This document shows, one piece after another, positions 1 to 64,000 of a DNA stretch of 64,000 nt. The stretch covers positions 1,612,001-1,676,000 of the forward strand of contig NZ_CP010776.1 of assembly GCF_001577755.1 (NCBI RefSeq), given 5' to 3'. The position numbers were made by a program, and so were the translations under genes. Position 1 is the first letter of the stretch, and every line of letters starts with the position of its first letter. The notes beneath the pieces were generated by a model. It was given only the letters and a program-made list of their open reading frames with translations, was not told the DNA's origin and searched no databases. Source of the DNA: Rufibacter sp. DG15C. Lineage in GTDB: Bacteria; Bacteroidota; Bacteroidia; Cytophagales; Hymenobacteraceae.

Positions 1-1170
1 CCTTTGCCGGCCGTTTTGCACCTGTTTGTCTATGTGGGTTTCCTGGTGATTAACATAGAAGTGCTGGAGATTTTCATTGATGGCATCTTCGGGACGCACC
101 GTGTGTTGGGCTTTATGGGTCCCGTGTATGACGCCCTGATTGGCTTCAATGAGATTTTGGCGTTTTTGGTGATTATTGCCTGCGTTATTTTCCTGGCGCG
201 CCGCAACATCACCAAAGTGCCCCGTCTGACCACTAGCCCAGAGATGCGCGCTTGGCCAAAGATGGACGCCAACATCATTCTGATGATTGAGATTGTCTTG
301 ATGGTGGCCCTATTCGTCTTCAATATTGCAGACCAGAAACTACACCAACTGCGCGGCGCCGAACTGGCGGGCGCATTCCCCATCACTGGTTCTTTGGTGG
401 ACTTGTTCGGGAGCAACCCAGAATCCCTGCACGTGATTGAGCGCACCGGCTGGTGGTTCCACATCATAGGCATCCTGGCCTTCATGAACTACCTGCCCAG
501 CTCCAAGCACTTGCACATTGTGACTGCGTTCCCTAACGTGTACTATAGCAAAGTAGAACCGAAGGGTCAGTTCAGCAACGTGGAAAGCATCACGCATGAG
601 ATTAAAGCCATGCTGGACCCAAGCTACCAAGTGCCAGCTATGCCAGAAGGTGCTGAGCCGCAGAAGTTCGGGGTGAAGGACGTAGAAGACCTGAGCTGGA
701 AACAACTCTTGGATTCTTACTCTTGTACCGAGTGCGGTCGTTGCACCAGCGTATGTCCCGCCAACCTGACCGGTAAGTTGTTGTCGCCGCGTAAGATTGT
801 GATGGATACCCGTGACCGCATGGAGGAGAAAGGCGAATCACCGCTCATCTTCGACCCGGCCAACTATAAAATCGAGTCTGAGCGCGTGAAGGTGACTGAG
901 GAAAAAACTTTACTACGTGGTTACGTGACCCCAGAAGAACTGTGGGCCTGTACCACTTGTAATGCCTGCGTAGAGTCATGCCCAGTGAACATTGACCAGC
1001 TGTCTTCTATCATGGACATGCGCCGTTACCTGGTGCTGGAAGAGTCGGCGGCGCCGGCTTCTTTGAACACCATGTTCAACAACATTGAGAACAACGGCGC
1101 GCCGTGGGCCTTCTCGCCAAGCGACCGCTTCAACTGGGCAGACAACCTGTTTGTCACTTCTAAGTATTAA
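1..1170 (+). CDS. Membrane-anchored 4Fe-4S oxidoreductase subunit, 5' partial
   Basis: The reading frame is open at the left edge, so the start lies outside the window. The visible 389 codons begin with several hydrophobic membrane helices (roughly residues 5-65, 95-115 and 145-165). A cytoplasmic domain follows with two CxxCxxCxxxCP clusters, at bases 724-757 (CTECGRCTSVCP) and 949-982 (CTTCNACVESCP), each expected to bind a 4Fe-4S centre. This is the architecture of heterodisulfide-reductase/DsrK-like electron carriers with a NarI-like membrane part. The next gene encodes a protein with two cysteine-rich CCG domains, the usual partner, so the pair probably forms a membrane electron-transfer complex. 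Donor and acceptor cannot be read from sequence. Confidence 0.85.
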   Translation, partial: PLPAVLHLFVYVGFLVINIEVLEIFIDGIFGTHRVLGFMGPVYDALIGFNEILAFLVIIACVIFLARRNITKVPRLTTSPEMRAWPKMDANIILMIEIVLMVALFVFNIADQKLHQLRGAELAGAFPITGSLVDLFGSNPESLHVIERTGWWFHIIGILAFMNYLPSSKHLHIVTAFPNVYYSKVEPKGQFSNVESITHEIKAMLDPSYQVPAMPEGAEPQKFGVKDVEDLSWKQLLDSYSCTECGRCTSVCPANLTGKLLSPRKIVMDTRDRMEEKGESPLIFDPANYKIESERVKVTEEKTLLRGYVTPEELWACTTCNACVESCPVNIDQLSSIMDMRRYLVLEESAAPASLNTMFNNIENNGAPWAFSPSDRFNWADNLFVTSKY

Positions 1171-1227
1171 TACCTTCCTGCTGTCAGGAAGCATAAAATA
1201 ACCTCTGCTGAAATTCTATCTGAACAA

Positions 1228-1265
1228 TAGCACATCAGCACATTAAGAAATTAGCACATTAATAA
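1228..1265. repeat. Short AT-rich tagcacatt repeat in front of a start codon
   Basis: The words tagcacat, cagcacatta and tagcacatta follow each other directly before the ATG at 1267. A very similar run sits directly before the ATG at 2432, and a shorter one near 15439. The gap also holds a small hairpin, CTTCCTG-ctgt-CAGGAAG (1175-1192), just after the preceding stop codon. Confidence 0.6.
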
Positions 1266-1266
1266 A

Positions 1267-2073
1267 ATGTCAGAGAAAAGACAGATAGAAGTACCGGTAA
1301 TGGCAGACCTGGCCGCCCGCGGCGAATCTCCAGAAGTATTGTTTTGGGTAGGCTGTGCCGGCGCTTTTGATGACCGTTACAAGAACGTGACCCGTGCCTT
1401 TGTGCGCATCTTAGAGCACGTGGGTACCAAATACGCCGTACTGGGCATGGAAGAGTCTTGCACCGGTGATCCGGCCAAGCGCGCCGGCAACGAGTTTCTG
1501 TTCCAGATGCAGGCCATGACCAACATTGCCACGCTAGACGGGTACGGCATTAAAACTATTGTGACAGCCTGTCCGCATTGCTTCAACACCATCAAGAATG
1601 AGTACCCAGCCCTGGGCGGAAACTACGAAGTCATCCACCACTCCACCTTCTTGCAAAACCTTATCAATGAGGGCAAAGTAAAGATTCAGGGAGGTGGAGA
1701 GTTCAAAGGCAAGCGCATCACGTTCCATGACTCTTGCTACCTGGGCCGTGCCAACGACATCTATGAAGCCCCGCGCGAAGTGCTGGCCGCTCTAGATGCT
1801 GACTTGGTAGAAATGAAGCGTAGCCGCGCCAACGGGTTATGCTGTGGTGCCGGTGGTGCCCAGATGTGGAAAGAGCCAGAGCCAGGCAAGAAAGACATCA
1901 ACGTAGAACGCGCCGAAGAAGCCTTGGGGACCGGTGCCACCATCATCGCCTCTGCCTGCCCGTTCTGTATGACTATGATGTCTGATGGCGTAAAAAGCCA
2001 AAACCAAGAAGATAACGTACAAGTATTTGATATTGCAGAATTGATAGCCCAAGCCGAAGGTTTGAACGCCTAG
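1267..2073 (+). CDS. (Fe-S)-binding protein with two CCG domains (HdrB/LutA-like)
   Basis: The 268-residue soluble protein carries the cysteine-rich CCG (DUF224) repeats of heterodisulfide reductase subunit B/D and lactate-utilisation proteins. Visible elements in order are VGCAGAFDDR near the start, SCTGDPAKRAGNE, TACPHCFNTIK, HDSCYLGR, a CCGAGGA motif near residue 197 and SACPFCMTMM near residue 236. Such domains bind an unusual Fe-S cluster and perform two-electron chemistry. It lies 96 bp downstream of the membrane Fe-S subunit in the same direction, so the two are probably co-expressed partners. The substrate is unknown. Confidence 0.88.
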   Translation: MSEKRQIEVPVMADLAARGESPEVLFWVGCAGAFDDRYKNVTRAFVRILEHVGTKYAVLGMEESCTGDPAKRAGNEFLFQMQAMTNIATLDGYGIKTIVTACPHCFNTIKNEYPALGGNYEVIHHSTFLQNLINEGKVKIQGGGEFKGKRITFHDSCYLGRANDIYEAPREVLAALDADLVEMKRSRANGLCCGAGGAQMWKEPEPGKKDINVERAEEALGTGATIIASACPFCMTMMSDGVKSQNQEDNVQVFDIAELIAQAEGLNA

Positions 2074-2126
2074 TTTGTAGTAGCAAGTAGCACGTATCAG
2101 GTAGCAAGACTAAAATAAACCAAAGC

Positions 2127-2164
2127 CGTTTTTAACCTGTTTCTCAGAAAATAGGCCAAAAACG
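2127..2164. repeat. 38-bp palindromic repeat, copy 1
   Basis: A copy with a few mismatches (left arm with ttaacc, right arm intact), 53 bp after the Fe-S gene stop. With the copy at 2315 it brackets a cluster of small hairpins. Confidence 0.85.
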
Positions 2165-2179
2165 AAAACTCAAAGGCCT

Positions 2180-2310
2180 GCTTCAAGTTTCTAACTTGGA
2201 GCAACCATTGGCGCAAGTTTTCAACTTGCGTACAACGTCCAAAGAGAGAAAAGGAAGTTGAAAACTTCCACCATAACAACCACAAGCTGTAAGCTTGCGG
2301 TAGAAAGTAA
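2180..2310. repeat. Cluster of short inverted repeats between two 38-bp palindromes
   Basis: Four small dyads follow one another: CAAGTTtctAACTTG, CGCAAGTTttcAACTTGCG, GGAAGTTgaaAACTTCC and an imperfect CAAGCTgtaAGCTTG. The theme is a repeated aagttt/aaactt word. The whole 2074-2431 gap contains no gene that I can support and ends with the tagcacatt repeat (2390-2429) before the ATG at 2432. Confidence 0.6.
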
Positions 2311-2314
2311 GCTT

Positions 2315-2352
2315 CGTTTTAAGCCTGTTTTCCAGAAAGTAAGCCAAAAACG
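2315..2352. repeat. 38-bp palindromic repeat, copy 2
   Basis: A mildly degenerate copy (tttaagcc in the left arm, agccaaaaacg on the right) closing the hairpin cluster. Confidence 0.85.
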
Positions 2353-2431
2353 AAAGTCTTTCGTCTTACATCTTGTGCCCAGTGTCTTTTATTAGCACAT
2401 CAGCACATTAAATAATTAGCACCTTAAAAAA

Positions 2432-2926
2432 ATGTACGTTCCGTTTCATCAGTTACCTCCGCATAGCCGCCTCTGGATTTACCAGCTGGACCGGCCCCTT
2501 TCTGACCAGGAAGCAAAGGCCATGGAGCAAAAGCTGGAGGAATTTGTAACCGAATGGAGCAGTCACAGTAACGACTTGCAAGCGTCTTTCCAGATAAAGG
2601 AGAAGCAGTTTGTGGTGTTGGCCACCAATGAACAAGTGGCCTCGGCTAGTGGTTGTTCTATTGACAAGTCTGTGAATTTTCTTCGGCAATTAGAACAGGA
2701 GTTTCGCGTTCAATTATTTGACAGGACGCAGTTGGCGTTCCAGCAAGGCGGAGCCGTACAATTGGTACCCATGGCGCAGATAAAGGCCGAAGTGGAGAAT
2801 GGCACCCTGTCGCCGGACTCATTGTATTTTGATACCTTAGTTTCTACCGTGGGCGGCTTGCAACAGCAATGGCCCGTTCCCGCAAAAGATACCTGGCTGG
2901 CGCGTTATTTTCAGCCTGTGTCCTAA
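2432..2926 (+). CDS. Conserved Bacteroidota protein of unknown function
   Basis: A 164-residue soluble protein with no signal peptide and no Walker motifs. Recognisable stretches are FHQLPPHSRLWIYQLDRPLS at the N terminus, a central FVVLATNEQVASASGCSIDKS and a C-terminal YFDTLVSTVGGLQQQWPVP. From memory, similar Bacteroidota proteins are often labelled ABC transporter ATPase in databases, but no ATPase motif is visible here and I do not support that name. It ends 12 bp before the PorE-like gene, which suggests co-transcription. Confidence 0.7.
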   Translation: MYVPFHQLPPHSRLWIYQLDRPLSDQEAKAMEQKLEEFVTEWSSHSNDLQASFQIKEKQFVVLATNEQVASASGCSIDKSVNFLRQLEQEFRVQLFDRTQLAFQQGGAVQLVPMAQIKAEVENGTLSPDSLYFDTLVSTVGGLQQQWPVPAKDTWLARYFQPVS

Positions 2927-2938
2927 CATCTTTACCAT

Positions 2939-4849
2939 ATGATGCGACACTACAAAACGCTTGGGGCACTGGCCCTGTTCTTTGCCCTCAACAGTTGCGG
3001 CCCGTTCCGCTCGTCTCTGTCTAAGGGCGACAAAGACTTTAAGCAGGGAGAATACCAATTGGCCATTGAGCACTACCAAGTCGCTTTAAAGAACAGTCGC
3101 AACGCCAGAACGGCCAACTTCAAACTAGCCGAGGCCTACCGCTTGTCTAACCGCTTGGCCCAGGCCGAGCCGTTTTACAAAGCCGCCATTGATGCCGGGC
3201 AGAAGAGCGAGGAAACCCTGTTCCGCTACGGCATGGCCCTGAAAGCCGTGGGTAGATACGAGGAGGCCGCCGCGCAACTACAGCAATACCTGGCGGTGGC
3301 CGCTAACAAGACCTTTATCGCCATTGCCAGCCGCGAGGTAGAAAACCTCAAGCAGGTACCAGCTATCCTGAACACGCCCACCTATCAAGTAATTGAACCT
3401 CTGAAAGCCGCTAACTCGCCGGCCTCAGACTTCGGTCCGGTGGTGCACCAGGGGCAGTTGATGTTTGCCTCAACCCGTGAGACCCAAGTCTATAAGGGCA
3501 ACGGCGAAGGCTTCCAGGATTTATATGTTGTAACCCAGAATGATACCACGGGCAGCGCTGTTTCTTTTGGAGAGCCGGTGAACTCTGTAGGCATTCATGA
3601 AGCCACGCCCACCTTCACCAATGAAGGCCGCACCATGGTCTTTGCTAGAAGCAACAGCGGCAAGAAGAATGGCCGTCAGGACGTGGATTTGTTTGTGTCC
3701 CAGTTCAAAACCGGTAAATGGTCTGAGCCTACTATCTTAAGTTTCAACGATGATGCCGCTTGGGATGCCACACCGGCATTCTCGCCAGACGGCAAGACTT
3801 TATATTTCTCCTCAGACCGCCGCGGCGGACAGGGAGGCAATGATATCTGGAGCACTACCTTAGACGAAGGCGGTCGTTTCTCACGTCCTGTCAACTTAGG
3901 AGCTCCTATCAACACGCCGGGCAATGAATCATTCCCGCACGTAGCGCCAGATGGGACTTTGTATATCGCCTCAGACGGGCACCCGGGTTTGGGCGGGCTG
4001 GACCTGTTCAGAATCAAAGGCGATTCTATCATCAACCTTGGCGCGCCATTGAATACTGTGGGTGATGATTTTGCCATCTTCTACATTGACAAGGACAGAG
4101 GCTTTTTCTCTTCTAACCGCGCCGGTGGTCTAGGCGGAGATGATATTTATGGGTTTGAGAAGCGCCAGCCCAAGCTGGTCAACTTCTTCGTGGACGGCCG
4201 CGTGGTAGAGCGCAATGACAAGACCAACGCTACCACGGCCATGGGCAACATTCGCGTCACGCTTCAAAACGCCCAGGGGCAAAAGGTAGCTGAGACAGTT
4301 TCTACTGCCGGTGGGGCTTTCAGCTTTAAACTAGATACGGCCAGCGTGTATTCTGTCTTGGCAGAGCGCGAAGGTTATTTTGCCGCCCGCCAGTCGGTGA
4401 TTACGCAAGGCAAAACGCCGCCGCAAGACCAACTGACCCAGCCGCTCACCGAAATTAGACTCACCACCACGCTCACGCTCACCAAGATTGTGAAGAACAA
4501 AGCCATTGTGGTGGAGAACATCTTCTATGACTTTGACAAAGCCAACATTAGACCAGATGCGGCCATTGAGCTAGACAAACTGGTGCAAACCTTGGTAGAC
4601 AATCCTAAAATCACCATTGAGCTGAGCTCACATACAGACAGCCGTGGTAACGACTTGTACAACCAAGATTTGTCACAGCGCAGGGCCCAAAGTGCCGTGG
4701 ATTACATCATCTCCAAAGGCATTGACAAGAACCGAATCACGGCCAAAGGCTACGGCGAGTCAAGACCGGTGGTGAAGAATGCTAAAACTGAGGCCCAGCA
4801 CCAAGCCAACCGCCGCACGGAGTTTAAAGTAACCCGCATTGACGAGTAG
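2939..4849 (+). CDS. PorE-like OmpA-family lipoprotein (TPR, PD40 propeller, CRD, OmpA)
   Basis: The N-terminal signal ends in the lipobox ALNSC (Cys near residue 20), so this 636-residue protein should be a lipoprotein. TPR-like helices follow (about 30-130). Next come WD40/PD40 propeller blades with repeated FSPDGKTLYFSSDR-type motifs (about 150-410), then a carboxypeptidase-regulatory-like beta domain (about 425-510). The C-terminal OmpA peptidoglycan-binding domain has YDFDKANIR, SSHTDSRGND and RRAQSAVDYI. This order and length match PorE of the type IX secretion system, which links the periplasmic PorKLMN complex to the cell wall. Other OmpA/PD40 proteins share parts of this layout, so the T9SS role is an inference; no other T9SS gene is in view. 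Confidence 0.85.
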   Translation: MMRHYKTLGALALFFALNSCGPFRSSLSKGDKDFKQGEYQLAIEHYQVALKNSRNARTANFKLAEAYRLSNRLAQAEPFYKAAIDAGQKSEETLFRYGMALKAVGRYEEAAAQLQQYLAVAANKTFIAIASREVENLKQVPAILNTPTYQVIEPLKAANSPASDFGPVVHQGQLMFASTRETQVYKGNGEGFQDLYVVTQNDTTGSAVSFGEPVNSVGIHEATPTFTNEGRTMVFARSNSGKKNGRQDVDLFVSQFKTGKWSEPTILSFNDDAAWDATPAFSPDGKTLYFSSDRRGGQGGNDIWSTTLDEGGRFSRPVNLGAPINTPGNESFPHVAPDGTLYIASDGHPGLGGLDLFRIKGDSIINLGAPLNTVGDDFAIFYIDKDRGFFSSNRAGGLGGDDIYGFEKRQPKLVNFFVDGRVVERNDKTNATTAMGNIRVTLQNAQGQKVAETVSTAGGAFSFKLDTASVYSVLAEREGYFAARQSVITQGKTPPQDQLTQPLTEIRLTTTLTLTKIVKNKAIVVENIFYDFDKANIRPDAAIELDKLVQTLVDNPKITIELSSHTDSRGNDLYNQDLSQRRAQSAVDYIISKGIDKNRITAKGYGESRPVVKNAKTEAQHQANRRTEFKVTRIDE

Positions 4850-4885
4850 GCCTTTACCCATTTTTCAATTGATTTGATACGATGT

Positions 4886-4923
4886 CGTTTTCGGCCTGTT
4901 TTCCAGAAAGCAGGCCGAAAACG
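4886..4923. repeat. 38-bp palindromic repeat, compensated variant
   Basis: The left arm reads CGTTTTCGGCC and the right arm GGCCGAAAACG. The T-to-C change on the left is matched by A-to-G on the right, preserving pairing. It lies between the PorE-like stop and the start of the next gene. Confidence 0.9.
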
Positions 4924-4938
4924 TTTTTTAGAGTGCCC

Positions 4939-5880
4939 ATGGAGCTACAACGGCTAAGCGCAGAAACATACGCAGAGATTTTTCCGGCGCCCTACCATGT
5001 CTACAATTCCGTGGACTTCAACCAGTTCAATGCCGATAGACTGGGGCTGGAGTTACACTGCCTCGCGTTCAAAACCAAGAAGTATAAGTTGGGCTTACTT
5101 GGCGTTGTGCAGGATGGTGCCTTTAAATCTCCTTTCTCAGCGCCCTTCGGTGGCTTTTCTTTTGTGAAGGACGATGTACGCATTCAACATCTGGACCAAG
5201 CACTTGACACATTGCAGAAGGATTGCTTAACGCAAGGTGTCTCTAAGATGGAGTTCACGCTTCCGCCGCTGTTCTACAATCCCAGCTTTCTAGGCAAGAC
5301 CTATAACGCTTTGCACAGCCACGGCTTTACAGTCATGCAAATGGAGCTGAACCATTCCATCCATTTGGCAGGGCAAACTATAGAAAGTTACCAACAGACG
5401 TTTAGAAGAAACGCCCAGAAGAACTTAGCCAATGCCGAGACCAAAGACTTCTCGTTTTCTATCTGCGAGACCGAGGCAGAAAAGCGGCTGGCGTATGAGG
5501 TTATCAAGCAGAATCGGTTCACCAGAACCAAGCCTCTGCGCATGGGTTTTGAGCAATTACTCCTGACTGGGTCACTCATTCCTTCGGATTTCTTTTTAGT
5601 GCGATTGGCGGGAGAACCAGTCGCGGCAGCGATAGTATTTCAGGTATCCAAAGGAATAGCGCAGATTATCTATTGGGGAGATTTGCCAGGGTTTGCGGCC
5701 AACAGAACCATGAACTACCTGTCTTTCCAATTGGTGAACTACTACTTAGCCAAAGGAGTGCAAGTGATTGACGTAGGCTATTCCACCGAGGATAGCGTAC
5801 CCAACTACGGGCTGTGCGACTTCAAAGAAAGCATTGGCTGCACGGCTTATCCTAAGCTTTCTTTCAGCAAGACGCTGTAA
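4939..5880 (+). CDS. FemAB/GNAT-like acyltransferase family protein
   Basis: The frame is open upstream to an ATG at 4882, but that stretch is a translated copy of the 38-bp palindrome, so I take the ATG at 4939 (MELQRLS), giving 313 residues. The second half contains a QQTFRRNAQKNLANA stretch, a central VAAAIVFQVSKGIAQIIYWG strand pair and VIDVGYSTEDSVPNYGL near the end. This is the layout of FemAB-like GNAT-fold proteins that move aminoacyl or acyl groups to amines. The substrate is unknown. No signal peptide or membrane segment is seen. Confidence 0.75.
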   Translation: MELQRLSAETYAEIFPAPYHVYNSVDFNQFNADRLGLELHCLAFKTKKYKLGLLGVVQDGAFKSPFSAPFGGFSFVKDDVRIQHLDQALDTLQKDCLTQGVSKMEFTLPPLFYNPSFLGKTYNALHSHGFTVMQMELNHSIHLAGQTIESYQQTFRRNAQKNLANAETKDFSFSICETEAEKRLAYEVIKQNRFTRTKPLRMGFEQLLLTGSLIPSDFFLVRLAGEPVAAAIVFQVSKGIAQIIYWGDLPGFAANRTMNYLSFQLVNYYLAKGVQVIDVGYSTEDSVPNYGLCDFKESIGCTAYPKLSFSKTL

Positions 5881-5989
5881 GGCTTAAAGAGAAGTGAAGC
5901 TCACGCCGGGATTATTTTCATGGGAATCAGAATAAAAGCGGTCAAACCCAGAAGGCTTTCTTATTTTTGCCCCAGCAAAGGCACGGCCT

Positions 5990-6027
5990 CGTTTTTGGCC
6001 TGTTTCTGTCAAAATAGCCCAAAAACG
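5990..6027. repeat. 38-bp palindromic repeat before purM
   Basis: Left arm CGTTTTTGGCCTGTTTC is intact and the right arm is slightly altered (agcccaaaaacg). It lies 35 bp before the purM ATG, between a possible -7 box TATTTTTG (5962-5969) and the gene, so it would be in the 5' leader if that box is used. Confidence 0.88.
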
Positions 6028-6061
6028 GCTTTCATCTTTTCCACCAGCCCAGAAGCCCACC

Positions 6062-7231
6062 ATGGAAAACCGGTACCTGCAACGCGGCGTGTCTGCCTCT
6101 AAAGAAGATGTGCACAACGCCATCCAGAACATTGACAAAGGCCTCTTTCCGAAGGCTTTCTGCAAAATCATCCCAGACCTGCTGGTAGGCGACCCTGAGT
6201 ACTGCAACATCATGCACGCCGACGGCGCCGGCACCAAATCTGCCCTGGCGTACCTGTATTGGAAAGAAACTGGAGACCTTTCCGTTTGGAAAGGCATTGC
6301 CCAGGACGCCATCGTCATGAACACCGATGACCTACTGTGCGTGGGCGCCACCGAGAACATCTTACTGTCCTCTACCATCGGACGGAACAAGAACCTGGTG
6401 CCTGGCGAGGTGATTGCCGCCATCATCAACGGCACCGAGGAAGTCTTGCAGATGCTGAGAGACAACGGCATTGGAATCTACAGCACCGGCGGCGAGACCG
6501 CAGACGTGGGCGACCTGGTACGCACCATCATTGTGGACAGCACCGTGACTGCCCGCATGAAACGCTCTGAGGTCATCTCTAACCACACCATTCAGCCCGG
6601 CGATGTGATAGTAGGCTTCGCGTCTTACGGCCAGGCTACGTATGAGAGCGAGTACAACGGCGGCATGGGCAGCAACGGCCTTACCAGCGCCCGCCATGAC
6701 GTCTTCGCGAATTACCTGGCCCAGGCCTACCCGGAAAGCTTTGACCCCGCCGTGCCTTCTGATTTGGTATACTCAGGCTCTTGCAAACTTACCGATGTGA
6801 ATGTAGAAACCGGCCTGACTGTGGGGAAACTGGTGTTGTCGCCTACCAGAACCTACGCGCCTTTGGTGCAGGCTATCTTGAAAGATTATAGAAGCCAACT
6901 GCACGGCATGGTACATTGCAGTGGCGGCGCGCAGACCAAGGTGTTGCACTTCACAGAGAAGGTCCACATCATCAAAGACAACCTGTTACCGGTGCCTCCG
7001 CTGTTCAGACTCATCCAAGAGCAGAGCAACACCAGCTGGCAGGAGATGTACAAGGTCTTCAACATGGGCCACCGCCTGGAACTGTACGTGCCTCAGGAAA
7101 TCGCCGAAGACCTGGTGAACATAGGAAAGTCCTTCAACATTGACGCCCAAATCATTGGCCGCGTAGAAGCGAGTGAGAAGAATGAGTTGACGATTAAGAG
7201 TCCGTACGGCAAGTTTTATTACGAAGGGTAA
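6062..7231 (+). CDS. purM: Phosphoribosylformylglycinamidine cyclo-ligase (AIR synthase)
   Basis: PurM closes the imidazole ring of FGAM with ATP to give aminoimidazole ribotide, step five of purine synthesis, in the cytoplasm. The 389-residue product has the family features in order: YLQRGVSASKEDV at the start, HADGAGTKSALAYLYW (substrate/ATP segment), MNTDDLLCVGA (metal and nucleotide contacts), GGETADVGDLVRT and a C-terminal MVHCSGGAQTKV. The sequence is of the long Bacteroidota type. It is preceded by a 38-bp palindrome and followed after 16 bp by an unrelated AT-rich gene; no other pur gene is adjacent. Confidence 0.95.
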   Translation: MENRYLQRGVSASKEDVHNAIQNIDKGLFPKAFCKIIPDLLVGDPEYCNIMHADGAGTKSALAYLYWKETGDLSVWKGIAQDAIVMNTDDLLCVGATENILLSSTIGRNKNLVPGEVIAAIINGTEEVLQMLRDNGIGIYSTGGETADVGDLVRTIIVDSTVTARMKRSEVISNHTIQPGDVIVGFASYGQATYESEYNGGMGSNGLTSARHDVFANYLAQAYPESFDPAVPSDLVYSGSCKLTDVNVETGLTVGKLVLSPTRTYAPLVQAILKDYRSQLHGMVHCSGGAQTKVLHFTEKVHIIKDNLLPVPPLFRLIQEQSNTSWQEMYKVFNMGHRLELYVPQEIAEDLVNIGKSFNIDAQIIGRVEASEKNELTIKSPYGKFYYEG

Positions 7232-7247
7232 TTAGTTTTGAAGGCAG

Positions 7248-7700
7248 ATGACTGAAGAACAAATTGAAAGGTATTTTGAAAAGCTTAATGAGAACATTAA
7301 GGAATATGGATATCATCTGACATATGTTTCTGCAAGTGACTCTCCCTCTTTTTGTTATTCAACAGGAATCTACAGCACTTATAACATTCCAGAAGTCTTT
7401 ATCTCATCTCTACCACAGGGATTGTGTTCTGAAATAATTGAGAACTATGTAGAAGCTTTCAAAGACGGTAAAGGGATTCCGCTCAATGAAAAACTTAGCT
7501 TTTTAACAGTTAGATTTCCTGTATACCTAATTAATGTACCAGTTTCGGCCTTGAAAGAATACGTTTTGTCAAGCGTCAAAATATATGGGGATGAAAAGTA
7601 TAAATATTTACAAGTAATCTATCCAGACACAGAAGGAAATTTCCCTAACGACGTAGGATATGATTACGACCAAGAAATAATGGGGAAGTTCATAAATTAG
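7248..7700 (+). CDS. DUF4262-like small protein, AT-rich gene
   Basis: A 150-residue protein without signal peptide. PSFCYSTGIYSTYNIPEVFI near residue 25 and KYLQVIYPDTEGNFPNDVGY near residue 120 match my memory of DUF4262, a family of small proteins of unknown role, often accessory. The coding sequence is visibly richer in A/T than purM and the DUF4476 gene on either side and uses many AAA, ATT and TTT codons. This suggests a later arrival. It starts 16 bp after purM and is followed by an extended version of the 38-bp palindrome. Confidence 0.7.
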   Translation: MTEEQIERYFEKLNENIKEYGYHLTYVSASDSPSFCYSTGIYSTYNIPEVFISSLPQGLCSEIIENYVEAFKDGKGIPLNEKLSFLTVRFPVYLINVPVSALKEYVLSSVKIYGDEKYKYLQVIYPDTEGNFPNDVGYDYDQEIMGKFIN

Positions 7701-7719
7701 AATCACCATTATCCTCCAA

Positions 7720-7775
7720 TCCCTTCCTCGTTTTTGGCCTTTTTTACAGAAAGTAAGCCAAAAGCGAGGAAGGGA
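7720..7775. repeat. 38-bp palindromic repeat with extended arms
   Basis: The core copy (7729-7766) is flanked by TCCCTTCCT on the left and AGGAAGGGA on the right, which are exact complements. The hairpin is thus lengthened to about 27 base pairs. No other copy in the window has such long flanking complementarity. Confidence 0.85.
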
Positions 7776-7848
7776 TTACTTTTAAATATAGAATTGGCAC
7801 AATACTTGGATAAGGCTTCACATGAGTTTTACCTAAAGATTTACAGCC

Positions 7849-8559
7849 ATGAAACCTTTGTACGCCTTCGTGATTTTATGCTTGTTGCTAGCCCTGCCGC
7901 AGGTAGAGGCCAGACCCAGACAAGAAGCGGCTCTCTCTATCGCCAGCGTGCGCGGCGAACTGTTCTACCTGACCGTTGGCGGCAGAATCATCAATCCTGT
8001 AGCCACCAATAGAGTAGACGTAGGTGATTTGCCTGCCGGAAGGTATTGGCTGGACATCAGGATACTCAGAAGAGGCCGGGTTCAGAACATACGGGCCGAG
8101 GTGTTCTTGCGGGAAGGCTATGAAAGCATCTATGAACTGGTGCGCGGCCCGCGCGGGAACGCTTTGTTCTTGCGTAAAGTAGGAGAAGAGCCCATGCGCC
8201 GCCGTCCGGACCCAAGACCGACTCCCAGACCCGACAACAGCTATGACCCAGACGATGTAGTATGCCGGAACGCGATGCAAGAGCGGGAACTGGAACGCGC
8301 CCTTCGGTTCATGAAAGAAGAAGGCATGGATGACCGCAAACTGGAGATTGCCAAGGGCGAAATTAAACTAGCGGGCGGCATCATGACCGAAGACCTCATC
8401 GCTCTCATGGACGCCCTTACTTTTGAAGACCGCAAAGTAAAACTAGCGAAATACGCCTACACCTTCGTGTGCGACACCCGCAACTTCCCTAGAGTATTGG
8501 ATGCCCTAGAATTTAGCAGTAACAAGCGCGAGATGCAGGATTTTATCTATAAGCAGTAG
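7849..8559 (+). CDS. Secreted DUF4476-domain protein
   Basis: A 236-residue protein with a signal peptide (MKPLYAFVILCLLLALPQVEA). A beta-rich domain with VNR-VDVGDLPAGRYWLDIRI follows, then a proline/arginine-rich linker near residues 115-135. The C-terminal helical DUF4476 domain has LERALRFMKEEGMDDRK, LIALMDALTFEDRKVKLAKY and LDALEFSSNKREMQDFI. The family is common in Bacteroidota envelopes and has no assigned function. A clear intrinsic terminator lies 85 bp downstream. Confidence 0.85.
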   Translation: MKPLYAFVILCLLLALPQVEARPRQEAALSIASVRGELFYLTVGGRIINPVATNRVDVGDLPAGRYWLDIRILRRGRVQNIRAEVFLREGYESIYELVRGPRGNALFLRKVGEEPMRRRPDPRPTPRPDNSYDPDDVVCRNAMQERELERALRFMKEEGMDDRKLEIAKGEIKLAGGIMTEDLIALMDALTFEDRKVKLAKYAYTFVCDTRNFPRVLDALEFSSNKREMQDFIYKQ

Positions 8560-8562
8560 TTG

Positions 8563-8602
8563 GTCAGACACAAGACGTCAGACACAAGACGTCAGACACA
8601 AA
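8563..8602. repeat. 14-bp tandem repeat (gtcagacacaagac)
   Basis: The unit gtcagacacaagac occurs twice in full and once in part directly after the DUF4476 stop codon. The same word recurs around 9020 in a hairpin. Confidence 0.75.
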
Positions 8603-8643
8603 GTTCAAGACTTAAATCCTAGCAACTTACTTAAACAGTTTAA

Positions 8644-8683
8644 AACAGAAAAGCCTCTGCATTGTGCAGAGGCTTTTCTGTTT
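8644..8683 (+). terminator. Intrinsic terminator after the DUF4476 gene
   Basis: AAGCCTCTGC-attgt-GCAGAGGCTT forms a strong stem, extended by flanking A and T runs (ttttctgttt on the 3' side). It could work in both directions. Confidence 0.8.
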
Positions 8684-8713
8684 AGTTGGAGCTTCAATAA
8701 TTACCCACTTTTA

Positions 8714-8847
8714 TCATCCTGAAAGGTCCTTGTGGGCGAACTAGACAGGCATAGGCAATGAAACGAGTCTTTTCTTTTATAATCAACCTAGATATCCCCT
8801 TTTAGTAAACGCTTTACAGCTTGCCCACAAGATCCTTTCAGGATGAC
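8714..8847. mobile_element. MITE-like element with terminal inverted repeats, copy A
   Basis: The ends are TCATCCTGAAAGGTCCTTGT and ACAAGATCCTTTCAGGATGA, inverted complements over about 24 bp with one mismatch. The ~85-bp interior encodes nothing. A second copy at 33183-33324 has the same ends, and its interior aligns with this one in reverse orientation (shared aactagacaggc and atgaaac blocks). The element has the form of a non-autonomous inverted-repeat element; no transposase is in the window. The rest of the 8560-9109 gap holds the tandem repeat, terminators, one 38-bp palindrome and low-complexity tatctag words (9069-9100). Confidence 0.65.
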
Positions 8848-8977
8848 AAAAAAGGGGGAGTGGTCGATAAAAGTGTTGATGTTGGATGAAAAATTATAAA
8901 GGAGGAGAGGTGACAAGGGAGAAACAAACGAAGAAGACTGCAAAATAGCAGGCAAACGGCGTAGAAAATTGATGCTT

Positions 8978-9015
8978 CGTTTTTAGCCTGTTTTCATCAA
9001 ACTAGGCCAAAAACG
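8978..9015. repeat. 38-bp palindromic repeat
   Basis: Left arm CGTTTTTAGCCTGTTTTC, centre atca, right arm with aggccaaaaacg. It sits downstream of the DUF4293 gene on the minus strand, next to that gene's likely terminator. Confidence 0.88.
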
Positions 9016-9050
9016 AAAAACGTCAGACACATAGGGAGTATCTGACGTCT
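9015..9050 (-). terminator. Possible terminator of the DUF4293 gene
   Basis: Read on the minus strand, ACGTCAGA and TCTGACGT pair around a loop and are followed by TTTTTCG. The position is 60 bp past the DUF4293 stop codon. Confidence 0.5.
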
Positions 9051-9109
9051 TAAGTCTTTATGGAAGTAATGTCTAATATCTAGCGTCTAGTATCTAGCAT
9101 CCAACAGAA

Positions 9110-9586
9110 TTAGCGCAATCTATCCATTGACCGTACCAAGTCCTCATCGCGTTTGATGAAGCGGTTGGCCAGGGCGTTCATGACCATGGCCACGAAAGGG
9201 ATGTAAAAACCAGAGAGGCGCTCTCCAGATTCTTTGGTGGCTACTAGGTCTTCGCCTACATAGAAGGAGAAGTAGAATACCACGCCCACCAAAGCGGCCA
9301 AGACCACCGAGTTCAAAAGGCCCAGTTTGATTTGGGTAAGGCGGCTCTTGTACTGGAAAACCTCATACAAGGCAATCAATGCAGCAGCAGCGGCCAGAAT
9401 AGCAATGAAAATGGCGCTCTTAGAAGCGGCTCCTTCGGTGGCGGTTTCAGGGCCCAAGTGGTAGGCGTCTAACACATATTCCACACCATTAGCCGGGTTC
9501 GTCTTGGCCCAGATAGGCACGAAGAACATGCCTACCATGGCAATCACAATTAGGAACAGAAACACGCTTTGAATTCTTTGTATCAT
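9110..9586 (-). CDS. DUF4293 integral membrane protein
   Basis: A 158-residue protein with four hydrophobic segments (about 5-25, 55-75, 85-110 and 125-145). It begins MIQRIQSVFLFL and ends NRFIKRDEDLVRSMDRLR, both hallmarks of the DUF4293 family, which appears confined to Bacteroidota. The function is unknown. It is divergently transcribed from the thiolase gene, with the starts 56 bp apart. Confidence 0.85.
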   Translation of the reverse strand: MIQRIQSVFLFLIVIAMVGMFFVPIWAKTNPANGVEYVLDAYHLGPETATEGAASKSAIFIAILAAAAALIALYEVFQYKSRLTQIKLGLLNSVVLAALVGVVFYFSFYVGEDLVATKESGERLSGFYIPFVAMVMNALANRFIKRDEDLVRSMDRLR

Positions 9587-9642
9587 AACAGGGTTAGTTA
9601 ACTTGCAGTCAGTAACACAAAGCTACATAAAACTTGTCAATC

Positions 9643-10851
9643 ATGGCTCAAGACGCTTATATCATAGACATCATCCGGACGCCGGTAGGCAAATTTGGCG
9701 GTTCGTTGAGTACCGTTCGGCCAGACGACCTGGGCGCAATGGTTATCAAAGAACTGATGGCCCGCAATCCAGAGGTGTCGCCTAAGGATATTGAGGATGT
9801 TATTTTTGGCGCGGCCAACCAAGCCGGGGAGGACAACCGCAACGTGGCCCGCATGTCGGGGCTGTTGGCGGGCTTGCCGCAAGAGGTGGGCGGCGTGACC
9901 GTGAATAGACTGTGCGCCTCAGGCTTGCAGTCCATTGCTGACGCCAGTCGGGCTATTAAAGCCGGCGAGGGCGAGGTTTACATTGCCGGCGGCGTGGAGA
10001 GCATGACCCGCGCCCCGTTCGTGATGGCCAAGGCAGACTCGGCCTGGAGCCGTACCTCTGAGATTCATGACACCACCATTGGCTGGCGCTTCGTGAATCC
10101 GGCCTTGTCCAAGCTGTACCACCCGTACTCCATGGGCGAGACCGCCGAGAACGTGGCCAAGCAGTGGAACATCTCCCGCGAAGACCAGGATACCTTTGCT
10201 GTGCAGTCGCAGACCCGTTACCAGGAAGCCGCCAAGGCCGGCAAGTTCAAGGACGAGATTGTGCCCGTGACCATTCCGCAGAAGAAAGGCGAGGCTCTGG
10301 TGTTTGACACCGATGAGCACCCGCGCCTTTCCCCGCTGGAAAAACTTGCCGAACTTAAGCCAGCCTTTGTCAAAGAAGGCGGCTCGGTGACTGCCGGAAA
10401 CGCCTCGGGCATCAATGACGGTGCTGCCGCGGCCTTGATTGTGAGCGGTGACTACATGCGCAAGCACAACCTCAAGCCCATGGCCAGAATCGTGGCCGCC
10501 GCGGTGGCCGGGGTGGACCCTGCGCACATGGGCATCGGGCCGGTGCCGGCTACCCGCAAAGTTTTGGAGCGCGCCGGGCTGGAGGTGAAAGACCTGGACT
10601 TGGTGGAGTTGAATGAGGCCTTCGCGTCGCAAGCACTCGCCTGCTCGCAGGAGCTGGGCCTGGACCCGGCAAAAGTGAACGTGAACGGCGGTTCCATTGC
10701 CATCGGGCACCCGCTGGGCGCCAGTGGCACCCGCGTCACGGCTACGCTTCTGCATGAAATGAAGCGTCGTCCAGATGCTAAATACGGCTTGGCTACCATG
10801 TGCATTGGCGTTGGCCAAGGCCTGGCGGTGCTTTATGAAAAATGCGAATAG
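9643..10851 (+). CDS. pcaF: Acetyl-CoA C-acyltransferase, 3-oxoadipyl-CoA thiolase type
   Basis: A 402-residue class II thiolase that cleaves 3-oxoacyl-CoA with CoA. The nucleophilic Cys lies in [12 protein letters not shown] near residue 90. The catalytic His is in [16 protein letters not shown] and the second Cys in [12 protein letters not shown] near the C terminus. The stretches [24 protein letters not shown] and [11 protein letters not shown] resemble the PcaF/PaaJ group (beta-ketoadipate and phenylacetate pathways) more than generic FadA as I recall them, and the length fits. No other aromatic-degradation gene is adjacent, so substrate specificity is an inference. I chose the ATG at 9643 over a TTG nine bases upstream. 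Confidence 0.85.
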
Positions 10852-10882
10852 GCTTTAAATATGACAAAGCAGATAATTGGTG

Positions 10883-11221
10883 ATGACTAAGAAAGGACAA
10901 ATGATAGTGACTAACATAGTCATTTTTGCTTTTCTTGCGGGAGCCTTTTATTTATTAGTGCACTACTCTGAAACCGAGATTAAAAAAAGAATAGATACAG
11001 TCAATTCAGACTATACTTATTCAAAAGGCCTTATAAAGGATATAAAGTATTATAAGGGACACAGTGTAGATGTGAAATATCGTATTGGCAATAAATCCTA
11101 TGAATTCTCAGGCGGCTGGGATGACAACCCTAAGCACATATTAGAGGGAGACTCAATTAAGTTTAGGTATTCTATTCAATCTCCTGATCTTATCATCACA
11201 GAATTGGAGGATGAATATTAA
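10883..11221 (+). CDS. Small membrane-anchored protein of unknown function, AT-rich
   Basis: A 112-residue product with one N-terminal transmembrane helix (about residues 6-27), then a soluble part with SKGLIKDIKYYKGHSVDVKY and a beta-rich tail ending ELEDEY. I do not recognise the family. The gene is visibly more A/T-rich than the thiolase gene 31 bp upstream and ends before a strong terminator, so it behaves as a compact accessory unit. The ATG at 10883 is preferred over in-frame TTG and GTG codons just upstream. Confidence 0.6.
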   Translation: MTKKGQMIVTNIVIFAFLAGAFYLLVHYSETEIKKRIDTVNSDYTYSKGLIKDIKYYKGHSVDVKYRIGNKSYEFSGGWDDNPKHILEGDSIKFRYSIQSPDLIITELEDEY

Positions 11222-11294
11222 CATATAAATATTCTGCTCTAAGATACTGTAAGTAGTGTAGTCGCTTATTTTAGAAAATGATTAGAGATTATAA

Positions 11295-11337
11295 ATTAAC
11301 CTTGCTTCTGCTTTTTGAGGCAAGGTTAATTTTTTTG
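11295..11337 (+). terminator. Intrinsic terminator
   Basis: ATTAACCTTGC pairs with GCAAGGTTAAT around a 14-base loop and is followed by ttttttg. Confidence 0.85.
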
Positions 11338-11362
11338 TATCTGATTTTTAGTGAGTTAATGT

Positions 11363-11400
11363 TGTTTTTGCCCTATTTTCTGAGAATTGGCCTAAAAACA
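11363..11400. repeat. 38-bp palindromic repeat, degenerate
   Basis: tgtttttgccctattttctgagaa-type core; both arms recognisable but with several substitutions (ggcctaaaaaca on the right). It lies upstream of the coiled-coil protein gene. Confidence 0.6.
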
Positions 11401-11456
11401 AAACGATTCTGGCACGGACGTTGCATTCTACCAGTCAGAACTTAAAAATCACGGAT

Positions 11457-11924
11457 ATGAAACGGTATTTTTTACTCGCAATGATTAGTGTTTTGTCCTT
11501 CGGGAATATGGCGATGGCTGCTGGCGTGACCGATGCTAAGAAAGACAAGCAACAGCAGAAAGCCGCTGAGCAAAACCGCAAAGCGTTTGAGAAGGCCGCC
11601 AAAAAAGACGTTAAGAAAAGCAAGCGCGGCGATGAGGCTTCTTACCAACAAGAGATGGCCCGTGCCAAGACGCAATATAACAGAGACAAGGACCGCCTGA
11701 AGGACGAATACAACCGCCGTCAGCATGAGTTGCGTGACCGCTACCGGGCTGATGATAACAGCTTGTCTAGAACAGATTATGAGCAAGAGAAGGCGCGTAT
11801 GAAAGCGAATTATGAAAGAGAAAGAGACGCTTTGCAGGCCCGCTATGAGCAGGACCGCGACAATCGTCAGCAGAACTGGGAAGCATCTAGAGGCAACATG
11901 TCTTTGATTTCTTTCAACAGATAG
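11457..11924 (+). CDS. Secreted, highly charged coiled-coil protein
   Basis: A 155-residue product beginning with a signal peptide (MKRYFLLAMISVLSFGNMAMA). Nearly uninterrupted Lys/Arg/Glu/Asp/Gln-rich helix follows, with heptad-like patterns such as KDRLKDEYNRRQHELRDRY and RERDALQARYEQDRDNR. It should be a periplasmic alpha-helical coiled coil. I do not recognise a named family. The start was placed at the ATG opening the signal peptide. A strong terminator follows within 40 bp, so it is probably a single-gene unit. Confidence 0.75.
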   Translation: MKRYFLLAMISVLSFGNMAMAAGVTDAKKDKQQQKAAEQNRKAFEKAAKKDVKKSKRGDEASYQQEMARAKTQYNRDKDRLKDEYNRRQHELRDRYRADDNSLSRTDYEQEKARMKANYERERDALQARYEQDRDNRQQNWEASRGNMSLISFNR

Positions 11925-11960
11925 TGAATAATGGTTTTTGATTAGGTTAAGGTGAAAAGG

Positions 11961-11988
11961 CGGCTTCCCACAGGGAGGCCGTTTTTTT
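11961..11988 (+). terminator. Intrinsic terminator
   Basis: CGGCTTCCC-aca-GGGAGGCCG followed by TTTTTTT, 36 bp past the coiled-coil gene. Confidence 0.9.
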
Positions 11989-12001
11989 GTGCCCGTGATG
12001 T

Positions 12002-12039
12002 CGATTTTAGCTTGTTTTCCTAAAAGTAAGCCAAAAACG
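12002..12039. repeat. 38-bp palindromic repeat
   Basis: cgattttagcttgttttc left arm with two changes; right arm aagccaaaaacg. It follows the terminator in the 11925-12541 gap, which holds only repeats. Confidence 0.8.
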
Positions 12040-12065
12040 CTGGTCTGAAGAAAGGAGCTTCTTCG

Positions 12066-12092
12066 TCCCCCTTTGAAGGGGGTAGGGGGATG
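12066..12092. repeat. CCCCCTTTGAAGGGGG repeat, copy 1
   Basis: gtccccctttgaaggggg is followed by tagggggatga; the dyad CCCCCTTtgAAGGGGG could form a hairpin. Near-identical copies occur at 31482 and 52609 and a variant at 52690. Confidence 0.75.
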
Positions 12093-12194
12093 ACTTCTTT
12101 ATCTGAGTCCCGCCGTTGTTGGTGTTCTCACCAACAACCATGACTGCCCTTAAAGCCTCTGCCTCCCAATCCCGTCTTTCCCAATTTCTCTTAT

Positions 12195-12482
12195 CTTACT
12201 TTCTATTCAGGTTTGTCACTTTTCTCCTTGATGAGAAAAGTAACCAAAAGAATCAAGAACCACCGAACTCGCTGAACGCTCAAACAGGCGGTGGTTCATT
12301 AATGTGCACTTGGCTAAAGCTATCTGTTTCATGGCGGTCTTACACCGTTGCTACTGGAGAGGCCACTGCTTTCTCCCTCGTGAAAAAGGACCTAAATCGA
12401 ACGGTCCCTTTTCCCTCGGTCAAGGGCTGGCGGATGGCTGTTGGTGCGGTTGCAATGCCTTCATCGCCCTGCGGGCGGGAAT
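12195..12482. repeat. ~285-bp structured repeat element, copy A (before truA)
   Basis: The element aligns over its length with 52786-53075. It starts with a hairpin ACTTTTCTC-cttgat-GAGAAAAGT (12218-12241), followed by taaccaaaagaatcaag. A second stem GAACCACCG (12257-12265) pairs with CGGTGGTTC (12289-12297). Conserved blocks ctttctccctcg, ccctcggtcaa and gttgcaatgcc follow. Two base pairs in the second stem differ between the copies in a compensated way. Part of the element is read-through open frame upstream of truA, but I see no independent gene. Confidence 0.75.
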
Positions 12483-12541
12483 CTATTATGACTCAGGACT
12501 CGCGAGGCAAGACTCAGGACTATTTCAGTTATCTTTGCGGC

Positions 12542-13360
12542 ATGCGGTATTTCTTAGATGTGGCCTATGATGGCACGCGGTTCCATGGCTGGCAGACGCA
12601 ACCCAATGCCCTTACGGTGCAGGAGGTATTGGATGATGCCATTTCTAAGGTCTTTAGGGTGCCGCAGGTAGAAAGCATTGGCAGTGGCCGTACCGACACC
12701 GGTGTGCATGCGGGCCAGCAGTGGGTGCACGTGGATTTGCCGCTGGTGCTCACGCCAGAAGAAATCGTCTACAAGCTCAACCGCCTTCTTCCGCCAGACA
12801 TTGCGGTGCGACAGGCCAAGCAAGTAGGGCCCGAGGCGCACACCCGCTTTGACGCCATCTCCAGAACGTATGAGTACCACATCACGCTGGAGAAAAACCC
12901 GTTTCTGGTGCGGCATGCCTATTTCTTGTCGCGCAAGCCTGACGTGGAGCTGATGAACCTGGCTGCGCAGGCTTTGCTGGAACTGGAGGACTTCACCGCC
13001 TTCTCTAAAGTAAAAGGAGACACCAAGCATTACCGCTGTACCATCACTCGGGCCTTCTGGCAAGAGCAGGAAAACAAACTGGTCTTCACCATTCAAGCCA
13101 ACCGGTTTTTGCGCGGCATGGTGCGCCTGATTGTAGGCACCTTGCTGGATGTGGGCAAAGGGAAATTGAGCGTTAATCGGTTCAGGGAAATCATTGAAAA
13201 ACAGGATAGAAGCCTGTCCAGCGGGGCTGCTCCCTCAGAAGGTCTTTTCCTGCACCGCGTAGACTACCCTGAAGGCTATTTTGACCAACAACAGGCTTTG
13301 TTTGACCAGGAAGCGGAACGGTTACAAGCACTTGAAGCTTTGCCCAATCAAGAGGAATAA
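12542..13360 (+). CDS. truA: tRNA pseudouridine synthase A
   Basis: TruA converts U38-U40 of the tRNA anticodon arm to pseudouridine. The 272-residue protein starts MRYFLDVAYDGTRFHGWQ and contains the catalytic Asp in GRTDTGVHAGQQW near residue 53. RLLPPDIAV, ARFDAISRTYEYH-like (TRFDAISRTYEYH), DFTAFSK and FLRGMVRLIVGTLLDVG follow. The frame is open far upstream, but that part is the repeat element and lacks TruA character, so I start at 12542. A -7-like box TATCTTTG ends five bases before the ATG, which would give a nearly leaderless transcript; no good -33 TTG is visible. Confidence 0.95.
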   Translation: MRYFLDVAYDGTRFHGWQTQPNALTVQEVLDDAISKVFRVPQVESIGSGRTDTGVHAGQQWVHVDLPLVLTPEEIVYKLNRLLPPDIAVRQAKQVGPEAHTRFDAISRTYEYHITLEKNPFLVRHAYFLSRKPDVELMNLAAQALLELEDFTAFSKVKGDTKHYRCTITRAFWQEQENKLVFTIQANRFLRGMVRLIVGTLLDVGKGKLSVNRFREIIEKQDRSLSSGAAPSEGLFLHRVDYPEGYFDQQQALFDQEAERLQALEALPNQEE

Positions 13361-13361
13361 C

Positions 13362-13399
13362 CGTTTTTGGCCTGATTCCCAGAAAGTAGCCCAAAAACG
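13362..13399. repeat. 38-bp palindromic repeat
   Basis: Starts one base after the truA stop codon. Left arm CGTTTTTGGCCTGATTC; right arm with agcccaaaaacg. Confidence 0.88.
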
Positions 13400-13489
13400 T
13401 ATTCCAGACTCATAACTCAAGACTCGCGACTCAGGACTGCGCACGAAGTGCGCTTTATTGAGTACTTTTGCCCGAGGCTCAGATACTAG

Positions 13490-13527
13490 CGTTTTCGTCT
13501 TGTTTTCCGGGAATCAGGCCAAAAACG
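13490..13527. repeat. 38-bp palindromic repeat
   Basis: cgttttcgtcttgttttc left arm, aggccaaaaacg right arm. It lies in an open stretch ahead of the ABC exporter gene and is not part of the protein. The sequence between this copy and the previous one carries gactcaagactcaggact low-complexity words (13404-13440) and a -7-like TACTTTTG (13463-13470). Confidence 0.8.
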
Positions 13528-13614
13528 GAAGCGGCGGAAAACTATCAGGTACCTGCAAGGGTTTGTTTTCCGTACCACGTTCTCAGGAGCCCATCAACTT
13601 TAGCACAAGACCAC

Positions 13615-15381
13615 ATGAGTGAAATAGGCGGCAGTAAGACAGGAAGTGCCTTTGACTGGGAGGTGCTCAGGAAGATTTTCCGGTTTGTGAAGCCCTACAA
13701 CAAGGTATTTTATTTCGTGATTTTCCTGACGGTGGCCTCTGCCGTGCTGGCCACGGTGCGCCCGTTCCTCATTCAGGAGATGGTGGACAAGCAGATTCTG
13801 CAGTACAACTGGCAAGGCGTGAACCGCATGTTCATCTGGCTGGTGGTCCTCTTGATTCTGCACACGCTGGTGTCCTACCTGCACACCTATTTTGCGGGTT
13901 GGCTGGGGCAGTACGTGGTGCGTGACATCCGGGTGAAACTCTATGAGCACATCCTCAAACTAAGACTTAAGTTCTATGACCGCACGCCCATAGGCACGCT
14001 AGTCACCCGTAATGTCAGCGACGTAGAAACCCTCTCAGACGTCTTCTCTGAAGGCTTGGCCGCCATGATTGGCGACGTGTTACAGCTGGTCTTCATCCTG
14101 GCGTACATGTTCTGGCTGGACTGGGAACTGACCTTGGTGAGCCTTTCCATGTTCCCGCTCTTGATTCTGAGTACCTATGTATTTAAGGAGAAGGTGAAGG
14201 CGTCTTTCCAGGAGGTGCGCGGCGCGGTGGCTAAGCTGAACGCCTTCGTGCAGGAGCACATCACGGGCATGATGGTGGTGCAGATTTTCAACAACGAGGC
14301 CCGCGAGATGAAGAAGTTTGAGGCCATTAACAAAGAGCATACTAGAGCCAACGTCAAGTCAGTGCTGTACTATTCGGTGTACTTCCCGGTGGCCGAGGTG
14401 ATTGGTGCGGCCGGTACAGGCCTTTTGGTTTGGTACGGCGCGAAGGGCGTGGTGCAGGACCATGTCACGCTTGGCACGCTCATCGCCTTTATCATGTACA
14501 TTGCCATGTTCTTCAGGCCCATCCGGCAGATTGCCGATAGGTTCAACACCCTGCAACTGGGTGTGGTGAGCTCTGAGCGTATCATGAAACTGCTGGAAAG
14601 CAAAGAGCTGATTTCAGACACAGGCGAATACCGGCCAGAGACCATCAAAGGCGGCGTGGAGTTTGAACAGGTATGGTTTGCCTACAACGATGAGGACTGG
14701 GTGTTGCGCGGCATCTCGTTCCAGGTACAGCCGGGCCAGACCGTGGCCTTGGTGGGTGCTACGGGTGCCGGTAAGACTTCTATTATCAACCTGCTCAGCC
14801 GCTTCTATGAAATCAACAAAGGCGTGATTAAGGTAGACGGCCATGACATCAAAGAGTATGACCTGGATGTGCTGCGCCGGCATATTGGCGTGGTCTTGCA
14901 GGATGTGTTCCTGTTCTCGGGCACCATCCAAGAGAACATTACGCTGGGCAACAAGAACATCACTGAAAGCCAGATTTGGGAGGCTGCCCGTTTAGTGGGT
15001 GCTGACAAGTTCATTGAGCGCCTGCCGGGCGGTTTGCAGTACAACGTGATGGAGCGCGGGGCTACGCTTTCTGTGGGTCAGCGGCAGTTAATCTCCTTTG
15101 TGCGCGCCATGGTGTATGACCCTAAAATCATTATTCTGGACGAAGCCACTTCCAGCGTAGACTCAGAGACCGAGGAATTGATTCAGTTTGCCATTGCACA
15201 ATTGATGCAGGGCCGCACGTCTATTGTGATCGCGCACCGCCTGTCTACCATCCAAAAGGCAGATAAAATCATTGTCCTGGACCACGGCGAAATCAAGGAA
15301 AGCGGCACCCATGAACAGCTTCTACAATCTGGCGGCTACTACGCGCAGTTGCATGAGATGCAGTACAAGAACTTCGTGTAA
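13615..15381 (+). CDS. ABC exporter half-transporter, canonical ATPase site (MdlB/BmrD-like)
   Basis: A 588-residue fusion of six membrane helices (about 20-320) and a C-terminal ATPase. Walker A is GATGAGKTS, the signature is the variant LSVGQRQL, Walker B is IIILDEATSSVD with the catalytic Glu, and the switch is IAHRLST. The LSVGQRQL signature with an intact Glu marks the canonical half of heterodimeric exporters such as E. coli MdlB and B. subtilis BmrD. The matching degenerate half is encoded at 49470-51257, not next door. The start ATG at 13615 (MSEIGGSKTG) was chosen because the upstream open stretch is repeat sequence. The substrate is unknown. Confidence 0.9.
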   Translation: MSEIGGSKTGSAFDWEVLRKIFRFVKPYNKVFYFVIFLTVASAVLATVRPFLIQEMVDKQILQYNWQGVNRMFIWLVVLLILHTLVSYLHTYFAGWLGQYVVRDIRVKLYEHILKLRLKFYDRTPIGTLVTRNVSDVETLSDVFSEGLAAMIGDVLQLVFILAYMFWLDWELTLVSLSMFPLLILSTYVFKEKVKASFQEVRGAVAKLNAFVQEHITGMMVVQIFNNEAREMKKFEAINKEHTRANVKSVLYYSVYFPVAEVIGAAGTGLLVWYGAKGVVQDHVTLGTLIAFIMYIAMFFRPIRQIADRFNTLQLGVVSSERIMKLLESKELISDTGEYRPETIKGGVEFEQVWFAYNDEDWVLRGISFQVQPGQTVALVGATGAGKTSIINLLSRFYEINKGVIKVDGHDIKEYDLDVLRRHIGVVLQDVFLFSGTIQENITLGNKNITESQIWEAARLVGADKFIERLPGGLQYNVMERGATLSVGQRQLISFVRAMVYDPKIIILDEATSSVDSETEELIQFAIAQLMQGRTSIVIAHRLSTIQKADKIIVLDHGEIKESGTHEQLLQSGGYYAQLHEMQYKNFV

Positions 15382-15389
15382 GGGTAAAG

Positions 15390-15427
15390 CGTTTTTAGCC
15401 TGTTTTCCGGAAATCAGAGTAAAAATG
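15390..15427. repeat. 38-bp palindromic repeat, right arm decayed
   Basis: Begins eight bases after the exporter stop. Left arm CGTTTTTAGCCTGTTTTC is good; the right arm (cagagtaaaaatg) has lost pairing. Confidence 0.75.
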
Positions 15428-15497
15428 AAGCACTTTTACAGATAGCACATTAGCCTATTCCCTCAATTATTCAATCTCTCAATCACTCCATAGAAAA

Positions 15498-16016
15498 ATG
15501 AACAAGCGTTTCGTGATTTACATGCTCATAGTAGTGGCCGTCATGGTGGCCGTGTATGCGTATGTGGGCGGGTTCAAGCAGGTAGAAATTACTAAAACCA
15601 CGTCTAGACAGGTCTTCATTGCCGGAAAACTATATGAAGGAAAAGCTGATGCCGAGGAGTTGGGCGTGCTGTTCCAGGAAGTGGGGAAATTGGTGGAGCA
15701 GAAGAAATTAGTAGGGGAACCGGCCGGCATCTATTACAACAACCCAGAAAAGCAGAGCCAGGTGCTGCGCGCGTTTATTGGCGTGGCCATTGCAGATACC
15801 ACGGTGACGTTGCCAGCAGGCTACAAAATACGCGAGGTCAAAGCGGGTCAGCCGATCTTGCAAGGAACCTTGGACGCCAGCCAGATGATCGCCCCCAAGA
15901 AAATCTACGAATCCCTGTTTGACTATGCCGAGGATAATAAAATCAAGCTGAAGAACTACTTTGTGGAGCGCTATCCTACCAAAGATTCGGCGGTGATACA
16001 GATTGGGTTAGAATAG
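15498..16016 (+). CDS. Membrane-anchored GyrI-like effector-binding domain protein
   Basis: A 172-residue protein with one N-terminal membrane helix (residues 5-25). The domain that follows contains VFIAGKLYEGKADAEELGVL, EPAGIYYNNPEK and a C-terminal FVERYPTKDSAVIQIGL. The pattern resembles the GyrI/BmrR effector-binding (SRPBCC-like) fold that binds small molecules, here without a DNA-binding part. The ligand is unknown. A terminator lies 25 bp downstream. An AT-rich leader with a tagcacatt word (about 15439) precedes the gene. Confidence 0.65.
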   Translation: MNKRFVIYMLIVVAVMVAVYAYVGGFKQVEITKTTSRQVFIAGKLYEGKADAEELGVLFQEVGKLVEQKKLVGEPAGIYYNNPEKQSQVLRAFIGVAIADTTVTLPAGYKIREVKAGQPILQGTLDASQMIAPKKIYESLFDYAEDNKIKLKNYFVERYPTKDSAVIQIGLE

Positions 16017-16040
16017 GCAAAACACTCCCAGGCATATTGA

Positions 16041-16077
16041 CAAGAGCGATCCCTAATAGGTCGCTCTTGTTGTTTTT
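16041..16077 (+). terminator. Intrinsic terminator
   Basis: CAAGAGCGA pairs with TCGCTCTTG and is followed by ttgttttt, which merges into the left arm of the next palindromic repeat. Confidence 0.85.
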
Positions 16078-16108
16078 AGGCTGTTTTCTAGGAATCAGGC
16101 CAAAAACG
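16071..16108. repeat. 38-bp palindromic repeat
   Basis: tgtttttaggctgttttc left arm and caggccaaaaacg right arm, between two convergent genes. Its T-rich left arm doubles as the U tract of the preceding terminator. Confidence 0.85.
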
Positions 16109-16115
16109 GAAAAGC

Positions 16116-17132
16116 TTAGAAGGAGATGTTCTGGCTTAGGAGGGTTTCGTTGCGGTCGCCTTGTACCTGTAATCTGGCTTGACGGTTGGCCCAGTCAATC
16201 TGGATCAGCCCGAAGTTGCGCTTCGCCACGGCCGTACCTACGCGGTGTTTGTTGACCTCTGTCACCGGTTTGTTTTTGTGGGAAAGGGTAAGGCCGCTGC
16301 TGGTCACTTCATAGAGCGGCTGGTTCCAGCCCTTCACGGCCAGTTGTGAGATTTCTGCCATACGTCTCTCGCCTGACAATAGCACCACGCCCTTAGAATT
16401 GGTTCTGGCCAATAGCTTCAAGAACCGCTCCCGTGCCTGCGGGTGGTTCGCCCATTTGGTAAACGAATGCTCTTCTGGGATGATCTGGGTGCTGTTCCCA
16501 ATCAAGGTCAGTTGCGCCGAGTTCTGCTTCAGTTCTTTTTCCAGCCATTCCCATTGGGCTTCGCCTAGAAGATCTGCCTCTGTGGATTTCTTTTTGGCTT
16601 GGCCTTTAGATGTAACAGGCTCTGCTTGCGCGCGGGTATCTAGTAAGATGATTTTTACCTGCTTGTTTTTAGGGCCGTAGGTATAGGCAGAGTAGACTAG
16701 GTCTTGCTGCCGGCGCAGACTTTCTGTTGGTTCGCCTACAAAGTCCAGAAACAAGCGTTTGGTATCTTCTTGCGAGGAGGAGTTGGGGCCGTCTAAGTTG
16801 TAGTTCCAGGTGCCAATGATAGAGGCGGCTTCACACAGTGCGTTATACCCGGGTTCTGCTAACAATCTAGCGTACTTGGCGTGCAGCGGCTCACTGTCTC
16901 CTGAGGGTTCGCTCACGTTGCCGCCTAGCCAGATCCATACCTGTGGCTTGTTGTCCAGAATGTCGGCCCAGAGTGGTTGCGGAAGTTCTTCTTTGTTGCA
17001 AGACCCAAAGGCAATGGTAGTAAGCGGTCTCTTTACTGTTTCTTTGGCTTTTTTTACTTCGTCGGCCTCATGCGAAGCCAACAGGCTACTTAATCCAAGA
17101 AGGGTGAAACTAATAAAGGAAGTAAGCGACAT
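16116..17132 (-). CDS. PhoD-like phosphatase paralogue lacking catalytic residues
   Basis: A 338-residue secreted protein (signal-like N terminus to about residue 20) aligned over its whole length with the neighbour at 17266-18369. Shared blocks are FGSCN, PQVWIWLG, YGPKNKQVKIILLD, LLGEAQWEWLE and NFGLIQIDW. The metal-binding motifs are altered: GDNIYGD has become GGNVSEP (residues 70-76), WDDHDYG is WNYNLDG (109-115) and SGDRHFAEI is SGERRMAEI. The reading frame is intact. It therefore looks like a pseudoenzyme from gene duplication. Hydrolase activity is unlikely; binding of the same ligand or partner is possible. Confidence 0.8.
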   Translation of the reverse strand: MSLTSFISFTLLGLSSLLASHEADEVKKAKETVKRPLTTIAFGSCNKEELPQPLWADILDNKPQVWIWLGGNVSEPSGDSEPLHAKYARLLAEPGYNALCEAASIIGTWNYNLDGPNSSSQEDTKRLFLDFVGEPTESLRRQQDLVYSAYTYGPKNKQVKIILLDTRAQAEPVTSKGQAKKKSTEADLLGEAQWEWLEKELKQNSAQLTLIGNSTQIIPEEHSFTKWANHPQARERFLKLLARTNSKGVVLLSGERRMAEISQLAVKGWNQPLYEVTSSGLTLSHKNKPVTEVNKHRVGTAVAKRNFGLIQIDWANRQARLQVQGDRNETLLSQNISF

Positions 17133-17265
17133 TGGAACTTTACCCAGTTAAACTTGGAGTCAAAGGTAAAAGCATTCCTTGTATATAAAAATGTTTAGTT
17201 GTAATTGTGTTTAGGATATGCTAACAATAGGCACATAGATTATTTAAAGCGTAATGCTTGTTCCG

Positions 17266-18369
17266 TTATTTTTTCTTGAGCGGTGGTTTCTTCTTATTTA
17301 ATGTGGTAGAACGAGCGTATCTCACTTGCGTTTTTTGGTGCAATCGGTTGTTTTTGCCCCGTATCTCAAAATCCACTTGATAAGGAGTCTGGTCCCAGTG
17401 AAACCGCAGTACTCCAAAATTAAGTTTGTCGTGCATCTGGCCTACCCGGTACTGATTCTCCTCATGGACGAAGCCACTCATCCAGCTATGGGTAAGGCCG
17501 CTGGAGGTGAACTCAAAGATAGGGTAAGGCACGCCTGGCCAGGTCATTCTGGAAATCTCTGCAAAGTGCCTGTCCCCGGAAAGCAAAATGACATTGGCAG
17601 CTTTGGTCTTGGCGATTAGGTTGAAAAGTCTGGTGCGGGCCTTAGGGAAGTTTCCCCAGCGCTCATAACCGTGGTCATTGGGGATAATCTGTAGTCCGGT
17701 GCCAATTAAATGAAACTGCGCCTTGCTGTTGCGGAGCTCCCGTTCCAGCCAGCGCCATTGGGCTTCGCCTAGCAGGTCGCCTTTCTTGTTTTCGCCGTAC
17801 TTGGGTTCTTGGCCCATGAGTGAGTCCCGGTTGTAGCGTCCGTCCAGCAACAGTACTTTGACCTGCTTGCCGACGGGGCCATAGGTATGGGAGCTGTACA
17901 CACCTTTGTGCTTCCTGTTGGGGCTTTTGGCGGGCTCATCTAGAAAGTCCCAGAAAAGGCGGGCGCTCTGGACTTTGAATGGATATTCCTTGCCTGCGTT
18001 GTTTCGGCCGTAATCATGGTCATCCCAAACGCCTATGACGGGTATCTGCTGGTAAAGATTCTGGTAATCTGGGTGCTGCTTCTGTTGGTTGTATTTAGCC
18101 TTGAGGACGCGCATGTCCTCTGTGTCGCCGTAGATGTTGTCGCCTAGCCAAATCCAGAGCTGGGGGTTGTTCTTGAGAATCTCTGTCCAGAGTGGTTGGT
18201 CTCTTTCAGTGGAGTTGCAGGAACCCAAGGCCAAAGTCACCAGCGGTGTCTGGGCATTGGCAGGCGCTAGCGTATGGGTTTGTCTGTCTGTGTCTATGGT
18301 GGTGCAGGAAAATGCCAAGAACAGGAGAAGCCAGATGACTCTGGACAAGGGCCGCTTCATGTACGTCAT
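17266..18369 (-). CDS. PhoD-like metallophosphatase lipoprotein
   Basis: The signal ends in LAFSC (lipobox Cys at residue 22), so the 367-residue product is a predicted lipoprotein. The metallophosphoesterase motifs are complete: LGSCN, WLGDNIYGD (74-82), WDDHDYGRNN (115-124) and LSGDRHFAEI. This matches the PhoD/alkaline phosphatase D group, which hydrolyses phosphodiesters or monoesters with Fe/Ca or related metals outside the cytoplasm. The C terminus is very basic (KKKPPLKKK). An in-frame TTG at 18390 is possible, but the first ATG at 18369 gives a proper lipoprotein signal. It is upstream of its degenerate paralogue in the same direction. Confidence 0.85.
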   Translation of the reverse strand: MTYMKRPLSRVIWLLLFLAFSCTTIDTDRQTHTLAPANAQTPLVTLALGSCNSTERDQPLWTEILKNNPQLWIWLGDNIYGDTEDMRVLKAKYNQQKQHPDYQNLYQQIPVIGVWDDHDYGRNNAGKEYPFKVQSARLFWDFLDEPAKSPNRKHKGVYSSHTYGPVGKQVKVLLLDGRYNRDSLMGQEPKYGENKKGDLLGEAQWRWLERELRNSKAQFHLIGTGLQIIPNDHGYERWGNFPKARTRLFNLIAKTKAANVILLSGDRHFAEISRMTWPGVPYPIFEFTSSGLTHSWMSGFVHEENQYRVGQMHDKLNFGVLRFHWDQTPYQVDFEIRGKNNRLHQKTQVRYARSTTLNKKKPPLKKK

Positions 18370-18465
18370 AGGCAGGCGTACGCGAAGCAAGGTAAAAGTG
18401 ATGCGTCTTCTAGATAAGGCAGAAAAAGAAGCCGGCGCGTATCACCAGGCTTCTTATCAGGATAG

Positions 18466-19140
18466 CTACTCTTCAGTGGAGGCACGGCCAATGTACAGAG
18501 AGACTCCAAGGCTAAGGCCCTCCAGCCCTAACTTTGAGGTGAAGCCTTTGGTGGTGTAGGTTGACTTTGGCGCATGGACAGATTCAGACTTAGTGTTCTG
18601 GTAACCAATCTCCCCAAAGGTGCACTCGATCCCCACTTTAGAGCTAGGAAAGAAGACCAGCCCCGGCGTCACATACACATGCAGCCCATTCAAATCTGTC
18701 TCTGCTGGAGAAGCGTCAGTTGTTCTATACTTTATGGAACCCGTAGTATAACTGGCAGTGGCTTGCCCAAAGAAGGCTACCTTAGTACCCATTGGAAGAT
18801 AATACCGCGTGAACGGCGCTAAAGAAAAGGAATGGGTTATCTTTTCAGTAGTGGTGGGTGAGTTACTATTATAATAATAGAGCTGATTTGAAAACTCATT
18901 TTTATAACCATAAGAAACCCCTACGCCTAATGCCCATTGAGGCTTGACAAAAAATCCCACCTTGGGTGAGAAAGTAAAAGTAGTCGTCTCGGGGTAGAAT
19001 GCTTGGGACGAGCCGTTAGACATATCTGTCTCTATAGAAGAGTAGTGGAGGGAGCCAGAAATAAACTTGTTGCCCAAGTTCTGGGTGAAGGCCACTAATG
19101 AAAGGCAACTTAAAAACGCTAGCAGGAATATTCTTTTCAT
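18466..19140 (-). CDS. Outer-membrane beta-barrel protein, tandem paralogue 1
   Basis: A 224-residue protein with a signal peptide (MKRIFLLAFLSCLSLVAFTQ) and alternating beta strands. Shared family blocks are PKVGFFVKPQWALGVGVSYG, FSLAPFTRYYLPMGTKVAFF and SKVGIECTFGEIGYQNT, with a final LSLGVSLYIGRA strand. It fits small porin-like barrels (outer membrane protein beta-barrel domain). Two divergent paralogues lie directly upstream on the same strand. The role is unknown. Confidence 0.8.
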   Translation of the reverse strand: MKRIFLLAFLSCLSLVAFTQNLGNKFISGSLHYSSIETDMSNGSSQAFYPETTTFTFSPKVGFFVKPQWALGVGVSYGYKNEFSNQLYYYNSNSPTTTEKITHSFSLAPFTRYYLPMGTKVAFFGQATASYTTGSIKYRTTDASPAETDLNGLHVYVTPGLVFFPSSKVGIECTFGEIGYQNTKSESVHAPKSTYTTKGFTSKLGLEGLSLGVSLYIGRASTEE

Positions 19141-19189
19141 TTGCAGTAGTTCAACTTTGAAGAGCGATGAGAGGCAGGCTGGCGTACTC

Positions 19190-19852
19190 CTACTCTACAG
19201 GTGCGGCTTGATTTCTAGCTAAGTAAAAGGAGATGCCAATTTTTAAGGCAGATGGGTTCAGGTTGACAGTGAAGTTTTTGCCCTCATGATCTTTGGCCTG
19301 CTGGTACCTCATCTCACCCAAGCTCATTTCCAGGCCCAGCCATGGTAGCGGCAGGTAGGTGAGGTTAGGGCTCACGCTGGAGGAATAGAAAGAATTGTCA
19401 AGCTGGGCGGCGGAATAGAAGCCGGGCACCTCCATTTCTATGTTAGTGGTAGAATAGACTGCATTCAGTTGCCCAAACAAGAAGAAGTTTTGAGTGATGG
19501 GAAAGTAGTATCTGGTAAAAGCGCCTAGTTCCCAGGTAGTAGACTTTAAGTTTCTTGCATAAAACTGTGGAGGAGAGTTAGAAGGGGGCGCTGGAGAAGG
19601 ATAATCTGTGCTGGTCTGTACTATGCTCACCAATGGACCTACCGCCCATCTGTCATGGAGAAAGTATCCTACTGTTGGTTGCACGGTAAAGTATTTGTTT
19701 TCTAGCTTATCTAATCCCTGCTGATTTTCTGCGGGCTGGGAGGTGTAGTTTACCATGCCCCCCACCAACACAGAGCCTTTAAAGCCTTGGCTATAGCAGA
19801 AGAGCGGTGAGAAAAGAAACGTGAAAATGAGAAGGGAGAGTATTTTTTTCAT
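19190..19852 (-). CDS. Outer-membrane beta-barrel protein, tandem paralogue 2
   Basis: A 220-residue protein with a signal peptide ending SQG. It shares PTVGYFLHDRWAVGPLVSI, WELGAFTRYYFPITQNFFLF and WLGLEMSLGEMRYQQ with its neighbours, and the central extracellular-loop region (PSPAPPSNSPPQ) differs completely. It ends with a barrel-closing LKIGISFYLAR strand. The gaps to its neighbours are 49 and 56 bp, suggesting one transcript for the array. Confidence 0.8.
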   Translation of the reverse strand: MKKILSLLIFTFLFSPLFCYSQGFKGSVLVGGMVNYTSQPAENQQGLDKLENKYFTVQPTVGYFLHDRWAVGPLVSIVQTSTDYPSPAPPSNSPPQFYARNLKSTTWELGAFTRYYFPITQNFFLFGQLNAVYSTTNIEMEVPGFYSAAQLDNSFYSSSVSPNLTYLPLPWLGLEMSLGEMRYQQAKDHEGKNFTVNLNPSALKIGISFYLARNQAAPVE

Positions 19853-19908
19853 GTAAGAAAGGTGCCTGTCAAGTGAAGAGATCAGAAGTAAGAAAATAGA
19901 GGTAAGTA

Positions 19909-20598
19909 TTACTTCCCAAGCAAGAGGGTAGCACCCACTTGCAGGCTTGAGAATCCTAAACTAGCCGTGAGTTTATCTGCAAGGCCTTCCCCGTAGTTGT
20001 AATATCCTATTTCGCCTAGACTCACCTCCAGACCTAGTTTGGAGATTGGGAAGAAGATGATGCCCGGCTTGAGGTTGGCAAATACCAGAGGACGATCATT
20101 GGTTGAATAAGAATTCCCCAAACCCTCTTTTTTTCCTTGCGTGACCATTGAAAAAGTCCTGAAGGACTCCTGGTTCCTATTTCCTATTCCAGAGCCGGCG
20201 TGCGCAAACAAGAAGATGTTTTCTTTCAAAGGCAGGTAATACCTCATAAACGGGCCCACGCTCCAACTGGTAGCCTTCAACTCTATTTCATCTATTTGCA
20301 TAGAAGGGTCTTGAGAGCTATACGAGCTATTGGACTGTCTTTCCTCTAAGTGAGTGTCCTGTTGGTAATTTCCTTGCAGTCCCACCACTACGCGGTCGCT
20401 TAAGAAGAAGCCAAGGCTAGGCTGCGCCTGAAACTTGGAACTAGTTACCTCCTGTGCGAAAATGCCTACCGTATTTGAAGAGGAGTTAGAACTGTTGAAG
20501 TGAATGGTACCACCTACCTGCAGTTTATGCCGAAGTGATTGAGCCGGACTATAAATGCTTATAGAGACAAATAGAATCAGCCATAGAGCCTGTTTCAT
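19909..20598 (-). CDS. Outer-membrane beta-barrel protein, tandem paralogue 3
   Basis: A 229-residue protein with a signal peptide (to about SPAQS) and the same blocks: PSLGFFLSDRVVVGLQGNY, WSVGPFMRYYLPLKENIFLF and SKLGLEVSLGEIGYYNY, ending LQVGATLLLGK. It is the first gene of the minus-strand array that continues to the PhoD-like pair. The loops between strands are unrelated to those of the other two paralogues. Confidence 0.8.
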   Translation of the reverse strand: MKQALWLILFVSISIYSPAQSLRHKLQVGGTIHFNSSNSSSNTVGIFAQEVTSSKFQAQPSLGFFLSDRVVVGLQGNYQQDTHLEERQSNSSYSSQDPSMQIDEIELKATSWSVGPFMRYYLPLKENIFLFAHAGSGIGNRNQESFRTFSMVTQGKKEGLGNSYSTNDRPLVFANLKPGIIFFPISKLGLEVSLGEIGYYNYGEGLADKLTASLGFSSLQVGATLLLGK

Positions 20599-20730
20599 AG
20601 TGAGAGTTTCTTTGAAACGAAGATAGGGCCTTGTCTTTTAATAAGATTGAAAATTTAAGTTTTAATATATTCAAGAAGCAGATTTCTTGCTAAGTCATAA
20701 GTTCTATTAGGCGGCTAGAAACAGGCGTGC

Positions 20731-20763
20731 AAAAAAGAAGGACTGGCTTGGGGCCAGTCCTTT
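20731..20763 (-). terminator. Intrinsic terminator of the small minus-strand gene
   Basis: On the minus strand GGACTGGC-cccaa-GCCAGTCC is followed by TTCTTTTTT. It lies 64 bp past the stop of the gene at 20827-21069. Confidence 0.8.
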
Positions 20764-20826
20764 CGGGGGTAAGTGTGGTTTGCACCGGATATATATACAT
20801 CCCTATGATAGGGTACACAGCCGCTT

Positions 20827-21069
20827 CTAGTTGGTTCTTGTATTCATGATTCTAAACGCTTCTTCTCTAGAAATCTCTCTATCTGCCAGTAAAAGGTTGT
20901 TGCTGGCTACTATCAATAATTGAAACTTCTTCTTAATGTCATGGTAATAGATGAGCATAGTCAAATCTTCGTAACATCTTGAGAAGATTTTTCTAGCCTT
21001 TGTCTTTAAATTAAATAATTCTAAGCGTATTCTTCTTAATCTCTCCATCATAAGCTCATAAGGCATCAT
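20827..21069 (-). CDS. Small hypothetical protein, AT-rich
   Basis: An 80-residue basic, helical protein (MMPYELMMERLRRIRLELF at the start, LLLADREISREEAFRIM near the end) with no signal peptide or named domain. The support is modest: a clean open frame in an AT-rich region and a good terminator just downstream. The true start may be an internal Met. I do not recognise it. Confidence 0.45.
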   Translation of the reverse strand: MMPYELMMERLRRIRLELFNLKTKARKIFSRCYEDLTMLIYYHDIKKKFQLLIVASNNLLLADREISREEAFRIMNTRTN

Positions 21070-21347
21070 ATTTCCAAGATGTCTTACATGGTATTTATAC
21101 TAAGAACCACCACCCATAGTTACGGTAATAATAAAAGAATGAAATTGCATTATTTAAACGTAGTAGAAAGTGTATATAGTCTTCTGTCGTTTAACAGGGC
21201 GTTTCTAGAGCAAAGAGTAATGTTCTGTTGGCAAGAAAGCGTGCCCCTAAAGCTCATAAAACCGCCTTATGCTGACTCACCAGACTATTATCTTCCTTGC
21301 GTTTTGCCCGTATAAAACGTCTGTGAACCTTATTTAAAGAGAGTTAT

Positions 21348-21869
21348 ATGAAAACTTTGTACAAAGATGTGATGAAGGGCTTAGCAACTTTGCTCTTGAC
21401 GTTAGTGGTGGGACAGGCAGCCCAAGCACAGACGCTTACCGTGACAGACCTTGTTAACTTGCAGTCTAAGCCTTTAGAAGAAGTAAAAGGCACCTTAGAG
21501 AAAAAAGGCTGGATCTATGACGGCAACTGCGGAAGCGGTGATGTAAAACGCTATTGCTTTAACGCCGCAGACAAAGGCGAAGGATTGGCGGCCATTGTCT
21601 ACCTAGAGGTAGACCCAGCCGGACAGCAAGCTATTGAATACAGCGTCTTCCGCCCGGGCCTAATTGCCAACATCCAGAAGAGCATTAAAGCGGCCGCCCT
21701 TAAGCTCACGCGCCAAGAAAAGCTGTTGGCCTCAGACGTGAAGCAGACCATTTACAAGAAGGGTGAATACACGGTAATCTCTAGAGGAAGCAACCAGCAA
21801 AAATACCTGAGCCTGAAAGTGCAGAAGGGAGATGCCGGTACCGCCGTGAACATGCAGGCATCCAAATAA
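21348..21869 (+). CDS. Secreted protein of unknown function
   Basis: A 173-residue protein. A hydrophobic segment (about 10-28) ends in AAQAQ, a typical signal peptidase site, despite a slightly long positively charged start (MKTLYKDVMKGL). The mature part contains two close cysteines (GNCGSGDVKRYCF) that could pair, and a soluble alpha/beta pattern with VYLEVDPAGQQAIEYSVFRP. I do not recognise the family. It is followed by a strong terminator. Confidence 0.75.
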   Translation: MKTLYKDVMKGLATLLLTLVVGQAAQAQTLTVTDLVNLQSKPLEEVKGTLEKKGWIYDGNCGSGDVKRYCFNAADKGEGLAAIVYLEVDPAGQQAIEYSVFRPGLIANIQKSIKAAALKLTRQEKLLASDVKQTIYKKGEYTVISRGSNQQKYLSLKVQKGDAGTAVNMQASK

Positions 21870-21888
21870 AAGCCATACTTAGTATAAA

Positions 21889-21925
21889 AGCCTCTTCTGT
21901 CTTAAGGATAGAAGAGGCTTTTTTG
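21889..21925 (+). terminator. Intrinsic terminator
   Basis: AGCCTCTTCT pairs with AGAAGAGGCT and is followed by TTTTTTG, 20 bp past the stop codon of the secreted protein gene. Confidence 0.88.
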
Positions 21926-22008
21926 TGCGCTAAAAATAAGGCAGTGCCTCTGTCTGCCACGCATTCTTGAGAAGGAAATGCGCCTGTGACTTGAAATAGA
22001 TGGGAAAG

Positions 22009-22056
22009 TAAAAGTCCCAGAAGCAGCGCAAAACAGCGTGTAGCTTCTGGGACTTC
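22009..22056 (-). terminator. Terminator of the 56-codon gene
   Basis: On the minus strand AGTCCCAGAAGC pairs with GCTTCTGGGACT (12 bp, no mismatch) and is followed by TTTAC. It begins five bases past the stop of the gene at 22061. Confidence 0.75.
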
Positions 22057-22060
22057 ATTT

Positions 22061-22231
22061 TTAGTTCTCAGAGAACGTGTATCCGCAGAAATTATAGATC
22101 TCTGCCAGCGGGGCCACGGGTGGCAACGTCTGCTGCAACACCAACGGCGGATTGTCTCCTGCCACAAAACCCCACTTATTCCGGTTGCAGTATTGCAACT
22201 CCATCGGTAATTTAAGCTTTCGGTGTTTCAT
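22061..22231 (-). CDS. Small protein, 56 residues, unknown function
   Basis: A short minus-strand gene starting ATG at 22231 and ending TAA at 22061. The product begins MKHRKLKLPMELQYCNRNKW and continues with GFVAGDNPPLVLQQTLPPV and a C-terminal YNFCGYTFSEN, with two cysteines 35 residues apart. A GGAGG Shine-Dalgarno sequence (22240-22244) sits eight bases before the start, which is better than most genes here, and a strong terminator follows directly. Together these make a real gene likely despite the size. I do not recognise a family, and no signal peptide or membrane helix is seen. Confidence 0.65.
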   Translation of the reverse strand: MKHRKLKLPMELQYCNRNKWGFVAGDNPPLVLQQTLPPVAPLAEIYNFCGYTFSEN

Positions 22232-22377
22232 AAAAAGGTCCTCCGTATTAGTTAGACGGAAATTCCATAGTGCTACCCCTACGCAGCATCCTATTTTTTC
22301 CTTACTTGCACACTCACGCCTGTCCGGTGTTCTACAAAGCAGTACAAAACCGGCAAAACGCGCCTTTCAAAACTCAA

Positions 22378-22671
22378 ATGAATACTAAATTTGGACGGAT
22401 CCTTGCGCTGGTCCTTTTACTGGTAGTAACCGGACAATACGCCTTCACCCATGACTACATGGCCGCCGCCGCATGGGGCAGTTTGTGGATGGCGGTACTG
22501 CTCTCAGAAAAGAAGCTTCCAGGAGAGCAACGTACCGTTAAAACGCCCAGACAGTATGCCATGCTTGGTTTTATTGTACTGGCATTGGGCCTTTTTGGTT
22601 TCCAGCTTTACCAGGACCTTACAGATCATGGCAAGAGCCGTTTGCGTACTTCTACGCCTGTACAAGAATAA
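22378..22671 (+). CDS. Small membrane protein, two helices
   Basis: A 97-residue protein with hydrophobic segments at about residues 8-42 and 60-80 separated by a charged loop (SEKKLPGEQRTVKTPRQY). It ends in a basic, soluble tail. The ATG at 22378 was preferred over an upstream in-frame start because it places the first membrane helix at the N terminus. The family is not recognised. A 38-bp palindrome starts seven bases after the stop. Confidence 0.65.
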   Translation: MNTKFGRILALVLLLVVTGQYAFTHDYMAAAAWGSLWMAVLLSEKKLPGEQRTVKTPRQYAMLGFIVLALGLFGFQLYQDLTDHGKSRLRTSTPVQE

Positions 22672-22678
22672 TCCCTGT

Positions 22679-22714
22679 CGTTTTTGGCCTGATTTTCAGG
22701 AAATAAGGTAAAAC
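22679..22714. repeat. 38-bp palindromic repeat, truncated right arm
   Basis: Left arm CGTTTTTGGCCTGATTTTC intact, right arm eroded (ataaggtaaaac). It lies between convergent genes. Confidence 0.7.
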
Positions 22715-23109
22715 TAGATGTGTTTGGTAAGCTCCCTGATGCGGTTCCGGAGCTGGTCTAAATGCGTCTGCTCCTGTTGGTGTTTCTCAATTTCTTCCAA
22801 TTGGTGCAATAGGTTCTGCATCTCTGTCAAGTAAGCGGCCCGGTCTTTCTTGAGGTGGGCTTCTGGGTGTGCCTCTCCCTCGCCTTTAAAGACGTTGCCC
22901 TCGCCGTAGATCACCCAGCGGGAGTTGACGTCTGGCAGTTGCTTAAGAAAAGCCAGCAGGTCATCCATGCAATATTCCTCTCCCTGCACAATGCACCCCA
23001 CCATGGCCGGGGGCGTCTGCGTGAGCACGCTCAACTGGTAGACATCCAATTCCTTAATGCGCATATAAAAATTAAGGCGGGCACTTATCTGCTGTAAATT
23101 TATAGCCAT
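22714..23109 (-). CDS. XRE-type helix-turn-helix regulator with coiled-coil tail
   Basis: A 131-residue protein. Residues 1-70 resemble the Cro/CI helix-turn-helix fold: ISARLNFYMRIKELDVYQLSV, a turn, then FLKQLPDVNSRWVIYGEGNVF. The last motif is the VNxxWLxxGEG signature of Bacteroidota XRE proteins. Residues 85-131 form a charged coiled coil (YLTEMQNLLHQLEEIEKHQQ). It is probably a small dimeric DNA-binding regulator. A near-palindrome TTTAACCGGTAAA lies 8-20 bp before its start and might be an autoregulatory site. The targets are unknown. Confidence 0.7.
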   Translation of the reverse strand: MAINLQQISARLNFYMRIKELDVYQLSVLTQTPPAMVGCIVQGEEYCMDDLLAFLKQLPDVNSRWVIYGEGNVFKGEGEAHPEAHLKKDRAAYLTEMQNLLHQLEEIEKHQQEQTHLDQLRNRIRELTKHI

Positions 23110-23275
23110 GGCGGTTTACCGGTTAAATTGGAAGAAGGAACGGCCCAAGGCAATATGGCTGCCAAGCCGTTCCTTCTGTGTACATACGCAAATGGCCTGT
23201 TCTATGTTGAAGTAGCTATATTCTGAGGATTGGATGGCTACCCTGTGGTTAAGAGTATTAAAGATAATAGAGAAT

Positions 23276-23313
23276 CGTTTTCGGCCTGATTTCTGGGAAA
23301 CAGGCCAAAAACA
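23276..23313. repeat. 38-bp palindromic repeat
   Basis: cgttttcggcctgatttc left arm and caggccaaaaaca right arm; unusually, it sits upstream of genes on both sides rather than behind a stop codon. Confidence 0.8.
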
Positions 23314-23419
23314 GCGCCGCTGGATGGTTTGGCAGGTGGTAGGGTGGGTTTTCCTTTGGTATCAAACCTTGGGCAATAGAAGAGCGTTTACCCATCTTCT
23401 GCCACAGAAGTAGGAGCCC

Positions 23420-23450
23420 TTAGAAAGCCCATATAAGTTTCTTATATTTG
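23420..23450 (+). promoter_or_regulatory. Possible promoter of the receiver gene
   Basis: The -7 box TATATTTG (23443-23450) matches TAnnTTTG exactly. The -33 element is weak (TTAG at 23420, 19-bp spacer). The gene starts 48 bp downstream. Confidence 0.45.
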
Positions 23451-23498
23451 CACTATTATACGTGGGCTATCACTTTCCCCAAGTAATAAATCTTTGCT

Positions 23499-23918
23499 AT
23501 GAATAGTCAATACGAGCCGTTGGATTTGGTCATGTTGGTAGACGATGATGATACAACCAACTTTGTGAATAAGCGATTACTGCTCAAGCTGGGGGTTGCC
23601 AAAGAGATTCTGGTTAAGAAGAATGGCGTGGAAGCCTTAGAGTACCTGCGCGAGGCAGAAGAGGAAGGTTCTCAGAACCCATACCCAGACATGATCTTCT
23701 TGGACCTTAAAATGCCCGTAATGGACGGTTTTAAGTTCCTAGATGAATACCACAAGCAAGAGCGCCGCAAAGGCATGATTATCTTGATGCTGACGTCTTC
23801 GGCTAGTTTCTATGACCTGGAGCGCCTTAAGAACTATGAGCACGTGAAGAAGCATTTCTCTAAAGCGCTTACAGAGAATGACATCAAAGACATCATGTCT
23901 CAATACTACAACCGCTAA
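23499..23918 (+). CDS. Single-domain response regulator (receiver only)
   Basis: The 139 residues form one receiver domain: acidic pocket LVDDDDTTNF near residue 12, phospho-acceptor Asp in IFLDLKMPVMDGF near residue 68, Thr/Ser in MLTSSAS and the conserved Lys in FSKALTEND. There is no output domain, so it must act by protein-protein interaction. It converges with the stressosome operon, whose last gene encodes a histidine kinase, and the two stop codons are 78 bp apart. It is therefore a candidate phosphorylation target of that kinase. Confidence 0.9.
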   Translation: MNSQYEPLDLVMLVDDDDTTNFVNKRLLLKLGVAKEILVKKNGVEALEYLREAEEEGSQNPYPDMIFLDLKMPVMDGFKFLDEYHKQERRKGMIILMLTSSASFYDLERLKNYEHVKKHFSKALTENDIKDIMSQYYNR

Positions 23919-23930
23919 AAACAAGTGGAC

Positions 23931-23981
23931 TTATAAAAGCAGAAAGCCGGGGAGATGATCCTCGGTTTTCTGCTTTTATAA
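23931..23981. terminator. Bidirectional terminator between receiver and kinase genes
   Basis: TTATAAAAGCAGAAA pairs with TTTCTGCTTTTATAA (allowing one bulge) around a GC-rich inner stem (CCGGGG/CCTCGG). It serves both convergent genes. Confidence 0.8.
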
Positions 23982-23996
23982 GGGTGTGTTGAGTCC

Positions 23997-25334
23997 TTAG
24001 GCCTCCTTGTTCAGGGGCCACGTAAAGTGCATGGCCGTGCCTCTGCCATGAGACTCTACCCAAACGGCGCCGTTTTTCTCCTGTACAATCTTCTTGACAA
24101 TGGCCAGGCCAATGCCCGTGCTGCCCGGGTGGTTGACGTCACTGGTAGTCTCAAACATATTGAAGATCTTCTCCTGGTCCTCAGGTAGGATGCCGGGCCC
24201 ATCATCTGCCACCACAAACTCCCAACGGCCGGCCTGTTCTTTCGCTGAAATGCTCAGATGCCCCACTTCCTTGTCATGGTATTTGATGGCATTGCTCACC
24301 AAGTTGCTGAAGATCTGGCGCAGGTAAATTTCCTCGGCTTCCAATATGGGCAAATCCTTGGCCACCTCTACCGTAAAGGCTGTTGGTATGGCCAGACCAG
24401 AAAGCACGCTGTCCAGCAGTTCCTGTACATCAATCTGCTTGAGGGGTATCTGTTGCATGCCCGTTAGCGAATACTCCAGCACGTCTCTAATGAGGTGGTC
24501 CATGCGGGTAATCTGCAGTTGCACCATGGGCAAGATGGCCTCTGCCTCTTCTTTAGAGTCATCGGTCAAGAAATCTGACATGGCCTCTGTGAGCCCGATG
24601 AGGTTCTGCAGCGGGGCCTTTAAGTCATGCGTGATGGTATGGGCAAACTCATCCAGAGTTTTGTTGACGCGCTGTAGCTGCAAGTTTTTGTGGTCACGTT
24701 CCAGTAAGAGCGCATTGATCTCTTGGTTGGAGGTCTGCAGTTCTTCGTTTAGGTGCCTGATTTGCTGCAACTGGTACTCTGCCTCAATAGTGCGTACGCG
24801 CAGCTGCTCCATAAGCTCAATGAGCTGCATGTTCTGGCGTTTAATCTCGGCGTAGGGAGAGATCTCGGGCTCCAGGTTGAAATAGTCTGACCATCCCTTG
24901 AGAATGGCCGGATTGATGGGTGGGTGGTTGGCCGGAATCTGCTTCTGCAAACGCACCCGCGTGCCCCGCTCAAAATCACTCTCTACCTGAAATATATCTA
25001 CCAGTTTACGCGAACTGTAAATGCCTTGCCCTTTGCTGCCAGTAGGGGTGAACCGGCGGTCCAGAATCTCAGTGAGGTTGGGAATGCCCCGGCCCCGGTC
25101 TGTAATGTAGGCTTCCAGGAACAGGATTCCTCTGCTCTCTAAAACACTGAACCGGATGAGGCCTTCGCCCACATGTTCCATCACGTTGCGGCAAATCTCT
25201 GAGACCGCCGTGGCAAACTTGGTCTGTCCCGCCACGGGCAAGCCGGTGAACTGTGACAGCTGCATGGCGCGGTTGTACGCTAGTACCACGTCCAGTTCGT
25301 TCTGCAGTTTAATGGAAATGATGGGTTGATTCAT
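23997..25334 (-). CDS. Hybrid sensor: RsbT-like ATPase domain plus histidine kinase
   Basis: A 445-residue soluble protein. Residues 1-130 form a GHKL ATPase like RsbT/anti-sigma factors (VSEICRNVMEHV, then DRGRGIPN and GQGIYSSRKLVD). A coiled coil follows (about 165-228), then a HisKA domain with phospho-acceptor His236 in THDLKAPLQN. The C-terminal HATPase has NLVSNAIKYH, DDGPGILPED and GIGLAIVKKI. No membrane or PAS domain is present, so input should come from cytoplasmic partners, presumably the stressosome through the RsbT-like part. It is the last gene of the rsbR-S-T operon, 8 bp after the PP2C gene. Confidence 0.88.
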   Translation of the reverse strand: MNQPIISIKLQNELDVVLAYNRAMQLSQFTGLPVAGQTKFATAVSEICRNVMEHVGEGLIRFSVLESRGILFLEAYITDRGRGIPNLTEILDRRFTPTGSKGQGIYSSRKLVDIFQVESDFERGTRVRLQKQIPANHPPINPAILKGWSDYFNLEPEISPYAEIKRQNMQLIELMEQLRVRTIEAEYQLQQIRHLNEELQTSNQEINALLLERDHKNLQLQRVNKTLDEFAHTITHDLKAPLQNLIGLTEAMSDFLTDDSKEEAEAILPMVQLQITRMDHLIRDVLEYSLTGMQQIPLKQIDVQELLDSVLSGLAIPTAFTVEVAKDLPILEAEEIYLRQIFSNLVSNAIKYHDKEVGHLSISAKEQAGRWEFVVADDGPGILPEDQEKIFNMFETTSDVNHPGSTGIGLAIVKKIVQEKNGAVWVESHGRGTAMHFTWPLNKEA

Positions 25335-25342
25335 TGCTAAGG

Positions 25343-26386
25343 TTATACCGTGGCGCGTACTACTATCACCAACGAGTCATCTAAGGTGCGGGTATTGTCT
25401 TTATACAGCACGGCCGCTATCAGTGTTGGATCATGGCGCGTGAGTTCTGGATATTTAGTGAAATCCCAACGTGTTTTAAGGCCGTCTGAGTGTAACACTA
25501 ACATGGTTTGGCCGCTCCAGTTATGCTGGTGGTCATGGATGGTGGTAGGGACTGCCATGCCCAGCGTGCCGTTGTAAGAAAGCAGGTTTTTGGTAGCGCC
25601 CGGTTGGAACAGACGCCCGCTTATGTTGCCCACTCCGCAGAATAACAACTGGCCTGACTCTGAGTTCCAATTAGCGATGGCGCCCACTGCGCCGCGGGTC
25701 TTTTTAATGGTGGCATGAATCTCCCGCAGCATGGTAGAAGGAGATTCTTTGGGTTGCTGTAAAAACGCCTTGATGCCTTGGTTGGACGCCTCATGGGCGT
25801 TCTCCCCATGGCCCAGGCCATCTAAGATCAACAAATAAGCACCGTCTTGGGAGAGCCGCATGCTCCAGCCGTCTCCGCTCACTTTCTCCCCGGGCTTGGG
25901 CACCATCACGGCCCCTACCTGAAATTTATGTTCGGCTCTGGCGGCAGATTTGGGTGCTTTGCCTTTGCGGTAAATGCGGGATAAGACAACAACGCCCAAC
26001 TCACGCTTAGAGTAGATGTCAAAGAAATCTGACTGTCGTTTAATGGCGCCCAGCCCTTGGCCCATGCTGCCGTAGGTAGACACGCCGTCTTCCATCATGC
26101 GTTGCAGGTCTGCCATGCCTGGGCCATTGTCCAGGCATAGCACCTCAATGCCGCAGGATTTTCCATTCTCTTCGCAGATGGGTTTTACCAACAGCTCGCC
26201 GCCTTTTGCGCCGGCGTGCTTAAGTAAATTAGTAGCCATTTCAGTGACCACTAGGTTTACCCGGCCAATCTCAGCCTCCGTAAAGCCAATAGTCTCCGCT
26301 ACCTTGCCAATGTCTCTCCTGACAATGTTGAGGAAGCTCCTGTCTGCTAACAGAAAATGTTGGTGTGCGTCAAAATTAAAGTCCAT
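25343..26386 (-). CDS. Anti-sigma-type ATPase fused to PP2C phosphatase (RsbX-like)
   Basis: Residues 1-140 are an RsbW/RsbT-like GHKL ATPase (VVTEMATNLLKHAGA near 47-61, DNGPGM near 86-91, GQGLGAIKR near 109). Residues 155-347 form a PP2C/SpoIIE-type phosphatase with metal-binding Asp in LLILDGLGHG (186-194), GVGNISGR, HSDGLKTRW and DDSLVIVV. In stressosome systems RsbX dephosphorylates RsbR and RsbS to reset the complex, and this is the expected job here. The gene overlaps rsbT by 11 bp, indicating translational coupling. Confidence 0.88.
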   Translation of the reverse strand: MDFNFDAHQHFLLADRSFLNIVRRDIGKVAETIGFTEAEIGRVNLVVTEMATNLLKHAGAKGGELLVKPICEENGKSCGIEVLCLDNGPGMADLQRMMEDGVSTYGSMGQGLGAIKRQSDFFDIYSKRELGVVVLSRIYRKGKAPKSAARAEHKFQVGAVMVPKPGEKVSGDGWSMRLSQDGAYLLILDGLGHGENAHEASNQGIKAFLQQPKESPSTMLREIHATIKKTRGAVGAIANWNSESGQLLFCGVGNISGRLFQPGATKNLLSYNGTLGMAVPTTIHDHQHNWSGQTMLVLHSDGLKTRWDFTKYPELTRHDPTLIAAVLYKDNTRTLDDSLVIVVRATV

Positions 26387-26789
26387 TTTTCCACCGGATT
26401 ATGGTGACTGTGGTTCCTTTGCCAGGCTCGCTTTTGATGTCAAATTCATTCACAAGCCGTTTGGCGCCCGGTAAGCCCAAGCCTAAACTCTTTCCAGTTG
26501 AATAACCATCTTTCATGGCTAAGGTTATGTCTTGTATGCCGGGCCCCTCGTCAATGAACGACAGGCGCACGCCAGGTATGCTATTGCGGCTCACCACTTC
26601 TAGATGGGTGATGCCGCCGCCGCCGTACCTAAGCATGTTGCGTACCAGCTCACTGGCGGCCGTCATGAGCTTGGTCTGGTTGACCAGACTCATGCCTATC
26701 TTGGTGGCTATTTCTTTGATGCGGTTCCTGAACAGAATCACATCCTGTTCTTTCTGGATGGGAAGCTTCTCCTTAGATAAAACTATCAT
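26376..26789 (-). CDS. rsbT: RsbT, stressosome serine/threonine switch kinase
   Basis: A 137-residue GHKL-fold kinase: MTAASELVRNMLRYGGGG (N box), DEGPGIQD (G1), YSTGKSLGLGLPGAKRLV (G2) and a C-terminal GTTVTIIRW strand. RsbT phosphorylates RsbS and RsbR under stress and is then released to a downstream partner. I chose the ATG at 26789, with GAAGAGGG about seven bases upstream, over an ATG at 26810; it overlaps the end of rsbS by 17 bp. The overlaps on both sides indicate a coupled operon. Confidence 0.92.
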   Translation of the reverse strand: MIVLSKEKLPIQKEQDVILFRNRIKEIATKIGMSLVNQTKLMTAASELVRNMLRYGGGGITHLEVVSRNSIPGVRLSFIDEGPGIQDITLAMKDGYSTGKSLGLGLPGAKRLVNEFDIKSEPGKGTTVTIIRWKNGL

Positions 26790-27171
26790 AGAGGCCCTCT
26801 TCATCTGCATCGTGGTGGCCTATTTTAGTGCTTAATAGTTCCATGCCCTGCTCTACGTCCAAAGCAGTGTGTACACCAGAAAGGGTAAGCCCCAGTTCTA
26901 CCAGCGTAATGGCTACCGCCGGTTGCATGCCCACCACCACCGTAGCCGCGTCCATAATCTTAGACATAGACGCAATGTTGCCCAGTATGCGGCCCATAAA
27001 GGAGTCTACTATACTTACGGCAGAAATATCAATCAGTACCCCTTTGGCTTCGGTTTTGCTCACCATGTTGATGAGGTCGTTCTCCAGGGTAAGGGCCAGC
27101 CGGTCATACAAGTCCACTTGAATGGTGACCAGCAGAAAGGCCCCCATTTTTAGAATAGGAATTCTTTCCAT
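26773..27171 (-). CDS. rsbS: RsbS, stressosome scaffold STAS protein
   Basis: A 132-residue single STAS domain very close to canonical RsbS as I remember it: IDISAVSIVDSFMGRILG contains the expected phosphorylated Ser57, followed by GMQPAVAITLVELGLTLSGV. With RsbR it should build the ~1.8 MDa stressosome core that sequesters RsbT. It starts 12 bp after rsbR. Residues after 115 form a short acidic tail (HHDADEEGLYDSFI). Confidence 0.93.
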   Translation of the reverse strand: MERIPILKMGAFLLVTIQVDLYDRLALTLENDLINMVSKTEAKGVLIDISAVSIVDSFMGRILGNIASMSKIMDAATVVVGMQPAVAITLVELGLTLSGVHTALDVEQGMELLSTKIGHHDADEEGLYDSFI

Positions 27172-27183
27172 AAACGCGTGCTG

Positions 27184-28071
27184 TTAAAACCCGAAACCCT
27201 TGTTGCCGCCCACTTGGCTACCTTGTGCACCGCGCATCACTTGAATGTTCAACATAGAGAAGGACATTTTCAAGGCACTGGCCAGAGAAGCTTTGGTGTA
27301 GATGTTGGTCAGGTCAATACCTAGGTGCACAATGGTCTGGGCAATCTCTGCTCTAATACCACTGATGATACACTCGGCACCCATTAAACGAGCGGCGCTC
27401 ACGGTCTTGATCAAGTGCTGTGCCACCAGTGAATCTACCGTGGGTACGCCAGAAATATCAAGGATGGCAATGCGGCTACCCGTGGCTACAATCTCCTCTA
27501 GAAGGGCTTCCATCACTACTTGCGTGCGGGCGCTGTCTAGGGTACCAATGATAGGCAAGGCTAAAATGCCTTCCCACACGCGGATAACCGGCGTAGAGAT
27601 TTCGCTCATTTCATTGGTTTGGCGCATGATCACCTCTTCGCGGCCCTTGATGTAGGTTTCCATGGCCACTATGCTCAGGCTGTCCATGATTTTGTTCACA
27701 GAGATAATCTCCTGGTACAGCGAAGACGGATCAGAGGCGAACTGCTCTACCAAGGCATTGCTCAACACCTCTTTCAGACTCAAGATATAGGCGCTGGTCT
27801 CACGCGGTGAGAAACCTTGACGAGCCCTGGAGATAGAAATCTCATTGATGAGGTCCTGCGTGTTTTCATAGCTGGCAGACTCAATGTTGTCTGACTGCGA
27901 GCTTGTAAAAGCTTTCAGGAGCGAAGTCAACAATTCATCTGACTGCTGCTGTAACTCAGACACACTCATAAGATCATCTCTTAAGGCAGCGTCTTTTATT
28001 TGATTGCCCATCCAGGCTTCCAGTAGTTGTTTTTTCTTGCCTTTTAGAAAGCTAGAAGTTTCTTTGTTCAT
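27184..28071 (-). CDS. rsbR: RsbR-type stressosome sensor protein
   Basis: A 295-residue protein with a helical N-terminal sensory part (about 1-150, RsbRD_N-like; no globin, PAS or haem motif visible) and a C-terminal STAS domain. The two phosphorylation sites of the family correspond to Ser214 in LDISGVPTVDSLVAQHL and Thr246 in GIRAEIAQTIVHLGIDL. The C-terminal 25 residues are Gly/Gln-rich (GAQGSQVGGNKGFGF), which is unusual. It is the first gene of the five-gene operon and senses an unknown signal. Confidence 0.9.
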   Translation of the reverse strand: MNKETSSFLKGKKKQLLEAWMGNQIKDAALRDDLMSVSELQQQSDELLTSLLKAFTSSQSDNIESASYENTQDLINEISISRARQGFSPRETSAYILSLKEVLSNALVEQFASDPSSLYQEIISVNKIMDSLSIVAMETYIKGREEVIMRQTNEMSEISTPVIRVWEGILALPIIGTLDSARTQVVMEALLEEIVATGSRIAILDISGVPTVDSLVAQHLIKTVSAARLMGAECIISGIRAEIAQTIVHLGIDLTNIYTKASLASALKMSFSMLNIQVMRGAQGSQVGGNKGFGF

Positions 28072-28103
28072 AGAGATGAATATAAGTGCTAGTGAAGCAA
28101 TGT

Positions 28104-28141
28104 CGTTTTTAGCCTCTTTTTCAGAAAACAGCCCGAAAACG
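28104..28141. repeat. 38-bp palindromic repeat, mixed variant
   Basis: CGTTTTTAGCC left and CAGCCCGAAAACG right: the right arm carries the gcccg form while the left does not, so pairing is imperfect. It lies upstream of rsbR. Confidence 0.8.
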
Positions 28142-28242
28142 GAATGTACAGAGGTTCTGTAAAAGTAAGAAGTTTGAGGAGAATAATGGGGCTTGCGCCC
28201 AATGTTTACAATTTGTTTAAACCACGATATGGCCTAGAACGC

Positions 28243-28277
28243 AAAATTCCCTTCCAGAGGATATGAAAGGGAATTTT
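28243..28277 (-). terminator. Terminator after the efflux permease gene
   Basis: AAAATTCCCTT pairs with AAGGGAATTTT. On the minus strand it begins 23 bp past the permease stop, and the T run forms part of the stem end. Confidence 0.6.
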
Positions 28278-28300
28278 AAATCATGCGAATGTAGGCTTGG

Positions 28301-30712
28301 TTATTCGGTTTTCAAGGCGCGTACCGGGTTGGCTAACGCCGCGCGCAAGGCTTGTACACTCACCGTGGCCAAGGCAATCAACAGCGTCAGTGCGCCGGCG
28401 GCTAAAAACACCCAGTAACTGATGTCTATGCGGTAGGTAAAGTCCTGCAACCACTTCTCCATGAAGTAGTAAGATAGCGGCGCGGCAATCACAAAGGCCA
28501 CCAACACCAACTTGGTAAAGTCTTTAGAGAACAGACCCACAATGCTAGCCGAGGAAGCACCCAGCACTTTGCGCACGCCCACTTCCTTGGTGCGCTGCGT
28601 CACCATGAAAGACACCAGCCCATACAAGCCCAAGCAACCAATCAAGATGGCAATGACGGAGAAGATTTTGAACAGGTAGGACTGGCGCGCCTCCTCCTCA
28701 TAAAACTGCGCGATGGTATCATCCAGAAACTCATAATCAAACACGTCATCTGGGTAGGCGGTGGACCAGACTTTCTGCAAATGCGCCAGTGCGGCCTTGC
28801 TGTTTTTAGCCTCAATTTTAGCGTTCACATAAAAGTAAAACTGACTGAATGTGCTCATGGCCACCGGAGAAAGCTCTTCGCGCAGCGAGGTCACGTGAAA
28901 GTCTTTGATGACGCCCACAATAGGTCCTTCGGTCTGGCCGCCGTTAATCTGTAGCTTCTTGCCTATGGCGTTCTGCGGATTGGTTTCGCCCACTCTTTTC
29001 AGGAACGTTTCATTGACCACAAACTCCTGCATGGTGTCATTCTTCTCATACATGCGGCCCGCTATCAAGGGAATATTAAACGTCTTGAGGTAGTGCTCAT
29101 CTGCTAGCTTCATGTTCACGTCAAAATTGCGGTTGATGGAGAAGTCATCATAGCGCAGGGACATGTTCATGTCAATGTTAGACGAAGGCGGGGCCAGGGC
29201 GAAAGAAGTGGATTTAATAGCCGGGTGCGCCTCTAGCTGCGGACGCAGCGCCATCAAATCCTTGGCTTTGCCAGAAGGCACCAGCATGGTCACAATGGCT
29301 TCCTTGTCAAAGCCAAGAGAGGCAGACCTGAAATACTCCATCTGGTTGTGCACAATGATTGTGCAGATAATCAATACCTGGCAGATGGTGAACTGCAACA
29401 CCACCAACACCTGGCGCAAGGAGAGACCTGCCGTGCGCGCCGTGGCCACTTTGCTCTTTAGCGCCGAGATAGGCTGGAAGCCAGACAAGACCAAGGCAGG
29501 GTAGAAGCCTGCAAAAAACGTAACGGCCAGCAACACCAATAGCAGGAACCCAAGCACATCTGGGCTGTTGCCCATGTGGAGCTCTATCTGGATTTCCAGG
29601 AGCTCATTTAAGAAGGGGATCAAGAGCTCAGCCAGCACAATGGAGAGAAAGACAGCCAATAAGGTGATAAGGGCTGTCTCTCCCAGAAACTGCGTCATCA
29701 ATTGGGTTCTGCTAGCGCCCAGCACCTTGCGCATGCCCACTTCTTTGGCCCGGCGCAACGCCTGCGCCGTTGCCAGGTTCACAAAGTTGATAGAGGCCAC
29801 CAGAATAAGGAACAAGCCAATGAGGCTAAGGCTCCAGAGCGTGGTTTTGCTTACGGTCCTCCCTGTGAAATTGCCATAGCGTTCATCAAAATGGACGGTT
29901 GTCAACGGCTGGAAAGTATAGCGTTCGTTTTCACCCGGCTGGCGCGGCCTGTATTTGGCAACCACCTCATTTAACCGGTCTTCGGCTTGTTTAATGGAGG
30001 CGCCCTCTGGCATCGCGAAAAACACCTGCTGGTTGCTGTTGGTGCTGTTCCAGGAGTCATTCATGAAGGCGTTGATTTTCTTGGATGACTCATAGTCAAT
30101 CAACATGGAATAAGGCAAGTCTGTGGTGGCCGGTGCGTCTGGGATGACGCCGGTCACCTTCAAATTAATGAGGTTGTTCATGCGAATGACTTGGCCTACC
30201 GCGTTCTGCCCCGGGAAGAATTTTTCTGCAGAGGTTTTAGTAAGCAGTATCGTGTGCAGGTCCTTGATGGCCTCTTTGCCGTTGACCCCAGCCGTCTCAA
30301 TGTCAAACAGGTCAAAGAACGCTGGCTCTACAAACAGGATCTGCTTGTCTTCCCTAAATTTTTTAACGGCGCCTTTGCCGTCTTTCGGGGTGATGGCAAA
30401 CGTACCGCCTTCCTCGTTGTACACATGGGTGGCAGGCTTTAGCTCAGGTAACGTGGTTTTGAAGGTGGCCAACATGGGATAGGGCGTCCCCGACGAATGG
30501 GTAGGGCCAGTCTGGGCCATCTTGTCCACGTTGATGCGGTAGATGCGTTCTGCCTTGCTGTGGTGGGCATTGAAACTCAGCTCATAACGCACTACCAAAA
30601 AGATAAGCAGACTGCAGGTAATACCTAGTGCCAGCCCAATCACATTGAGCATAGTATACCCGAGGTGCCGGTGCAACGTGCGCACCGCCACTAAAAAGTA
30701 GTTCTTTAACAT
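28301..30712 (-). CDS. MacB/FtsX-type ABC transporter permease, long form
   Basis: An 803-residue permease of the two-module Bacteroidota type. It has an N-terminal helix (about 20-40) and a large periplasmic domain (about 50-280). Three helices follow (about 290-400), with ALRRAKEVGMRKVLGASRTQ at the first FtsX module. A second periplasmic domain and a second set of helices come next, with the matching VTQRTKEVGVRKVLGASSAS. Together with the ATPase and adaptor genes upstream it forms a tripartite efflux or lipoprotein/peptide export system. It is 12 bp behind the ATPase gene. The substrate is unknown. Confidence 0.9.
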   Translation of the reverse strand: MLKNYFLVAVRTLHRHLGYTMLNVIGLALGITCSLLIFLVVRYELSFNAHHSKAERIYRINVDKMAQTGPTHSSGTPYPMLATFKTTLPELKPATHVYNEEGGTFAITPKDGKGAVKKFREDKQILFVEPAFFDLFDIETAGVNGKEAIKDLHTILLTKTSAEKFFPGQNAVGQVIRMNNLINLKVTGVIPDAPATTDLPYSMLIDYESSKKINAFMNDSWNSTNSNQQVFFAMPEGASIKQAEDRLNEVVAKYRPRQPGENERYTFQPLTTVHFDERYGNFTGRTVSKTTLWSLSLIGLFLILVASINFVNLATAQALRRAKEVGMRKVLGASRTQLMTQFLGETALITLLAVFLSIVLAELLIPFLNELLEIQIELHMGNSPDVLGFLLLVLLAVTFFAGFYPALVLSGFQPISALKSKVATARTAGLSLRQVLVVLQFTICQVLIICTIIVHNQMEYFRSASLGFDKEAIVTMLVPSGKAKDLMALRPQLEAHPAIKSTSFALAPPSSNIDMNMSLRYDDFSINRNFDVNMKLADEHYLKTFNIPLIAGRMYEKNDTMQEFVVNETFLKRVGETNPQNAIGKKLQINGGQTEGPIVGVIKDFHVTSLREELSPVAMSTFSQFYFYVNAKIEAKNSKAALAHLQKVWSTAYPDDVFDYEFLDDTIAQFYEEEARQSYLFKIFSVIAILIGCLGLYGLVSFMVTQRTKEVGVRKVLGASSASIVGLFSKDFTKLVLVAFVIAAPLSYYFMEKWLQDFTYRIDISYWVFLAAGALTLLIALATVSVQALRAALANPVRALKTE

Positions 30713-30724
30713 GTCTGGTAGGGT

Positions 30725-31414
30725 TTAGAGAATAGCCAGTTCTTTCACATTCTCAGAGATAATCTGTCCGTCAAACAGGTTCACAATGCGGTGCGCAAAG
30801 TCAGCGTCTGAAGGGGAGTGGGTCACCATCACAATGGTAGTGCCCTGCTCATTCAAACCGCTCAAAAGCTGCATCACTTCCTGCCCGTGCGCCGAGTCCA
30901 GATTCCCCGTCGGCTCATCCGCCAGTAACAGTTCTGGTTTAGAAATCACGGCGCGGGCAATGGCTACCCGCTGTTGCTGACCACCTGATAGTTGCTGCGG
31001 GAAGTGGTTTCTGCGGTGGGCAATCTGCATCTGCTCCAGGGCCTGCTCCACGCGCTGCTTGCGCTCGGCGTTGCCAATCTTTAAGTAAATCAAAGGCAGT
31101 TCCACGTTTTCATAGACCGTCAGCTCATCAATCAAATTGAAGCTCTGGAACACAAACCCAATGTGCTTCTTGCGTAGGTTGGCCCGCTGGCGCTCATTGC
31201 ACTTGGAGATTTCCTGCTCCAGAAAGTAGAACTCGCCACTGCTGGGGTTGTCCAGCAAACCGATGATGTTGAGCAAAGTAGATTTACCACAGCCCGAGGG
31301 TCCCATGATGGCCACAAACTCACCTTTGCGCACGTGCAGGTTCACGTTGACCAGTGCCGTAGTTTCCACTTCATCAGTGGTGTATTTTTTCTGAAGGTTT
31401 ACAGTTCTTAACAT
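30725..31414 (-). CDS. ABC transporter ATPase, MacB/LolD family
   Basis: A 229-residue ATPase with Walker A GPSGCGKST, Q-loop FVFQSFNLIDELT, signature LSGGQQQR, Walker B LLLADEPTGNLD and H-loop VMVTHSP. The FNLIDELTVYENVELPLIY segment is typical of MacB/LolD ATPases that drive FtsX-type permeases. The ATG at 31414 (MLRTVNLQKKY) was chosen because the upstream 16 codons have no family character. Confidence 0.92.
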   Translation of the reverse strand: MLRTVNLQKKYTTDEVETTALVNVNLHVRKGEFVAIMGPSGCGKSTLLNIIGLLDNPSSGEFYFLEQEISKCNERQRANLRKKHIGFVFQSFNLIDELTVYENVELPLIYLKIGNAERKQRVEQALEQMQIAHRRNHFPQQLSGGQQQRVAIARAVISKPELLLADEPTGNLDSAHGQEVMQLLSGLNEQGTTIVMVTHSPSDADFAHRIVNLFDGQIISENVKELAIL

Positions 31415-31481
31415 AGCTCTATTCTTGATTGCTAATGGTTCTTTGTTACAGCGCGTTTGCACTCGTTTTTCTTTCTTTTTC

Positions 31482-31510
31482 GTCCCCCTTTGAAGGGGGT
31501 AGGGGGATGA
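31482..31510. repeat. CCCCCTTTGAAGGGGG repeat, copy 2
   Basis: Same cccctttgaagggggtaggg core as at 12066, between the adaptor and ATPase genes of the efflux operon, directly beside a 38-bp palindrome. Confidence 0.75.
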
Positions 31511-31533
31511 TTACTCTTGCTAATAATTCACTT

Positions 31534-31571
31534 CGTTTTTGGTCTATTTTACGGAAAACAGGCCAAAAACG
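31534..31571. repeat. 38-bp palindromic repeat inside the efflux operon
   Basis: Left arm cgtttttggtctatttt, right arm GAAAACAGGCCAAAAACG intact. It starts three bases past the adaptor stop (minus strand), so a hairpin there would separate the adaptor from the ATPase message. Confidence 0.85.
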
Positions 31572-31574
31572 GGT

Positions 31575-32825
31575 TTACTTCAGTTCCAGTCTATCCGTGT
31601 TGTTGTAAGCGTCATATGAGGAAATAACCACTTGCTCGCCGGGCTTCAGGCCATCCAACACCTCATAGTATTCTGGGTTCTGGCGGCCTAACCTAATATC
31701 CCGCTTGGTGGCAAACTTACCCGACTCATCCAGCACGTACACCCAGGCCCCACCGGTGCTTTGGTAAAATCCGCCGCGTGACAACAGCACCGCCGGTGCC
31801 GGGTCAGAAAGCTGTAGCCGTATCTGTAAAGTCTGGCCACGTCTGATACCTTCGGGCACCTTGCCGATGAACTTCATGTCCACGGGAAATTTACCGTTGG
31901 TCACCTCTGAGTACACTAGGGAAATCTCCAGCGGATAGCTCTGGCCGTTGTAGGTGAACTCCCCGCGCTGGCCGGCAAACACGCGGCTCACGTAGTGCTG
32001 GTCCAGTTCGGCCTTCACCTTGAAGCCGCTCAGGTCATCTATCTGCCCGATGATTTGCCCCGCCTGCACCGGCGTGCCTAGTTCTACTTGAATGGAGGAC
32101 AGCTGTCCCGAGATGGGCGCTTTGATGTACAGGTTCTTAAGGTTGTCCTCCATCATCCGCAGGTTTCTACTGGTGCGGGAGATGGTGGTCTCCAGTTGCG
32201 CTATCTGCTGGCGGGCGTTGTTCTCCTCAAACTTTTGGCTTTCTTGCTCAATCTGGTACTCGGCTTTGAGGCGCTCGTAGTCTCTCTTGTAGTTGAAGAA
32301 CTCCTGCTGAGAAACGGCCTTGGCCTCATACAGGGAGATGTTGCGCTGGTACAGGTCCTTGGCGGCGTCTACCTGCGCGGCCAGCGTGGCCAGTCTTCTT
32401 CTTAGGTTGAATTTGTTCTGCTGGAGGCTCAGCTTAGAATTCTGCAGGTTGTTGATGAGGTCATTCATGAGCGTTTCCTGGTTCATGAAGTCCAGGACTA
32501 GGCGGTTGTTGTTGAGCTTCAGGATTGGGTCGCCTTGTTTCACGGGCTTGCCGCCCTCCAGGTATTTCTCCTCTACGGTCCCGCCCTCTACGGCCGGTAT
32601 CACAATGGTCTTGATGGGGTGCACCGTGCCGTCAATGGGGATGAATTCCTGAAAGGAACCCTGGCTCACGGTGGCCATGGTAATCTTCTGGCTCTCCACG
32701 TTCAGCTTGGAGCTGTTGTCTGCGATGGCCAGGTAGTAGGTCAAGAAAGCTATCACGCCCACGGCCAAGGTGATTAAGGCTATTTTCTTGGGTGTCCAGC
32801 GTTTTTTCTCAATGATGCGGTCCAT
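31575..32825 (-). CDS. HlyD/RND-type periplasmic adaptor of the efflux system
   Basis: A 416-residue membrane-fusion protein: one N-terminal helix (about 15-35), a biotinyl-lipoyl half (IPAVEGGTVEEKYLEGGKPV), a long coiled-coil hairpin (about 110-245, Gln/Leu/Lys rich), the second lipoyl half (IKAPISGQLSSIQVELGTPV), a beta-barrel and a C-terminal membrane-proximal domain (VLDGLKPGEQVVISSY). It bridges inner-membrane transporter and outer-membrane channel; no TolC-like gene is in view. It is the first gene of the operon and is preceded by a sigma-54-type promoter and paired inverted repeats. Confidence 0.9.
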   Translation of the reverse strand: MDRIIEKKRWTPKKIALITLAVGVIAFLTYYLAIADNSSKLNVESQKITMATVSQGSFQEFIPIDGTVHPIKTIVIPAVEGGTVEEKYLEGGKPVKQGDPILKLNNNRLVLDFMNQETLMNDLINNLQNSKLSLQQNKFNLRRRLATLAAQVDAAKDLYQRNISLYEAKAVSQQEFFNYKRDYERLKAEYQIEQESQKFEENNARQQIAQLETTISRTSRNLRMMEDNLKNLYIKAPISGQLSSIQVELGTPVQAGQIIGQIDDLSGFKVKAELDQHYVSRVFAGQRGEFTYNGQSYPLEISLVYSEVTNGKFPVDMKFIGKVPEGIRRGQTLQIRLQLSDPAPAVLLSRGGFYQSTGGAWVYVLDESGKFATKRDIRLGRQNPEYYEVLDGLKPGEQVVISSYDAYNNTDRLELK

Positions 32826-32862
32826 GGTACTTGGGTTGACTAAAATGGGTCACTCTCTTTTA

Positions 32863-32878
32863 TCCAATAGCTGTGCCA
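32863..32878 (-). promoter_or_regulatory. Sigma-54-type promoter of the efflux operon
   Basis: On the minus strand TGGCACAGCTATTGGA matches the -24/-12 consensus TGGCAC-N5-TTGCA at all but one of the core positions. It lies 38-53 bp before the adaptor start codon. Confidence 0.65.
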
Positions 32879-32930
32879 TTTTTGTAAACCTCTGAAATTC
32901 AGCGGTAAACGCAGGTGCGTTTTGTGAGGG

Positions 32931-32968
32931 TGTGCGCCAGCGGACACTCTCACGTTCACGCCTGAACA
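32931..32968. promoter_or_regulatory. Paired inverted repeats, probable enhancer-binding-protein sites
   Basis: Two sites, TGTGCGCCAGCGGACA (32931-32946) and CGTTCACGCCTGAACA (32953-32968), fit a TGTtC-N6-GgACA-type dyad and start 22 bp apart. The same kind of pair with the same 22-bp offset precedes the sigma-54 regulator gene (38856-38893). They are 55-105 bp upstream of the -24/-12 promoter, a normal place for an activator of this class. Confidence 0.6.
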
Positions 32969-32999
32969 CATCACCGGTCAATTGAACAGCTAAGAAAAC

Positions 33000-33037
33000 C
33001 GTTTTCGGCTTGTTTTCCGGAAATTAGGCCAAAAACG
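33000..33037. repeat. 38-bp palindromic repeat
   Basis: cgttttcggcttgttttc left arm and aggccaaaaacg right arm, upstream of the efflux operon regulatory sites. The remaining 33038-33182 is AT-rich with no gene seen. Confidence 0.82.
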
Positions 33038-33182
33038 GGAAGAGGGATTTTTGGGTCTTGCCCATTGGGATAAGCTACTCAAATGAAAAGGTAATAAGCG
33101 CTATACATTGTCTTTTCTATCACCCTTCCTCTTCAATCACTTTCCCTCTAAAGTCACCTTCCTTTTTGTGTCACCCTCTCCA

Positions 33183-33324
33183 TTGTCATCCTGAAAGGAC
33201 CTTGTGGGCAAGTTGTAACAGCAGTTGCCAAGAGAAAAGATAGAATCTATCCTTCAAGAGAATTCTGGTTGTTTCATGGCCACGGCCTGTCTAGTTTGCT
33301 CACAAGGTCCTTTCAGGATGACAA
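33183..33324. mobile_element. MITE-like element with terminal inverted repeats, copy B
   Basis: The ends TTGTCATCCTGAAAGGACCT and AGGTCCTTTCAGGATGACAA are perfect complements and pairing continues to about 29 bp (ggtgggcaa/ttgctcaca region). The interior aligns in reverse with copy A at 8714. No coding sequence is visible. It lies in the intergenic region before yceI. Confidence 0.7.
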
Positions 33325-33458
33325 CAAATGTAGTTTCAAGTACTCCCAACCTTGAGCTTGTTGCCATTGTGAGGCTATCGCTAACATTCTAATCCAAAGT
33401 TTAAAGCACTTTTCTGCAAGCCAAAATGAAATCTTTTGAAACTTTTAAATGCCTACAC

Positions 33459-33488
33459 TTGTATATACAATAAATGTACATACATTTG
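33459..33488 (+). promoter_or_regulatory. Consensus Bacteroidota promoter with palindromic operator candidate, before yceI
   Basis: TTG (33459-33461), a 19-bp spacer and TACATTTG (33481-33488) match the TTG-N19-TAnnTTTG consensus. The -33 element is part of the perfect 12-bp palindrome TTGTATATACAA, and ATGTACAT follows in the spacer. A repressor bound there would block the promoter. The gene starts 63 bp downstream. Confidence 0.75.
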
Positions 33489-33551
33489 TTTATTCTTTCA
33501 TCAGGACGAAAGCAACAAGAGATTTTTAAAACTACATAAAAACACACGACT

Positions 33552-34088
33552 ATGGCAACTACAAAATGGGCAGTAGACCCAATGCACTCAGAGGTTCAGT
33601 TCAAAGTGAAACACCTCATGATTACCACCGTGACCGGTTATTTCCAGAGCTTCAACGTGGAGGCAGAGACGGCAGATGAGACCTTCACCAGCGCCAATAA
33701 GGTAACCTTCACCGCCGATGTGAACTCCATCAGCACCAACAACGAGCAACGCGACACGCACTTGAAGTCCGCTGATTTCTTTGACGCCGAAACTCACGGC
33801 CAAATCAAATTTGAAGGCACTACCTACGAGCGCGTGAGCGACGATGATTACCTGTTGCACGGCGACCTGACCATCAAAGGCATCACCAAACCCGTGACCG
33901 TAAAGGTAGAGTTCGGCGGTATTGTGGTGGACCCGTACGGCCAGACCAAAGCCGGATTTACCGTGACTGGCAAAATCAGCCGGAAGGAGTTTGGTTTGAC
34001 CTGGAACGCCGTAACTGAGGCCGGTAGCGTAGTAGTGAGCGATGAGATTAAACTGCAAGCTGAAATCCAATTGGTGAAGCAAGCCTAA
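33552..34088 (+). CDS. YceI-family lipocalin-like protein
   Basis: A 178-residue protein of the YceI fold, which binds polyisoprenoid or similar hydrophobic molecules. It begins with the family motif KWAVDPMHSEVQFKVKHLM and contains VTGYFQSFNVEAET, THLKSADFFDAETH, YLLHGDLTIKGITKPVTVKV and FTVTGKISRKEFGLTW. It lacks a signal peptide, unlike E. coli YceI, so it should be cytoplasmic. It is the first gene of a run with pirin, a ring-cleaving dioxygenase and a hydrolase. Confidence 0.93.
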   Translation: MATTKWAVDPMHSEVQFKVKHLMITTVTGYFQSFNVEAETADETFTSANKVTFTADVNSISTNNEQRDTHLKSADFFDAETHGQIKFEGTTYERVSDDDYLLHGDLTIKGITKPVTVKVEFGGIVVDPYGQTKAGFTVTGKISRKEFGLTWNAVTEAGSVVVSDEIKLQAEIQLVKQA

Positions 34089-34102
34089 GACCAAGCGGGC
34101 TT

Positions 34103-34140
34103 CGTTTTTGGCCTGTTTCTAAGAAAACAGGCCAAAAACG
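34103..34140. repeat. 38-bp palindromic repeat, near-perfect copy
   Basis: Left arm CGTTTTTGGCCTGTTTC and right arm GAAAACAGGCCAAAAACG, almost the consensus; 14 bp past the yceI stop and between yceI and pirin. Confidence 0.93.
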
Positions 34141-34198
34141 GAAAAGCCTGAACATCAGACCAAACCTACGTCCGTACAACCATCCAAACAGCGACCGC

Positions 34199-34909
34199 AT
34201 GCAAGTAGAAAGATTCAACCCCGCCGACAGAGGCGTCAAAGACCTGGGCTGGCTGAAGAGCAATTTTGTGTTCAGCTTCTCTGGCTACCACAATCCGGCG
34301 CGGGCTGGGTTTGGCTTGTTGCGGGCGTTCAATGATGACTTTGTGCAACCAGAAAACGGCTTCGGGCTGCACCCGCACGCCAACATGGAGATTATCTCTG
34401 TGATGTTGGCCGGCTCCATGAGCCATATTGACTCACTGGGCTACAAAGAGACGGTGCACCAAGACTGGGTGCAGATTATGAGCGCCGGCAGTGGCTTGCG
34501 CCATGAAGAACACAACGTGGGCGCAGACCAGGTCAATTTCCTGCAAATCTGGATTGAGCCCAAACTGCAGAACATCACACCCCGCTACCAGCGCCGGCAT
34601 TTTCCAGAAGAGCAACGCAAAAACCAACTGGTCAGCATCGTGAGCCAGGAGGAAGGCACCGGCCACTGCTGGATTAACCAAAACGCGAAGCTGTCGCTGG
34701 GCTACTTTGAGGCCGGTCAAACGGCTAGTTATGCCTTCAACCCGGTGAACAAAGCGGTGTTCCTCTTCAACATCAGCGGAACGCTGGAGGTGAACGGGGA
34801 ACAACTCACCAACCGCGAGGCCCTGGGCATCTGGGACACTGCGCAACTGGAGTTCATCTTTACCCAAGAGAGCAGGTTTCTGCTCATAGAAACACCCATC
34901 AACCACTAA
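34199..34909 (+). CDS. Pirin-family bicupin
   Basis: A 236-residue pirin: two cupin domains, the first with the metal ligands in GLHPHANMEIIS and the downstream SAGSGLRHEEHN. Bacterial pirins such as YhhW can act as quercetin 2,3-dioxygenases; others regulate metabolism. The second cupin (about 130-236) is less conserved. The gene lies between yceI and a ring-cleaving dioxygenase, consistent with a role in handling quinones or aromatic electrophiles. Confidence 0.92.
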   Translation: MQVERFNPADRGVKDLGWLKSNFVFSFSGYHNPARAGFGLLRAFNDDFVQPENGFGLHPHANMEIISVMLAGSMSHIDSLGYKETVHQDWVQIMSAGSGLRHEEHNVGADQVNFLQIWIEPKLQNITPRYQRRHFPEEQRKNQLVSIVSQEEGTGHCWINQNAKLSLGYFEAGQTASYAFNPVNKAVFLFNISGTLEVNGEQLTNREALGIWDTAQLEFIFTQESRFLLIETPINH

Positions 34910-34923
34910 GAGCATTTACTACT

Positions 34924-35859
34924 ATGGAAAACAGAATATTAGGCCTGCACCACATCACGGCCATCGCCGACAAGGCCAAAAATAACCTTGATTTCTACAC
35001 CAAAACACTAGGCTTACGCCTGCTCAAAAAGACCGTCAATTTTGACGACCCCGGTACGTACCACTTGTACTACGGTGATGAAAAAGGAAGCGCGGGCACC
35101 ATTCTCACGTTCTTTCCGTATGAGGGCTCCCGTCGTGGAAGCGCCGGTACCGGCATGGCCACCAATATCGGCTACTCGGTGCCCGAGGGAAGCTTTGACT
35201 TCTGGATGAAGCGTTTTGAAGACCACAACGTCATCTACAACAAACCTTCGGAGAAGTTCGGGGAGAAGTACCTGACCTTCCTGGACCCGGACGGCCTCAA
35301 ACTGGAGCTGGTCATCCCTAAAAACCAGGATAACCGCACGCCCTGGACCACCGATGAGGTGAGTTCCGAGGTGGCCACCAGAGGTTTCCACAGCGTAACC
35401 CTGACCTTGAAGGACATCAAAGCGACCGCCGCTATTTTGACGGACATCTTTGGTTACACCTTGCAGGAGAAAAGCGGTAACCGCTACCGTTACATTACGG
35501 ACGCCGTGGAGCACGCCGCCATCATTGATTTGGTGGAACTGCCCAATGAGGCCAGAGGCATTGGCGGGGCTGGGACCAACCACCACATCGCGTTCCGGGT
35601 GAAGGACGAGGCCACCTTGATGGAATTTAGAAAGAAGATAGCCGCCGCCGGCCATAATATCACTGAGAAGATTGACCGCAACTACTTCTATTCGCTTTAC
35701 TTCAGAGAGCCGGGCGGGGTGTTGTTTGAGATAGCCACAGACAACCCGGGTTTTGGCATTGACGAGGAGTGGGATAAACTAGGTTCCAGCCTGTTGTTGC
35801 CTCCGCAGTACGAAGCCAGCCGGGCAAAAATTGAGGCCGTGTTGCCGAAACTCGACTAA
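34924..35859 (+). CDS. Ring-cleaving dioxygenase, VOC family (MhqO-like)
   Basis: A 311-residue protein made of two VOC/glyoxalase modules. The first starts ILGLHHITAIADKAKNNLDF and the second RGFHSVTLTLKDIKATAAIL, giving the metal-binding His residues. RYFYSLYFREPGGVLFEIAT-type residues near 265 supply the final Glu. It matches the MhqO/MhqA group that opens hydroquinone rings in quinone stress. It starts 14 bp after pirin and nearly touches the next gene, so the three are probably one transcript. Confidence 0.88.
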   Translation: MENRILGLHHITAIADKAKNNLDFYTKTLGLRLLKKTVNFDDPGTYHLYYGDEKGSAGTILTFFPYEGSRRGSAGTGMATNIGYSVPEGSFDFWMKRFEDHNVIYNKPSEKFGEKYLTFLDPDGLKLELVIPKNQDNRTPWTTDEVSSEVATRGFHSVTLTLKDIKATAAILTDIFGYTLQEKSGNRYRYITDAVEHAAIIDLVELPNEARGIGGAGTNHHIAFRVKDEATLMEFRKKIAAAGHNITEKIDRNYFYSLYFREPGGVLFEIATDNPGFGIDEEWDKLGSSLLLPPQYEASRAKIEAVLPKLD

Positions 35860-35860
35860 G

Positions 35861-36223
35861 ATGGAAGATTTTAAAATCACCCGCGTGTACGCAGACCAAA
35901 ACGGCGACAGTCGGTTTGCCGAGGTGTCCAAGCCTTTGCGCCACGCGGGTGACATTGGCTTCCTGTCCGAGCCCGAGCAGGTAGAGACCATCAGTTTCAG
36001 GAAAGTGGTGCCCGGTTATGACTATGATTTCCATACCGCGCCGGCCCGGCAGTACATCATTCTCTTGGACGGCGAAATTGAGATAGAAACCTCTCTGGGC
36101 GAGAAGAAACAATTCAAGGCCGGCGAGATTCTGCTCATGGAAGACACCACCGGCAAAGGCCACAAGACCAGGAACCTGTTGCCCCAGGTCCGTCATTCCA
36201 TATTTGTCACCTTGAAAGATTAG
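35861..36223 (+). CDS. Small cupin-domain protein
   Basis: A 120-residue single cupin: ETISFRKVVPGYDYDFHTAP, then QYIILLDGEIEIET and FKAGEILLMEDTTGKGHKTR form the two cupin motifs with His and Glu ligands partly conserved. The start ATG follows the dioxygenase stop (35859) by one base, so the two are translationally coupled; an upstream in-frame start would overlap the dioxygenase. The specific substrate is unknown. Confidence 0.75.
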   Translation: MEDFKITRVYADQNGDSRFAEVSKPLRHAGDIGFLSEPEQVETISFRKVVPGYDYDFHTAPARQYIILLDGEIEIETSLGEKKQFKAGEILLMEDTTGKGHKTRNLLPQVRHSIFVTLKD

Positions 36224-36250
36224 CTTTAGCATCTATTACATTACACCGCT

Positions 36251-36886
36251 ATGTACACGCATCAAAAGAACGTCATCACTGCCGGCAAGCCTTTGACCCC
36301 AGACAGCAAAGTGCTGGTGATGGTCCATGGCCGGGGCGCCACCGCGCAAAGCATTCTGGAACTGGCCAATCATCTGCCGGTAGAGGAGTTCGCGTTGTTC
36401 GCCCCGCAGGCCACCCAGCACAGTTGGTATCCCTACAGTTTCATGGCGCCTTCAGAGCAAAATCAACCGGCCTTAGACTCCGCCTTAGAGCAACTGGACA
36501 CCTTGGTGAACGGTCTGCTAACACAAGGCGTGAAGAGCGAAAACATCTACCTGCTAGGCTTCTCGCAGGGCGCGTGTCTTTCCTCTGAATACGCCACCCG
36601 CCACGCCAAGCGCTACGGAGGATTGCTTTTGTTTACCGGCGGCTTGATTGGCCAGCAACTGGAGACAAGTAACTACCAGGGAGATTTCGCCGGGACGCCG
36701 GTCCTCATCACCACTGGAGACCCAGACCCACACGTGCCCGTAAGCAGGGTGGAGGAGACGGTGGCCATTATGGAGAAGATGGGCGCGAAGGTGACCCAGA
36801 AAATCTACAAAGGCCGTCCGCACACCATTCTGCAGGAAGAGATTAACTTGGCCAAAGAAATTCTGTCACCGGCCACAGTCAGCTAA
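36251..36886 (+). CDS. Alpha/beta hydrolase, carboxylesterase type (MhqD-like)
   Basis: A 211-residue hydrolase of the phospholipase/carboxylesterase family. The oxyanion region is MVHGRGATAQ, the nucleophilic Ser is in LLGFSQGACLS (about residue 104), the Asp in TGDPDPHVPVSRV and the His in GRPHTILQEE. MhqD-type hydrolases accompany MhqO-type dioxygenases in quinone-resistance operons of Firmicutes, so the context supports the same use here. It is 27 bp behind the cupin gene. Confidence 0.9.
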   Translation: MYTHQKNVITAGKPLTPDSKVLVMVHGRGATAQSILELANHLPVEEFALFAPQATQHSWYPYSFMAPSEQNQPALDSALEQLDTLVNGLLTQGVKSENIYLLGFSQGACLSSEYATRHAKRYGGLLLFTGGLIGQQLETSNYQGDFAGTPVLITTGDPDPHVPVSRVEETVAIMEKMGAKVTQKIYKGRPHTILQEEINLAKEILSPATVS

Positions 36887-36890
36887 TCTT

Positions 36891-37169
36891 ATGGACTTGA
36901 CCATCACCAACAACGAAGCGGCCCATCGCTTTGAGACCGAAGTGGAAGGGCGCACGGCTTTTATTACCTACAAGCTTCGGCCGGGTGTCATCACCGTGCT
37001 CCACACCGAAGTGCCCCAGGAACTGGAAGGCCGAGGCATTGCCGGCGCCATGACCAGGCACGTGCTGGACTACATTGCCGCAGAGAATCTGCAACTGGTG
37101 CCCTTGTGCCCGTACATGGCATCTTATCTCAAAAAGCACCCCGAATACCAATATCTGATAAAGCCGTAA
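36891..37169 (+). CDS. Short GNAT-like N-acetyltransferase
   Basis: A 92-residue protein with the acetyl-CoA-binding core of the small YidJ/COG2388-type GNAT group: VLHTEVPQELEGRGIAGAMTR, then LVPLCPYMASYLKKHPEY at the C terminus. It is shorter than a full GNAT and probably the complete member of this mini-family. It starts four bases after the hydrolase stop and 27 bp before the cyclase gene. Confidence 0.85.
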   Translation: MDLTITNNEAAHRFETEVEGRTAFITYKLRPGVITVLHTEVPQELEGRGIAGAMTRHVLDYIAAENLQLVPLCPYMASYLKKHPEYQYLIKP

Positions 37170-37196
37170 AACATCGTAAAACTTAACCCGTGCGTT

Positions 37197-38147
37197 ATGT
37201 CCTGTCACGTTGATTTCAAAGGAGAGAAATTGGTGTCGGTGGCAGAAGGGCAGTCTTTGCTGGATGCGTCTCTGGCGGCGGGCATTCCGCACTATCACGC
37301 CTGCGGCGGAAAAGGGCAGTGCACCACTTGCCGGGTGCTGGTGCTGGCCGGCGCAGACCACCTGACTCCGGAAACCGATGCGGAGCTAGCCATCAGGGCG
37401 GTGCGCCACTTCCCCAAAAATGTGCGCCTGGCCTGCCAAGTGCAGGTCACGGGGCCAGACGTGCAGGTGCAACGCCTTATCAAAGACGACGCAGACCGCT
37501 TCATCTTCCTCAACGGAGAGCAAGACAACATCACCGAGGTGACGGGCGTGCGCCGGAAAATGGCCTTGTTTTTCATTGACATCCGCAATTTCACGCCTTT
37601 CATTGAGGCGCATTTGCCTTTTGACGTCATCCATATCATGCGCCGTATGTTCAGCCTCACGCGCAATGCCATTGAGCAATATGACGGCAGAATCATAGAC
37701 ACCGCCGGCGATGGTTTGTACGCGGTCTTCGGGATGGATACTAAAATCAAGAAAGCCACCGAGTCTGCGGTGCTGGCGGGCCTCAAGATTCTGGAAGACG
37801 TCAAAATCTTCAACAACACCTATATGCGCCCCTACTTCAACCACAACTTTGAGGTGGGCATTGGCGTGCACGTGGGCAAGGTCATTTACGGGAATGTGGG
37901 CATCGGGCTGAACAACAACCTCACTGTGATGGGCTACCCCGTCAACATTGCCGCCCGACTGCAGGCCGCCACCAAGGAAGTGAACAACAGCTTCGTGATT
38001 TCACAGCGGGCGTACAGTCTACTCAAGAACCCGCCTTATTCCATGGACAGCACCATGCTCAGCCTCAAAGGCGTCCGCACCGAGTTTGAAGTGCAACTCA
38101 TTGGCAAGCCTTATCAATACGCTACCACCTCGGCGCAACCTAAGTAA
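37197..38147 (+). CDS. 2Fe-2S ferredoxin fused to class III adenylate/guanylate cyclase
   Basis: Residues 1-95 form a plant-type ferredoxin with ACGGKGQCTTC (C-x5-C-x2-C) and a fourth Cys in RLACQVQ. Residues 115-310 form a class III cyclase with metal-binding Asp in FFIDIRNFTPF and in DTAGDGLYAVF, and the transition-state Asn/Arg in GYPVNIAARLQ. The Lys that usually selects ATP just before AGDG is not obvious (IIDTAGDG), so nucleotide choice is open. No membrane segment is present. The architecture suggests cyclic-nucleotide production controlled by the redox state of the cluster, in line with the electrophile-stress genes upstream. Confidence 0.88.
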   Translation: MSCHVDFKGEKLVSVAEGQSLLDASLAAGIPHYHACGGKGQCTTCRVLVLAGADHLTPETDAELAIRAVRHFPKNVRLACQVQVTGPDVQVQRLIKDDADRFIFLNGEQDNITEVTGVRRKMALFFIDIRNFTPFIEAHLPFDVIHIMRRMFSLTRNAIEQYDGRIIDTAGDGLYAVFGMDTKIKKATESAVLAGLKILEDVKIFNNTYMRPYFNHNFEVGIGVHVGKVIYGNVGIGLNNNLTVMGYPVNIAARLQAATKEVNNSFVISQRAYSLLKNPPYSMDSTMLSLKGVRTEFEVQLIGKPYQYATTSAQPK

Positions 38148-38160
38148 AGTTATCCTCCTC

Positions 38161-38198
38161 TATTTTCGGCCTGATTTCTTAGAAACAAGCCAAAAACG
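38161..38198. repeat. 38-bp palindromic repeat
   Basis: tattttcggcctgatttc left arm (outer CG lost) and caagccaaaaacg right arm, 13 bp past the cyclase stop. Confidence 0.75.
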
Positions 38199-38286
38199 AG
38201 CATCTCCTTGGCGGGCTTTTTAATTTCCAGATGCAGGCCGTGCAACTCTTCTGTCTCTTTTGCTACTTTAGAGAAAACCTGTCCTT

Positions 38287-38745
38287 ATGAAAAAGCTATT
38301 CCTATCAATGACGTTTCTTCTAGCTACTACCCTGGGCTGGGCGCAGTGCGTTTCTACAGAGCAAGACAAAGCGGGCGTGCAGGCCGCGTGCATGGATTAC
38401 ATTCAGGCGTTTTACAAGGCAGATACCACCATCGCCTACCGTAGCGTCCACCCGAAGTTGCAGAAGCGAGGCTTCTCTTTTTCGCAGGCCAATCAAACCT
38501 ATTCACAACAACTAGAAATGCCGTTTCCGGCTTTGATTAGCTTGGCCAAGCGTTGGAACAAGGATGGAAAACAAGCCAATGCCAACTCGGTGCAAACTGT
38601 GCAGATTCTGGACATCTGCGACAAAACCGCCTCTGCCAAGGTGACCGCCGTCTGGGGCATTGACTACATCCATCTGGTGAAGGAAGACGGCAAGTGGTGG
38701 GTAATGAACGTGCTCTGGCAGTCCCTGCCTAACCAAAAGAAGTAA
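38287..38745 (+). CDS. Secreted NTF2-like protein
   Basis: A 152-residue protein with signal peptide (MKKLFLSMTFLLATTLGWAQ). The mature domain resembles NTF2/SnoaL-like folds used as putative lumazine-binding or DUF4440 proteins: CMDYIQAFYKADTTIAYRSV, then VKEDGKWWVMNVLWQ at the end. No catalytic residues can be assigned. It is a single gene between palindromic repeats. Confidence 0.75.
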   Translation: MKKLFLSMTFLLATTLGWAQCVSTEQDKAGVQAACMDYIQAFYKADTTIAYRSVHPKLQKRGFSFSQANQTYSQQLEMPFPALISLAKRWNKDGKQANANSVQTVQILDICDKTASAKVTAVWGIDYIHLVKEDGKWWVMNVLWQSLPNQKK

Positions 38746-38774
38746 CAACTTGTAATTTGCAAAGAGCCGCTCTC

Positions 38775-38812
38775 CGTTTTCGTCCTCTTTCCCAAGAAAC
38801 AGGCCAAAAACG
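38775..38812. repeat. 38-bp palindromic repeat
   Basis: cgttttcgtcctctttccc left arm and GAAACAGGCCAAAAACG right arm, 30 bp past the NTF2-like gene. Confidence 0.8.
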
Positions 38813-38855
38813 AATGACGGCTTTCTCTTTTCCTCATTCAGGCAGACAACTTAAC

Positions 38856-38893
38856 TGTTCACCAGCGGACACTTTTTTGTTCAGCGTCGGACA
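38856..38893. promoter_or_regulatory. Paired inverted repeats before the sigma-54 regulator
   Basis: TGTTCACCAGCGGACA (38856-38871) and TGTTCAGCGTCGGACA (38878-38893) are both TGTTC-N6-GGACA dyads, 22 bp apart start to start, matching the pair before the efflux operon. A TGGCAC -24 element lies at 38958-38963, but a matching -12 GC is not clear, so sigma-54 dependence of this promoter is uncertain. Confidence 0.6.
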
Positions 38894-39003
38894 CACGTTG
38901 CGGGCTTATTTTGTACATTCACCTTGCCAGCAGGCATATAGGGTATTTTCTATCTTCTGGCACAGTTTAGGTGTAGCGTTCTGCAAACTCAAGCCCAATC
39001 ATC

Positions 39004-40386
39004 GTGCAACCAACCTTAGGCAAAATCCTGATTATAGATGACAACGAGGACGTGCTGTTCTCTGCCAAGATGCTTTTGAAAAAGCACGCCCAGCAGGTGC
39101 TCATTGAGAAAGACCCGCGCAAGATTCCGTTCCTGCTTAATCATGATACCTATGACCTGATTCTGCTTGACATGAACTTCACCGAGGATATTTCCAGCGG
39201 CAATGAGGGCTTCTTCTGGCTCAAGGAGATTCTGGCCCGCGACCCCAGCGCCGTGGTGATTATGATTACCGCGTTTGGCGATGTGGAGATGGCCGTGCGC
39301 GCCCTCAAAGAAGGCGCCACTGATTTTGTGCTCAAGCCTTGGCAGAACGAAAAACTGATTGCCACCCTCACTGCAGCATCAAGACTTAAAAGCTCCTACA
39401 AAGAAATCTCCTCGCTCAAGAAAACCAATTCGGCGCTGGCCTCTCAATTGAACCAGAGTGTGGATTTGGTGACCGGTAAAAGCCCGGCCATGCAACAGCT
39501 ATTGCACCTCATGCACCGCGTGGCCAAAACCGATGCCGATGTCTTGCTCCTGGGCGAAAACGGTACCGGGAAAGAGGTCATCGCCCGCGCCCTGCACCAA
39601 GAATCTGCCCGCGCAGAAAAAGTGTTCATTACGGTAGACATGGGTGCGGTGACAGAGACTTTATTTGAAAGCGAATTATTCGGACACAAGAAAGGCGCAT
39701 TTACAGACGCAAAGGAAGACCGCGTGGGCCGCTTTGAAATGGCTAACGGCGGTACCCTGTTTCTGGACGAGATTGGCAACCTGTCCCTAGCCATGCAAGC
39801 CAAACTACTTACCGTTTTGCAACGCCGTGAGGTGATACGCGTGGGCACCGGACAACCCATTCCCATTGACGTGCGGTTGATTTGCGCCACCAACATGCCC
39901 TTACAGCAGATGGTGGCACAGGGACAGTTTAGGCAGGATTTGCTGTACCGCATCAATACCATAGAACTGCACTTACCGCCGTTGCGCAACCGCCTGGAGG
40001 ATTTGCCATTGCTGGTAGACCATTTCCTGCAACGCTACGCCCAGAAATACAAACAGCCGGCCAAATCCCTGTCAGAGTCGGCGCTTGACAGGCTCAAGCG
40101 TTATGACTGGCCAGGCAACATTCGGGAGCTGGAACACGTGCTGGAGCGGGCGTCCATCATCTCAGAGAACCATGTGTTGCAACCGCAGGATTTTTTCTTT
40201 TTGCAGGTACAACAGCATATACTAAATACAGAAACTGCTTCGCAGACGCACAACCTGGACGAAGTAGAGAAAGCCACGGTGGTCAAGGCCATGAGCAAGT
40301 ATGATGGCAACATCTCCAAGGCCGCCAAAGAGCTGGGCCTCTCCCGCGCCTCGCTTTACAGAAGACTGGAGAAGTATGGGCTTTAG
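39004..40386 (+). CDS. Sigma-54-dependent response regulator (NtrC family)
   Basis: The 460 residues comprise a receiver (acidic IIDDNED, phospho-acceptor Asp56 in LILLDMNFT, Lys in VLKPWQN) and an AAA+ domain. The AAA+ domain has Walker A GENGTGKE, sigma-54 contact GAFTDA (a common variant of GAFTGA), Walker B GGTLFLDEIG and DLLYRIN. A Fis-type helix-turn-helix follows (NISKAAKELGLSRASLYRRL). It activates sigma-54 promoters when phosphorylated. The start is a GTG at 39004. It overlaps the kinase gene by 11 bp. The paired sites upstream suggest autoregulation and control of the efflux operon. Confidence 0.93.
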   Translation: MQPTLGKILIIDDNEDVLFSAKMLLKKHAQQVLIEKDPRKIPFLLNHDTYDLILLDMNFTEDISSGNEGFFWLKEILARDPSAVVIMITAFGDVEMAVRALKEGATDFVLKPWQNEKLIATLTAASRLKSSYKEISSLKKTNSALASQLNQSVDLVTGKSPAMQQLLHLMHRVAKTDADVLLLGENGTGKEVIARALHQESARAEKVFITVDMGAVTETLFESELFGHKKGAFTDAKEDRVGRFEMANGGTLFLDEIGNLSLAMQAKLLTVLQRREVIRVGTGQPIPIDVRLICATNMPLQQMVAQGQFRQDLLYRINTIELHLPPLRNRLEDLPLLVDHFLQRYAQKYKQPAKSLSESALDRLKRYDWPGNIRELEHVLERASIISENHVLQPQDFFFLQVQQHILNTETASQTHNLDEVEKATVVKAMSKYDGNISKAAKELGLSRASLYRRLEKYGL

Positions 40387-41734
40387 GAACTTCCGGTTTC
40401 AGATCGTGGCCCGCGTGCTATTGCTGGTGGCCACCGTGTTTGTGTTTTTCAAGATTGGCTTTGACGCTTCCTTGGTAAGTACCCAAGTCTTTGTGGGCCT
40501 ATTGATTGCCGCGCAGACCGTGGCGCTCATTGTGTTTCTGGAGCGCACCACCAACCGCCTAGTCAAATTTCTAAACACCATCAAATACGATGACTTCACA
40601 GAGGTCTTCACCAGCCGGGGAGAGGGAGAGAAGTTTGACGAGCTCTACAAAAGCTACAACGAGGTCATCAAGAAATTCAAGGACATCCGCTCAGAGAAAG
40701 AAGCCACCACGCACTACTTCCAGACGGTGGTGCAACACATTGGCATAGGTATTCTCACGTTTAAGAAATCCGGCGAAGTCCAGCTCATGAACAACGCCGC
40801 CAAGCGCTTGTTGCAAGTGCCCAGGCTGGAGCATGTAGAGCATCTGCGCGCGGTTTCATCTCAATTAGCCGAGCAACTCCTCACGCTCCCCGCGGGTCAG
40901 AGTGCGGTGCTCAAACTGCCACACGGCAAAGAGCGCGTGCCTGTTTCTCTGTTTGCCGTGGATTTGGTCTTGCGCGGGGAGGACTTCCGGTTGGTGTCCA
41001 TCCAGAACATTCAGCGGGAGCTGGAGGACAAGGAGATGGAGGCCTGGCAGAACCTGATTCGCGTACTCACGCATGAAATCATGAACTCGGTGACGCCCAT
41101 AGCCTCTTTGGCCGGAAGCGTAGCCGCCGATGTACAGGATTACCTGGAGGCCCAGCCCGGCAACCAAATCTGTCTGGAGCGCGAAGAAACCGAAGACATG
41201 GGCATGGCCCTGCAAACCATTGAGAAGCGCAGCCAGGGCCTGGTGCGCTTCGTGAACGACTTCCGGAGCCTGGCCCGCGTGCCCACGCCTAAAAAAGCGT
41301 TGTTCAGCGTAGATGAAATGTTCAGGCAGTTGCAGTTGCTGTTCCAGGAGGAGGTGGCCCATGAGAACATCCTGTTCATTGTCAATTGCCGCCCAACTAA
41401 CTTAACCGTGCTCGCTGACCGGGAACTGCTGGAGCAGGTGCTCATCAACCTGGTGCGCAACGCCATCCACGCCCTGGCCGACCAACCCAACAAAACCCTA
41501 CAGCTGGAAGCCTTCCAAGACTCAGACAGCCGTACAGTGTTGCAGGTCTCAGACAATGGCATGGGAATCTCTGAGGAGGCCCAGGAGCAGATTTTCCTGC
41601 CATTTTACACCACCAAATCCACCGGCTCGGGCATTGGCTTGAGTTTGTCCAAGCAGATTATGCGCTTACACAAAGGCACGTTGACGGTGAGTTCAGAACT
41701 GGGGAAGGGGACTACGTTTACGCTTCGTTTTTAG
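40376..41734 (+). CDS. Membrane sensor histidine kinase, partner of the NtrC-type regulator
   Basis: A 452-residue kinase: two N-terminal membrane helices (about 10-60), a PAS-like domain (about 115-220), HisKA with the phospho-acceptor in VLTHEIMNSVTPI and HATPase motifs NLVRNAIHAL, DNGMGISEE and GSGIGLSLSKQI. It begins inside the regulator gene, showing translational coupling. Its last three codons, CGT TTT TAG, are the first nine bases of a 38-bp palindrome, so the repeat provides the stop. An upstream in-frame start is less likely because it lies entirely within the regulator. Confidence 0.92.
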   Translation: MGFRNFRFQIVARVLLLVATVFVFFKIGFDASLVSTQVFVGLLIAAQTVALIVFLERTTNRLVKFLNTIKYDDFTEVFTSRGEGEKFDELYKSYNEVIKKFKDIRSEKEATTHYFQTVVQHIGIGILTFKKSGEVQLMNNAAKRLLQVPRLEHVEHLRAVSSQLAEQLLTLPAGQSAVLKLPHGKERVPVSLFAVDLVLRGEDFRLVSIQNIQRELEDKEMEAWQNLIRVLTHEIMNSVTPIASLAGSVAADVQDYLEAQPGNQICLEREETEDMGMALQTIEKRSQGLVRFVNDFRSLARVPTPKKALFSVDEMFRQLQLLFQEEVAHENILFIVNCRPTNLTVLADRELLEQVLINLVRNAIHALADQPNKTLQLEAFQDSDSRTVLQVSDNGMGISEEAQEQIFLPFYTTKSTGSGIGLSLSKQIMRLHKGTLTVSSELGKGTTFTLRF

Positions 41735-41762
41735 GCTGTTTCCAGAAAATAGGCCGAAAACG
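41726..41762. repeat. 38-bp palindromic repeat supplying a stop codon
   Basis: CGTTTTTAGGCTGTTTC left arm and ATAGGCCGAAAACG right arm (37 bp). It overlaps the final codons of the histidine kinase gene. Confidence 0.88.
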
Positions 41763-42231
41763 GGACTGCTTGGTGCAGGGAAGTAGTTCAGAAGACTTAG
41801 TTATTAAGTGGCAAGCAAGTGGTTAGTCTTCAAGGTTCTCTACAATCTATGCATCATAATTAATTCAGATAGCCCTGCCAAATAGGTGCCTGGCGGAGCT
41901 GCAGTGGCTTAAACAACTATAGGCAAAAGGAGATGAAACGTATCCTGCAAAAGCTGACGGCGCATTTTTATTACGTTGGTTTAGTATTTTACTATTGAAT
42001 TCCATTAATTTTAGAGGAGTTTTCGGTCAGGGTGTACATTGTGCTCTGTCTGTAAGTTATTCCACACCTATCCCACTTCTAATCTTCGCCTGGTTTCCTA
42101 TCCTTTGGGTACGCTAGATTTAAATTCAAGAATAAATCCTTTTAAGACTTACCATTTCATTTTTACTGTTATCAATCAATTATTTAGCTTTTATACCATT
42201 ACTCTTTACCATTCTATCTAAACCCTCTAGT
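41763..42231. other. AT-rich intergenic region, no gene seen
   Basis: About 470 bp between the kinase and the DUF3857 genes. It is clearly A/T-rich toward the 3' side. I find no convincing open frame, no clear promoter with both boxes and no further repeat copy. Confidence 0.55.
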
Positions 42232-44271
42232 ATGCGTATTTCTACCCTTTTGCCGTTTCGCGGCATCTTGTTGGTGCTTTGTCTTTTAGGCAGTGCCCTA
42301 GTCCAAGCCCAGGACGCTCCCGTGAAATATGGGAAAGTGACCGAAGAAGAACTTAAGATGACTTCCTACGCCAAAGACACCAGCGCCGCCGCGGTGATCT
42401 TGGCAGACTATGGAAGGTCATACTTTACCGTAGTTAATAATAGCATGAAACTGAATTTTGAGCGGGTGATGCGTATCAAAGTCTTGAAAAAGGCCGGTTA
42501 TGAAATGGCTAATATTACCGTGCCGTACTATCAGCAGTCCTCAAGCAGTAAAGAGCTGGTATTGAATATTAAGGCCACCACATATAATCTGGAGAATAAC
42601 CAGGTAGTGAAAGTAAAGATGGACAACAGCGCCATCTTTGATGAGAAGGAAAGTGAGAACTGGTACAACAAGAAATTCACTCTGCCAGCAGTAAAGGAGG
42701 GCTCTGTTCTTGATATATCTTACGCCATATCCTCAGACTTCATCTTTAATTTTAGAGACTGGACTTTTCAGGGCTCTATACCGGTGGTGCATAGTGAATA
42801 CCGTGCCTCCATTCCTGAATATTATGAATACAAAAATTTCGTGCAGGGTTATGAGCCAATGGTGGTGAATGAGGTGCTGCCCGGATCCATGACTGTCACT
42901 ACTACGCAACGGGAATCATCTGGTGGAAACATTGGCGTAAGCAGCAATACTACTTCTAGCAGTGAAAATGTACGGACTGTGAACCATAGGTGGGTCATGA
43001 AAGATGTGCCTGCTATTACGGCAGAGTCTTACATTACCACTATTCAAGACTATATCGCTAAAATTGAGTTTGAGTTGGAGTGGATCAGGTATCCGTATGA
43101 GATGGCAAAGCGGGTAGCCGGTAATTGGAACAAACTCACGGACGAGTTCTTGCTAGAAGACCGGTTTGGCGCGCAATTGAACCGCACTGGTTACTTCAAA
43201 AATGAAGTGGCGTCATTGCAGTCTGTAAAAGATACCTTGGAGAAGGTGAACACCATCTATGACTACGTAAAGAAGAATGTAAAGTGGAATGGCAAAGGCG
43301 GTGTTCTGGCTACCAACACTTTACGCAAGGCCTTCGAAATTAAATCTGGAAACGCTGCAGACATTAACCTCATGCTGGTGGCTATGTTGCGTGACGCTGG
43401 CCTGGAGTCCTACCCAATTGTGCTGAGCACGCGTGACCACGGCAGAGTACCTACCCATGCACCCATGCTTAACAAGTTTAACTATGTGGTAGCCTTTGTG
43501 AAAACGCCGAAAGGTGATTTGCTGTTGGATGCTACAGATCCTTTCATGCCTTTGGGCCAACTGCCTAAGCATTGCTTGAACGGGCAGGGTTGGTTGGTAG
43601 CCAAAGACCAAGGCTCCTGGATTCCATTGGTACCACAGGGCAAGTCTACAGAGCTGTTGAACGCAGAACTGAGCATTTTGCCTACAGGAATCATGAGCGG
43701 AAAAGTACAGGAGTCAAGCAGTGGCCTGTTGGCCGTGAACATGCGCACCGCCGTGAAAGAGGCAGGTGAAGCAAAGTACATGGAGAAACTTGTGAACGCT
43801 CAAAACCAGTTTGAACGCAAGAAGCCTGTCTTAAAAGACCTTGCCCAGATACAAAAGCCAATTTCCCTGGAATATGAAATCACCAGCACCGGTGACGGCC
43901 AAGCCAAGGATATCATTTATGTGAACCCTATGCTCTTGAAGGCTAGACAGGAGAACCCATTCAAACACACAGAGCGCAAGTACCCAGTGGACTTTGGCCA
44001 TGGCACAGAAGAAGTGTACGTGTGTAACTTCACCATTCCAGAAGGCTATGTAGTGGAAGAAATGCCTAAGGGTGTGATGATGTCCTTGCCTGACAACGGG
44101 GGTAAGTTTACCTACATGCTGCAGCAGACGGGCAACAAGGTACAGGTGATGAGCAAAGTGACCATCTCTCGTCCAATCTTCTATGCCCAGGAGTATGAGG
44201 CGCTTAAACAATTCTACTCTCAGATTGTAGCCAAGCACGCAGAGCAGATTGTGCTTAAAAAGAAAATCTAA
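42232..44271 (+). CDS. Secreted DUF3857/transglutaminase-like protein A, active-site residues lost
   Basis: A 679-residue protein with signal peptide (to about LVQAQ). The N-terminal beta-rich DUF3857 domain (about 60-270) is followed by a transglutaminase-like domain (about 320-440) and a C-terminal DUF3858-like beta domain (about 540-670). Where active transglutaminases have GDC and FNH, this protein has AADINL (Ile378 in the Cys position) and FNY (Tyr418 in the His position). It should be a non-enzymatic envelope protein. It is close to the protein at 46337 and distantly related to the one between them. Confidence 0.85.
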   Translation: MRISTLLPFRGILLVLCLLGSALVQAQDAPVKYGKVTEEELKMTSYAKDTSAAAVILADYGRSYFTVVNNSMKLNFERVMRIKVLKKAGYEMANITVPYYQQSSSSKELVLNIKATTYNLENNQVVKVKMDNSAIFDEKESENWYNKKFTLPAVKEGSVLDISYAISSDFIFNFRDWTFQGSIPVVHSEYRASIPEYYEYKNFVQGYEPMVVNEVLPGSMTVTTTQRESSGGNIGVSSNTTSSSENVRTVNHRWVMKDVPAITAESYITTIQDYIAKIEFELEWIRYPYEMAKRVAGNWNKLTDEFLLEDRFGAQLNRTGYFKNEVASLQSVKDTLEKVNTIYDYVKKNVKWNGKGGVLATNTLRKAFEIKSGNAADINLMLVAMLRDAGLESYPIVLSTRDHGRVPTHAPMLNKFNYVVAFVKTPKGDLLLDATDPFMPLGQLPKHCLNGQGWLVAKDQGSWIPLVPQGKSTELLNAELSILPTGIMSGKVQESSSGLLAVNMRTAVKEAGEAKYMEKLVNAQNQFERKKPVLKDLAQIQKPISLEYEITSTGDGQAKDIIYVNPMLLKARQENPFKHTERKYPVDFGHGTEEVYVCNFTIPEGYVVEEMPKGVMMSLPDNGGKFTYMLQQTGNKVQVMSKVTISRPIFYAQEYEALKQFYSQIVAKHAEQIVLKKKI

Positions 44272-44275
44272 AAAC

Positions 44276-44301
44276 CGTTTTTAGGGTGTTTTCCCAGAAT
44301 T
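44276..44301. repeat. 38-bp palindromic repeat, half copy
   Basis: Left arm CGTTTTTAGGGTGTTTTC and centre are present, but the right arm is cut short two bases before the next ATG at 44303. Confidence 0.7.
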
Positions 44302-44302
44302 T

Positions 44303-46219
44303 ATGAAAAACTGGATATTAGCTGTTGGGGTGGTGGTACTTTCCTGTACCTCCGCCAGTGCCGGAGAGCCTTCGTATTCTGCCTTGACCATTGACGCCTC
44401 GCTTAAAAAAGACGCCAACGCGGTGGTGCGCGCAGATGATGTGATTTTTACCGTCCACTCGCCGCAGTCTGCCTCGCAGAAAGTGCGGCAGGTGGTCACT
44501 ATCCTAAATGAGAATGGCAATGGCCATGCAAGTTTAGCCGTGGGGTATGATAAGCTCACCAAGATAGATTACATCAAGGGCGCGGTGTATGACATGATGG
44601 GCAAGAAAGTGAAAACCTTGAAAGCCTCTGACATTACAGACGTAAGCGCCGTGAGCGAAGGGACTCTGTTTGATGACAACCGCATGAAAGTGGTCAAGCT
44701 CTCCCTGCCTTCTTACCCATATACAGTGGAGTTTGAATACCAGACGAGTACCAACAACCTGCTGTTCTATCCTACGTGGTATGCCATAAGCACAGATAAA
44801 ACCTCTGTGGAGCACTCGTATTTTCAAGTGTCCATGCCCGCAGATATGCCGTTGCGCTACCGGGAGCTCAACCTGCCGGCAAAAGTAGAGACGGCGCAGA
44901 CCAACGGGAGAAAACTCTACAGCTGGACCATGAAGAACATCACGCCCTTAGAGGTAGAACCCATGAGCATGGGCTACCGTGATCTGATTCCTATGGTAGT
45001 GACGGCGCCCTCAGATTTTGAAGTGCACGGGTATAAGGGAAACATGAACACGTGGTCAGACTTCGGGAAGTGGCTTACTCAGCTAAATGCAGGGAGGGAC
45101 ATATTGCCAGAAGCCACCAAGCAGGAAATCAAGAACCTTACAGCGGCTTTGTCAGACCCGCTAGCCAAAGCGGAAGCTGCCTATAACTACATGCAGAATA
45201 AGACGCGCTATGTGGGTATCCAATTGGGGATAGGCGGCTGGCAGCCTTTTGAGGCGACTACAGTGGACTCTAAAGGCTACGGAGACTGCAAAGCACTAAG
45301 TAATTACACCAAGTCTCTGCTAGAGGCGGCCGGTGTTACTAGCTACTACGCGGTCATAAGAGGAGGCGAAGGCGAGTTGCCCATCATCAATGACTTTCCT
45401 AGCAACCAATTCAACCATGTGGTGCTTTGCGTGCCCACTGCCAAAGACACCCTGTGGCTGGAGTGCACCAGCCAAACCGAAGACGCCGGGTACACCGGTA
45501 CTTTCACCGGAGACAGGTATGCGCTGTTGGTGAAGCCAGAAGGGGGCGTCTTGGTGAGAACTCCCCAGTTTGACGCAAAAGACAACGGGCAGTATAGAAG
45601 TGTAAAGGTAAAACTGAATGCGCAGGGCGGTGGAGTGGCAGAAGCAACCACGTTGTTCTCTGGCAGCCAGCATGAGCACCGCAAAACCATGACGCATCAT
45701 TACAGCCCAGAGGAACAGCTCAAATGGCTTTACAAGAACACTGATATTCCGGCCTTTGAGATCAAGAAGTTTACCCTGAGCCAGACTGAGAAATCCAGGT
45801 CGCCTAAGATGAAGGAGACGTTGCAATTGGACCTGCCCAGAGTGGCTTCGGTGAGCGGCAAGCGCCTGTTCATCACCCCCAATCTCATGAACCGCTGGAC
45901 CTTTGTGCCGCCTGTTACCGAAAATAGAAAGCAGGATGTGGTTTGGCGCGAGCCTTTCTATGACACAGACACCGTGGAGTATGAGATACCGGCGGGCTAC
46001 CTGCCAGAAAGCGTTCCGCAGCCTGTAAAGATTTCTTCTGTGTTTGGTGAGTACAAATCACAAGTGAGCATAAAAGGCGGCCGATTGGTGTACGTGCGGG
46101 AATTGACCATGCACAAAAGCCGCCAGGCGCCGGGCAAATACCAGGAACTGGTCAATTTCTTAAAGCAAGTCTCCAAGGCAGACCAGCAGCAGGTAGTCTT
46201 GGCGGCCACCCCTTCTTAA
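44303..46219 (+). CDS. Secreted DUF3857/transglutaminase-like protein B, active-site residues kept
   Basis: A 638-residue protein with signal peptide (about residues 1-20, VVLSCTSASAGEP). It has the same three-part layout as its neighbours but retains the transglutaminase Cys329 in GYGDCKALSNY and His372 in FNHVVL; the third member is replaced by Glu in LECTSQTED. It could therefore be an enzyme (protease or transamidase-like). It starts 31 bp after protein A. Overall similarity to A and C is low outside the domain motifs. Confidence 0.85.
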   Translation: MKNWILAVGVVVLSCTSASAGEPSYSALTIDASLKKDANAVVRADDVIFTVHSPQSASQKVRQVVTILNENGNGHASLAVGYDKLTKIDYIKGAVYDMMGKKVKTLKASDITDVSAVSEGTLFDDNRMKVVKLSLPSYPYTVEFEYQTSTNNLLFYPTWYAISTDKTSVEHSYFQVSMPADMPLRYRELNLPAKVETAQTNGRKLYSWTMKNITPLEVEPMSMGYRDLIPMVVTAPSDFEVHGYKGNMNTWSDFGKWLTQLNAGRDILPEATKQEIKNLTAALSDPLAKAEAAYNYMQNKTRYVGIQLGIGGWQPFEATTVDSKGYGDCKALSNYTKSLLEAAGVTSYYAVIRGGEGELPIINDFPSNQFNHVVLCVPTAKDTLWLECTSQTEDAGYTGTFTGDRYALLVKPEGGVLVRTPQFDAKDNGQYRSVKVKLNAQGGGVAEATTLFSGSQHEHRKTMTHHYSPEEQLKWLYKNTDIPAFEIKKFTLSQTEKSRSPKMKETLQLDLPRVASVSGKRLFITPNLMNRWTFVPPVTENRKQDVVWREPFYDTDTVEYEIPAGYLPESVPQPVKISSVFGEYKSQVSIKGGRLVYVRELTMHKSRQAPGKYQELVNFLKQVSKADQQQVVLAATPS

Positions 46220-46231
46220 TTCTTTAATGGT

Positions 46232-46269
46232 CGTTTTCGGGCTGTTTTCTAGAAAATAGCCCGAAAACG
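46232..46269. repeat. 38-bp palindromic repeat, perfect compensated variant
   Basis: CGTTTTCGGGCTGTTTTC and GAAAATAGCCCGAAAACG: two positions per arm differ from the consensus and are matched on the opposite arm. 13 bp past the stop of protein B. Confidence 0.93.
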
Positions 46270-46336
46270 ACAAAGTACCTCCTCTAGTGCGCCCTTGCTG
46301 CCAGAGGAGGATTTTTTATGTAGCAGCAATTTCCCC

Positions 46337-48370
46337 ATGAAACCAAAGGTTACCAGCATCAGACCACTACTTAATAAATACCTGCTTCTTCTCTTGTTGG
46401 CAGGCTTGCCTGGCTTGGGCTTCAGCCAAGACCCGCTAAAAATGGGGCAGACCACCGCCGAGGAGTTGAACATGAAAGTATACGCCCCAGACACCAGCGC
46501 GGCCGCTGTGGTGCTGTATGACTATGGCCACTCTTCCTTTCTGTATACCAAAGGCACGCAAGTGCAGTTGAGACGGCTGTTGCGCATTAAGATTTTGAAG
46601 AAAGCCGGACTGGACCAAGCCAACATCAGCATTCCCTTTTACCGCAAAGACTTTAACAACAAAGAAGAGGTGCTAGACTTGAAGGGCTTTACCTATAACC
46701 TGGAAGGGGGCAAAGTCGTCAAGGTGAAGCTAGATGAGAAAGCTGTCTTTGAAGAGAAAGAAGACATCAACTGGTATGTCAAGAAACTGGCCATGCCTAA
46801 TGTAAAAGTAGGTTCTGTCATTGAGGTAGCTTACACCCTCAAGTCTGATTATATCTCTAACCTGCGCGACTGGACGTTCCAGAACACTATTCCGGTGGCT
46901 TGGAGCGAGTATCGCGTGAACATGATGCCCTTCTATGAATACACTCACCTTTTGCACGGGTTCCAGAAGTTTCACATAGAAGACATGAAGGTGATTAGCC
47001 AGGCCATTGCCTACACCTCGCAACAGCAATCAGATAAGATCACCTCAGAGAAATGGGGATCTGCCACCTATAAAATTGCCCAGTACCGTTGGGTGATGAA
47101 AGACGTGCCCGCTTTTACAGATGAACCCTACATGACCAGTGTAGGTGACTACCTGTCCCAATTGGAGTTCACCTTGACAAAAATCCAATACCCAGATGAG
47201 CAGCCTACCTATATGGCAGGCACTTGGGAAGGGTTAGCCACTGAGCTTCAGAAGGAAGAGGAGTTTGGAATGCAGTTGCAAAACACCGCCATCTTTAAAA
47301 AGGCCGTGGAAGAAGCATCGGCTAACAGCCCAGACCTGCTGTCTAAAGTAAAAAGCATTGAGGCCTACGTTAAAAAGCAGATGACCTGGGACGGCAAGCA
47401 CAGGATCTTTTCTGAGAGCATCAAAAAAGCCCATGAGGCACGCACAGGCTCATCGGCAGATATTAACTTATTGCTGACAGCCATGCTGCGCGAAGCGGGA
47501 ATAGATGCCAAGCCCATGTTGGTGAGTACCCGTAGTCACGGCTATCCTGCCGTCAACATGCCCATGCTCAGCAAGTTTAACTATGTGATTGCCGCTGTGA
47601 AGGTAGGCGAGACCACGTACCTGCTAGATGCCACAGAACGTAATCTGCCGTTTGGTGTTCTTCCGTACCGCTGCCTCAACGGACAGGGCTGGGTGACCAG
47701 TCTGCCGGCCGGCAAATGGATGGCGTTGAAGAACAATGAGCGCAACGTACAACTGGTGTCTGCCCACATGGAAATCAAACCAACCGGCGAGGTAATAGGC
47801 AAGATGGAAGAGTCTTACGGAGGGCTGGCCGCCCACCAAATGCGCGCCCACATCAGAGAGCAAGGCCAGGAAAGCTATCTCAAAAAGCTGACTTCTCAAG
47901 ACCCAGAGTGGACCCGCCAGGAGATAAGCTTGGTGAACCTGGAAAAGAACGACACAGACCTGAAGGCCAGCTATAAACTCCATAGAGTAGGAGAGACGCA
48001 ACCGGTAAGTTTGCTGTACGTGTCTCCCATGTTGAACCATGCCACCCAGCAGAATCCGTTTAAATCAGCTACTCGCTTGTTCCCCATTGACTTCGCGACG
48101 CCGGTAGATGAAACGTACGTCTTTACTTATACCTTGCCAGCTGGCTATGAGGTAGAGGAAATGCCCAAAGCCATCAATGTGTCTTTGCCAGACAATTCTG
48201 CCAAGTTCAGCTATATAGTGCAGGTTACAGAGGGCAAGCTACAGATCATGAGCAAGCTCAACATCAACAAGCCAGTTTTCAACGCCAAAGAGTACAACGA
48301 CCTGCGCGAACTCTACAACCGCATGGTAGCCAAGCACGCAGAAAAAGTAGTCCTCAAAAAGAAATCATAA
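46337..48370 (+). CDS. Secreted DUF3857/transglutaminase-like protein C, active-site residues lost
   Basis: A 677-residue close paralogue of the protein at 42232: the same MGQTTAEELNMKVYAPDTSA opening, the same SADINLLLTAMLREAGI with Ile376 in place of the catalytic Cys, Tyr416 for His, and the same C-terminal KHAEKVVLKKKS. Its signal peptide ends near GFSQ. The start ATG at 46337 (MKPKVTS) was chosen because the upstream 14 codons have no signal-peptide character. Confidence 0.85.
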   Translation: MKPKVTSIRPLLNKYLLLLLLAGLPGLGFSQDPLKMGQTTAEELNMKVYAPDTSAAAVVLYDYGHSSFLYTKGTQVQLRRLLRIKILKKAGLDQANISIPFYRKDFNNKEEVLDLKGFTYNLEGGKVVKVKLDEKAVFEEKEDINWYVKKLAMPNVKVGSVIEVAYTLKSDYISNLRDWTFQNTIPVAWSEYRVNMMPFYEYTHLLHGFQKFHIEDMKVISQAIAYTSQQQSDKITSEKWGSATYKIAQYRWVMKDVPAFTDEPYMTSVGDYLSQLEFTLTKIQYPDEQPTYMAGTWEGLATELQKEEEFGMQLQNTAIFKKAVEEASANSPDLLSKVKSIEAYVKKQMTWDGKHRIFSESIKKAHEARTGSSADINLLLTAMLREAGIDAKPMLVSTRSHGYPAVNMPMLSKFNYVIAAVKVGETTYLLDATERNLPFGVLPYRCLNGQGWVTSLPAGKWMALKNNERNVQLVSAHMEIKPTGEVIGKMEESYGGLAAHQMRAHIREQGQESYLKKLTSQDPEWTRQEISLVNLEKNDTDLKASYKLHRVGETQPVSLLYVSPMLNHATQQNPFKSATRLFPIDFATPVDETYVFTYTLPAGYEVEEMPKAINVSLPDNSAKFSYIVQVTEGKLQIMSKLNINKPVFNAKEYNDLRELYNRMVAKHAEKVVLKKKS

Positions 48371-48375
48371 GCTAT

Positions 48376-48413
48376 CGTTTTCGGGCTGTTTTCCAGGAAA
48401 CAGCCCGAAAACG
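48376..48413. repeat. 38-bp palindromic repeat, perfect compensated variant
   Basis: CGTTTTCGGGCTGTTTTC and GGAAACAGCCCGAAAACG; same class as 46232 and starting six bases past protein C. Confidence 0.93.
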
Positions 48414-48429
48414 ATACTTCTATCAATGC

Positions 48430-48465
48430 AAAAGCCCTCGGCTCTAAAAAGAACCGAGGGCTTTT
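48430..48465. terminator. Bidirectional terminator between DUF3857 protein C and tRNA-Pro
   Basis: AAAAGCCCTCGG pairs with CCGAGGGCTTTT. On the minus strand it begins 11 bp past the tRNA 3' end. Confidence 0.88.
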
Positions 48466-48475
48466 CTGTGTTCAG

Positions 48476-48549
48476 TCGGAATGGCAGGATTTGAACCTGC
48501 GACCTCCAGCACCCCATGCTGGCGCGATACCAGGCTACGCTACATCCCG
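48476..48549 (-). tRNA. tRNA-Pro (anticodon GGG)
   Basis: Read on the minus strand the 74 bases fold as a cloverleaf: acceptor CGGGATG with CATTCCG (one G-T pair), anticodon stem CCAGC/GCTGG with loop ATGGGGT giving GGG, and T arm GCAGG-TTCAAAT-CCTGC. Discriminator A; the CCA end is not encoded. The terminator follows directly. Confidence 0.93.
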
Positions 48550-48676
48550 ATTACTAGTATCTATTGCAAAGAAAGTGAAAAATAGGATGCAGCAAAAGTA
48601 GGAGTGGCTTAAAAATTATTGGCTGGTACTTTCAGCGGGCATACCCATAAACGTTCAATTGAAGATACGCCGCCTT

Positions 48677-49261
48677 TTACTTTCTGGTGGTTCTCACCTT
48701 AAAGTGGTACGTGCCAGAGATGTTTTTCTTCACGCCGTTGCTGTTCAGCTCAAGAGCAGACAACTGGTACTTGCCTTTCAGCTGAAAGATGGCCTCAGAG
48801 CCAGAGGCACCCACGTACTTGATGGCGGTAATCTCATTGAACTCCTGCGCAGAGAAACCCTCCTGACTCACCAGATAGGTGCTGCTGCCTTCGGTTACGG
48901 GCACCTTGAAAGAGAACTGGAATGGGCCCGAGACGTCTCCAAAATTTTTAATGGAATACTGCTTCAGGTTACCAGCGGCAACCATAGCGGAACTGTCTTT
49001 GGGGAAGGAGATGAAAAACGAGTTTCTGGTGGATGCGGAAGAGGCAAACGTGTAATACGTGGTGGCATTATGCTGCATAGAAGGCAAATCTAAATGCGTG
49101 CAGTCAATCTTGCGTTCCCAGTCTGGGGTTTTGAAGGCCAGGTGCAGACTGTCATCAACCTCGGGAGTAGGCTCTGGATCATCTGAGGGACAAGCCGTTA
49201 AAAAGCATAGACTCAAGCAGGTCAATGCCAACGCAAATACGCGGTACGTAGCTGAATACAT
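48677..49261 (-). CDS. Lipoprotein of unknown function
   Basis: A 194-residue protein with a lipobox (LCFLTAC, Cys near residue 24) followed by an acidic linker (PSDDPEPTPEVDDSL). The rest is beta-rich with FFISFPKDSSAMVAAGN, FQFSFKVPVTEGSSTYLVS and a terminal GTYHFKVRTTRK strand. I do not recognise the family. The start ATG at 49261 gives a normal lipoprotein signal; an upstream in-frame start is less likely. Confidence 0.7.
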   Translation of the reverse strand: MYSATYRVFALALTCLSLCFLTACPSDDPEPTPEVDDSLHLAFKTPDWERKIDCTHLDLPSMQHNATTYYTFASSASTRNSFFISFPKDSSAMVAAGNLKQYSIKNFGDVSGPFQFSFKVPVTEGSSTYLVSQEGFSAQEFNEITAIKYVGASGSEAIFQLKGKYQLSALELNSNGVKKNISGTYHFKVRTTRK

Positions 49262-49426
49262 AGAGAAAGCAAGATTAGATGGTTTTTGTAGATTGTTCAA
49301 GAAAGAGTCCTGACAAAAGCCAAAGAAAGGAGCAAAAAATCACATTCGCAATGCCTGCTAGGCACAAGTTTTCAAGCAAAGTCTTTTCTAAAGGATTACA
49401 GGAGAATTGGTTAGGTGTGGCTTATT

Positions 49427-49464
49427 CGTTTTTGGCCTGTTTTCACCAAAACAGGCCAAAAACG
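49427..49464. repeat. 38-bp palindromic repeat, near-perfect copy
   Basis: CGTTTTTGGCCTGTTTTC-acca-AAAACAGGCCAAAAACG; it ends five bases before the stop codon of the ABC exporter gene on the minus strand. Confidence 0.93.
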
Positions 49465-49469
49465 ACGGG

Positions 49470-51257
49470 TTATTCTATGTCTTCGGTCTGGAGCTGGCGT
49501 TCATACAGGGCCCGGTACAATCCGTCGGTGTCGGCCATCAGCTCATCATGGCTGCCGTGCTGCACCACTACGCCGTCGTCCAGCACTAGAATCTTATCTG
49601 CCAATTTCACAGAGCTCACGCGGTGCGAAATGATGATAGACGTGCGATTGTGCATGACGCGCTGCAGGCTGTTCAGGATGGCATTCTCGGTTTTGGTGTC
49701 TACCGCCGAGAGCGAATCGTCCAGAATCAGAATCTTAGGCTCACGGGCCAGAGCACGAGCGATGGAAACGCGTTGTTTCTGGCCGCCAGACAAGGTGATG
49801 CCGCGCTCGCCTAAAACGGTGTCAAACTGCTGCGGGAAGCGCATGATGTTCTCGTAGACATCGGCGTCCTTGGCGGCCTGTAGCATCTTCTCCTCAGACA
49901 GCGCCTCTACCCCAAACCCGATGTTGTTTCTGATGGAGTCTGAGAACAAAAACACGTCCTGCGGCACGTACCCAATCTGACTGCGCAGGGTAGAAAGATT
50001 GTACTGTTTAATGTCTTCGCCGTCCACCAGAATACGGCCACCGGTGGCGTCATACAAGCGGCACAGCAAAGCGGCAATGGTGCTTTTCCCCGAGCCGGTG
50101 TTGCCAATCACGGCCAGCGTCTCGCCAGGGTTAATCTGGAAGGACAGTTTCTTTAAGGCGTAAATGCCAGTGTCTGGGTAGGTGAAATCTACGTCTTCAA
50201 AGGTAATGGAACCCGTAATGTCTTTCTCTTCAATCGGTCCTGAAAGGATGTCTGTCTTGGTGTTCAAAAACTCATTGATGCGTTGCTGAGAAGCGGCGGC
50301 GCGTTGTACCAAGCTGGTAGTCCAGCCCAAGGCCGTCACCGGCCAGGTGAGCATGTTCACGTAAATAAGGAACTCAGCGATTACCCCGGGTGTGATGCTT
50401 CCGTTAATCACCTCTTTACCACCCAGCCAGACAGTGATGATGGTACTCAAGCCAATCAAAAACAGAATGAGCGGGAAGAACAGTGAGTTGACGAAGTTAA
50501 GCTCCAGGGACTTGTCGCGGTAGGTATCGCTGGCCTTGGTGAAGTTGGCGTGCGAGTCCTGCTCGCGCACAAAGGACTTCAATACCCTAATGCCCGAGAA
50601 CGCCTCCTGCACAAAGGTGGTGATACCGCTCAGGCTTTTCTGAATCTCGTCAGACTTACGCTCGATGATGTTGTTGACGTAGTATATGCTCACGCTCAAA
50701 ATAGGCAGGGGCAAGAGCGTGTACAGCGTCAGCTTCACGTTCACCGAGAGCATGTACGGAATCACCATCAGGAACAAAGCCACCAAGTTGATGCCGTACA
50801 TGATGGCCGGCCCTATGTACATGCGCACGCGGCCCACGTCCTCAGAGATTCTGGCCATCAGGTCGCCGGTGTTATTCTTGCGGTAGAAGCTCAGCGGCAA
50901 AGTCTGGTAATGCGCGAAGATTTCGTTCTTGAGGTCATTCTCAATCAAGCGGCTCATCACAATGATGGTCTGGCGCATCAGAAACAGGAACACTCCCCTG
51001 AGCAGGGCCATGGCTACAATCACCGCTCCGTAGAACAAGGTACTGCGCGCAAAGCTGTCATACACCGTTTCCTGCTGGCCGAAGCCCTCGTGGAGCTGGT
51101 GCAGGTTGATGCCCTCGCGCACCAGGTCAAAGGCGTGCCGAACCACCTGCGCCGGAATGATGGCAAAGACGTTGGAGACAATCACAAACACAATTCCCCA
51201 GAAAAACCGGAATTTGTACTTGAGCAAATATTTATTGAGGTAGCGGAGTGATTTCAC
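49470..51257 (-). CDS. ABC exporter half-transporter, degenerate ATPase site (MdlA/BmrC-like)
   Basis: A 595-residue fusion of six membrane helices (about 20-320) and an ATPase: Walker A GNTGSGKST, signature LSGGQKQR, Walker B ILILDDSLSAVD and switch ISHRVSS. The Asp in place of the catalytic Glu after Walker B (LDDSLSAVD) marks the non-canonical half of heterodimeric exporters such as MdlA and BmrC. The fitting canonical half is at 13615. No ABC partner is adjacent. The gene is divergent from leucine dehydrogenase. Confidence 0.9.
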   Translation of the reverse strand: MKSLRYLNKYLLKYKFRFFWGIVFVIVSNVFAIIPAQVVRHAFDLVREGINLHQLHEGFGQQETVYDSFARSTLFYGAVIVAMALLRGVFLFLMRQTIIVMSRLIENDLKNEIFAHYQTLPLSFYRKNNTGDLMARISEDVGRVRMYIGPAIMYGINLVALFLMVIPYMLSVNVKLTLYTLLPLPILSVSIYYVNNIIERKSDEIQKSLSGITTFVQEAFSGIRVLKSFVREQDSHANFTKASDTYRDKSLELNFVNSLFFPLILFLIGLSTIITVWLGGKEVINGSITPGVIAEFLIYVNMLTWPVTALGWTTSLVQRAAASQQRINEFLNTKTDILSGPIEEKDITGSITFEDVDFTYPDTGIYALKKLSFQINPGETLAVIGNTGSGKSTIAALLCRLYDATGGRILVDGEDIKQYNLSTLRSQIGYVPQDVFLFSDSIRNNIGFGVEALSEEKMLQAAKDADVYENIMRFPQQFDTVLGERGITLSGGQKQRVSIARALAREPKILILDDSLSAVDTKTENAILNSLQRVMHNRTSIIISHRVSSVKLADKILVLDDGVVVQHGSHDELMADTDGLYRALYERQLQTEDIE

Positions 51258-51306
51258 GGTATAATTTTAAGTTTTACTACGAGGCTAACAGATGTTAGGG
51301 TTTTCC

Positions 51307-51337
51307 TTGTTGTAGTAAAAAGATATGCCTACTTTTG
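51307..51337 (+). promoter_or_regulatory. Promoter of leucine dehydrogenase
   Basis: TTGTTG (51307-51312) and TACTTTTG (51330-51337) give a -33/-7 pair with 17- or 20-bp spacing. The gene starts 68 bp downstream. Confidence 0.6.
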
Positions 51338-51405
51338 CGGCAAAAGTACTAAATCTGGGAGCCGTTTTCCGCAGGTTATGGAAGTAAATCATTTTATTCA
51401 CAATT

Positions 51406-52506
51406 ATGGTTGAAATAAAAGAAATATCAGGGGGCCAGGAATCTTCGGTTTTTAGCCAGATGGGCCAGTTTGATCATGAGCAAGTGGTGTTCTGCCATGA
51501 CCATGATACCGGCCTGAAAGCCATCATTGGTATCCACAACACGGTATTGGGGCCTGCGTTGGGCGGTACCCGCATGTGGTCGTATGCCTCTGAGGCCGAA
51601 GCTTTACGCGACGTTTTGCGCCTTTCACGCGGCATGACCTTCAAGTCTGCCATCTCTGGTTTGAACCTGGGCGGTGGTAAGGCTGTCATCATCGGGGACT
51701 CCAAGAAGGACAAGAACGAAGCTATGATGCGCAAGTTCGGGCGTTTTGTGAACAACCTGAACGGTAAATACATCACCGCCGAGGACATGGGCATGACCAC
51801 CCTGGACATGGGTTACATTGCCATGGAGACCAAGCATGTAGCTGGTTTGCCAGAGTCGCAAGGCGGTAGCGGTGACCCGTCTCCGGTAACGGCTTACGGT
51901 ACCTACATGGGCATGAAAGCCTCGGCCAAGAAAGCCTGGGGCAACGACAGCCTAGCTGGTAAGAAGATCTCTGTACAGGGTACTGGCCACGTAGGTGGTT
52001 ATTTGATTGACTACCTGGTAAAAGAAGGTGCCCAGTTGTTCATCACAGATATTGACCAAGAGCGTTTACAGCGTATTTCTTCGGCCACCGGTGCTACCGT
52101 AGTGGGCTTGGATGAAATCTATGACCTGGATGTGGACATCTATTCGCCTTGCGCCATGGGGGCTACCATCAATGACAACACACTTTCTAGACTGAAGTGC
52201 CAGATCATTGCCGGCTGCGCCAACAACCAGTTGCAGGATGAGAACGTGCACGGCCCGGCTTTGGTACAGAAGGGCATGATCTACGCACCAGACTTCTTGA
52301 TCAACGCGGGTGGTATCATCAACGTGTACTCAGAAGTGAAAAAGCTGAACCGCGAGTGGTCTATGCAGCAGACAGAGCAGATCTACAACACCACGTTGAA
52401 CATCTTCGCGAAGGCTGAGGCAGACGGCACGCACACGCAGAAAGCCGCCACAGAGCTGGCCCAGAAGCGTATTGACGACATGGCTAAAATCAAGAGAACT
52501 TACTAA
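51406..52506 (+). CDS. Leucine/branched-chain amino acid dehydrogenase
   Basis: The 366-residue protein belongs to the Glu/Leu/Phe/Val dehydrogenases and oxidatively deaminates leucine and related amino acids with NAD. Visible motifs are ALGGTRMWSYASEAEALRDVL, the catalytic Lys in GLNLGGGKAVIIGD, AEDMGMTTLDMGYIA, and the Rossmann motif VQGTGHVGGYLIDYL. SPCAMGATINDNTL and GCANNQLQD lie toward the C terminus. The length matches leucine dehydrogenases, and the exact substrate among branched-chain acids is inferred. The gene is expected to act alone. Confidence 0.92.
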   Translation: MVEIKEISGGQESSVFSQMGQFDHEQVVFCHDHDTGLKAIIGIHNTVLGPALGGTRMWSYASEAEALRDVLRLSRGMTFKSAISGLNLGGGKAVIIGDSKKDKNEAMMRKFGRFVNNLNGKYITAEDMGMTTLDMGYIAMETKHVAGLPESQGGSGDPSPVTAYGTYMGMKASAKKAWGNDSLAGKKISVQGTGHVGGYLIDYLVKEGAQLFITDIDQERLQRISSATGATVVGLDEIYDLDVDIYSPCAMGATINDNTLSRLKCQIIAGCANNQLQDENVHGPALVQKGMIYAPDFLINAGGIINVYSEVKKLNREWSMQQTEQIYNTTLNIFAKAEADGTHTQKAATELAQKRIDDMAKIKRTY

Positions 52507-52544
52507 TCTTACCTTCGCCCTTGCAGGCGATGATATATTGAAAG

Positions 52545-52582
52545 CGTTTTTGGCTTCGTTTCTGAGAAACAGGTCAAAAACG
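52545..52582. repeat. 38-bp palindromic repeat
   Basis: cgtttttggcttcgtttc left arm and GAAACAGGTCAAAAACG right arm, 38 bp past the dehydrogenase stop. With the CCCCCTTTGAAGGGGG copies and the long element it fills the 940-bp gap 52507-53447. Confidence 0.82.
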
Positions 52583-52608
52583 CTTTTTTCTTTTCAATAG
52601 ATTTATAG

Positions 52609-52637
52609 TCCCCCTTTGAAGGGGGTAGGGGGATGAC
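52609..52637. repeat. CCCCCTTTGAAGGGGG repeat, copy 3
   Basis: gtccccctttgaagggggta followed by gggggatga, the same as at 12066 and 31482. Confidence 0.75.
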
Positions 52638-52689
52638 GTACTTTATTTGATTCTTTCTTTCCACCTCAACTTCCTTAACCAAATGTTGA

Positions 52690-52722
52690 TTCTCCCCTTG
52701 AGGGGGGCGTAGAGGGATGTTT
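52690..52722. repeat. CCCCCTTTGAAGGGGG repeat, variant copy
   Basis: attctccccttgaggggggc with gtagagggatg after it; clearly the same family with several changes. It lies 53 bp from copy 3. Confidence 0.6.
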
Positions 52723-52785
52723 ACTTTTGCTGGGGATTGCATTGCGCTATTTACTCCCAACACCTTACTACCAACATCAACTTTC

Positions 52786-53075
52786 ATTACTTTCTACCCG
52801 CGTTTGTCACTTTTCTCCTTGATGAGAAAAGTAACCAAAAGAATCAAGAGCCCCCGAACTCGCTGACCGCTCAGACAGGGCGGGGGCTCAAAGTGGTGCA
52901 CCGTGAGAAGTGACTCGTTGCATTGTGGGCTTACGCCTCTGCTACTCCAAAGGTGGTTACTTTCTCCCTCGGGGAAAGAGACTTAAATTGACCAGGCTCC
53001 TTCCCCTCGGTCAATGGCCGGCGGACTGCTGGTTGAGAAGTTGCAATGCCTTTTCTCGCTGGCGCACATGAATTT
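52786..53075. repeat. ~285-bp structured repeat element, copy B (before nusB)
   Basis: Aligns with 12195-12482. The first hairpin (52809-52832) is identical to copy A. The second stem reads GAGCCCCCG (52848-52856) and CGGGGGCTC (52881-52889), so two pairs changed from A-T to G-C and C-G while pairing was kept. Downstream conserved blocks ctttctccctcg, ccctcggtcaa and gttgcaatgcc are in the same order. No independent gene is apparent in it. Confidence 0.75.
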
Positions 53076-53201
53076 CTGAGGTTCATGTAGAGACAACGGC
53101 ACCGCCTTGTCTCCTGCGCATTGCTTTGGCAGCCAAACCATCTGCGGTGACTCTAAAACTCGTAGCGTCTGGGAAGACCTGCGAGCGTCTGCGCCAACAA
53201 C

Positions 53202-53239
53202 CGTTTTTTGCCTATTTCCCAGAAAACAGGCAAAAAGCG
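53202..53239. repeat. 38-bp palindromic repeat
   Basis: CGTTTTTTGCCTATTTCC left arm and GAAAACAGGCAAAAAGCG right arm; the changed GGCC/GGC bases partly match across the arms. Confidence 0.8.
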
Positions 53240-53313
53240 CCTCACTATCAACCATGATAAATGGGAACTCTGTAAGCTTTCTCCCGAAGACTCAGAATTA
53301 AAAAGAAGTACCA

Positions 53314-53345
53314 TTTGCTTCTTCCTCTCTTAGTTCGGACCTTTG
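53314..53345 (+). promoter_or_regulatory. Possible nusB promoter
   Basis: TTTG (53314-53317), a 20-bp spacer and GACCTTTG (53338-53345), a one-base variant of TAnnTTTG. The nusB ATG is 102 bp downstream. Confidence 0.4.
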
Positions 53346-53447
53346 CGGCAGAATTGGCGGTTATCGCCAAGCCTTGGCAGCGGGCCAATGGGTGCCTGCC
53401 AACTTTTACGCTTATTTTCACGTTCACCACGTTCTTTCCTTATCCTC

Positions 53448-54620
53448 ATGCTCAACCGCAGAATACTCCGCATCAAAGCCATGCAAGCCATTTACGCCTA
53501 CGTACAGGCAGAAGGGTCTGACTATTTGCTGGCCCTGGATCGCATCGCAGACACGTTCGCGCCAGACTTGATGGCCATTGAGCCGCAAGACAGAAACCTG
53601 CTGGAAGGCAAAAAGCAAATCGCCACACTGCTCTTCAAGGAGTGGTATGAGACCAAGAAGTTTGACACCGAGGAGAAAGACAAGGAAATCCTGAACGCCG
53701 CCCAAGACGCGGTGAACTTCTACCAGAACACGCTTAAGAAAGACCTCAAGTTCTTCGGGAACCAGATGCTGTCTGCCGCCGAGGAAATCTATGACCGCTA
53801 TTTGCTGACCCTTTTGGTGATGCAGGAAGTGACGCATCTGATTGAGGGCGAAGAAAAGAAAGCCGCCACCCGTTTCACAGAACGCACCGACACGGACATG
53901 CGTGGCTTGTTGAAGAACAAAGCCCTGGCCAAATTGCTGGACAACAAGTTCCTGGAGCAGCGCGTGATCAGAAGAAACGTGAGCTGGGCCGGCAACCTGG
54001 ACGTGATTACCCAAATCTACCGCAACGGCATCAAGAAAGACGAGCAAGTGCTGGCCTATCTGGAGCTGGTGGAGCCTACCTATGAGCAGGACCATGAGCT
54101 GTTGAAGCATCTGTACAAGGAAATCATCTTCAAAAGCGAACCCCTGCAAGCTCTCTTTGAGGAGCAGGACCTGAACTGGGTAGAGAACAAGTCTGTGGTG
54201 AAGAGCCTGGTGAACAAGTCCATTAAGATGCTAGAAGAAGGCACAGATGAGCACTTGGCCTTATTGGACCTTTCTGCCAGCTGGGATGATGACAAAGCCT
54301 TCTTTGAGGAATTGTACCATGAAACCCTGCGGGATGACGCCAAGTATGAGGCCATGATCTCTGAGAGCGTGCAGAACTGGGACGTAGAGCGCGTAGCATT
54401 GATGGACAAAATCATCTTGAAAATGGCGCTTTGCGAGATGCATATCTTTAGAAGCATCCCCGTGAAAGTAACTATCAACGAGTATATTGAGATCTCCAAA
54501 GTATACAGCACGCCCAAGAGCAAGCAGTTTGTAAACGGCGTGTTAGACAAGCTGTCACAGCAGTTAACGGCCAGCGGTGATATCCGTAAATCGGGTCGTG
54601 GTTTGCTAGACAACAAATAA
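53448..54620 (+). CDS. nusB: Transcription antitermination factor NusB, long Bacteroidota form
   Basis: NusB binds boxA RNA with S10 and helps rRNA operon transcription. The 390-residue product begins MLNRRILRIKAMQAIYAY and has its conserved helical core at the C terminus (VERVALMDKIILKMALCEM, then PVKVTINEYIEISKVYSTP and KQFVNGVLDKL). The central ~200 residues are helical and extra compared with ~140-residue proteobacterial NusB; this long version is usual in Bacteroidota as I recall. The ATG at 53448 was chosen over an upstream start that lacks family character. Confidence 0.9.
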   Translation: MLNRRILRIKAMQAIYAYVQAEGSDYLLALDRIADTFAPDLMAIEPQDRNLLEGKKQIATLLFKEWYETKKFDTEEKDKEILNAAQDAVNFYQNTLKKDLKFFGNQMLSAAEEIYDRYLLTLLVMQEVTHLIEGEEKKAATRFTERTDTDMRGLLKNKALAKLLDNKFLEQRVIRRNVSWAGNLDVITQIYRNGIKKDEQVLAYLELVEPTYEQDHELLKHLYKEIIFKSEPLQALFEEQDLNWVENKSVVKSLVNKSIKMLEEGTDEHLALLDLSASWDDDKAFFEELYHETLRDDAKYEAMISESVQNWDVERVALMDKIILKMALCEMHIFRSIPVKVTINEYIEISKVYSTPKSKQFVNGVLDKLSQQLTASGDIRKSGRGLLDNK

Positions 54621-54666
54621 GAACCAGTTTTTTGCGTTCAAAGAGGAGCGGGCTTTGCATTCAACC

Positions 54667-54704
54667 CGTTTTTAAGCTATTTTTCTGAAAATAAGCCAAA
54701 AACG
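54667..54704. repeat. 38-bp palindromic repeat
   Basis: CGTTTTTAAGCTATTTTTC left arm and GAAAATAAGCCAAAAACG right arm, 46 bp past nusB. Confidence 0.85.
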
Positions 54705-54748
54705 CGCAAGCGCCCTTTTATAGAAAACCTGTAACCAGAACCACTACT

Positions 54749-55054
54749 ATGGGCAAAAAAACAACCTCCATCATTGCCTTTTCCACCGGAATCGCCACGG
54801 GTGCCATCCTGGGGATTTTATTTGCACCTGAGAAAGGCCGCGAAACCCGCGACAAGCTCAGCTTTCAACTAGAAAAATACCGTGCCCGCCTGCTGGAGCT
54901 TTCCAATGACCTGATTGCCGGGCGCGAGGAGCAAGGCTCTGCCGCCAAGACAGAAGGACAGCGCGTCATCAAAGACGCCCGCGACAAAGCAGAGCGCCTT
55001 TTGCAGGACGTGGACACGCTCATCAACGAAATAAACAGTAAGAAAGAAGTATAA
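54749..55054 (+). CDS. YtxH-domain protein
   Basis: A 101-residue protein with one N-terminal membrane helix containing IIAFSTGIATGAILGILFAP followed by EKGRETRDKLS, the YtxH signature, then a charged coiled coil. Such proteins are small envelope or stress-related proteins of unknown role. It is 10 bp ahead of the isocitrate dehydrogenase ATG, so co-transcription is likely. Confidence 0.85.
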   Translation: MGKKTTSIIAFSTGIATGAILGILFAPEKGRETRDKLSFQLEKYRARLLELSNDLIAGREEQGSAAKTEGQRVIKDARDKAERLLQDVDTLINEINSKKEV

Positions 55055-55064
55055 GCCTTTGACC

Positions 55065-56060
55065 ATGACAACCGTTACCCTTATTCCCGGCGACGGGATA
55101 GGTCCTGAGATCACAGAAGCCGTAAAGGCGATCTTTAAAGCCGCACAAGTTCCTATTACCTGGGAAGAAGAAAACGCCGGACAGACCACCTTTGACAGCA
55201 TGGGTGAGTTGATTCCGCAGACGTTGATTGACTCCCTAGAGCGTACCAGAATCGCTTTGAAAGGCCCTATCACCACGCCGGTGGGCAAAGGCTTCAAAAG
55301 CATAAATGTGCAACTGCGCCAGAAGTTTGATTTGTACTCAAACGTGCGTCCTGCCAAAACCACAGCAGGTGTAAAAACCCGCTTTGAGAACGTGAATCTG
55401 GTCTTGTTCAGAGAAAACACGGAAGGGCTGTACGCCGGTCTGGAGATGTATGATGAGCGCCTGGGTATCTCTGACTCTGTTGCCCGCGTGACGGTAGTGG
55501 GTTGCCACAAGATTGTGCGCGCCGCCTTTGCTTACGCAGACAAGAACAAATTAAAGGTGACCGTGGCCCACAAAGCCAACATCTTAAAGTCTGCCGGTAG
55601 GTTGATGCTGGAGGCCGCTGCTGATGTGTCTAAAGAATTCCCGAACGTGGTGTGGGATGACAAGATCATTGACAACATGTGCATGCAGCTGGTGACCAAG
55701 CCAGAGCAGTTCCAAGTGGTGGTGACCACTAACTTGTTCGGGGATATCCTGTCTGACCTGTGTGCCGGTTTGGTAGGCGGTCTGGGCGTGGTATCTGGTG
55801 CCAACGTAGGCGATGACATGGCCATTTTTGAGGCGGTGCACGGCTCTGCCCCAGACATTGCGGGTCAAGGCTTGGCCAACCCAACGGCTCTGTTGCGCTC
55901 AGGCATCATGATGCTTCAGCACATGGGCTTGCAGAAAGAGGCAGACAGCATTGAGGACGCCTTAGAGAAGACTTTATTAGACAAAAACTGCTGCACCCGT
56001 GATTTGGGTGGTACGGCCTCTACCTCAGAGTTCGCGCAGCACATTATTTCAAACTTGTAA
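55065..56060 (+). CDS. Isocitrate dehydrogenase, NAD-type short form
   Basis: The 331-residue enzyme belongs to the isocitrate/isopropylmalate dehydrogenase family and should decarboxylate isocitrate to 2-oxoglutarate in the citric acid cycle. Motifs in order: [22 protein letters not shown], the IDH-specific [38 protein letters not shown], and a final [20 protein letters not shown]. Short length and these motifs match mitochondrial-like NAD-IDHs rather than the ~415-residue NADP form. The ATG at 55065 is preferred to a TTG six bases upstream. No leu genes are near, which argues against isopropylmalate dehydrogenase. Confidence 0.88.
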
Positions 56061-56072
56061 TCACTTAGTAAT

Positions 56073-56621
56073 ATGAAAAAGCAATTTGTAATCGCAATGC
56101 TTCTGAGCGCCGGTTTCTGGACCGCCGGTTGTGAGAAAAAGCAGGAAACTGAAACATCTACCACCACTACTACAGAGCAGACTGCCCCTGTAAGCACGGT
56201 TGCCACCAATGACCCGGCCACCAACCCTAACGTAGCCAGCGCCGAGCAGGTGAACCCTAACGCGCCTAAGCCTGTGATGACGTTCAAAGAAACGGAGTTT
56301 GACTTTGGTACCATCAAGCAGGATAAAAAAGTAGAGCACACCTTCACGTTCACCAACACAGGTAAATCGCCGTTAGTGATTGAGAACGCCACCGCTTCTT
56401 GCGGTTGTACCGTGCCTGAGTGGCCTAAGGAGCCGGTTGCCCCAGGAGCTACTGGTAACATCAAAGTAGTATTTGACCCAGCCGGAAAAGCAGGTCAGCA
56501 GTCTAAGCAGATCACCATTACCGCCAACACAGATCCGCAGGTAAATCAATTGTTAATCAAGACCAACATTGTGGGTACTGTGCCGCAGGCTGGTGCTGCA
56601 GGCCCGGTGCGTACAAACTAA
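56073..56621 (+). CDS. DUF1573 lipoprotein
   Basis: A 182-residue lipoprotein (lipobox WTAGC, Cys near residue 20) with a Thr/Glu-rich linker (ETSTTTTTEQTAP) and a C-terminal Ig-like DUF1573 domain: FDFGTIKQDKKVEHTFTFTN, ENATASCGCTVPEWPKEPVA and a final VNQLLIKTNIVGTV. The SCGCTVP motif is typical. The function is unknown. It is 12 bp behind the dehydrogenase and 6 bp before yajC. Confidence 0.9.
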   Translation: MKKQFVIAMLLSAGFWTAGCEKKQETETSTTTTTEQTAPVSTVATNDPATNPNVASAEQVNPNAPKPVMTFKETEFDFGTIKQDKKVEHTFTFTNTGKSPLVIENATASCGCTVPEWPKEPVAPGATGNIKVVFDPAGKAGQQSKQITITANTDPQVNQLLIKTNIVGTVPQAGAAGPVRTN

Positions 56622-56627
56622 TCTCTG

Positions 56628-56957
56628 ATGTTGACGATACTTTTACAAGCCAGCCCGCTAGGGGCTGGTGGACTTTCTAACATCCTGTTCTTCGGGGTGA
56701 TTATTCTGGTGTTTTATTTCTTCATGATCAGGCCCCAGCAGAAAAAGGCCAAAGACCAGAAGAAGTTCAGAGACGAACTGAAGAAGGGGATGAACGTGGT
56801 CACCATTGGTGGCCTGCACGGCCGGTTGCTCAGCATTGATGAGGACACCGTCTGGATTGAGGTAGACAAAGGCATTAAGCTGAAGTTTGACAAATCGGCG
56901 GTAGCCGTGGAGGCAACCAGCCGCGTGAACAAGCCTACCGCAGAAACTGCCGCTTAA
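56628..56957 (+). CDS. yajC: Preprotein translocase subunit YajC
   Basis: YajC is an accessory subunit of the Sec translocon with SecDF. The 109-residue protein has one membrane helix (about 15-37, ILFFGVIILVFYFFMI) followed by the family motif RPQQKKAKDQKKFRDELKKG and GMNVVTIGGLHGRLLSID. It is six bases after the DUF1573 gene and 22 bp before the YbbR-like gene, a conserved Bacteroidota order as I recall. Confidence 0.95.
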   Translation: MLTILLQASPLGAGGLSNILFFGVIILVFYFFMIRPQQKKAKDQKKFRDELKKGMNVVTIGGLHGRLLSIDEDTVWIEVDKGIKLKFDKSAVAVEATSRVNKPTAETAA

Positions 56958-56979
56958 TTCTTTTCATAAAACATCTATT

Positions 56980-57960
56980 TTGCCATTAAACAAGACAAAG
57001 CAAGCCCTCCTCTGGTTAGTAAGGCCGTTTTCTCCCAAACAGAAACGGTACTGGAGAGTGGTTTTGCTTTGTTTTTTGGCAGCCACCACCTTTTGGGTGC
57101 TCAACTCTTTGAACAAGAGTTACATTGCCCGCATCTCATACCCCATCCAGTTTGTCTATGACCAGCGCCAGCTGGTACCGGTAAAGCCCCTCCCCGAAGA
57201 GGTGATGATCAGCGTGACCGGCAAAGGATGGAAGCTGCTGCGCAAAAGCCTCATGTTTAAGGTGAAACCCGCCGAACTCTCCATTAGAGGCTTGCCCTAT
57301 GTGAAGCAGATGCCTGGCTACGCGCTTCGGCCGGCCATTGCCAATGCCCTGGACGGCTTGGAGTTGAACTACGTGGCCACAGACACCCTCTACTTTGACT
57401 TTGACCGCATTGGTACCCGCAAGGTTCCGCTGGGAGTAGATACAACTAAGCTGAAGATGAGCCCCGGCTTTACGTATGGTGGCAACCTGGCCATTACGCC
57501 AGATTCCATCACGTTCACAGGCCCTCTGCAGATCATCAATCTGTTCCCCAGTCCTTATCCATTGGCAGTGCCAGACTCACCTTACAGTGCCCCCTTTAAG
57601 GGGAACATGCTCTTGATGCATGACTTTACCGATCTGGTGAAGGCAAACGTACGCAAAGCCAAAGTGCAGTTTCAAGTGATACCACTGGAAAAACAGGAAT
57701 TGGTAGTACAACCCGTGCTCAAGAATTTCCCGCCCAAGTACCGTTTGCGCTATGTGAACGGACCTGTGAAAGTGAAGTACGGCTACCACCCCAGAAACAG
57801 AGGCAAGTTGCAGTTGGACCAGTTCCAGGTGACCTTGGACTATGCCCGTTACAATGCCACAGACTCTACCATTGTGCCCGCGTTGACCCAAAAGCCCGAA
57901 GGAGCGCGCCAGGTGACCATTGCGCCGGGCAAGGTGAAGATCTCTTTAACAGCGCTATAG
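56980..57960 (+). CDS. YbbR-like domain protein
   Basis: A 326-residue protein with one N-terminal membrane helix (about 27-47, LLCFLAATTFWVLNSL) and repeated beta-rich YbbR-like domains outside. In other bacteria YbbR proteins regulate diadenylate cyclase; no such gene is seen nearby, so its partner is unknown. The start is a TTG at 56980 because no ATG occurs upstream of the membrane helix. It ends three bases before coaE. Confidence 0.8.
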   Translation: MPLNKTKQALLWLVRPFSPKQKRYWRVVLLCFLAATTFWVLNSLNKSYIARISYPIQFVYDQRQLVPVKPLPEEVMISVTGKGWKLLRKSLMFKVKPAELSIRGLPYVKQMPGYALRPAIANALDGLELNYVATDTLYFDFDRIGTRKVPLGVDTTKLKMSPGFTYGGNLAITPDSITFTGPLQIINLFPSPYPLAVPDSPYSAPFKGNMLLMHDFTDLVKANVRKAKVQFQVIPLEKQELVVQPVLKNFPPKYRLRYVNGPVKVKYGYHPRNRGKLQLDQFQVTLDYARYNATDSTIVPALTQKPEGARQVTIAPGKVKISLTAL

Positions 57961-57963
57961 CAG

Positions 57964-58578
57964 ATGCTCAAGATTGGCATAACCGGCGGTATTGGGTCAG
58001 GCAAAAGCATTGTCTGCCGTTGCTTTCAATTGCTGGGTGTGCCGGTATATGACTCAGACGCCCGGGCCAAATGGGTGATGAATTGTGACCCAGAGCTGCG
58101 CGAGGGACTGATTGCCACCTTCGGGGATGAGACGTTTGATGCCCAAGGCCAACTCAACAGGCCGTATCTGGCGCAAAAGGCCTTCCATGACAAAGAGGAG
58201 CTCACCAAACTCAACGTCCTGGTGCATCCTCAGGTACGCAAAGACTTCTTCCGCTGGCTGGAAAATCACTCAGACGCACCTTACATTCTAAAAGAAGCCG
58301 CCCTGATGTTTGAGTCCAATGCTTACACGCAGGTGGACCATGTGCTCACGGTCTCAGCGCCCGTAGTCCTGCGCCAGCGCAGAACCTTGGCCAGAGACAC
58401 GCAGCGCACTGCGCAGGAAGTTGAAGCCATCATGCACAAGCAGCTCTCAGAGGAAGAGCGTCTGCAGCGGTCTCAGTTCGTGATTTACAACGATGACCAA
58501 CAACTGGTACTGCCCCAAGTAATACAACTCCATCAAACCTTTCTGGCCTTGGCCTCAGAAGCCAAGCCCGTCCAGTAG
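57964..58578 (+). CDS. coaE: Dephospho-CoA kinase
   Basis: CoaE adds the 3'-phosphate to dephospho-CoA with ATP, the last step of coenzyme A synthesis. The 204-residue P-loop kinase starts MLKIGITGGIGSGKSIVCR and contains VYDSDARAKWVM, HPQVRKDFF, and ALMFESNAYTQVDHVLTVSA. The C-terminal LVLPQVIQLHQTFL helix is also present. It is three bases after the YbbR-like gene, so it is in the same operon as yajC. Confidence 0.95.
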   Translation: MLKIGITGGIGSGKSIVCRCFQLLGVPVYDSDARAKWVMNCDPELREGLIATFGDETFDAQGQLNRPYLAQKAFHDKEELTKLNVLVHPQVRKDFFRWLENHSDAPYILKEAALMFESNAYTQVDHVLTVSAPVVLRQRRTLARDTQRTAQEVEAIMHKQLSEEERLQRSQFVIYNDDQQLVLPQVIQLHQTFLALASEAKPVQ

Positions 58579-58598
58579 TTCCTGACCCAAACAAATTC

Positions 58599-58636
58599 CG
58601 TTTTTGGCCTAATTCCCAGAAAACAAGCCAAAAACG
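58599..58636. repeat. 38-bp palindromic repeat
   Basis: CGTTTTTGGCCTAATTCC left arm and GAAAACAAGCCAAAAACG right arm, 20 bp past coaE and six bases before the stop of the convergent gene. Confidence 0.88.
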
Positions 58637-58641
58637 AAGCC

Positions 58642-59808
58642 TTATTTGATGATGGGGTAGCGTTTGAATGGCTTGGTTGTGTCAAAAATCTTGCGGTAGG
58701 TGATGTGGGTTTTGTAGATGACCGCCTCTAGTCCTCGCACCACCATCATCATCTTCGGGTTAAAGTCGCCTATCCAGTTCATTTCTACTTCACCTACGCC
58801 TTGGGCCAACACAGCCTTCTGGGATTTTACGGACATGTAGCTGTCAATGCCCTTGCCCTGAAACTCAGGCACGACGCCGAAGATCAGTCCCAGCGCTTTT
58901 TTATGCGGGGTATTGTTGTAGCGCCAGCGGTAATAGAGGAATTTAAGCTTGCCCAGCCAGTCCAGCTTGCCGTTAAGGTGCTTGAACATCTGGTTGAGCT
59001 CGGGTAGCATGATAAAGAAAGAAACGGGCTGGTCATGGTGGTAGGCAAAGTAGATGAGTTTCTCATCCATGACTGGTTTCATGCTGTTGATGAGCTTCCT
59101 GGCTTTGTCTAGGGTCATCTCATTAAGGCCGGAGTGTCCCGCCCATGCTTTGTTATAGACTTCCAAAAACTCCCTGGTGAGCTTCTCCATGTTCTTTTTG
59201 GAGACGTGCTGAAAGGAAATGGCAGGATCGCTTTCTATGATGGCAGCCCGTTGAATTACCTTGTCACTGAGTTTGTGTTCTGGGTCGCGGCGGTAGGTGT
59301 ACTGCTTAAAGTAGACTTGAAAGCCGTAGTTCTCAAACAGCTCTTGGTAATACGGCGGGTGGTAGAACATGCCGTAGTTGGGCTCTGTGAAACCATCTAC
59401 CAGCAATCCCCAGAAGCGGTCGCGCTCGCCAAAGTTGATGGGGCCGTCCATGGCTTCCATGCCTTGGGCCATCAACCAATCCTTACAGGCATCAAACAAC
59501 ATATTGGCGGCCGCCTGGTCCTGGATGCACTCAAAGAAGCCCATGCCGCCGGTCACGTACTCAGACGCCGTCTTGGTCTTGCCGTTCACAAAAGCTGCTA
59601 CCCGGCCAATGGTCTGGCCACGGTCGTCTAGCAGAATCCACCTAATGGCAGCGCCGTCTTTAAAGTTAGGGTTGCGCTTGGGGTCAAACGTCTTCTCAAT
59701 GTCATTGTCCAGGGGCCTGATCCAATTAGGGTGGTCCTTGTACAAGGCAGTAGGCGAGTCCAGGAAGGAGCGTATATGGGCGGCAGACGTAACTTCTTGT
59801 AGGTGCAT
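58642..59808 (-). CDS. GNAT-like N-acetyltransferase, Bacteroidota family
   Basis: A 388-residue cytoplasmic protein: N-terminal RSFLDSPTALYKDHPNWIRP, then GPINFGERDRFWGLLVDGFT, YHPPYYQELFENYGFQVYF, a central PVSFFIMLPELNQMF and the GNAT-like LGLIFGVVPEFQGKGIDSYM, ending with IGDFNPKMMMVVRGLEAVIY. The VVPEFQGKG segment is the acetyl-CoA-binding loop of GNATs. I know homologous Bacteroidota proteins as GNAT-family members of unknown substrate. Confidence 0.8.
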   Translation of the reverse strand: MHLQEVTSAAHIRSFLDSPTALYKDHPNWIRPLDNDIEKTFDPKRNPNFKDGAAIRWILLDDRGQTIGRVAAFVNGKTKTASEYVTGGMGFFECIQDQAAANMLFDACKDWLMAQGMEAMDGPINFGERDRFWGLLVDGFTEPNYGMFYHPPYYQELFENYGFQVYFKQYTYRRDPEHKLSDKVIQRAAIIESDPAISFQHVSKKNMEKLTREFLEVYNKAWAGHSGLNEMTLDKARKLINSMKPVMDEKLIYFAYHHDQPVSFFIMLPELNQMFKHLNGKLDWLGKLKFLYYRWRYNNTPHKKALGLIFGVVPEFQGKGIDSYMSVKSQKAVLAQGVGEVEMNWIGDFNPKMMMVVRGLEAVIYKTHITYRKIFDTTKPFKRYPIIK

Positions 59809-59886
59809 AGCGCATGGGAATCTTGTGCGGCCCCAAATTACGCAATTGCCACAGAAGTGTCCTCTTTTCTGACCCAGGAACGTTGT

Positions 59887-60093
59887 TTACGCCACGCGCG
59901 AGATAATGGATTGGTGCGGATGTACTAGCATCTCAATGTGCATAGCCTCATTGAAATTATAGGCCTTGCGGTCATACGGGCTAATGAACGCTTCTTTCAT
60001 GACTAGCCAAGAGATGTCAAAGCCCAGAAAATACATGGGCACTGAGCCAATCTGCCAGCCTTGGTCTATTAAAATTTGGGTGTTCTCTTCCAT
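59887..60093 (-). CDS. Small hypothetical protein
   Basis: A 68-residue protein starting at the ATG 60093 (MEENTQILIDQGWQIGSVP). It has a central FLGFDISWLVMKEAFI and a C-terminal EAMHIEMLVHPHQSIISRV. It shows no signal peptide or membrane helix. The upstream frame is open to 60174 but lacks coding character. I do not recognise a family, though the composition looks coding. Confidence 0.55.
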   Translation of the reverse strand: MEENTQILIDQGWQIGSVPMYFLGFDISWLVMKEAFISPYDRKAYNFNEAMHIEMLVHPHQSIISRVA

Positions 60094-60257
60094 GGTGTTT
60101 GTCTGTGAAAGGTGATAAAGGAAGTGCCAACGCCGTTTTGCTTGTCCAAAAAGACACTGGTAAAAAGATAACAAGAAAGTAAACAGAAAGTTAGAGCCCT
60201 GTGGAGGAATGGAGGCTAGAGAGGGAGACGTTAAGATATAGCAAAAACTATATAAAA

Positions 60258-60289
60258 CAAAAAAGCCTTACCGGGTAGGTAAGGCTTTT
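60258..60289 (-). terminator. Terminator of tRNA-Val
   Basis: On the minus strand AAGCCTTACC pairs with GGTAAGGCTT and is followed by TTTT. It begins seven bases past the tRNA. Confidence 0.88.
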
Positions 60290-60295
60290 GAAGTG

Positions 60296-60370
60296 TGGGG
60301 CGTGCTGGATTCGAACCAGCGACCCTCTGCTTGTAAGGCAGATGCTCTGAACCAGCTGAGCTAACACCCC
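60296..60370 (-). tRNA. tRNA-Val (anticodon TAC)
   Basis: The 75 bases on the minus strand form acceptor GGGGTGT with ACGCCCC (one T-G pair), anticodon stem TCTGC/GCAGA with loop CTTACAA giving TAC, and T arm GCTGG-TTCGAAT-CCAGC. Discriminator A; CCA not encoded. Confidence 0.94.
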
Positions 60371-60537
60371 TTCTTTGGGTTTCGGTGACCAATTGTCCCC
60401 GTTTGATGATGCAAATATGGGGGGTGAAATCGAATCTTCCAAATAGGACTCATAAAAAAGTGTGAAATATTTTTCTGGAAGCGTCTCTGAAAGGTTTTAT
60501 ATATTTAAACTCAATACGTTAACCCTTTAAAAATTTT

Positions 60538-61041
60538 ATGGACGAAAACCTTTACGCTGAACCCGCTCAACCTGCATCCAACTCAACTGGTATTACCCTT
60601 AGCCCCCAGGTCATGAATTTTCTGTACGCCACGGCCAAATGGGGTAAATTCCTGGCCATTGTGGGGTTTGTGATGATTGGCTTTCTGATCCTGCTGGGAA
60701 TCTTCGGTGGCTCGTTTATGGGCGCGGTCATGAATTCCTCCATGGAGGCCAACGGCGGCGCGGCTAATCCGCTGGCAGGAGCCATGGGCGCTTTCTTTGC
60801 GGTATTTTACCTGTTGTTTGCGGTGTTATATTTCTTTCCGGTGCTATACCTCTACAAGTTCTCCACCAGAATGCAAACTGGCCTTCGGGCAAAAGACGAA
60901 GGGTTGGTAGAGTCTTCCTTTGAAAACCTGAAGTCCCTGTTCAAGTTCATGGGGGTTTTGACGGCGGTGATTCTTGGTTTCTACGGCCTGATCATTGTCT
61001 TTGGATTAGGAGTGGCCGGCGTGGCTACTATGTTCAACTAG
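60538..61041 (+). CDS. DUF5362-like membrane protein
   Basis: A 167-residue protein with a polar N terminus (about 1-28) and four hydrophobic segments (about 38-62, 82-110 as two, and 140-165). It contains LYATAKWGKFLAIVGFVMIG and a cytoplasmic loop KFSTRMQTGLRAKDEGLVES, which match the DUF5362 family as I recall it. The function is unknown. A large hairpin follows. Confidence 0.8.
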   Translation: MDENLYAEPAQPASNSTGITLSPQVMNFLYATAKWGKFLAIVGFVMIGFLILLGIFGGSFMGAVMNSSMEANGGAANPLAGAMGAFFAVFYLLFAVLYFFPVLYLYKFSTRMQTGLRAKDEGLVESSFENLKSLFKFMGVLTAVILGFYGLIIVFGLGVAGVATMFN

Positions 61042-61052
61042 TTTCTAAATAA

Positions 61053-61103
61053 AAGGTAGAATCCGGGCAGTGAGGAATGCCGTCGTTGCCTGGATTCTAC
61101 CTT
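61053..61103 (+). terminator. Large hairpin, possible terminator
   Basis: AAGGTAGAATCCGGGCA pairs with TGCCTGGATTCTACCTT (one mismatch). No T run follows, so intrinsic termination is uncertain. Confidence 0.45.
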
Positions 61104-61182
61104 CCTAATCTGCTATTGTCTTGCCTTGGCCTGCGGCGCTTGGTGCCTAGGGTTTGCGTCCGTATCTTTAACGTCTGCTTGA

Positions 61183-63708
61183 TTGAACGTGGTAGGAAGA
61201 AGAAAAAAGATAGCGCGGTATTTCCTTTGGTCTCTGGGAGGGCTGGTTCTAGTATTAGGACTGGCGGCCGGCACTATCTATCTCTACCAGGACAAGATCA
61301 TTCAGCTGTTTGTAGCGGAGGCCAACAAGCACATCAAAACCAAAGTGGCTGTTGAGAAGATAGAAGTATCGCTTTGGGAGAAATTCCCGCAGGTGGCCAT
61401 CACGCTCCAAAACGTAGAAATCACCGAAGCCCTCAAAGGCAGCACCGCTCCACTGGCCAAGCTTAAAAACATACACAGCACCTTCAGTCTCTGGGACTTT
61501 CTCTGGGGCGAATACCGCATCAGAGAAATCTACTTAGAAGAAGGCGAGGTGCGCGTAAAAGTCCTGCCCAACGGCGAGGTCAACTACCGCTTCTACCAAT
61601 CTGCAGACACCAGCCAAACCGACAAGCTCTCCTTTGACCTACAGGGCATCACACTGCGTAAAGTACGCGTGCTCTATGAAGATGCGCCCGCCAAGCAACA
61701 CTATGACGTCCAGGCGCATTTGATGAATGCCGCGCTCACGATGCAGGAACCCGTGGTGACCATTCAACTCAAAGGCAATGCCCGGGTGAATACCATCCTG
61801 ATTGCGGGGGATGAGTACCTACAACAAAAGGAAATCACGCTGGGTAGCCAAATAGCCCTAGATACAGAGCGCAATCACGTAACCCTAGCCTCTTCTGAAC
61901 TACGGGTGGGCAAAGGACAGTACCAGTTTGCCGGCACCATAGACTACGCCCATGAGACGCAGCTAGACTTGAACCTAGAAGGGAAGAACACAGACATACA
62001 ATCCTTAGTAGCCTTGTTGCCGCGTCACGTTACCAAAGCGTTTGCCCAATACCAAAGCGAGGGTGACGTCTATTTTAAAGGCACCGTGAAAGGCGAGACG
62101 TCCGCGCAGAAGAATCCGTTTATTCAGGTGAGCTTCGGGTGCCGCGGGGCATCCTTCTTTCATCCAGAGTACAAAGAGAAGCTGGAGCAGGTGAGCTTTG
62201 CCGGAAGCTTTACCAACGGTACCCAGCGCAACAGCCAGTCGTCTACAGTAGCCTTGCGCAACATCAAAGGCCAATTGCGCGGCAAGCCACTCTCGGGGGA
62301 GTTTGTATACAAGAACTTTAAGGACCCAGACGTACAGGCCCAGCTGAAGGCAGACTTGGACGTGGCGCACGTTTTTGGCCTGTTTCCGGTAAAAGACGTC
62401 AAAAATGGAAGTGGCCGTGCTTTGGTCAATTTTGCTTTTGCCGGGAACCTGCGCGCGTTCAAAGCCAATCCCAGCGGACCCAGCATCAAGACCTCCGGCG
62501 AGGTGCAGTTGCAAAACGTGAGTCTGCAGTTCAGGCAACACCCATTGCCGTTCAAAGGCATGCAGGGAACGTTCCAAGTGCGTAAGAATGACGTGGCCAT
62601 CTCTGGCCTCAAAGGTAAGATTGGCGACACAGACTTTCTGGTGAACGGCTTCCTTAAAAACATGCTGGGCTACTTGTTCTTGGACAAGCAACGCCTGCGC
62701 GTAGAGGCAGACTTCTCTACCCGTTACCTTAACCTAGACCAGTTGCTGGCTGCCTCTACCACCGCTCCGCCGGTCAAGCGGCCCTCAGGCAAGGTTGATG
62801 CGTATGGGTATGCCTTGAACATGCCCGCCAATCTAGAGTTGGACATCAACGCGGCGGTGAGCAGTTTAAAATTCAGACGGTTTAGAGCCAAGCAACTGCA
62901 GGGCAACGTTCTTTTAAAGAACCAGGTCATCTCTTCGCCCAATATTGCCATGCAGGTGGTGGGTGGCCGCTTTCAAGTAAAGGGAAGCGTAGATGCGCGT
63001 CAGCCGCTCATCAAAATCAACTCTACGGCGCACATCCAGGACATTAAGGTAGACAGCCTGTTCTATGCGTTTGAGAACTTCGGGCAGGCCTTTATCACCC
63101 AGCGGCATTTGCACGGCACCTTGACAGCCCAGATCAACTCTGAGCTGTTTTTTGACCATAACCTTAACGCGCGGCCAGGCCTCATGCAAGCTGAGATTGC
63201 CACCACCCTGCGCAACGGGCAGTTGCTTAACTGGGCGCCCATGCAAAAGATGAGCATTTTCATTAACCGGAACGAGCTGGCCAACTTGCGCTTCTCAGAA
63301 ATCAAGAACAATTTCTACATTCAGAACCGCACCATCTACATTCCAGAGATGGAAATCAAGTCCAGCACCAGCCGGTTCAACAATATCACGCTGTCTGGCA
63401 TGCACACCTTTGACCAGCAGATGGACTACAAGCTCAAGATTCCACTGTCAGGTGCCACCAAAGCCAAACGCGACAAAGACGAACGCTTTGGCATCATCGC
63501 CACCACCACAACGGCCAGCCCCAACCTGTTCCTCACCATCAAAGGTAAAGAGGGCAACTTTAAAGTAGCCTATGACCAGGAGCGCGTCAAAACCAAAATA
63601 GCGGCAGACCTCAAAACCGAAAAGCAGGAACTGAAAGAACTCTTCCAGGGAAAAAAGAAAGAAGAGAAGAAGACTGTCAAACCCGCCACCGAGTACTTTG
63701 ATTTTTAA
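61183..63708 (+). CDS. AsmA-family outer-envelope assembly protein
   Basis: An 841-residue protein with one N-terminal membrane helix (about 12-35, YFLWSLGGLVLVLGLAAGTIY). A long periplasmic beta-rich AsmA/TamB-like body follows, starting VAVEKIEVSLWEKFPQVAIT and ending with LFLTIKGKEGNFKVAYDQER and a Lys/Glu-rich tail. Such proteins are thought to move lipids to the outer membrane. The start is a TTG at 61183, or possibly the GTG six bases further. Codons around residues 396-409 (bases 62370-62407) are a decayed copy of the 38-bp palindrome in frame. The stop is two bases before a full copy. Confidence 0.88.
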   Translation: MNVVGRRKKIARYFLWSLGGLVLVLGLAAGTIYLYQDKIIQLFVAEANKHIKTKVAVEKIEVSLWEKFPQVAITLQNVEITEALKGSTAPLAKLKNIHSTFSLWDFLWGEYRIREIYLEEGEVRVKVLPNGEVNYRFYQSADTSQTDKLSFDLQGITLRKVRVLYEDAPAKQHYDVQAHLMNAALTMQEPVVTIQLKGNARVNTILIAGDEYLQQKEITLGSQIALDTERNHVTLASSELRVGKGQYQFAGTIDYAHETQLDLNLEGKNTDIQSLVALLPRHVTKAFAQYQSEGDVYFKGTVKGETSAQKNPFIQVSFGCRGASFFHPEYKEKLEQVSFAGSFTNGTQRNSQSSTVALRNIKGQLRGKPLSGEFVYKNFKDPDVQAQLKADLDVAHVFGLFPVKDVKNGSGRALVNFAFAGNLRAFKANPSGPSIKTSGEVQLQNVSLQFRQHPLPFKGMQGTFQVRKNDVAISGLKGKIGDTDFLVNGFLKNMLGYLFLDKQRLRVEADFSTRYLNLDQLLAASTTAPPVKRPSGKVDAYGYALNMPANLELDINAAVSSLKFRRFRAKQLQGNVLLKNQVISSPNIAMQVVGGRFQVKGSVDARQPLIKINSTAHIQDIKVDSLFYAFENFGQAFITQRHLHGTLTAQINSELFFDHNLNARPGLMQAEIATTLRNGQLLNWAPMQKMSIFINRNELANLRFSEIKNNFYIQNRTIYIPEMEIKSSTSRFNNITLSGMHTFDQQMDYKLKIPLSGATKAKRDKDERFGIIATTTTASPNLFLTIKGKEGNFKVAYDQERVKTKIAADLKTEKQELKELFQGKKKEEKKTVKPATEYFDF
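62370..62407. repeat. Intragenic 38-bp palindromic repeat, decayed
   Basis: The first 16 bases CGTTTTTGGCCTGTTT match the consensus and 30 of 38 positions agree overall. It lies in frame inside the AsmA-like gene and is translated as VFGLFPVKDVKNG. Confidence 0.65.
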
Positions 63709-63710
63709 GT

Positions 63711-63748
63711 CGTTTTTGGGCTGGTTTCTGGGAAATAGGCTGAAAACA
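63711..63748. repeat. 38-bp palindromic repeat
   Basis: cgtttttgggctggtttc left arm and ataggctgaaaaca right arm, two bases past the AsmA-like stop codon. Confidence 0.8.
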
Positions 63749-63897
63749 GAAAGGCTCAAACGAATATTGTAGCTAGTGCTTTAATAGGAATGATTAACTC
63801 CTGCATTTATTATTGAATCAGAATCTTTGGGTGATGCATAAACATCAGACTATATAATGTTTACAGTTAGAGGCTAGCGCCAGTAATTACCTTGCAT

Positions 63898-64000
63898 ATG
63901 CAGTCCATAATACGAATCATAATAATAGTTTGCCTCCTTGCAGGATGTAAGGATGGGAAAGATTACCCAGAAGCTATCGAAGTCTCCAAACTGGGAGGTA
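63898..64000 (+). CDS. Lipoprotein, 3' partial
   Basis: The frame from the ATG at 63898 stays open to the window edge. The visible 34 residues form a lipoprotein signal: MQSIIRIIIIVCLLAGC with a lipobox LLAGC at residues 13-17, followed by KDGKDYPEAIEVSKLGG. The rest lies outside the window and no family can be named. Confidence 0.65.
   Translation, partial: MQSIIRIIIIVCLLAGCKDGKDYPEAIEVSKLGG

Follow-up and report, generated by a model that had tools for sequence, protein, structure and literature searches.

A 38-bp palindrome is dispersed through the genome of Rufibacter sp. DG15C and is best explained, with a probability of roughly 60%, as a set of dyad sites for a putative dimeric duplex-DNA-binding protein, probably marking the boundaries of transcription units. 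Palindromes scattered through bacterial genomes are commonly taken for remnants of mobile elements or for mRNA hairpins; here, docking sites for a putative DNA-binding protein fit better than hairpins or jumping DNA. That the palindrome is the duplex site of a dimer is likely; a boundary role between transcription units is proposed only tentatively. A sequence-specific protein would bind the duplex as a symmetric dimer, with a half-site on either side of a 2-bp centre. Selection would have kept the testable ones among an estimated 1,770 sites at fixed places, and their role would most likely be architectural or that of a boundary mark between transcription units, where they would separate colliding or trailing transcription.

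Copies in the window and in the genome

The first-pass annotation had described about 30 copies in the window, i.e., the whole stretch of 64 kb that was analysed, and 30 were recovered where it had placed them, matching a perfect dyad at 26–35 of 38 positions. A profile added a weak 31st copy at 44276. All 31 are listed below; they were located by dyad or profile search, carry no strand assignment, and each has a counterpart at the orthologous position in sister species G017. Fractions give the syntenic gaps of other species that hold a copy out of those scored.

2127..2164, dyad copy
2315..2352, dyad copy
4886..4923, dyad copy, pair 7/32 is C-G through a change on both sides
5990..6027, dyad copy
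7729..7766, dyad copy; 13/13 syntenic gaps
8978..9015, dyad copy; 4/13 syntenic gaps
11363..11400, weak dyad copy
12002..12039, dyad copy; 12/14 syntenic gaps
13362..13399, dyad copy, 1 base past the stop at 13360
13490..13527, dyad copy sharing a gap with 13362 (home-made gene calls)
15390..15427, dyad copy past the stop at 15381; 14/14 syntenic gaps
16071..16108, dyad copy in a convergent gap
22679..22716, dyad copy with a weak right arm, past the stop at 22671
23276..23313, dyad copy in a divergent gap; 5/13 syntenic gaps
28104..28141, dyad copy
31534..31571, dyad copy
33000..33037, dyad copy
34103..34140, dyad copy past the stop at 34088
38161..38198, dyad copy
38775..38812, dyad copy
41726..41762, dyad copy, spacing variant of 37 bp
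44276..44313, weak copy with a good left and a poor right arm, retained in G017
46232..46269, dyad copy, GGGC/GCCC, past the stop at 46219; G017 ortholog with another spelling; 0/3 syntenic gaps elsewhere
48376..48413, dyad copy, GGGC/GCCC, past the stop at 48370
49427..49464, dyad copy
52545..52582, dyad copy 3' of a glutamate dehydrogenase gene; 14/14 syntenic gaps, at distances not all equal and with differing spellings
53202..53239, dyad copy sharing a gap with 52545
54667..54704, dyad copy; 14/14 syntenic gaps
58599..58636, dyad copy in a convergent gap past the stop at 58578; 13/13 syntenic gaps
62370..62407, copy within an AsmA-like reading frame (61183-63708)
63711..63748, dyad copy, 2 bases past the stop at 63708

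The arms alone, with up to 2 mismatches, gave 80 matches in the window as compared with a shuffle mean of 35.25. A covariance model (R1) was built on 28 of the 30 window copies, leaving out 11363 and 41726. In a genome sample of 464 kb, 198 copies were found, of which 197 scored at least 15 bits, so that a decayed tail is almost absent; when this sample was shuffled once under an order-2 Markov model, the top score was 0.5 bits and nothing copy-like appeared. By extrapolation from this sample, the whole genome of 4.14 Mb holds about 1,770 copies, which extends the family from the window to the genome as the first-pass annotation had expected. Counts per genome from whole-genome model searches are lower bounds, since up to 112 or up to 34 candidates per genome were scored. 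An initial de novo profile was weak in three related genomes, G017 (2 matches), G022 (3), and G012 (0), and seeded or generic profiles recovered the palindromes there. Rfam matched only two tRNAs in the window and left the palindrome unmatched, and the exact dyad core had 0 matches in the viral contigs searched.

Dyad architecture, conserved places, and species spellings

Each site is laid out as two 18-bp half-sites flanking a 2-bp centre. Among the strong half-sites, 356 of 362 paired ones stand at the standard spacing, and only 6 of 368 are unpaired. The arms vary independently in this genome (2576 Watson-Crick pairs as compared with 2589 ± 14 expected under independence), and left and right half-site strengths are uncorrelated (rho 0.09), by which near-threshold selection on dyads was rejected. 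A/T tracts lie about 4 and about 14.5 bp from the centre, with G/C in between and CA/TG at the centre, an arrangement which suggests that the putative protein bends or wraps DNA. Two half-sites, fixed spacing, and independent variation were thus all found in this genome, and together with the unbiased orientation they uphold the earlier suggestion of a protein-binding site or of duplex symmetry as far as the site itself is concerned; on the side of the protein, none of the candidates sought (HU, Y1_Tnp, and serine recombinases) was found to be the binder. HU was rejected as a dialect-setting binder because the canonical protein is 96–100% identical across genomes with differing spellings and is also present in palindrome-free genera.

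In the sister species G017, 31 of the 31 window copies were found at orthologous places, and those G017 copies that have no partner are located past the end of the window or in regions without a one-to-one alignment to it. Of the syntenic gaps scored in 14 further Rufibacter/Sabulibacter genomes, 127 of 159 whose counterpart here is occupied also hold a copy, as compared with 10 of 74 whose counterpart here is empty; a shuffled control gave 0 for both sets. The per-copy fractions listed above come from a test that covered 29 of the 31 window copies (18 with at least one scored gap and 11 with none), two copies in one gap being scored against the same partner, and poorly conserved gaps were also seen (4/13, 5/13, and 0/3). 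The profile score in sisters was 48.1 and 48.8 as compared with 13.8 predicted under flank-like divergence. The spelling of the palindrome varies by species around a common core, GTTT..CT..TTT (dialects include AGGGGC in G045 and CTCATTT in G048), and other sampled genera were without the family, which would have originated in the ancestor of the genus. The site within the AsmA-like gene is present without any indel in 7 of the 11 species having the gene (11 of 16 genomes; the remaining ones gave no gene match at 1e-60). At the places tested, the site is kept by long-term selection or by some equivalent drive even as its spelling turns over, which calls for a genome-wide recognition system.

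Such a drive could come from a recognition sequence that maintains itself, in the manner of the DNA uptake sequences (DUS) of Neisseriaceae: a species-specific receptor favours site-bearing DNA, the core genome stays full of sites through recombination, and dialects result. According to PMC3630211, DUS form dialects that share a CTG core and accumulate in the core genome, and in these respects, as well as in thousands of copies, they resemble the Rufibacter palindrome. Dialects around a common core, fixed places, and an in-gene copy without an indel would all be in line with this explanation, as would the near-absence of copies from two island-like stretches. These are the two copy-poorest stretches of the sample, and they contain an integrase with McrBC/type I restriction genes, and GmrSD, as judged from 10 proteins of two stretches picked for low copy number. 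However, the unit is a 38-bp dyad with near-fixed spacing and hardly any unpaired half-sites, only 7 of 198 copies lie within predicted genes (which bears out the intergenic preference noted before), and two copies are rare in short gaps: in gaps of 60–399 bp, at least two copies occurred 3 times as compared with 25.9 expected, the minimum of 2000 simulations being 16. In these features the palindrome departs from DUS, and an uptake-like drive is rather unlikely. The scarcity of copies in the island-like stretches and the rarity of doubly occupied short gaps also count in favour of the dimer-site reading.

Position relative to genes and transcription

More than half of the larger intergenic gaps of this genome hold a copy. 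Eight examples of copies beginning 1–20 bases past a stop codon were verified (stops 13360, 15381, 22671, 34088, 46219, 48370, 58578, and 63708), and of the 120 tandem-gap copies in the 464-kb sample, 45 begin less than 20 bp past a stop or overlap it, as determined with a home-made gene caller. Summed over five genomes (G017 was left out, as its masked windows were uncleaned in this count), gaps of at least 60 bp were occupied in 107 of 138 convergent, 291 of 489 tandem, and 57 of 144 divergent cases. This order suggests sites that separate colliding or trailing transcription; promoter space alone may, on the other hand, account for fewer divergent gaps being occupied. Apart from the pattern of one copy per gap, copies were not regularly spaced on the chromosome (CV 0.86 as compared with 0.81 ± 0.05).

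A protein roadblock, i.e., a dimer bound past stop codons that halts RNA polymerase from either side, would account for the copies at or just past stops, for the high occupancy of convergent gaps, and for a centre that is free in its orientation to the upstream gene (CA 34 and TG 31 of 120). Against it, a copy also occupies 20 of the 48 divergent gaps in this genome, and predicted terminators occur about as often in tandem gaps that hold a copy (44/104) as in those that do not (30/83) and precede the copy in 41 of 65 terminator-copy pairs, although these terminator calls come from a home-made predictor with sense and antisense rates alike. A roadblock is therefore considered improbable. An intrinsic terminator was rejected, in agreement with the first-pass annotation: no T run follows the hairpin, the 3' arm ends in A's and CG, predicted terminators are unassociated, and the flanks hold little information past the first base.

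Hairpins, recombination, and mobility

A protective or processing RNA hairpin at the 3' ends of mRNAs would be in keeping with copies past stop codons and with the folding potential (mean MFE -11.8 kcal/mol), but for one tenth of the copies the MFE is -4.7 kcal/mol or weaker, and the spacing is near-fixed although loops tolerate change. Compensated substitutions had been reported for 4886, 46232, and 48376; these cases are present, whereas an overall excess is absent in this genome. In the comparison with the sister species, a change affected one side of 115 symmetric pairs and both sides of 16 (16.9 expected); just 5 of these 16 went from pair to pair. No covariation excess was found in the own genome, in G017 (140 windows, 70 of them dropped for non-ACGT letters, read as masked runs scoring zero), or in G045, whereas total covariation was modestly positive in G060 (1877 as compared with 1801 ± 12), G032, G054, and G012, which speaks for a hairpin. 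G-U pairs are not preferred overall, with GT at 405 and the AC mismatch at 473 summed over six species, GT being larger in G017 and G045. Pair 7/32 covaries in this genome (z about 6) as the sole clearly variable pair with compensation; this and the positive totals in the four genomes count against a pure dimer-site model because it does not predict them. With compensation at chance and occupied divergent gaps in five genomes, a function at mRNA 3' ends as previously proposed is very unlikely.

Comparison with serine recombinase core sites follows standard att-site anatomy, and the palindrome, with its mostly non-self-complementary 2-bp centre between 18-bp half-sites, might be read as the core site of a serine recombinase or of a domesticated recombinase. 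CA/TG stands at the centre in 114 of 199 copies as compared with 70.5 expected, the resolvase domain PF00239 occurs in 16 of 16 genomes (1–10 matches each), and the large-recombinase domain PF07508 in 13 of 16. However, the centre is not strongly fixed, the copies are static, and PF07508 is absent from G057, G027, and G012 although the palindrome is present there, so that a large serine recombinase was rejected and a core site of either kind is highly improbable.

The least credible explanation is that of REP- or MITE-type repeats, spread by a RAYT or another transposase and now relics, for although the palindrome is intergenic and of high copy number and 15 of 16 genus genomes hold some Y1_Tnp match (three strong), this single-contig genome gave 0 matches for Y1_Tnp/RAYT at E <= 0.001, all 31 window places are common with the sister species without empty sites, the in-gene copy came without an indel, scores show almost no decayed tail, and the two island-like stretches are almost copy-free. 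The RAYT gene that had been suggested elsewhere in the genome was thus not found, and the REP tags were not enriched near copy ends (n=199; GTAG 20 and CGTC 18 as compared with 34 and 20 in control windows), which leaves the REP-like interpretation of the first-pass annotation unsupported. PMC3733652 describes GTAG and CGTC REP elements as 20–40 bp palindromes of high copy number, intergenic and mostly in tandem or convergent gaps, a likeness that holds for the Rufibacter palindrome; it differs from them in the unenriched tags, the RAYT not found in this genome, positions fixed between species, and arm compensation absent overall. Cyanobacterial HIP1 (PMC4390886) is likewise a highly iterated palindrome of one lineage with an open function, but it is 8 bp long (GCGATCGC) and linked to methyltransferases in cyanobacteria.

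In the titles and abstract starts listed for Rufibacter palindromes or intergenic sequences, REP in Cytophagales, interspersed palindromes in Bacteroidetes, and a broader search, the element was not found, nor was a genome-wide recognition system of such a kind. Noc, MatP, SlmA, and IHF are chromosome-organising dimers with dispersed sites, and IHF for its part bends DNA over a site of comparable length; their sites are far fewer or more degenerate than the Rufibacter palindrome, and no chromosome-organising dimer is known to combine one site per gap with dialects. In its furthest form, which is doubtful, the dimer-site reading would amount to an insulator-like system in which one genus-specific dimeric protein marks most transcription-unit boundaries at about 1,800 fixed sites, protein and sites having changed their spelling together several times within the genus. 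The 16 genomes with their several dialects form a comparative set for the question of how a protein can change in step with well over a thousand of its sites.

Copy number, range and spelling of the dyad

The host genome is a single contig of 4,143,738 bases (window at C1:1612001-1676000), and the closest named relatives of its glutamate dehydrogenase are from Rufibacter species and Sabulibacter ruber (87–90% identity). The palindrome family claimed in the first-pass annotation was recovered, with 30 window copies that each agree with CGTTTTTGGCCTGTTTTCCGGAAAACAGGCCAAAAACG at 26 to 35 of its 38 positions, built as a dyad of two 18-bp half-sites (arms) around a 2-bp centre. Further features of the window are as follows.

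44276, one further weak dyad copy beyond the 30
62370, dyad copy within an AsmA-like reading frame
42232-48370, three tandem DUF3857-domain genes, two of them also with transglutaminase domains
12212-12247 and 52803-52838, inverted repeat TTTGTCACTTTTCTC / GAGAAAAGTAACCAA, unrelated to the dyad

The last repeat occurs twice, near the 5' ends of two genes whose ends are at 13360 and 54620. In the sister species (G017), the region of either occurrence matches the 250-360 bp around the other one at 75-77%.

The family extends beyond the window: a profile search of a 464-kb sample (the window plus twenty 20-kb stretches of the same genome) found 198 copies, which extrapolates to about 1,770 in the whole genome. 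There is almost no decayed tail, as 197 of the 198 score at least 15 bits and a cut-off of 2 bits instead of 10 added none; the top score in an order-2 Markov shuffle of the sample was 0.5. An independent whole-genome search for the arms with up to two mismatches gave 883 and 905 matches, and none for the reversed pattern.

For spellings visible to the models used, the distribution is as follows. Of 60 genomes sampled from the taxonomic family, all 14 that belong to the genus contain the dyad by the profile from the window, and three of the other 46 had one or two matches (best E 1.3e-7). Among 194 genomes sampled across the order, this one alone gave several matches (two or more) at E 1e-4, and a dialect-neutral profile found none in 520 kb from five other genera. 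Equivalent places bear spellings that differ among species. Behind glutamate dehydrogenase the dyad begins CGTTTTTGGCTTCG in this genome, CGTTTAGGGGCTG in G045 and CGTTTTCGGACTGG in G006 (two other genus genomes), and the genome-level half-site consensus is CGTTTTTGGCCTGTTTTC in this genome and the sister species, CGTTTAGGGGCTgTTTTT in G045 and CGTTTTcGGgCTCATTTC in G048, with GTTT, CT and TTT common to the consensus sequences.

Places across the genus and relative to genes

The dyad places are old and fixed, with conservation uneven among gaps. For each of the 31 window copies, the sister species also has a dyad at the corresponding orthologous position, where the flanks share 79% identity with many gaps; the copies of the two species have profile scores of 48.1 and 48.8, and 13.8 is predicted under random change at the flank rate. 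Among 14 further species, a copy was present in 127 of 159 species-gap cases where the gap in this genome has one, and in only 10 of 74 where it has none (shuffled segments, 0 and 0). The most conserved gaps hold a copy in 13 or 14 of 14 species and the poorest in 4/13 (8978), 5/13 (23276) and 0/3 (46232). In syntenic gaps across species, the distances to the left gene differed by no more than 15 bp for 42 of 89 comparisons. At 58599 the window has one copy and the sister species two (L062:557-594 and L062:1222-1259, on one of its stretches) that bracket about 630 bp, possibly through an insertion or a deletion between copies. In the DUF3857 region, the sister species also seems to have one more tandem unit, accompanied by a separate dyad copy.

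The sampled copies lie in tandem (120), convergent (39) and divergent (20) gaps, within predicted genes (7) or at stretch ends (12). Occupancy of gaps of at least 60 bp, summed over this genome, G060, G048, G045 and G012 and similar among the five, was 107/138 for convergent, 291/489 for tandem and 57/144 for divergent gaps. A single copy per gap is apparently sufficient: 224 gaps of 60-399 bp hold 125 copies, and just 3 have two or more, compared with 25.9 expected by length (minimum of 2000 simulations, 16). A roadblock terminator is a live alternative for the function of the sites. Predicted intrinsic terminators, called with a simple method that gives the same rate in sense and antisense, are not rarer beside a dyad (44/104 tandem gaps with a copy, 30/83 without) and lie upstream of the copy in 41 of 65 terminator-copy pairs.

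No indel was found within 20 residues of the in-gene site in any of the 11 species with a matching gene. The dyad is present in seven of them (generic score 20-28; for example TTTTGGGGCTG in G061), and G060, G054, G012 and G048 have similar residues without it (score 5.4 or less). Genes with and without the dyad differ partly by synonymous codons (GTT TTG versus GTG CTG) and partly by residues, for example leucine replaced by phenylalanine in this genome and the sister species. This copy is explained by point changes that DNA-level selection or drive favoured rather than by insertion. Uptake-like drive is a live alternative for the family.

The two copy-poorest sampled stretches are L035 (genome positions 2000001-2020000; 3 dyad copies, one of which lies inside) and L044 (genome positions 3800001-3820000; no dyad in its first 12 kb). 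Their gene content is island-like: L035 holds an integrase, McrBC and type I restriction-modification genes, L044 holds GmrSD, and a DNA/RNA endonuclease gene also occurs in these stretches.

Duplex site or hairpin

Selection for a hairpin, whether in RNA or as a cruciform, should make arm partners agree more often than independent arms do. This genome has no Watson-Crick excess (2576 observed versus 2589 +- 14 for independent arms; 17 x 198 cells). Covariation is in clear excess at pair 7/32 (T-A or C-G) and in small excess at the nearly invariant pairs 12/27 and 16/23, agreement falls below expectation at pairs 13, 14 and 17 and the centre, and the strongest positional couplings are inside one arm or at the centre. 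Between this genome and the sister species, 115 symmetric pairs are altered on one side only; both-sided changes number 16 (16.9 expected), just 5 of them pair to pair. Across 408 tandem copies from six species, oriented by the upstream gene, there are 405 G-T pairs versus 473 A-C mismatches; A-C prevails in four species and G-T in G017 (67 versus 52) and G045 (55 versus 52).

Only 6 of 368 strong half-sites in this genome are unpaired (G060 9/264, G045 8/157, G048 3/176), and 356 of 362 paired ones hold the standard spacing. The central dinucleotide is CA/TG in 114 of 199 copies (70.5 expected), with no bias of CA or TG relative to gene direction (34 versus 31), and conservation peaks at T4-T6, T12 and T15-T16 (1.65-1.92 bits). 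In the 464-kb sample the site reaches about 40 bp, with a purine, reading outward, directly outside each end in about 79% of cases. In this genome the dyad is better read as a duplex site than as a hairpin; of the two readings first offered, duplex symmetry is the better, given arms at chance and near-fixed spacing.

With a dialect-neutral profile, total covariation was at or below chance in this genome, G017 and G045, and at z 0.7 to 2.2 in nine others. Clearly positive totals in G060 (1877 versus 1801 +- 12, centred on pairs 1, 7 and 10), G032 (267 versus 247 +- 5), G054 (189 versus 175 +- 4) and G012 (865 versus 837 +- 9) count against a pure dimer-site model; possible causes are mixed sub-dialects or, in these four species, some role of pairing.

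The putative binder and the likely role

Assignment to REP elements spread by a RAYT transposase was rejected on the tested features, with Y1_Tnp unmatched in this genome and the places fixed. Of the 16 genus genomes, 15 have some Y1_Tnp match; those of G054, G060 and G048 are strong (91-97 bits) and the others weaker. PF07508 was found in 13 of 16 and PF00239, varied, in all 16. HU has one strong match per genome in 16/16 (96-100% identical) and also in 10/10 genomes of other genera. The dyad family is read as the site network of a putative dimeric DNA-binding protein, and its sites most likely mark borders between transcription units.
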